In this document: positions 1-20,922 of the stretch, piece after piece
Position numbering within the stretch: position 1 is the stretch's first letter
Layout: each line of letters starts with the position of its first letter
The notes under the pieces: generated by a model
What the model was told of the DNA's origin: nothing
The model's database searches: none
What the model saw: the letters and a program-made list of their open reading frames with translations, nothing else
Program-made: the position numbers and the translations under genes
Source: Eimeria necatrix
Lineage: Eukaryota > Apicomplexa > Conoidasida > Eucoccidiorida > Eimeriidae
Length of the DNA: 20,922 nt
Assembly (NCBI RefSeq): GCF_000499385.1
Contig: NW_013654514.1
Location: 1-20,922 of the forward strand
Direction of reading: 5' to 3'

Positions 1-356
1 TTGATACACGTACAGCGAAGAACATCTAGAACGTAAGCCTGGCCTTGCTCTATGCATCACAACACTTTGCACGAGCAAACACAGACAACTGGCATCACAC
101 ACACAATTAGCTGCTCTGGCACTGAGGACCCAAAGGACCAAAGGACAAGTGAGCACAGGACATTTCAGCAAAGCAAGAGCGCGCTTTCGCCACGGCGCAA
201 AGCGGCGGTTGATACGTTTTATGGATGTTTTACCGCAAAAAGGAGCCGTGCGCATGCCAGCTGCCGAAATACAACCCCTGTCACGATCAGCGTGTGAATC
301 GGAATGATTTTTGGAAAAGATCAGCAGAAACCACGTTGACATTTCATGCACGCTCC
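1..356. other. No gene or box recognised
   Basis: Short overlapping open frames on the + strand show no protein similarity or codon pattern that I recognise. One strict plus-strand copy of the box pattern occurs at 27-37 (TAG-AAC-GTAAG). It is isolated and on the opposite strand, so it serves as an estimate of chance frequency. In the minus-strand gene model this stretch is intron or flank. Confidence 0.4.
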
Positions 357-959
357 TCTACGATCTGCACTCGCCCTCACTACCAACTGCTCACCGGCTT
401 CGCAGAAAAACTAAGAATCTCCACCTTCCGTAACTCATTCACGATCATACGGCGTTCAGCTGGAGACCGCATTGCTGTGGTTCTTTCCAAGTCGAACTGC
501 CTTTCTGATTTCAACAAGGAGACCGCACTGCCAATGCTGAGCTGACGACGTCTTCGAGGTCCTTGGCACAGCGTCGACTAACACATCCGAAGGGAAACTC
601 TCAGCGACACGCAAACGATCACCGCAACGCTCTTGCCCAATGCGAGTCGGTGATATGCTACCCAAGGACTACACCTGTAACAGCATCTACGTATAGCCTG
701 GTACCATTTATTTAGCGCCCACTTTGTCTGTTCTCTTTCCAAACTTTCGTAAGAAAGAGTGGCGAGGCACGCCGTTTCTCCACCGCTTGCCGAGACCACC
801 AACGCTGTTGAAAAACGCAATTTGTAGGAGCATAAAACATCATCAGACCTTCCAGTGAGATACCACAGCAAATGACTGCTCTGCAGTCGCCAACCGAAAC
901 CTTTTCAAACACGTTCACCACTTCCTCGCACCCAGCATCTGCTTCAACCTACTCCCTGC
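357..959 (-). repeat. Unit 0: Gly box (953-955) and X-position box (362-364), wider spacing
   Basis: On the minus strand 948-958 reads CAG-GGA-GTAGG (Gly) and 357-367 reads CAG-ATC-GTAGA (Ile). The second is preceded by GGCGAGTG, very like the GGCGTG that precedes B1 boxes, so it could be either the X or the Y member. In transcript order the Gly box follows the Pro box of unit 1, so the Gly-X-Y register is kept. The intron between them would be 913 nt and the next one 588 nt, both longer than usual. No third box was found before the window edge. Confidence 0.45.
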
Positions 960-3900
960 ACAGTCAGTAGCCTTTACTCGGCAGAACACTGTGGATTAGG
1001 CTTCAAGGCATCGGCTTCAAAGTGTCAGGATGTTGCGACGTGCGTTGCTGGCGCCAATGCGTCGGATTTCTTTTGAACTGCTCAGTATTAAGCTTGTGAA
1101 CCTTGCAAGATAAAGGGCAACTCTTAGCTCACCATTGTGGTTGCAGGGAGGTGCTAAATTTGTTTGTTGTGTTCGTGAATATACGTCCACTAAGAACCCA
1201 GATCCATTGCAATACTTAATCAAATAATTGTAACAATGCACATGGGGTTTCATCATTGGATCTCGTCAAATGAGCTACTTTGCACCCCGAACTGAGACAA
1301 CCCAAATTCAAACTTCACATGATTGTTGCGTGTCTACGTAACCCATAACAAAGCGGCGAATGACCAACAATACAAAACACGTTTTCTTATCAGACATAAT
1401 CACCCTAAATGCGATGCTCTAAACAGTATTGAAACGGCACAATATAATGAAGAAAAATCCGATAGGCGCCAGCATGGCTGGCTCCAGTGCACCAAGAGCC
1501 CCAACAGTCTTTGGAATGGTGAATGCCAAAAAGTAAACGACGGAATGACAAGATTGACGTTTTCCTCATTGAATGCTATTGCAATATACAAACAAAATAG
1601 AGTTCAAACACGCACTGGAGAACGTGTTGCGGATAGATCTACCATTTTGGGTTTATTTTTGTCACTCACGAACGTCACACACATGCAGTATGTCACACTT
1701 TGCGCGAAGTAACGGAGGGTCAATGCTTCGTCATAAAGCAAACATTCACTTGACCAGCACCAGATCATAGAAGCACAAAACTCCGAAACGCAACAGATCT
1801 CGAAAATACCCTTGAATCTATTTTCAATAATCAGCCATGGAAGTCCAACGAAGCCTGATTTGATGTACTGGCTGCGTCACGTGAAAATTTGGAACAGGTC
1901 GTCTCCCAGCGTTTGGAGTCACGAATATTTAAGTAGGTAGAATTGTAAGAAACGTAGAATTGTTCGTACTCAAAAAGGCTTCCTGTCTTATACTCTTCTA
2001 TTTGAAGTAGAATCCAGTTCAACCACGTGGCAGTTCCATATTTAGAAAAGAAAATCCACAAACGCATTCACTTCCACATTTATAGTCAGCGTTTTACAGA
2101 AAGCACGTATTCACTTGGCCCATTTACAGCAATTCTAATCCAACAGCCTGCACACAGCGATCTGCAACAGAGTCCAATGTGCAAAGGCATTGTCAGTGAC
2201 TGTTTTCCAGTCTCACACTACCAAAACATACTACCTGGAGACAAGCGATAGAAGTTCTCTCCTACGGTGTTTACCTTAACACAAAAGATTGTGGCTCACA
2301 GGACACAATCCATTTTGTTTGTCAATGCGTAGCCTCTGCCTCGTCAAGCATAACATTTATTAACACGAAGTATTACAAAGCTGTTTTAAGACGTCGAATC
2401 GGGCAACTGTTCTGACACATTGAATCGGGCAACTGTTCTGACACATTGAAACGGACAACGCCCCATAGCACCCATAGCAGTGGAAAGTGTATTGTCAACT
2501 AGACAGCAGTGTGAACGGCGCGGATTAGCCCTTTTCAAACGCCTCCAGAAACGCTCTACAGATTTTTTTGCGGACAAATGCAGGGCTCCATTATCCAGGC
2601 AACTGCAACTTGTGATATATAAATGCCAGTTGAGCGCTTACTCCCTGAAGGATTGTTGCAAATATCGTCTCTTGCCATGGCAGCAACATCGTACAGGAAT
2701 CGAAACATCGCGAGGCGACTCAGTCTCTGTTCAGTGTCATTCCACTGACTGCCCTCATTGTGTATCAGTACCAACACGCGAGACTTTTACCGTATAGAGC
2801 ACGCATGAACGGGCATTCATTTCGCAACAAAGAAAAAATTCTTCAGCATTGCAAAAACAAAGATCTCTTCGATGCAAAGCGCAAACGCTTCAATCCGTTT
2901 TACAAATTCGTGGGTACCATGATTACTGTCAGTTTGTCAAGAACTTCAACAAAATACAAATTGTTACTGCGAAACTGTGCATAGGTACTTCCTGCTGCAG
3001 GGTTTGCGCTCGCTTTCCGCAATAAACTGGCAGACAACAACGCAACCCCTGTACTACCCACAGACCTTTTAATTTAGGCAGGTTCGATACATCTGGAAAG
3101 CATGCGGCATGGTTGCAGATGGTATTCCGAAGGCTACGTCATAGAATGCTTTGAAAAGAACATAATATGCATTTACATCCCATAAACTCATAGGCCTCCG
3201 TGACGCTATAAGGGACAATTGGCCGAATATAAACAGAACGTCATCCTCCTCACCCTCTGTGCCCCAGTTTCTATATTATATCTACCCTGTGACCAAATAC
3301 AGCCTGCACAGCACGCGTGCGACTCCACACGCCGCTTACTAGCAGATGTGTGTTCGCAATCATGCATTTGCACATGTACGTCGAACACAATGTCTCATCA
3401 TACACCCGTGCTGTTTCGTGAAAATCAAAACCCTTGTCTCATGTCCCGAATTTTGTAACTGTGTAGTCCATTTCAGCTGTCACATACCGACAGTCCCTGC
3501 ACGTCTGCGTACACAACTAATTCATGCCCAATATTCAGCCACGTCGCCGAATCAGCAGTCCTATTCTCGTTGAATGTGCCATTACAAGTGTGTATTGGGC
3601 ACGGCTCATGCAAACGTGCCAGACCATGGTTGTCACGGTTTCAAAGAATTTTCCTATGGCAATTTGTTGCTCCATTTGAAGCCCCTTGGAAGCTTACAGG
3701 CTGCGATAACATAATTTAGAACACTTTTGAGTCATTTTTACACAGAACGCGGCGGATCAGCGGATGCTGTCTACTCTAGCAGCACGTCTAAAATCCATTA
3801 GATTGACGGCTTGGCAGCTAATCTAGTCGCCATTCTTAAAATTTCGGGATGCTTTCCAGTCCTTCTAAAGGCTAACATTTTCCCGGTCTAGACCCAAAAT

Positions 3901-6900
3901 TTTCTACGATGCTCAACAATATTCAATACTGAAGACTATGAAAGCACACCTAAAAGCAGAAAACGTTTTGCATTTCAGCCGTTTATGCAGAGAACGGATC
4001 GAAGCAGACACAGTCTTTGCGAAAAGGCATAGACTCCCGTGCATGCGACAGCAAACAGGCACGCGTAGCCTTCTTTCATTTTTCAAGAAGAATTGAGTAG
4101 CGTGAGCAACGTAGCAACACACCGACGCTTACTCCCTAGAAGCATGCGTTATAATGAGACACTCCTGTTTTATATTTTCAATCCAAGATCGGCTGCTTTC
4201 ACCCAGCAGTGCGCATACATCCAATGAATCGCTGTAAATTGAGATCATTGTGAGACAAACTGCTTATGTCGGCATCTGGTACAATGGGCTACAAGCAGTA
4301 GTGAAAAAAAGCTACCAGCACCTCCGTAATTCCGGTAAGACTGTGCTGCAGAATGTTCTGTTTCCGCATATGCATCACGCGACCGTATCATATCCTGCAT
4401 GATTCAAGCGGCCGAACCACACTCTCGGGAATAGCAACATGGAATCAGGAAGACTCCATATATGTGCGCCTAAATAAAATTTAGTAAGACTGCCTCAAAC
4501 CACAACTTGAAAAAGCCGCAGCGTGCTCAAACGTTTCATGCACCTGGAGGTCAGCCTGATGAGCCATAATAAACAAATGCCCGATTATGAGTATCACGTC
4601 AGTGCTTCAACAATTTACGGCGCAACTAAAAGATTAAAACGCTTTTTCGGACGCGTACCACCTGTATGCCAGACAAAATTGTAAGCATGCCGCACCAGCA
4701 CACGGAAATTGTCCTTCAAATATATGCACAGATATCGGCAACCGGACTACTGGATATAGATACATGCGGCACCGAGCAGTCGCTGGAAGTAACATCAAAG
4801 CAAGCTGTCAAAATCGCCATAGGCCCACTCTCATGAATTTTAATGTGGAGAAAATAATACTCATGTCCCAGGTAAAACAGGAGTATCCCTACGTGCGCAG
4901 CCTAGTCCCGCCTAATCTGCGTTCAAGTCACTGATTGAACAGCCATGCCCTTGCACGATATGCAAACGCATTCCCTTGATTAGGCAGCAAGCAAGAAACT
5001 TCCATGTTTACGAAGTCCGCCGATCGTCTTTCACATCACCACCATAGCTGGCAAAAAAAGCACTTGAAATGCTTACACCCTACAGAAAAGCAAATATGCT
5101 AGTTTACACTCCCATTTGCAGCACAGATGCCGGTGAGACAATGTGAAAGCAATGATTCAACTAAAAGCTCCTCACAGACCCCTCATTGACGTTGTCCCTC
5201 AAAAGAGTTACTTCAATACTCAGTGGTAAGAATTTGTTTTAAAACTCCAACATGAAGGCTTCATATCTGTCGGTATGTTGACAAGAACGCTTCATGGAAT
5301 ATATAAGTCTTTTTGCTCCAACCGTCATCACTGAGATTTATGTCAGTTTTAAAGTCAAGGAAGGCAAGCGCGTGCCGTTTAGTATATGATGAATACCCTG
5401 CTCGATTTGATTAACCACCGAAACATTTTTCACGAGAAGTGTCCATCTGAAGCACGCGTTTGCGAAGAGATTATATTATAGCGAGTGACCGATATTACTG
5501 AAGTCTGGAACGTCGGCGTTTGCCTCAGACGGCAAAATGCAGTGTCAGCAGAGTGCCAGAACGTGCAAAGACTTCGAGTGCTGAAGCACTTTCGCCTTGC
5601 TGTCAGGGAAGCATCCTATTGACTACGACGCGGACGTGTTTCAGCAATCCAAGGTTTTGCACTTTGCGGAACTCCTCCGACACTGGATTCAGCCGATTGA
5701 GGCGAACGCCGACGTTCTGCATTCCAGCAATATTGAAACCTCACCAGTCCTCAATTCATAAAAAGTATACCTCTCAGTGACCGCAGATAGAACGCAGCAC
5801 GGAAGCAAATGAATTGTTTAGAAATTGCCGACAAACGCATCACCTCAATGATTTGGTGCAATAATAAATGTTTAACATACGTTGGCGAGCACGCGACATT
5901 GACAAAAACTAGCTGAACTGTTTTCCATACCATACTTCAACGCATTATGTATTCGCAGACGCGGTCACTGTTATTCAGAACAAAAGGCTGGCTAAAAATA
6001 ATATATGGAATCCTATGCTTTCATGACTTCTTGCACATCCGATTGAGACCGTAGCTACGCACTGGCTGCACCCCAGGCGGAAACATCAGCAACTCTCAGC
6101 AGCCCCTAGAGGCTGGCAACAACTTCTCTTCATATGAAAAAAAAGGCAACTAAATATGCCATGCAAGAAAGCGTCAAGGTGACTGCCACGCACGCTTTCA
6201 AGAAAAGCCACAAAACTGTTCCGAAAACCATATCGTCTCACCGGCATGAAGGTATCAAATATCGAAGACGGATGCTACGTCCATGAAAAAAATAGTGCTA
6301 TGCGAATTTTTTTTAGCTGTTTGCCATATTAATTTGCAATATGCCATATTGATTTGCATAATATTTACCGCAGGCGCTTTTGGAAATCCGAGTGATGTAA
6401 ACTTACGGGCTGCGCAGGAAACTTTTGCAATCGTCGCAGCTTTTCCTTTCCACAGAGCGGCAAAATACCTTGTACTGAGAAAGTGAGCACGATTCGTGTC
6501 CACAACTGATGAGCAAATTCGCAGCAAGCTTACTGGCCGTCTCTCTTCACGATGCCCCCTGAGCCTTAGAGTCGCAACTAATCGAATTATCCCAGGACAC
6601 CTATCGGATCTACGGAATACCAATTTAAAAAAATATCAATCAGTTATACAGCAAATGTACAGTCCGGCAGCGGTTTGTGGTCATCGATCACGCCATTTCG
6701 AAAAAAAGCACAAACCTCGGCCCGCATGCGAACAAGCGCCTCAGTCCCTTGGTAGCCAATAATTGAGAGCCTTCACGGCTTGACGAGAGCTGAATCGCTA
6801 ACAGAAATCTCTTATGAAAGTGAACACACTCCCTAGCAACTCATGGATTTCCAGCTACGCAATTGGATCTGTTACATTTTCTTATTCCAAACTCAAATCA

Positions 6901-9900
6901 AAAGCTGGCATTACGTCAGCAGATCATCTTGGGACATGATGTCGCTGCGGCATACTCCATTGCACGTTGTGCATGTAGGTGTGTGTTCAAAAGGTGCATG
7001 CGTACCAAGGAAGAGGGGTTTCGTGAAAGATGTTACAAGCATCTTCATTACTTCCGCAAGACTGTACTCTAGAACGTTCTACCGCCTCACTGGGCTTCAA
7101 TTGCACCTCTCCAAGAACAATCACAGAACCCGAAAAACGTGTCAAAAGCATAATTTGATAGCTTTTGCTTTAGGGAACAAACGCGTGGTAGGGGATCAGC
7201 GAGACGCATAGACGACGAGGCTGCATGAAAATAGATTGGCTCCAAAGAAGCAACGTACGTGAGCGTTTGAGTGTTCGCACTCAATAAACACCGTCCTGAT
7301 TGCAAACAGCATTTCGGCTTGCCACAACTGTGGACACGCCTTCAACGGTAGGTGACGCCTGTTTCCACATACTGGCTGCACGCCGCGCAGAGATGTTGAA
7401 CCATCTGCGCAGGTCACGAGACCTAGCTACCACTGCTCTGCACGTATGCTTGCAAAGAAAGAGCTCAAGTGTGCCAAACGTTTTAACAAGCAGACAATAA
7501 TCAGCAAAATTGACAAAAGCAGCACAGTTGTGAGTAACAGGTCTCCGCAACTATGAGTGCTGACACTACGCCCGACCAATCGCTATACGAGCCTCTGAAT
7601 CGGCTTTTTATATCCGTGGGCAACTCTCCAGTATGGCCGGGTACTAGGAGGGACGTGCGAAAGGCGCAGCAAAAGGGCTATTAGTTGCTTGCAAGACTCT
7701 AAGGGCCTCTTTCGTAACACAAGTAGTGCTAATAATTAGAGCACTCCCAAAGCCTACAGGCTGTAGCCGCGAAGTATGGGTTGTGCACAAAGCCTTAACC
7801 GAAATGAGGCAAGCCGTTTAATTATGACGATTCGAAGCGAATCTCTTTGTGAGAATCAGCCGGCAGTATGGCTACTGAGCGTGCCTCTTCAACGTAGTGC
7901 TGCGGCCTTTATAGTATCTAACAAGCGCTTGTATGTGAACGCAGAAAGAGCATGAGGCAGTCAGCATTTGTTCTAAATTCGCGAGGGACGAGTGAGTTCC
8001 CAACAGTAAATATTTTACCAGGATCTGCTTTTTGGAGTCCAGTCACCTTATCATAGCTCAGCTCTTCTAATCTTTCAAAATATTCTCCTCACATGTCATT
8101 TAAGCCCAAGAAATTTAAGCAATCAAGGATCGCGAGGTATCGCACTTTGGATGAATATGTACAGAGAGGGAAGGACAATAAAAGGTGACCTCTTGCCGGC
8201 GCTTACTCCCTGAACGTTTATTAATACAGGATTCACTATTTTGAGAATAGGCACGAACTTTTCTTGCCAAAGAAGAATCGGCCAGAGACACTGTACAGCC
8301 ATTGCGAAAAGCCGCGAACACTCCAGGGAGTTTCTGCATACGCTAAAAAGGCTGTCCGTGGTAGCCTTGTGGGTAAGCTTGGTGCACTATACGTTAACCG
8401 TACCGCGCATACGCCAGACTCTAGCCTGCAAAAGGAGACATTTTACGACTCTGAAGAAAGAAAAACGGATTCGATGCTACCCACTCTAAAGCTGGCCTGA
8501 CTAGCCCTGGTGTACAACGTGATTAGTTGCCACGAAAAGTAGCTGTTGGCAAACCGCCTTCTCATCCTCTTCAAGATTCATACAAGAATATTCTTTGGTG
8601 TATATTAACGAGCCTCTGCAATATATGAAAACAGGAAACACAACGCATTATCTTCCGAAAACGCACAACACTTTCGAATGTGCCAAGCATTCAGAGAATC
8701 AATGGCTCAGCAATAAGCAATAAGTCAATATTCCTGCTTTCCTACCACACCTTGTACATTAGAACGAGTGTCTGTCCACATACAGGCTGCACGCCGCATC
8801 TATATGTCGAAATGCCCTTGCAGAATTCAAATGATCAACATTATGTCTCAGCCCGCATGGCGATAGTAGGTTCACCTGTTTGAACTGTACAGGCACTAAA
8901 GAGATTCTGCATTGTGCTGTCATCCAAATTGCCAGGGATCGTGCAGGCCCAATTTAAATCCAAGTTGTCTTATCAGGACGCAAAAGCAGCAGTTGGAGGG
9001 CCAGAACAAAGCACACAGAAATTCCGGGAGGACGATTGAGTCCCTCCCAAGTTACATTTGATCTTTTGAATAAAGGAGCAGTTTCTGGCTTTGCTTGCCA
9101 ACACAGCTACGCACAAAGCACAAAGCAAGAAACCGCACTGCAGCAGGGCGACCCTCGCTCGCAAGTTACTCAAACCTTACTTCGCATCTCAAGCGTAACT
9201 CCTGCTGCCTTCATTTCAAGACGTACATACTGGAATAAAGTAATTATGCAACTTTGGTGTGTTTATTCTCGACAATGCAGCAGAGTTCATTTGAGAGCTA
9301 CAATTAATTGCCTAGTCAATTGCTTCCTAGAATTATTTGATACTATCATGTAAGGCTTATGAAATGTTAACGATGTTTCAATCGCGACCATTAAATCTTC
9401 AGCACACCAAATATAATCACTCAAAAACGATCAAACCAAGCACAGCGTAAATATGGAAGTGAATATCATATGCATCACAACCATTCGTGCCTGCTATTGG
9501 TCAAGTATGATTGCGAACTGCCGTCTAACAGTTTATTTAGTGCAATACTCGTAGTGGCAGCCAAGGATAAGAAGCCTTTATTGCTCGGCATTAATTGAAG
9601 AGCATGAGCAAACAAGCCACACACAGAGCCGCGTACTCCCTCAATAATTCGTGCTCTGATGTGTTGTAAGTGCACGTTTTACTTCGCTCTTAAGCTCCAA
9701 ACTCCCCTGGAAATTTTCTGAAAAGGAGCAGAGCATTACACAACGTCGCATTCTTTACCTTACAGGGAGCTATGGTAGCGCCCTTATCGTCTAGTTAATA
9801 TGCGTACGCTCAATGCAACGTATTATTTGCAGAGGCGTGTCACTGCATTGCAGCAAACCTGCTAACTGCAGCATAGGCTGATGGATAACACATTCACGCA

Positions 9901-12900
9901 AATTACAATTCTTGGCCACCGTTCATGCAATGTGCGAATGTAAAGATCACCAGAGATCCGTGAAGGGCTTGAACAGCCTCTACGTTGCTTTTGTAAAGCT
10001 CTGATATGATGTTTTCCTCTGCAGCAGCGTAGCAATAAAAAATCAATGAGCATGTGACAATTTCCTGTATTGGTTGATCTAAAAAAACACGCAAGAGACG
10101 CATGCTTGGACTCTTGCAAGCATACCTCAAAAGCTAAGTTAAAATGGCACCGTGCAAAGGATCCAAGCAGAACAGACCTAGGCGATGCTATATAAGACGG
10201 AGCATTATCTAAAGGTCGCACGCTAGCTTCTCAATTCTTGAAATGACCCTTTCACACCATGTTGAGCCTGCGTTTAACATACATCCTGCACACCATTCAG
10301 ATATTGCGGCACGTCGTGTCAGCATATGTGTGTGTTCGCATTTTTCCAATTAATTAGCAAGGGGAACACTGGCACTACAGCCATGCAGCATAGAACGGAA
10401 CCTGGGGCTCCTCGTCAGATGATCTGTGCAGCACACGGTTCAGCTGCGAAGCCATAAATTTAGAAACGCGGCGAATCTGCATAGTAAGTTCAGTCCCGTT
10501 CCATCTGTGTTTGGGGCGCCAATTCATTCAACAAAGACAACAATGCTCAACCTATTACTACAAGGATGTGGTTACTGAGCACCAGAAAATGCGTTGCAAA
10601 AGGATAGTTTATGAACTCTCGCTATTTCTTTTTCATGGGCCCGCATTGCGATTCACTGTACTCAAAGAACACACAGGCTGCAAGAAATTATTGCTGCTTG
10701 CTTATAGCCGTTCTTTGGCGCCTGTTGACAAAGCTGCGCTAACATCGCACACATACTCATTAATTTTCCGAATATCGGTTACAGATATCATGAACGCTAT
10801 CAGTCTACCCGCGAATGCATTAATTTCGACAAAGTTCAATTCGTTGCGCAATATCAATGGGAATGGAAAACATATGAATGCAGCAAGAAATATTTTGTTG
10901 CACAGCTGTTTGTGTACAGCTGTTTATGTACACCGGTTTATGCAACATAACATTGGCAGTACTAGGGCACATCTCCTTCAAGGATAGACGAAGCACGTCA
11001 TACTGGTCATCTAAAGCTGAATACGTTTTCTTAAGAAGGAATCACAAGTTTCCGTAGCGCGATGTAAAGGCAACAGTATGATCCGCCTGACCACCCCAAG
11101 ACGCGTACTCCCTGGGAATTCACAAATTTCATAGCGAGCGCGCTATGTGTTTTCAGCGTGCGACAAGAAACACATCGCTGTCGATGTAGCACAAAAAATT
11201 TTATGCACGGCATGAAATCGCGCCGTTTGTTTAGCAAGATATAAATCCTGTGTTTTGCACCTGCTGATGGATTTTTTCACGCTGGGACTTATGCGACTAT
11301 TCACGTTCCATCCTGGCATATCCCTCATTATTATGCACGCAAAAACATTTGAGTGCAGCCTGCGAATGACAGTTCTTGCTTAAACAACGCGCCGGCAATA
11401 AGATCGTCAGCCTTTCGCGATTAGCTTATCCAGTTTTCTATTGTTTCTGTAACACTGTGCTGCTTTTTTGTTACATCTTATGCATCGCACAGCAGCGACA
11501 GTATGACAAAATTCAAGGTAAAAACGTCCAAGCAAACGATTATGCGTTTTTTTGCATGAGCGCATAATGTACGAACATATGCACAGAAGATTGCCTCAGT
11601 ACCACCGAAATATCGCACTTTACGTGGATTTTGCTCCACTCGCACTGACATCCTTCATGCCATCCGGAAGATGCCCTACCAAAGAACAACGCGGCATTTC
11701 ACTTGTCCTTTGTTTTCAATCTTTGGAATAGAACATATTTTGATTCTACATACTTTCTGCATAACACATAGACTAATTAGCATGGCTCTTCATCTTTGTA
11801 CGGGCACTAATACCACGAACAGTAACACCAAATGTGCTGACCGGAAAAAATTTAATGCAATGTTACTCTAGATTATCACGGATGTTACAAGCATCATCTT
11901 GATATCATTGCTCTTCATAGCGGTGAGAGGATCAGGTGCTTCTACCCGAATGAAAAGAACCCAACAAGTGTCTGGGACTCTCCTTTATATTGCAAATATT
12001 ATTCGCAATCGACATAATTGCTTACAGGCTATAAGAGAGCAACTTCGGATCTTACATTATTCTAGGCCAAGATTACATAATAGTAGCTGGTGTGGTGAAA
12101 ACGCAAAAGGCATGAAAAACACAAAAATGTGACGGTTCATCAAAACACGCTTAATGATATTCCTTCAAGATACTAACTGAGCCTTGAGAGGTGCAGACCG
12201 TGTTCCAATGATGAACCAAATAAAAGTATTCAAAAATTCAAAGTTTTTGCCGCACACCCATTTAAAAAAAGCGCGGGTCATAAAGCATCCGGAATTCACC
12301 AGGATGCATGCATTGCGAGAGACCTCGAATTTCAGCAGACATGCTCTGTTTACCGACAGAATCATTCCTGCCGGCAAAATTCTTCAACCCCCACGTGTTG
12401 TCGACAAACGTTACAATATGAGCACGCTAACCGCGCACGGAACTCACCCCCTAAAATGCCGCCGCTTTCATAAGTGCAAGGCCGTTCAATGATATCCTGC
12501 ACTAATTTGGCTGGCGCCCTTGTAACAGCAATGTGCTAGAAAGTATGGGCTGCGAGACATCGGCTTTGCTGCCTATAATTCTTTCAGCAATAGCCCTCCA
12601 AATGCGCGTGAGCCGAATATTACCATGCATACTCGAGCACTTGGCTCTAGGTATTTAATAAATACTGGAAAATCCCGAAAGAAAGCGTTTTAAAGCAAAC
12701 TACTCCTCGGCCATAACGAGTATGTCATCTCACTAGAAGACACATAGAATGAAGTATACCTCATATGAGAGATTCGGCCTGCTCCTATGACCACCCCGAT
12801 AAAATACGTTTGCGCACAATAATTGCAAGTCTGCCGTAAAATATGCGTTGAAACAGACACCACGCTTGTGATTCTGTCATGTGAGCAGACCTTCACGCTA

Positions 12901-15900
12901 ATCAAGAAGAGGTGCTTAACGAAAATTCGCGCGATTGTGTCTCGACACTCTGCGCAGGATCTAGAAAAATAGGCTGAATACTTAGTCACATACATCCTGC
13001 ACGCAACACAGACGTATTAGCATTCTACCCAGCTCAGGTGTTTTCGCGACATTTTCTGTGCACGAATGTCGGATGTGGAGGCACTTCCTCTGGCCGCAAC
13101 CTTCGCCGAGCAATTTACAGAACTGGCAGCCTGGGCCAATTGACTAGCAGCAAACGGATAGCGTACATATTTGACGAACTGAAAATCAGGACTGAAGCAC
13201 TAGCAAGATATGCGATTGCGATAAGGCGGCAAAATTAAAACGCACGTTTGTTCGGGTTCTCAGGAAAAGCTGCAGAATGTTGGGCTTGCAACAATGACAG
13301 TCGATGACTTAAATGGCACTTAATCCTTCTTTTACGCGTAGCTTTTTGCACCTCGTCTCACTGGAACACTTACAGGCTGTACGAAACAATTTCGCCTGTT
13401 TGTAGCTGACTTTCTCCACAACACGGCAAGGCGGTTTAAGCACATAAGGCGAAATATTTGCTTGAGCCATTGATGAAGAGCATCGCAGTTGCTCTAGCCC
13501 TCCTTTCAAGTGTTGTTGGATTATTTATGAAGGTTAATATCTCCTAAAGTGTTCCACCAAACATTTTAAACATCTCCCAGTAGTTCCCCACACAGTATTT
13601 AATTTAGAAAGCACGTCAAGCAGCAGCACGAAACCTTTAGGCTTCTTGGCATGTGTGCAAAGCAAAGAGATAACAAGGATACGGCTTTTATACCTGTAAA
13701 ATACGTTGCATGTTATATGGCGCTCTAACATTTTCCCTAGCGAGATTTTCAAGCTTCCGTGATTTTACTTAAGCAAAACTTTCCCACAGGTCCACTGCCC
13801 GCAAGTGCCTACTCCCTGATTTTCGTTTTCAAGATTTGCATTTCTTAAACCAGACCGGGAAGTGCATTTGTACAGCTATTGCGAAAATAAGCACACAGCG
13901 ATGGATTGCTTCTTCCAGACTAACTGGCCACCTCTGAGAGCTAGTGGTAAAGGTTGGTGTGCAAGCTTGTTTCCACACTTGTGCAGATGTCGGTTCTTGC
14001 CCTGTAACACGAGGTCCTGCACAACCTCAAGGACGAGCAATGATTTGGCGCATACTGAGCCTGGTGAGGGCTGGGTAAATAAACACGCAAGTACTTAAGT
14101 ACATGCACATGCCACACACCCACAGACCTCCGTGATGGTATTCACAACAAACATTTGATCACGGACAACACATCAGGTCCTTTATACATCGTATTGCACA
14201 TTGGGTATTAGGCGGATTATGCATGCGCATACAGGCTGCACGCCAAAAAAGAAATGTCAACGCATCTTCGTGGCATATGCGCGGCCACTTCTCTGCTCCG
14301 ACACTGATATGCCAAAGGCATCAACCAGGAACTTTTCATGCCGACAGTCCAATAAGGCGTAATAAACATAACACTGCCAAAGTGATGCCCTTAATCTAGA
14401 TGCGACATTATAGGCAGCATGCCTGGTGCAACGCTCCAACAAATATGAATTAAAAGCCAATTCAATGTGGCTGCACTGTCACGCAGCTGCGTTAAGAGAA
14501 AATGGCTAACTCATGAGGCTTCGTAGCGGGGAAAAGCTCAAGAAATCACGCGAACATTTTGCTGAGACCAGCAAAAGCCTAAATTGTTCTTGGCATTTCA
14601 AGACGTCTTGCCATGAAGAGGTTTTAAAACACACTGGCTGGTAAAAAGCAATTCTTGTTATTCTTTAGTGTTGCCTGGCAGATGAGACCAGAGGCATGGA
14701 TGCTTACAATGCAAATCATTAATAAATTTACAAAGCATCCTTTGAGTGCTATTGGAGCTTTCAGAAGCACTGAATTTTTCACCGTCGTAGGCAGGGAAGG
14801 TGGTACAATCTTCCAGTACTTAGCTCACGCTTGTGCGCGCATCAAAACGTCAAATGGACGATTTCCTCGGCCACCTGGTGGCGTTAGCCAGCAGCCTTAC
14901 TGCAACATGATATCCGCGCTTATTTCCAAATGTGCCGGTGTGGATAATCATTTGCCCAGTCTAATGTGGCAGCCAACATCATTTCGACGTTTTCATAGGC
15001 TCACTGAATATCCATTGTTTTCAGAGCAAAGCGTTTTACTTACCCATGGCACGAAGCCTGGGAATCTTACTATGAGATATTTTAAGAAGAGCCCAAGGAA
15101 TTTGGCCTATCATGGTTATGTTCGGAAAATTGTTGAAGCTGAAGCTCTCACTTTTTCCTTTGGTGCCGACGTGCTGATCTGGTAAATCTGATACTGCTCC
15201 AAACTTAACACCCACAGGGCTTACTCCCTGAATATATATTGTTTTCAAAGAAAAAGCATCTTGCCTGTTCATAGCACGAAGCCTGCGAATGTCAACAAGA
15301 AATGCTTTGAAAAAAAGCACAAAGAATTTGACTTTTCGTGGCGATGTTCAAAATTTTGCCGAAACCGGCGCTTCCAATTTTTCTTTGAATGCCGACGCGC
15401 CGATCTGTCAAATATGACACAACTCAAATAAGAAGATCGCCTTGGAAAGGGAATAATGCTTTGGAGCAACACGCAGACCCGCAATACAAGCTGCCCCCAC
15501 CGTCCTTCTAAACAGCACGCGAGCAGCGAGGCAACCAACAATACGTAAAGGGCGGCAACAGCCCGTCTATCACACCCATAAAACAATATTGCATGCTTAC
15601 TTCTGTTGTACCCGCATTAGGTGACTAAATGTAAACGTGGCCTAGCAAGAAGCCTCATCTGACAGTTATTGTCGATTTGCGCGAACAAGAAGATCAGAAA
15701 GACCTATACACGATATTGGTAAGGCTGCATCAAGTGCCATCATCACGAGCATACATGGCGTTGTGCATTCCAAAACAAAAGCTCGACCACAAACAACATG
15801 CCATCGCCTTTATCCGTTGTCCCGCTCCGCGCCTTTCCCGTGCTCATACGATTTTGATTAACCTACTCTCTTTAAAGCACGTAAATCTTTCAGCAAGTAG

Positions 15901-18900
15901 CACCGAAAAATGTGTTTTCACAGTCATATTCCCGCACGCACAAGAACAGCGTGCACCCTAAAGTGAGCCCAGCACTGCAATAAGCAGAATGTTGAGCCGA
16001 CAGTCAAGTAAATCAAGGCGAATGTCACATGTTTTATCCGTAGCCTACATGTCTCACAAGAGCAAGAGATGACGCGTTTCATTCCTCAAGCAAAACATCC
16101 TGGCGATTCTGAATGCAAAATTCATCCCACCAATTCACATGCGGCCAGCCACCTCAGCATACATCTCTTCTCTCAATTTCTTAATACAGCTCCATGTTGG
16201 ATTTCTGCAAGTCCTCGTGTTGAGTCTCCTTTGCAATCGCAAACATTTCTCAGTTGAGCGCTATACCAGGGCTTACAGGCTGTAGAAAATCACCGACCTT
16301 TCCTTTTTCATGTATCATCGAAGATATTTGTGCCCAACACATGGGCAACGCATTTGGAGCACAACAGGTCACAGACACATTTACTAACCATATTTCTTTG
16401 AGTTACATTCTAAAATTCAAAAACCCATGGTTCCATTAAGTGTTTAGGAAACAGCGAGCTACGAGCATCTGCTCCATATCATATAAATTAGAGAACAGAA
16501 TAACAAAACAAGAAAAATTTATCATTCAAATGATTGCGCAAGCTACTGAAGCTCAAAAAAATTGAGCATAGCTACGAAGTCGTGGCTCAGGTGATTTAGC
16601 GTCCGAAGCATTTGGCTATTTGGGGACCGAGATGCTCTATCGCTTCGGGCGAATTATCCTGTGTAAGATTACCAGGCAACTATACTTACTCCCTGAGCAG
16701 TTGCTCTTTTCAAAGCTATCGCTTGCAATTTGCTGATAATGCGTACCGAAAAAGCCCTAGTGTAAAATCATTGTTTAACAATGCAGGAATCACACGAAGT
16801 TTTCTTTGCTGCTTAGCAACCTCGTCCTGGCACTTGCTCTGGAACGAGAAGCGCGATATTTCAAGGAGATGCCGCACTTAAAGGACAGCACCTCAAGTTG
16901 AAATACGCTACAAATACCATCCAGATGAATATAGCTTAGATGTGCGCGTGCTAGAGCTTGCATGACTCACGTCTGGCTACCCGAACCACTGATAATTGTA
17001 ACGTTTTTCACTGGTATCACCTCCGCCTTCACGTTGCTGTACTATAGTGAATACGTGACGCAAGGAGATACTGGTAAGACGACGTCTATTGAAGGTGACC
17101 GAGACCTCGCAGCAAACATAAACACGCAATGCACCCTCAGATTCTCCTGATGCTATCCAAAACAAGTGCTCGATAATGAACAGATCAATTTCACTGCAGC
17201 TTGCACATTACGCCATGGCTTGTTTCGACATACTGGCTGCGCTCCACACAAACGTGGTAAACACGACTTAACACAACGAGCGTGCTCGCGGTGAACGCGC
17301 TGCCCATGTGAGAGCTAAAGAAACATTCAAGTAGACCGCGAGCATATTCGCTACCTGACTTAGCACAATCTAACATGTTTGGAGCCTGAAGACGGCATAA
17401 AATGCTGATGTAGGACACACCAAATCTGCATTTGAGCAACTAAATAACAGGACTGCCGTCGTTGGATTTTTCGGTACAGTTTCGCATTAGCTACTGCAAA
17501 GAAAGCGGCGCCCAAAAGTGCAATCGCTGTTTCCAATGTGACTTTGCCAGTTCCTGCACCACATACGACCTTAAATTATTCAATTTCGGACTTTTGCACT
17601 ATCTGCGCAATGCAGCACTGAGGCAGATGGCGACAGTGTGATTATCCCCTAACAGAAACATAATGGTTGATATTCACGTAATAATGTCGGTACAATTAAT
17701 CTCGTCATGCTACAGGAAAAGCAATAGAAAATTCGTGTTGAATTGCATATGCCGGATGTCGCTGGTGTACTTCAAATACACGTAAGGCAAGCCCGCGGAA
17801 GGAAACGCAAGGAGTATTTCTTTTGAAAAGACGAGAATGAGGTTGGACGGAAGAAACCAAATAGTGTCAGAAAACGCTACATGCTAATTAAAGTACTATG
17901 TAGGCCTGTCTGGACAATTGGCTCACCTCGTGTGTCACAGTTTTCTCTCTTCGACAGCATGATATGTTTTAAGTTCCTCTACGCTCCGGAGCGGTCCCTT
18001 GCTATTTCACAAGCCCATCAGTACTGAACACAGACACAAACGGCCGTCTGCAATAGCGTCCTGACGTATATTACTACATTATGCACAAATATCTGATAGC
18101 TTTAAATCTCTCGCTGCCCAGGGCGGTATCTTTTCACTCTGCAAGTCTATCATTACTGAAAGCAAAAACACATGGCAGCATGGAAAAGCGCTTCGATGTA
18201 GACGTGTGATAGGGTGTCAGACACACATTTTGAGTGAAACCAATATAATAAGTTTGTGAGTCCAACCTGCGCACTACTGAGATAGAACAATATGTCTACA
18301 AGAGCTTGTTTCTTCGCAAAGAGACTACGTACATAATTGACTATTATAATATTTCTCATAAACCAATCATCCCCATACATCAAAGCTATGCATCATGAAA
18401 GACGCTGAGAGCGTCACATAAGCATCGTTGTATTTTGTACTCCAGCAAGCAAAGTCCAATATGAACAAGAGCAAGTAAACATTGTGCTCGATTTTCCGCT
18501 CGATTTTTCTGGATAATCTACTGCCTTCACAGCATTTCGGTGCTGTTAAACCACGGAAAAAACAAGTCTCTTGAGTGTAGTATTCAAAAGAATATCCTCA
18601 AGACCAAATCTGTAAAAGAGCAGAAGCATGGTACTCTTAGGAAATTGCCATAATTTCCATAATCTGGCGGCCATATGTCATTGCCAGGAAGAGCATTTGC
18701 ATGGCCTCATATGCTTTATAAACACATTTTGACTTGAATACAGGCATCACGAGTTCAATAGGCTCACGACTACAAACGCATGAAATGGAACCCATGTGAT
18801 TGAGCTATAGGTGACACAAGAAGTTTGCCAACCCTTCTAATATTAATGGCAACTAATGACTCATCCGCATTGCAGCTTCATTGGCCTTGAACACTAAATC

Positions 18901-20799
18901 CTGAGAACGTTTAAGGAAATTAATAGGACTGCCAAGAAACATTTGTTTTGATGACCAGATTCTGAGTATAGACGTGCACTTAACAGAATTTGTGTGAATA
19001 GCGTGCTTTCGCGCAGATACGCAGCGGGCATCACTAGGATTTTGTGACAAAACGACTTAGAATTGTTCCTTTTCCTCGCAGATGATATGTCCTGTTTTCG
19101 CAACTCCATGGCCAATACGAGGGCGCTTTCTGAAGCTAGCGCGCACTCCGTGAAGCATCGATCGTTTATTTATTGAGACACGATACGTGTGAATCACAAG
19201 GCCGCATTACGCCTTTTCAGAATGGCGATGTGAAACGGTTAATAGTAAGCACAGCTCCTCATATTTCACAAGTACAACTAAAACAAAACGTCAAATGATG
19301 CTCGTCTGATCAATGTGCACCTGTGTATGTACACCACGTCGTCATAAGAATAAGAGTTTTCACCGTATTTCGCTACGCATGCTGCTGTTGCTGAGAGCCT
19401 TCTAAAGACGTTAAGACATGACTCAAGACGCTTCCAACTGGCTAATCCCCAACAACAGGAACCGAATAGCCTCGTTAACTAGCTGAGCAAGACACACATT
19501 CCGCTATTCTTCCAACAGCAACACATACTCTTCGCAACTATAATGATTTTTCTGAACCGCTACACTGAAAGGCCCGAGAAAATAATTAATACTGCATTGC
19601 AACGGTCGAGAAAAAACACACGCTGTTGCCTATACGCCATCGAAGCTTCACAATGAGTTGGAGAACACACCAGGCGTCACTGCACGCATTGTAGCCAAAC
19701 GTTTTCCGCTGAAACGTGCAACTCGCGTGTCAAGACGAGCGCAGCAACAAACCTGATGGCAACACGTCAATCGTTCACATGACAGGTCCACGAGTGGCGC
19801 GAGCGAAGAACAGCTGGCGTGTGTGGCAGGCCACAGCATGCCCAAAACTGGCAAGGCAGCTTTTGATTCAAGTGACCGCAGGAAATGAAGCTTCCACCCA
19901 ACCGGCAACACCGGTAGAGATGCTTTGTTTTCGACGTGACACCTCCTCCCTGCCAAGCCGTACGTGCACTTGAAAAACCAACAGCTTACTGGTGTAATCG
20001 AAACGCATGGGCACGCACAACAGCCACAACAGCCGCCCATAACTATTCAATATGGGTTCAACAGACTGCTCCTCAGCGCCTCAACATTCGCTTTGCAGCG
20101 TCTTCATTAAGCATGCCGGGTGCTTGGCTCCTAGGCAACGCAATTTGCTCGTCTACGCTCCTGTACGGTACTGCATATTGACGGCACCGGAGCTTTGCTT
20201 GTCAGCAGCTGTGCGCAAAACAGACCCTTCATTCCAGCGCTGCTTCGCATGTGAATGGTCGCCTTTGGTGGTGCGTGATGAAGTCCTTATCTTGGGCGTC
20301 GCATCCCTCACAGTAGTCCCTCAGTTGTGAGCCGGCATTTCACATTTGATGCACGTACTTTCTGCAAATGCAACGTTTGCCCCTCATCCCTGTGGTTTTA
20401 AGCGCAAAACAACAACTGACACTGCATTGTTAACGAAGCGCTTTGCTGGCTAGTCAAGACCAAACCCACAGATTGTTGCTTCCACGCATTTGAGGCTTCA
20501 CAATGAGGTGGAGAACACAACAGGCGTCATTGCACTCATTGCAGCCAGACGGTTTTCGATGAAGCATGCAAATCGCGTGTTCAAACGAGCGCAGACACTC
20601 ACCTGATGGCAATACCTCAATCGTTCACATGACAGGTCCACATATGGCGCGAGCGAAGAACAGCGAGCGTGTGCGGCAGGCCACAGTGGGCCCATAACTG
20701 ACAAGGCAGCTTTTGATTCAAGTGACCACAGGAAAGAAGGCTTCCACCCAACCGACCACACCGGTAGAGACGCTTTGTTTTCGACGTGACACCTACTCC
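362..20799 (-). CDS. Putative collagen-like (Gly-X-Y) gene built from 3-nt single-codon exons; internal part, no start or stop
   Basis: About 40 boxes of the form YAG-NNN-GTRNG lie on the minus strand, in a repeating order A, B2, B1 along the transcript. If YAG ends an intron and GT starts the next, each box holds a 3-nt exon. Box A codons are Gly at every unit where a box was found; B2 codons are mainly Pro, with Val, Lys, Glu and Ile; B1 codons are Pro, Asp, Ala, Val and Lys. This is collagen's Gly-X-Y pattern, and phase-0 exons starting with a whole Gly codon are normal in known fibrillar collagen genes. Those exons are usually 45, 54 or 108 nt, so one codon per exon would be extreme. Introns would be about 270-660 nt, a few up to 985. 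The box array is seen; splicing and product are inferred. It could instead be an old satellite with a conserved binding motif. No domain outside the triplets is visible. Confidence 0.5.
960..1863. other. Long box-free interval, read as an intron
   Basis: No convincing box occurs here. The regular spacing predicts an A box near 1270-1290; the closest sequences there read TGC-AAA-GTAGC (1274-1284) and TTC-GGG-GTGCA (1281-1291) on the minus strand. The latter keeps a Gly codon and GT but lacks the acceptor AG, so I do not call it. Open frames at 1323-1712 (+) and 1017-1256 (-) overlap nothing recognisable. Confidence 0.4.
1864..2648 (-). repeat. Unit 1 of the 1.4-kb three-box repeat (Gly-Val-Pro)
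   Basis: Minus-strand boxes: A at 2637-2647 CAG-GGA-GTAAG (Gly, exon 2642-2644); B2 at 2227-2237 CAG-GTA-GTATG (Val, 2232-2234); B1 at 1864-1874 CAG-CCA-GTACA (Pro, 1869-1871). Introns would be 407 and 360 nt. The B2 box was found only after the spacing of other units predicted it near 2210-2250, which is a useful test of the model. The A acceptor is preceded by AATCCTTCAG, a fair pyrimidine-rich 3' splice end. The 26-bp tandem repeat lies inside the A-B2 intron. Confidence 0.65.
2396..2459. repeat. 26-bp tandem repeat, two perfect copies plus a partial third
   Basis: The 26-nt unit, starting GAATCGGGCAACTG and ending GACACATT, occurs at 2396-2421 and again without change at 2422-2447. A third, diverged start follows at 2448-2459. 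Two perfect copies imply a recent slippage or duplication event, unlike the strongly diverged 1.4-kb units around it. It falls in the presumed intron of unit 1. Confidence 0.95.
3296..4139 (-). repeat. Unit 2 of the three-box repeat (Gly-Pro-Ala)
   Basis: Minus-strand boxes: A at 4128-4138 TAG-GGA-GTAAG (Gly, 4133-4135); B2 at 3693-3703 CAG-CCT-GTAAG (Pro, 3698-3700); B1 at 3296-3306 CAG-GCT-GTATT (Ala, 3301-3303). Introns would be 432 and 394 nt. The A acceptor uses TAG in place of CAG, a change that acceptors tolerate, and it follows ATAACGCATGCTTC, which contains a branch-point-like ATAAC and pyrimidines. B2 also has a good upstream tract (ATGTTATCG). All three boxes have a full GT donor. 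Confidence 0.7.
4140..4653. other. Intron-like interval between units 2 and 3
   Basis: No gene is seen. One box relic may exist at 4387-4397, where the minus strand reads CAG-GAT-ATGAT: an acceptor and an Asp codon as in other B1 boxes, but AT where the donor GT should be. Unit 3 lacks one box, so this could be a decayed or AT-type site, or chance. A CATAC-ATC sequence at 4214-4221 resembles a B1 donor but has no AG. Confidence 0.35.
4654..5084 (-). repeat. Unit 3 of the repeat, incomplete: Gly (or X) box and Val box
   Basis: Minus-strand boxes: 5072-5082 TAG-GGT-GTAAG (Gly, 5077-5079) and 4654-4664 CAG-GTG-GTACG (Val, 4659-4661). By spacing they fit B2 and B1, and the expected A box near 5490 is missing. 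By codon, GGT could itself be the Gly of this triplet. As found, the exons give Gly-Val then Gly of unit 2, a one-residue Gly-X-Gly imperfection of the kind known in non-fibrillar collagens. The intron upstream of 5077 would be 983 nt. B1 was found at the position predicted from unit 2 and keeps the downstream match to CTG--TGCC/CACGCC seen in other B1 boxes. Confidence 0.5.
5085..6057. other. Long box-free interval; expected A box of unit 3 absent
   Basis: Spacing predicts a Gly box near 5470-5520. The minus strand there has TTCAGTAAT (about 5494-5502), which looks like an A box with the GGA triplet deleted, but it holds no exon. A second weak candidate at 5392-5400 has only one base between CAG and GTATT. 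Open frames at 5520-5780 (+) and 5751-5933 (-) are not recognisable proteins. Confidence 0.4.
6058..6836 (-). repeat. Unit 4 of the three-box repeat (Gly-Pro-Pro)
   Basis: Minus-strand boxes: A at 6825-6835 TAG-GGA-GTGTG (Gly, 6830-6832); B2 at 6402-6412 CAG-CCC-GTAAG (Pro, 6407-6409); B1 at 6058-6068 CAG-CCA-GTGCG (Pro, 6063-6065). Introns would be 420 and 341 nt. B2 continues as GTAAGT, the full donor consensus, and uses CCC where most units have CCT, a synonymous change. The A and B1 donors carry G at position +3, which donors allow. A 20-bp tandem repeat lies between B1 and B2. Confidence 0.65.
6322..6361. repeat. 20-bp tandem duplication
   Basis: The sequence TGCCATATTAATTTGCAATA at 6322-6341 is followed directly by a copy at 6342-6361 that matches at 18 of 20 positions. 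It is AT-rich and lies in the presumed B2-B1 intron of unit 4. It appears to be local slippage with no coding role. Confidence 0.9.
7368..8213 (-). repeat. Unit 5 of the three-box repeat (Gly-Pro-Pro)
   Basis: Minus-strand boxes: A at 8202-8212 CAG-GGA-GTAAG (Gly, 8207-8209); B2 at 7753-7763 CAG-CCT-GTAGG (Pro, 7758-7760); B1 at 7368-7378 CAG-CCA-GTATG (Pro, 7373-7375). Introns would be 446 and 382 nt. B1 shows the full extended B1 context: GGCGTG before CAG and TGG after GTATG. Upstream of A on the minus strand is TATTAATAAACGTTCAG, with a branch-point-like TTAAT. About 80-100 nt to the right, the plus-strand sequence CAGCCATTGCGAAAA is shared with unit 9, showing common descent of the flanking intron. 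Confidence 0.75.
8779..9643 (-). repeat. Unit 6 of the three-box repeat (Gly-?-Pro; X box weak)
   Basis: Minus-strand boxes: A at 9632-9642 GAG-GGA-GTACG (Gly, 9637-9639) and B1 at 8779-8789 CAG-CCT-GTATG (Pro, 8784-8786) with full GGCGTG context. The A acceptor is GAG, which is rarely used. Two X-position candidates occur in the right place, both with a donor but no AG: 9176-9186 TGC-GAA-GTAAG (Glu) and 9226-9236 ATT-CCA-GTATG (Pro). I prefer the first by spacing (B1 to B2 397, B2 to A 456), but neither would be a standard acceptor. Confidence 0.5.
10278..11115 (-). repeat. Unit 7 of the three-box repeat (Gly-Pro-Asp)
   Basis: Minus-strand boxes: A at 11104-11114 CAG-GGA-GTACG (Gly, 11109-11111); B2 at 10670-10680 CAG-CCT-GTGTG (Pro, 10675-10677); B1 at 10278-10288 CAG-GAT-GTATG (Asp, 10283-10285). 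Introns would be 431 and 389 nt. Acceptor contexts are good: AATTCCCAG for A and AATTTCTTGCAG for B2. Upstream of the B1 acceptor the minus strand has no AG for about 70 nt, the AG-free zone expected before a real 3' splice site. This makes a longer exon ending at the same donor hard to build here. Confidence 0.75.
10902..10929. repeat. 14-bp tandem repeat, two copies
   Basis: ACAGCTGTTTGTGT at 10902-10915 is followed directly by a copy at 10916-10929 with one mismatch. It lies in the presumed A-B2 intron of unit 7 and inside a 158-codon + strand open frame (10511-10987) that I do not call as a gene. Confidence 0.85.
11749..12453 (-). repeat. Unit 8 of the three-box repeat (Gly-Pro-Lys, or Gly-Pro-Asp)
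   Basis: Minus-strand boxes: A at 12443-12453 TAG-GGG-GTGAG (Gly, 12448-12450); B2 at 12021-12031 TAG-CCT-GTAAG (Pro, 12026-12028); B1 at 11749-11759 CAG-AAA-GTATG (Lys, 11754-11756). An alternative B1 at 11645-11655 reads AAG-GAT-GTCAG (Asp) and has better spacing but weaker splice ends. Box A is informative: against the consensus it has CAG to TAG, GGA to GGG and GTAAG to GTGAG, all changes that keep splicing and Gly, and it reads TTTTAG before and GTGAGT after. B2 follows CTCTCTTATAG, a strong pyrimidine-rich acceptor. Confidence 0.65.
12989..13819 (-). repeat. Unit 9 of the three-box repeat (Gly-Pro-Asp)
   Basis: Minus-strand boxes: A at 13808-13818 CAG-GGA-GTAGG (Gly, 13813-13815); B2 at 13369-13379 CAG-CCT-GTAAG (Pro, 13374-13376); B1 at 12989-12999 CAG-GAT-GTATG (Asp, 12994-12996). 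Introns would be 436 and 377 nt. B2 reads TTGTTTCGTACAG before and GTAAGTG after, a textbook acceptor and donor. B1 is preceded by CTAATACGTCTGTGTTGCG, a CTAAT branch-point-like motif followed by pyrimidines. The reading frame through the A box is closed just upstream by a TGA, which argues against a longer exon ending there in that frame. Confidence 0.78.
14228..15231 (-). repeat. Unit 10 of the three-box repeat (Gly-Pro-Pro), stretched by a duplication
   Basis: Minus-strand boxes: A at 15220-15230 CAG-GGA-GTAAG (Gly, 15225-15227); B2 at 14630-14640 CAG-CCA-GTGTG (Pro, 14635-14637); B1 at 14228-14238 CAG-CCT-GTATG (Pro, 14233-14235). The A-B2 intron is 587 nt because a segment around A has been duplicated with an offset of about 225 bp. 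Removing it gives about 365 nt, close to other units. B1 is preceded on the minus strand by GACATTTCTTTTTTGGCGTG, a strong polypyrimidine tract immediately before the CAG. Confidence 0.75.
14996..15421. repeat. Direct duplication around the unit 10 A box, about 225-bp offset; one box copy lost
   Basis: Sequence at about 14996-15200 matches about 15218-15421 with small gaps. Shared blocks include ATTGTTTTC (15014 and 15238), GCACGAAGCCTG (15049 and 15274) and GCCGACG-GC-GATCTG (15165 and 15391). By eye, identity is roughly two thirds. The right copy keeps the intact A box CAG-GGA-GTAAG. In the left copy the same place (about 14998-15010) reads TTCAGTGAGCC on the minus strand, so the GGA triplet is gone. 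A 176-codon + strand open frame (14655-15185) overlaps the left copy and is probably chance. Confidence 0.85.
15862..16696 (-). repeat. Unit 11 of the three-box repeat (Gly-Pro-?; Y box uncertain, perhaps Arg)
   Basis: Minus-strand boxes: A at 16685-16695 CAG-GGA-GTAAG (Gly, 16690-16692), continuing as GTAAGT; B2 at 16272-16282 CAG-CCT-GTAAG (Pro, 16277-16279) after GGTGATTTTCTACAG, a strong acceptor. The B1 position is unclear. The best candidate is 15862-15872 AAG-AGA-GTAGG (Arg, 15867-15869), with an AAG acceptor and spacing of 410 to B2. Another at 15845-15855 has a GTATG donor but no AG. Gly-Pro-Arg would be a common collagen triplet, but I would not rely on it. Confidence 0.6.
17229..17605 (-). 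repeat. Unit 12 of the repeat, Gly box not found (?-Ile/Val-Pro)
   Basis: Minus-strand boxes: B1 at 17229-17239 CAG-CCA-GTATG (Pro, 17234-17236) and B2 at 17595-17605 CAG-ATA-GTGCA (Ile, 17600-17602). A competing B2 at 17562-17572 reads AAG-GTC-GTATG (Val) and is followed by TGG as in B1 boxes. The expected A box should lie near 17965-18050. The closest sequence, on the minus strand at 17990-18000, is AAG-GGA-CCGCT: Gly codon and AG kept, donor GT changed. So either the Gly exon is lost here or I have missed it. Confidence 0.45.
17606..18373. other. Box-free interval between units 12 and 13
   Basis: I see no gene and no intact box. The possible decayed Gly box of unit 12 lies at 17990-18000. 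A donor-like CGAGGTGAGCC occurs on the minus strand near 17930-17942 but lacks a matching acceptor three bases upstream. A 76-codon minus open frame at 18153-18383 is not recognisable. Confidence 0.4.
18374..19153 (-). repeat. Unit 13 of the repeat, degraded (Gly-Pro-Asp, acceptor AG missing in all boxes)
   Basis: Three box-like sequences sit at the expected spacing: A at 19142-19152 CAC-GGA-GTGCG (Gly, 19147-19149), B2 at 18737-18747 ATG-CCT-GTATT (Pro, 18742-18744), B1 at 18374-18384 TTT-GAT-GTATG (Asp, 18379-18381). Codons and GT donors are kept, and A is preceded by GCTT as in other units, but none has the acceptor AG. If splicing is real, this unit is probably dead or uses other sites. 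It could also be a false match guided by spacing, so confidence is low. Confidence 0.35.
19154..19639. other. Interval between unit 13 and the right-end duplication
   Basis: No gene is recognised. One donor-like sequence occurs at 19524-19534 on the minus strand (CGA-AGA-GTATG), 418 bases left of the duplicated A box at 19942, which is the usual B2-A spacing. It lacks the acceptor AG and may be the relic of a B2 box copied or shifted with the duplication. Confidence 0.35.
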
Positions 20800-20815
20800 C
20801 TGCCAAACCATGCAT
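19640..20815. repeat. Direct repeat pair, 850-bp offset, about 86% identical, carrying a duplicated A box
   Basis: Segment 19640-19965 matches 20490-20815 with a constant 850-base offset and no indel that I could find. I counted about 45 mismatches over about 315 bases. Each copy carries an A box: the right copy reads CAG-GGA-GTAGG (20792-20802), the left CAG-GGA-GGAGG (19942-19952), so the left has lost the donor GT. Both copies hold an open minus-strand frame of more than 100 codons, but about 20% of its amino acids differ for 14% base change, which looks neutral and not protein-constrained. This is the youngest large duplication in the window. Confidence 0.9.
19985..20803 (-). repeat. Unit 14 of the three-box repeat (Gly-Lys-Pro)
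   Basis: Minus-strand boxes: A at 20792-20802 CAG-GGA-GTAGG (Gly, 20797-20799); B2 at 20354-20364 CAG-AAA-GTACG (Lys, 20359-20361); B1 at 19985-19995 ACA-CCA-GTAAG (Pro, 19990-19992). Introns would be 435 and 366 nt, typical of the series. B1 looks like CAG-CCA-GTAAG with the G of the acceptor deleted, so its splicing is doubtful. The left-hand A box copy at 19942 lies only 43 bases further along and has lost its donor. Confidence 0.55.
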
Positions 20816-20922
20816 GCTCGAAATAACGAACTGATCTGATTTTTAGCTGCTCATCACGGCAGGGCCTGTAGGGTACGATTATATGAATGCGCGCATGGGG
20901 AATTACGCAAAAGGCTTTTCGC

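What the first reader, a model, noticed from the sequence alone, without database searches (positions are those of the whole stretch)
1864..20803. Ordered array of minus-strand boxes that each look like two splice sites exactly three bases apart
Scanning by eye for the strict pattern YAG-NNN-GTAWG, I found 19 minus-strand copies, all belonging to one ordered series: 2227, 2637, 3693, 4128, 5072, 6402, 7368, 8202, 8779, 10278, 11749, 12021, 12989, 13369, 14228, 15220, 16272, 16685, 17229 (left ends). From base composition about 1.5 are expected, and the plus strand gave two (27-37, 12537-12547). The gap between AG and GT is always three. Three-nt microexons are known in animals and plants, but a long run of them is not something I know of. 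This could be a gene spliced codon by codon.
Basis: partly seen in the sequence, partly recalled or inferred. Interest (0 to 1): 0.97.

Follow-up and report, generated by a model that had tools for sequence, protein, structure and literature searches.

The report
Collagen-like gene split codon by codon
In the chicken gut parasite Eimeria necatrix, a row of about 35 splice-site-like pairs, each enclosing exactly one codon, reads out the glycine-every-third-residue pattern of collagen and keeps it in two sister copies, so the gene is likely spliced together one amino acid at a time, a design that ordinary gene-finding would be expected to miss.

Summary
The 19 boxes are real, strand-specific and far beyond chance (200 shuffles: mean 1.2, maximum 5). 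They belong to a longer array. Aligning the window with two diverged contigs of the same genome (79% and 67% identical) gives, under a fixed rule and after removing one stop-codon box, 35 conserved boxes with glycine at every third (9 of 11 steps; 0 of 100,000 permutations). Glycine codon positions 1-2 vary at 0 of 24 columns while intron columns vary at 42%, and the wobble varies at 3 of 12. The window reads VP-GPR-GPP-GPD-GPK-GPD-GYP-GPP-GPP-GV(-)-GPA-GVP-G. The best reading is a collagen-like gene whose exons are each one codon, joined by stepwise splicing. The array runs off both contig ends. The organism is Eimeria necatrix. A second locus, not collagen-like, has a long first exon with an apparent signal peptide and then 104 one-codon boxes against 3 on the other strand. 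Genome-wide, AG-N3-GT exceeds AG-N4-GT 385 to 60 in one motif. No RNA was available, so splicing itself is inferred. The closest known kind is the schistosome micro-exon gene.

The parts
948..17572 (-). Array of 35 one-codon boxes (YAG|codon|GTRNG and near forms) in Gly-X-Y order; minus strand reads from high to low coordinates. In each box with left end L the codon is L+5..L+7.
17562..17572 (-). X box, GTC Val (AAG acceptor here; CAG in both paralogues)
17229..17239 (-). Y box, CCA Pro
16685..16695 (-). G box, GGA Gly
16272..16282 (-). X box, CCT Pro
15862..15872 (-). Y box, AGA Arg (AAG acceptor in all three contigs, so weaker and outside the fixed rule; CGA in both others)
15220..15230 (-). 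G box, GGA Gly
14630..14640 (-). X box, CCA Pro
14228..14238 (-). Y box, CCT Pro
13808..13818 (-). G box, GGA Gly (GGG and GGC in paralogues)
13369..13379 (-). X box, CCT Pro
12989..12999 (-). Y box, GAT Asp
12443..12453 (-). G box, GGG Gly
12021..12031 (-). X box, CCT Pro
11749..11759 (-). Y box, AAA Lys (AGA in C920; gap in the C924 row)
11104..11114 (-). G box, GGA Gly
10670..10680 (-). X box, CCT Pro
10278..10288 (-). Y box, GAT Asp
9632..9642 (-). G box, GGA Gly (acceptor GAG here, CAG in both paralogues)
9222..9232 (-). X box, TAT Tyr
8779..8789 (-). Y box, CCT Pro
8202..8212 (-). G box, GGA Gly
7753..7763 (-). X box, CCT Pro
7368..7378 (-). Y box, CCA Pro
6825..6835 (-). G box, GGA Gly
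6402..6412 (-). X box, CCC Pro
6058..6068 (-). Y box, CCA Pro
5072..5082 (-). G box, GGT Gly
4654..4664 (-). X box, GTG Val; no convincing Y box follows before 4128
4128..4138 (-). G box, GGA Gly
3693..3703 (-). X box, CCT Pro
3296..3306 (-). Y box, GCT Ala (a rival Y box AGG Arg lies at 3249-3259 and is the one aligned in all three contigs)
2637..2647 (-). G box, GGA Gly
2227..2237 (-). X box, GTA Val
1864..1874 (-). Y box, CCA Pro (donor GTACA here)
948..958 (-). G box, GGA Gly
20792..20802 (-). Further upstream G box, GGA (CAG|GGA|GTAGG); order between here and 17572 not resolved
20354..20364 (-). Possible upstream Y box, AAA Lys (CAG|AAA|GTACG)

Best explanation
The minus strand of this Eimeria necatrix contig carries a run of one-codon boxes in Gly-X-Y order, which is most likely a collagen-like gene whose exons are each a single codon and would be joined one after another by the spliceosome. 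Shown: each box is an acceptor-like YAG (in a few boxes AAG or GAG), exactly three bases and a donor-like GTRNG (one box GTACA); the boxes follow the order Gly-X-Y and repeat with a unit of about 1.4 kb; glycine is conserved at codon positions 1-2 and free at the wobble among three diverged copies. Inferred: introns of about 270-980 nt are removed stepwise. Both splice sites of a 3-nt exon probably cannot be occupied at once, so one flanking intron would go first, fusing the codon to its neighbour, and the next site pair would then be used, as in recursive splicing but with one codon kept at each stop. All junctions would be phase 0, so duplicating one 1.4-kb unit adds one Gly-X-Y triplet and skipping a box drops one residue without a frameshift. 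The product would be a triple-helical protein, its location and stage unknown. The same box architecture occurs at a second, non-collagen locus of the genome and probably at many more.
For: Count and strand. Gap of exactly three: window 19 at k=3, 0-8 at other k; 11 contigs 152 sense against 10 antisense, 2-22 at other k. Order: 36 conserved boxes in the alignment of three contigs, Gly at every third, 10 of 11 steps; with the one stop-codon box removed, 35 boxes and 9 of 11 steps; 0 of 100,000 permutations either way. Two other paralogue groups, stop boxes removed: 4 of 6 steps (755 of 100,000) and 3 of 4 (1,676 of 100,000). Codon-level selection: window group Gly positions 1-2 vary at 0 of 24 columns, wobble 3 of 12, introns 6115 of 14602 (P 2e-6 at the intron rate); all groups 1 of 48 against 10099 of 32108. 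No stop among 269 triplets in strong boxes, 2.8-4.7% expected. Second locus C200: 104 sense against 3 antisense boxes at k=3, 2-17 sense at other k from 0 to 69, behind a first exon that ends in phase 0 at GTAAGT. Genome-wide TGCAG-N3-GTRCGT 385 (reversed control 34), N4 60 (27), N6 103 (34). The actin gene lies in two long open frames (312 and 163 codons) and five actin-family loci hold only 0-2 boxes per strand. Literal window peptide resembles Pfam Collagen, E 2.9e-4.
Against: No RNA or peptide evidence was available. The literal peptide scores 21 bits, below Pfam's curated cut-off of 27.2; only a version with a filler residue I added reached 28. One Y box (between 4654 and 4128) was not found, one Y is ambiguous (3296 or 3249), the acceptor is GAG at 9632 and AAG at 15862 and 17562, so this copy may be partly decayed. 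Two TAA boxes satisfy the conserved-box rule (16376; 1745 of C1064) and must be chance or unused; each stood in for a missing box and so completed one step of three (removed). Under the laxer donor rule GTRNG, 5 of 298 sense boxes of the 11 contigs are stops. In group 3 one Gly box reads Ala and Glu in two copies, and in group 2 one X box reads Gly in one copy. The 10 further contigs were picked for their box motifs. No start, stop or terminal exon was found in the window. A search with the C200 first exon plus decoded residues found no relative.
Confidence: 0.84

Rival explanations
1. The boxes are recursive-splicing stops (ratchet points) inside giant introns of other genes: they help remove long introns in steps and the three bases are not part of the final protein.
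For: Acceptor and donor nearly touch, as at Drosophila ratchet points (PMC8605326, passages incl. the abstract); introns are long and the sites are conserved.
Against: Ratchet points have no bases between the sites; here k=0 is absent from the window and k=3 dominates. The three bases carry codon-level selection, Gly-X-Y order and no stops in strong boxes.
Confidence: 0.05
2. A dead or dying gene family: the one-codon exons were once real, but the window copy and perhaps most copies are pseudogenes that are no longer spliced into a product.
For: One Y box missing, a GAG acceptor at 9632, Gly lost in two of four copies at one box of group 3, many short contigs with related arrays.
Against: Gly positions 1-2 unchanged at 24 of 24 columns among copies whose introns vary at 42%, so constraint lasted through most of the divergence.
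Confidence: 0.08
3. A satellite-like DNA repeat whose 11-15 bp boxes are protein-binding or other DNA sites, with no splicing.
For: The 1.4-kb unit recurs; flanks of boxes of one type are a little more alike (0.29-0.37) than of different types (0.25).
Against: A binding site would not explain wobble-only change at Gly or faster change at X and Y codons than in flanks in two groups. Nor would it explain the same three-base gap at C200, where apart from local duplicates the boxes share little but the splice consensus and the 104 boxes enclose 42 different codons.
Confidence: 0.03

Closest known systems
Schistosome micro-exon genes (MEGs), PMC4671649 (search listing and passages seen)
   Same: Coding part built mainly from tiny exons, most with length divisible by three, with a long 5' exon that holds most or all of the signal peptide; hard for gene finders. 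Locus C200 has the same start.
   Different: MEG micro-exons are below 36 bp, and 26 of 33 in the new genes of that paper are symmetrical; here every box is exactly 3 nt, phase 0, tens to over a hundred in a row. No kinship is claimed.
Collagen triple-helix proteins (Pfam PF01391)
   Same: Gly at every third residue, Pro-rich, with Pro, Asp, Lys, Arg at Y.
   Different: Animal fibrillar collagen exons are typically 54 nt or multiples, coding whole Gly-X-Y triplets (recalled); here one triplet spans three exons and about 1.4 kb. Literal window peptide is below the curated cut-off.
Single ultra-short exons: 1-nt exon of Arabidopsis APC11, PMC4674806 (abstract and introduction seen); plant microexons, PMC8831610 (start of abstract and passages seen)
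   Same: Show that the spliceosome can include exons of 1-3 nt.
   Different: In the text seen these are single microexons, or two adjacent ones of 5 and 12 nt; here they form the whole coding array.
Drosophila recursive splicing at ratchet points, PMC8605326 (passages incl. the abstract seen)
   Same: Juxtaposed acceptor and donor used in successive steps along a long intron.
   Different: No bases between the sites there; here one codon, under protein-level selection.

Membership tests
Micro-exon gene (as defined for schistosomes) | Coding portion mostly composed of exons under 36 bp | tested here: met
   By sequence only: 35 one-codon boxes in order in the window, 104 in C200. Use as exons not shown by RNA.
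Micro-exon gene (as defined for schistosomes) | Micro-exon lengths divisible by three | tested here: met
   Only k=3 stands out; k=1, 2, 4, 5 at background.
Micro-exon gene (as defined for schistosomes) | Long 5' exon with the signal peptide | tested here: inconclusive
   C200: open frame from an ATG at L038 7565 to 7888 (108 codons), hydrophobic N terminus (signal peptide read by eye, no predictor run), donor GTAAGT in phase 0. Not visible in the window, whose array runs off both ends.
Micro-exon gene (as defined for schistosomes) | Long 3' exon | not tested
   No end of the array was seen in the window or at the C200 contig end.
Collagen-like protein (PF01391) | Uninterrupted Gly at every third residue | tested here: inconclusive
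   Eight Gly-X-Y triplets in a row (16685 to 6058, counting the AAG-acceptor Arg box), then one triplet without a found Y, then two more.
Collagen-like protein (PF01391) | Pfam Collagen score above the curated cut-off | tested here: not met
   Literal peptides of the window and its two paralogues 21, 14.4 and 22 bits against 27.2; 20-residue C1064 peptide no match. The peptide is a fragment of about 35 residues of an open-ended array.
Collagen-like protein (PF01391) | Forms a triple helix | not testable with these tools
   -
Recursive-splicing ratchet point | No bases between acceptor and donor | tested here: not met
   Window k=0 count 0, k=3 count 19.
Spliceosomal exon | Joined in mature RNA | not testable with these tools
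   No RNA reads held; a PacBio data set of E. necatrix exists (PMC8474931, start of abstract and passages).

The most novel reading that the evidence does not exclude
Eimeria builds whole proteins one amino acid at a time at the RNA level: thousands of exactly one-codon, phase-0 exons, in collagen-like and unrelated genes alike, are stitched in series by the spliceosome. This would make every residue a separately skippable cassette, and lets a protein grow or change by duplicating a single-codon unit. The whole class is invisible to gene finders and read aligners.
Probability: 0.6. Interest if true: 0.98.

Novelty: new variant of a known kind. Interest (0 to 1): 0.95.

Why it matters
Exons of 1-6 nt are known as isolated curiosities, and splicing is usually thought to need exons long enough for both sites to be recognised. 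Genes whose coding arrays are made of one-codon exons would be the extreme limit of the split gene. They would test how the spliceosome keeps order over tens to hundreds of consecutive 3-nt exons. They would also mean that part of the coccidian proteome is likely missing from annotations, because gene finders and aligners rarely handle 3-nt exons. In Eimeria, a poultry pathogen, such hidden proteins may include surface or structural proteins.

Tried and rejected
Rfam and tRNA scans of the window: nothing. ORFs of the window of 80 aa or more: 27, the longest 176 aa, none spanning the array; they were not searched for relatives. Long conserved exons between paralogues: none stood out, the best-conserved 24-column stretches are scattered and include several boxes. 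6-nt exons: N6 count 103 with control 34, a mild excess, not followed. Pfam with decoded C200 residues: nothing. Protein search with the C200 first exon plus decoded residues: none at E 1 or better among 4,490 candidates; first exon alone: one protein of 126 residues, 100% identical over the query, on a 3,156-base contig, no name. Gap of 32 in the window (8 hits): 4 share donors of true boxes, judged accidental. I first guessed Cyclospora from genome size; a search with an actin-related protein showed Eimeria necatrix. 5.8S rRNA in the own genome: no match. (a heavier alignment) was stopped for memory and replaced. A test for faster change at X and Y codons was positive in two groups and negative in the window's group, so it is not part of the main claim.
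Full report
What was checked. The window is contig C873 of a 44.0-Mb genome of 1148 contigs. An actin-related reading frame of that genome (contig C367, 94,859 bases) is 100% identical to a protein filed as Eimeria necatrix on a contig of the same length, so the organism is the chicken coccidian E. necatrix. Shuffled windows give 1.2 on average and never more than 5 in 200.

The gap of three is real. In the window k=3 gives 19 and every other k from 0 to 60 gives 0-8. Over the window and ten further contigs k=3 gives 152 sense and 10 antisense matches and every other k 2-22 sense. Those ten contigs were chosen because they carry several of the box motifs, so their k=3 excess is partly selected; the window and the C200 stretch below are cleaner tests. 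Three exact motifs occur genome-wide above their reversed controls: YAGGGAGTAAG 40+41 against 5+6, YAGCCTGTAAG 27+35 against 4+4, GTGCAGNNNGTATGTG 9+15 against 0+0. Many of the hits cluster on short contigs; ten were fetched, three of them not to their last bases.

The order is Gly-X-Y. I aligned C873 with C924 (79% identical) and C920 (67%) and listed every aligned place where at least two of three contigs have YAG-NNN-GTRNG. This gives 36 boxes. The enclosed codon is Gly at 12 of them, in all three contigs each time (36 of 36 cells), and no other box is Gly in any copy. 10 of 11 steps between successive Gly boxes are exactly three boxes. One of these ten is completed by a TAA box (16376), which sits where the rule misses the Arg box at 15862 because its acceptor is AAG in all three contigs. 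Without the TAA box 9 of 11 steps are three. None of 100,000 random orders does as well in either case. The other exception is the Y box between 4654 and 4128, which I could not find. Two more paralogue groups behave alike: C1064, C213, C948 have Gly in 21 of 21 cells of their seven Gly boxes and 5 of 6 steps of three, or 4 of 6 without a TAA box (755 of 100,000 permutations); one of their X boxes is Gly in one copy. C224, C337, C1070, C260 have Gly in 18 of 20 cells of five boxes and 3 of 4 steps (1,676 of 100,000).

Reading the window literally, with the Arg box and choosing 3296 over the rival 3249, gives VPGPRGPPGPDGPKGPDGYPGPPGPPGVGPAGVPG. Median intron lengths are 420 (Gly to X), 382 (X to Y) and 639 (Y to Gly). 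Flanks of boxes of the same type are slightly more alike than those of different types (0.29-0.37 against 0.25), which suggests old tandem duplication of a three-exon unit (repeat families).

Codon-level selection. In the window group, Gly codon positions 1-2 vary at 0 of 24 columns, the wobble at 3 of 12, intron columns at 6115 of 14602 (boxes with gaps and all-stop boxes were dropped before this count, 2 of 36 here). Over the three groups it is 1 of 48 against 10099 of 32108. Synonymous change is visible directly: GGA, GGG and GGC at 13808; GGG, GGG and GGA at 12443; GGA, GGT and GGA at 8202; AGA and CGA at 15862. X and Y codons vary at about the rate of their flanks in the window group (24 of 66 against 423 of 1075, p 0.7) and faster in the other two (21 of 42 against 136 of 707, p 1.5e-5; 14 of 30 against 111 of 504, p 0.004). 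That would fit diversifying change at the exposed positions, but the sequences are few and related, so I treat it as a lead. Among 269 triplets in strong boxes (152 with GTAWG in 11 contigs, 104 with GTRNG in C200, 13 with GTRNG in C148) none is a stop, where 2.8-4.7% are expected. With the laxer GTRNG rule the 11 contigs give 5 stops of 298 sense boxes. A dynamic-programming list of C200 has 2 stops of 130, both in weak boxes.

The same architecture elsewhere. At C200:234001-258453, chosen for three YAGGGAGTAAG hits, YAG-NNN-GTRNG occurs 104 times on one strand and 3 times on the other; other gaps from 0 to 69 give 2-17. The boxes enclose 42 different codons, and 71 of 103 spacings are 100-225 bases. 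Upstream lies an open frame starting MARYALGAMLFTCLAAAAAG, which I read by eye as a signal peptide, with a further hydrophobic stretch, 108 codons long and ending in phase 0 at TCC|GTAAGT. This is the layout of a gene with a normal first exon and then one-codon exons. Eight 3-kb loci around YAGGGAGTAAG hits were scored; two lie inside that C200 stretch and two on one other contig. Seven show a strand bias (11 to 0, 5 to 2, 6 to 1, 6 to 0, 5 to 1, 14 to 0, 9 to 0) and one, L003, has 1 to 0. Five actin-family loci show 0-2 per strand. C148 has 13 against 1 at k=3. Genome-wide, TGCAG-N3-GTRCGT occurs 385 times (control 34), N4 60 (27), N6 103 (34). In the fetched C200 stretch this narrow motif marks 8 of the 104 boxes, so a crude extrapolation is some thousands of one-codon exons; that number is inference.

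How it likely works. The splice consensus of the boxes (YAG; GTRNG with GTGCG, GTACG, GTAAG) looks like that of usual spliceosomal introns. Because the two sites of a 3-nt exon lie within one spliceosomal footprint, the flanking introns are probably removed one after the other: one codon is fused to the neighbouring exon and the next pair is then used. This resembles recursive splicing, except that a codon stays behind. All of this is inferred; no RNA was available to me.

Against what is known. Searches of the open PMC library for 3-nt, 3-bp, three-nucleotide, single-codon, codon-sized or one-codon exons found no paper, and none held microexons, Apicomplexa and Eimeria together. Three wider searches showed nothing of the kind in the rows listed (2 of 2, 12 of 174 and 8 of 317 papers). 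Subscription papers and preprints were not searched. A 1-nt exon in Arabidopsis is published, with 3 nt given as the smallest alternative and 6 nt as the smallest constitutive exon known until then (PMC4674806, abstract). Schistosome micro-exon genes are the nearest kind (PMC4671649, passages). The E. tenella reference reports 6.34 exons per gene of 350 nt on average and introns of 298 nt (PMC8515493, passage); I did not look into that annotation itself. I call it a new variant of a known kind: micro-exon genes taken to the limit of one codon per exon, in a different phylum. I do not file it as Pfam Collagen, because the literal peptide is below the curated cut-off; it works like a Gly-X-Y coding tract.

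Noticed in passing
window 19612-19911 and 20462-20761: 300-nt direct repeat, 83% identical, 850 bases apart; the Gly box at 20792 lies just beyond one copy and its counterpart near 19942 lacks the donor GT.
   Followed up: partly
window 5492-5605 and 5620-5733: Inverted repeat with 114-nt arms, 74% complementary, 14 nt apart, inside the long intron before the Gly box at 5072.
   Followed up: no
window 2381-2459: Three copies of a 26-bp tandem repeat.
   Followed up: no
L038 (C200:225001-234000), minus strand, about C200 225371-229544: Reading frames that look like pieces of a Ty3/gypsy-type retrotransposon (recognised by eye) upstream of the C200 first exon.
   Followed up: no
L038 about 8161-8920 and start of L029: Tandem units of roughly 150 bp whose box copies are partly intact (GCA, GAG, GGA, GAT) and partly without a usable donor, right after the first exon: one-codon exons seem to multiply by local tandem duplication.
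   Followed up: partly
C200 246340, 246537, 246739, 246944: Four boxes about 200 bases apart with look-alike flanks but four different codons (CAC, GAT, GGA, GTC); flank identity not measured.
   Followed up: no
groups C1064/C213/C948 and C224/C337/C1070/C260: X and Y codon columns are two to two and a half times as variable as their flanks while Gly mostly stays, for example GAT, GAA, GAA, CCA with identical immediate neighbours.
   Followed up: partly
G000, pattern TGCAG-N6-GTRCGT: Mild genome-wide excess of a 6-nt gap (103 against a reversed control of 34), perhaps CAG-repeat background or some two-codon exons.
   Followed up: no
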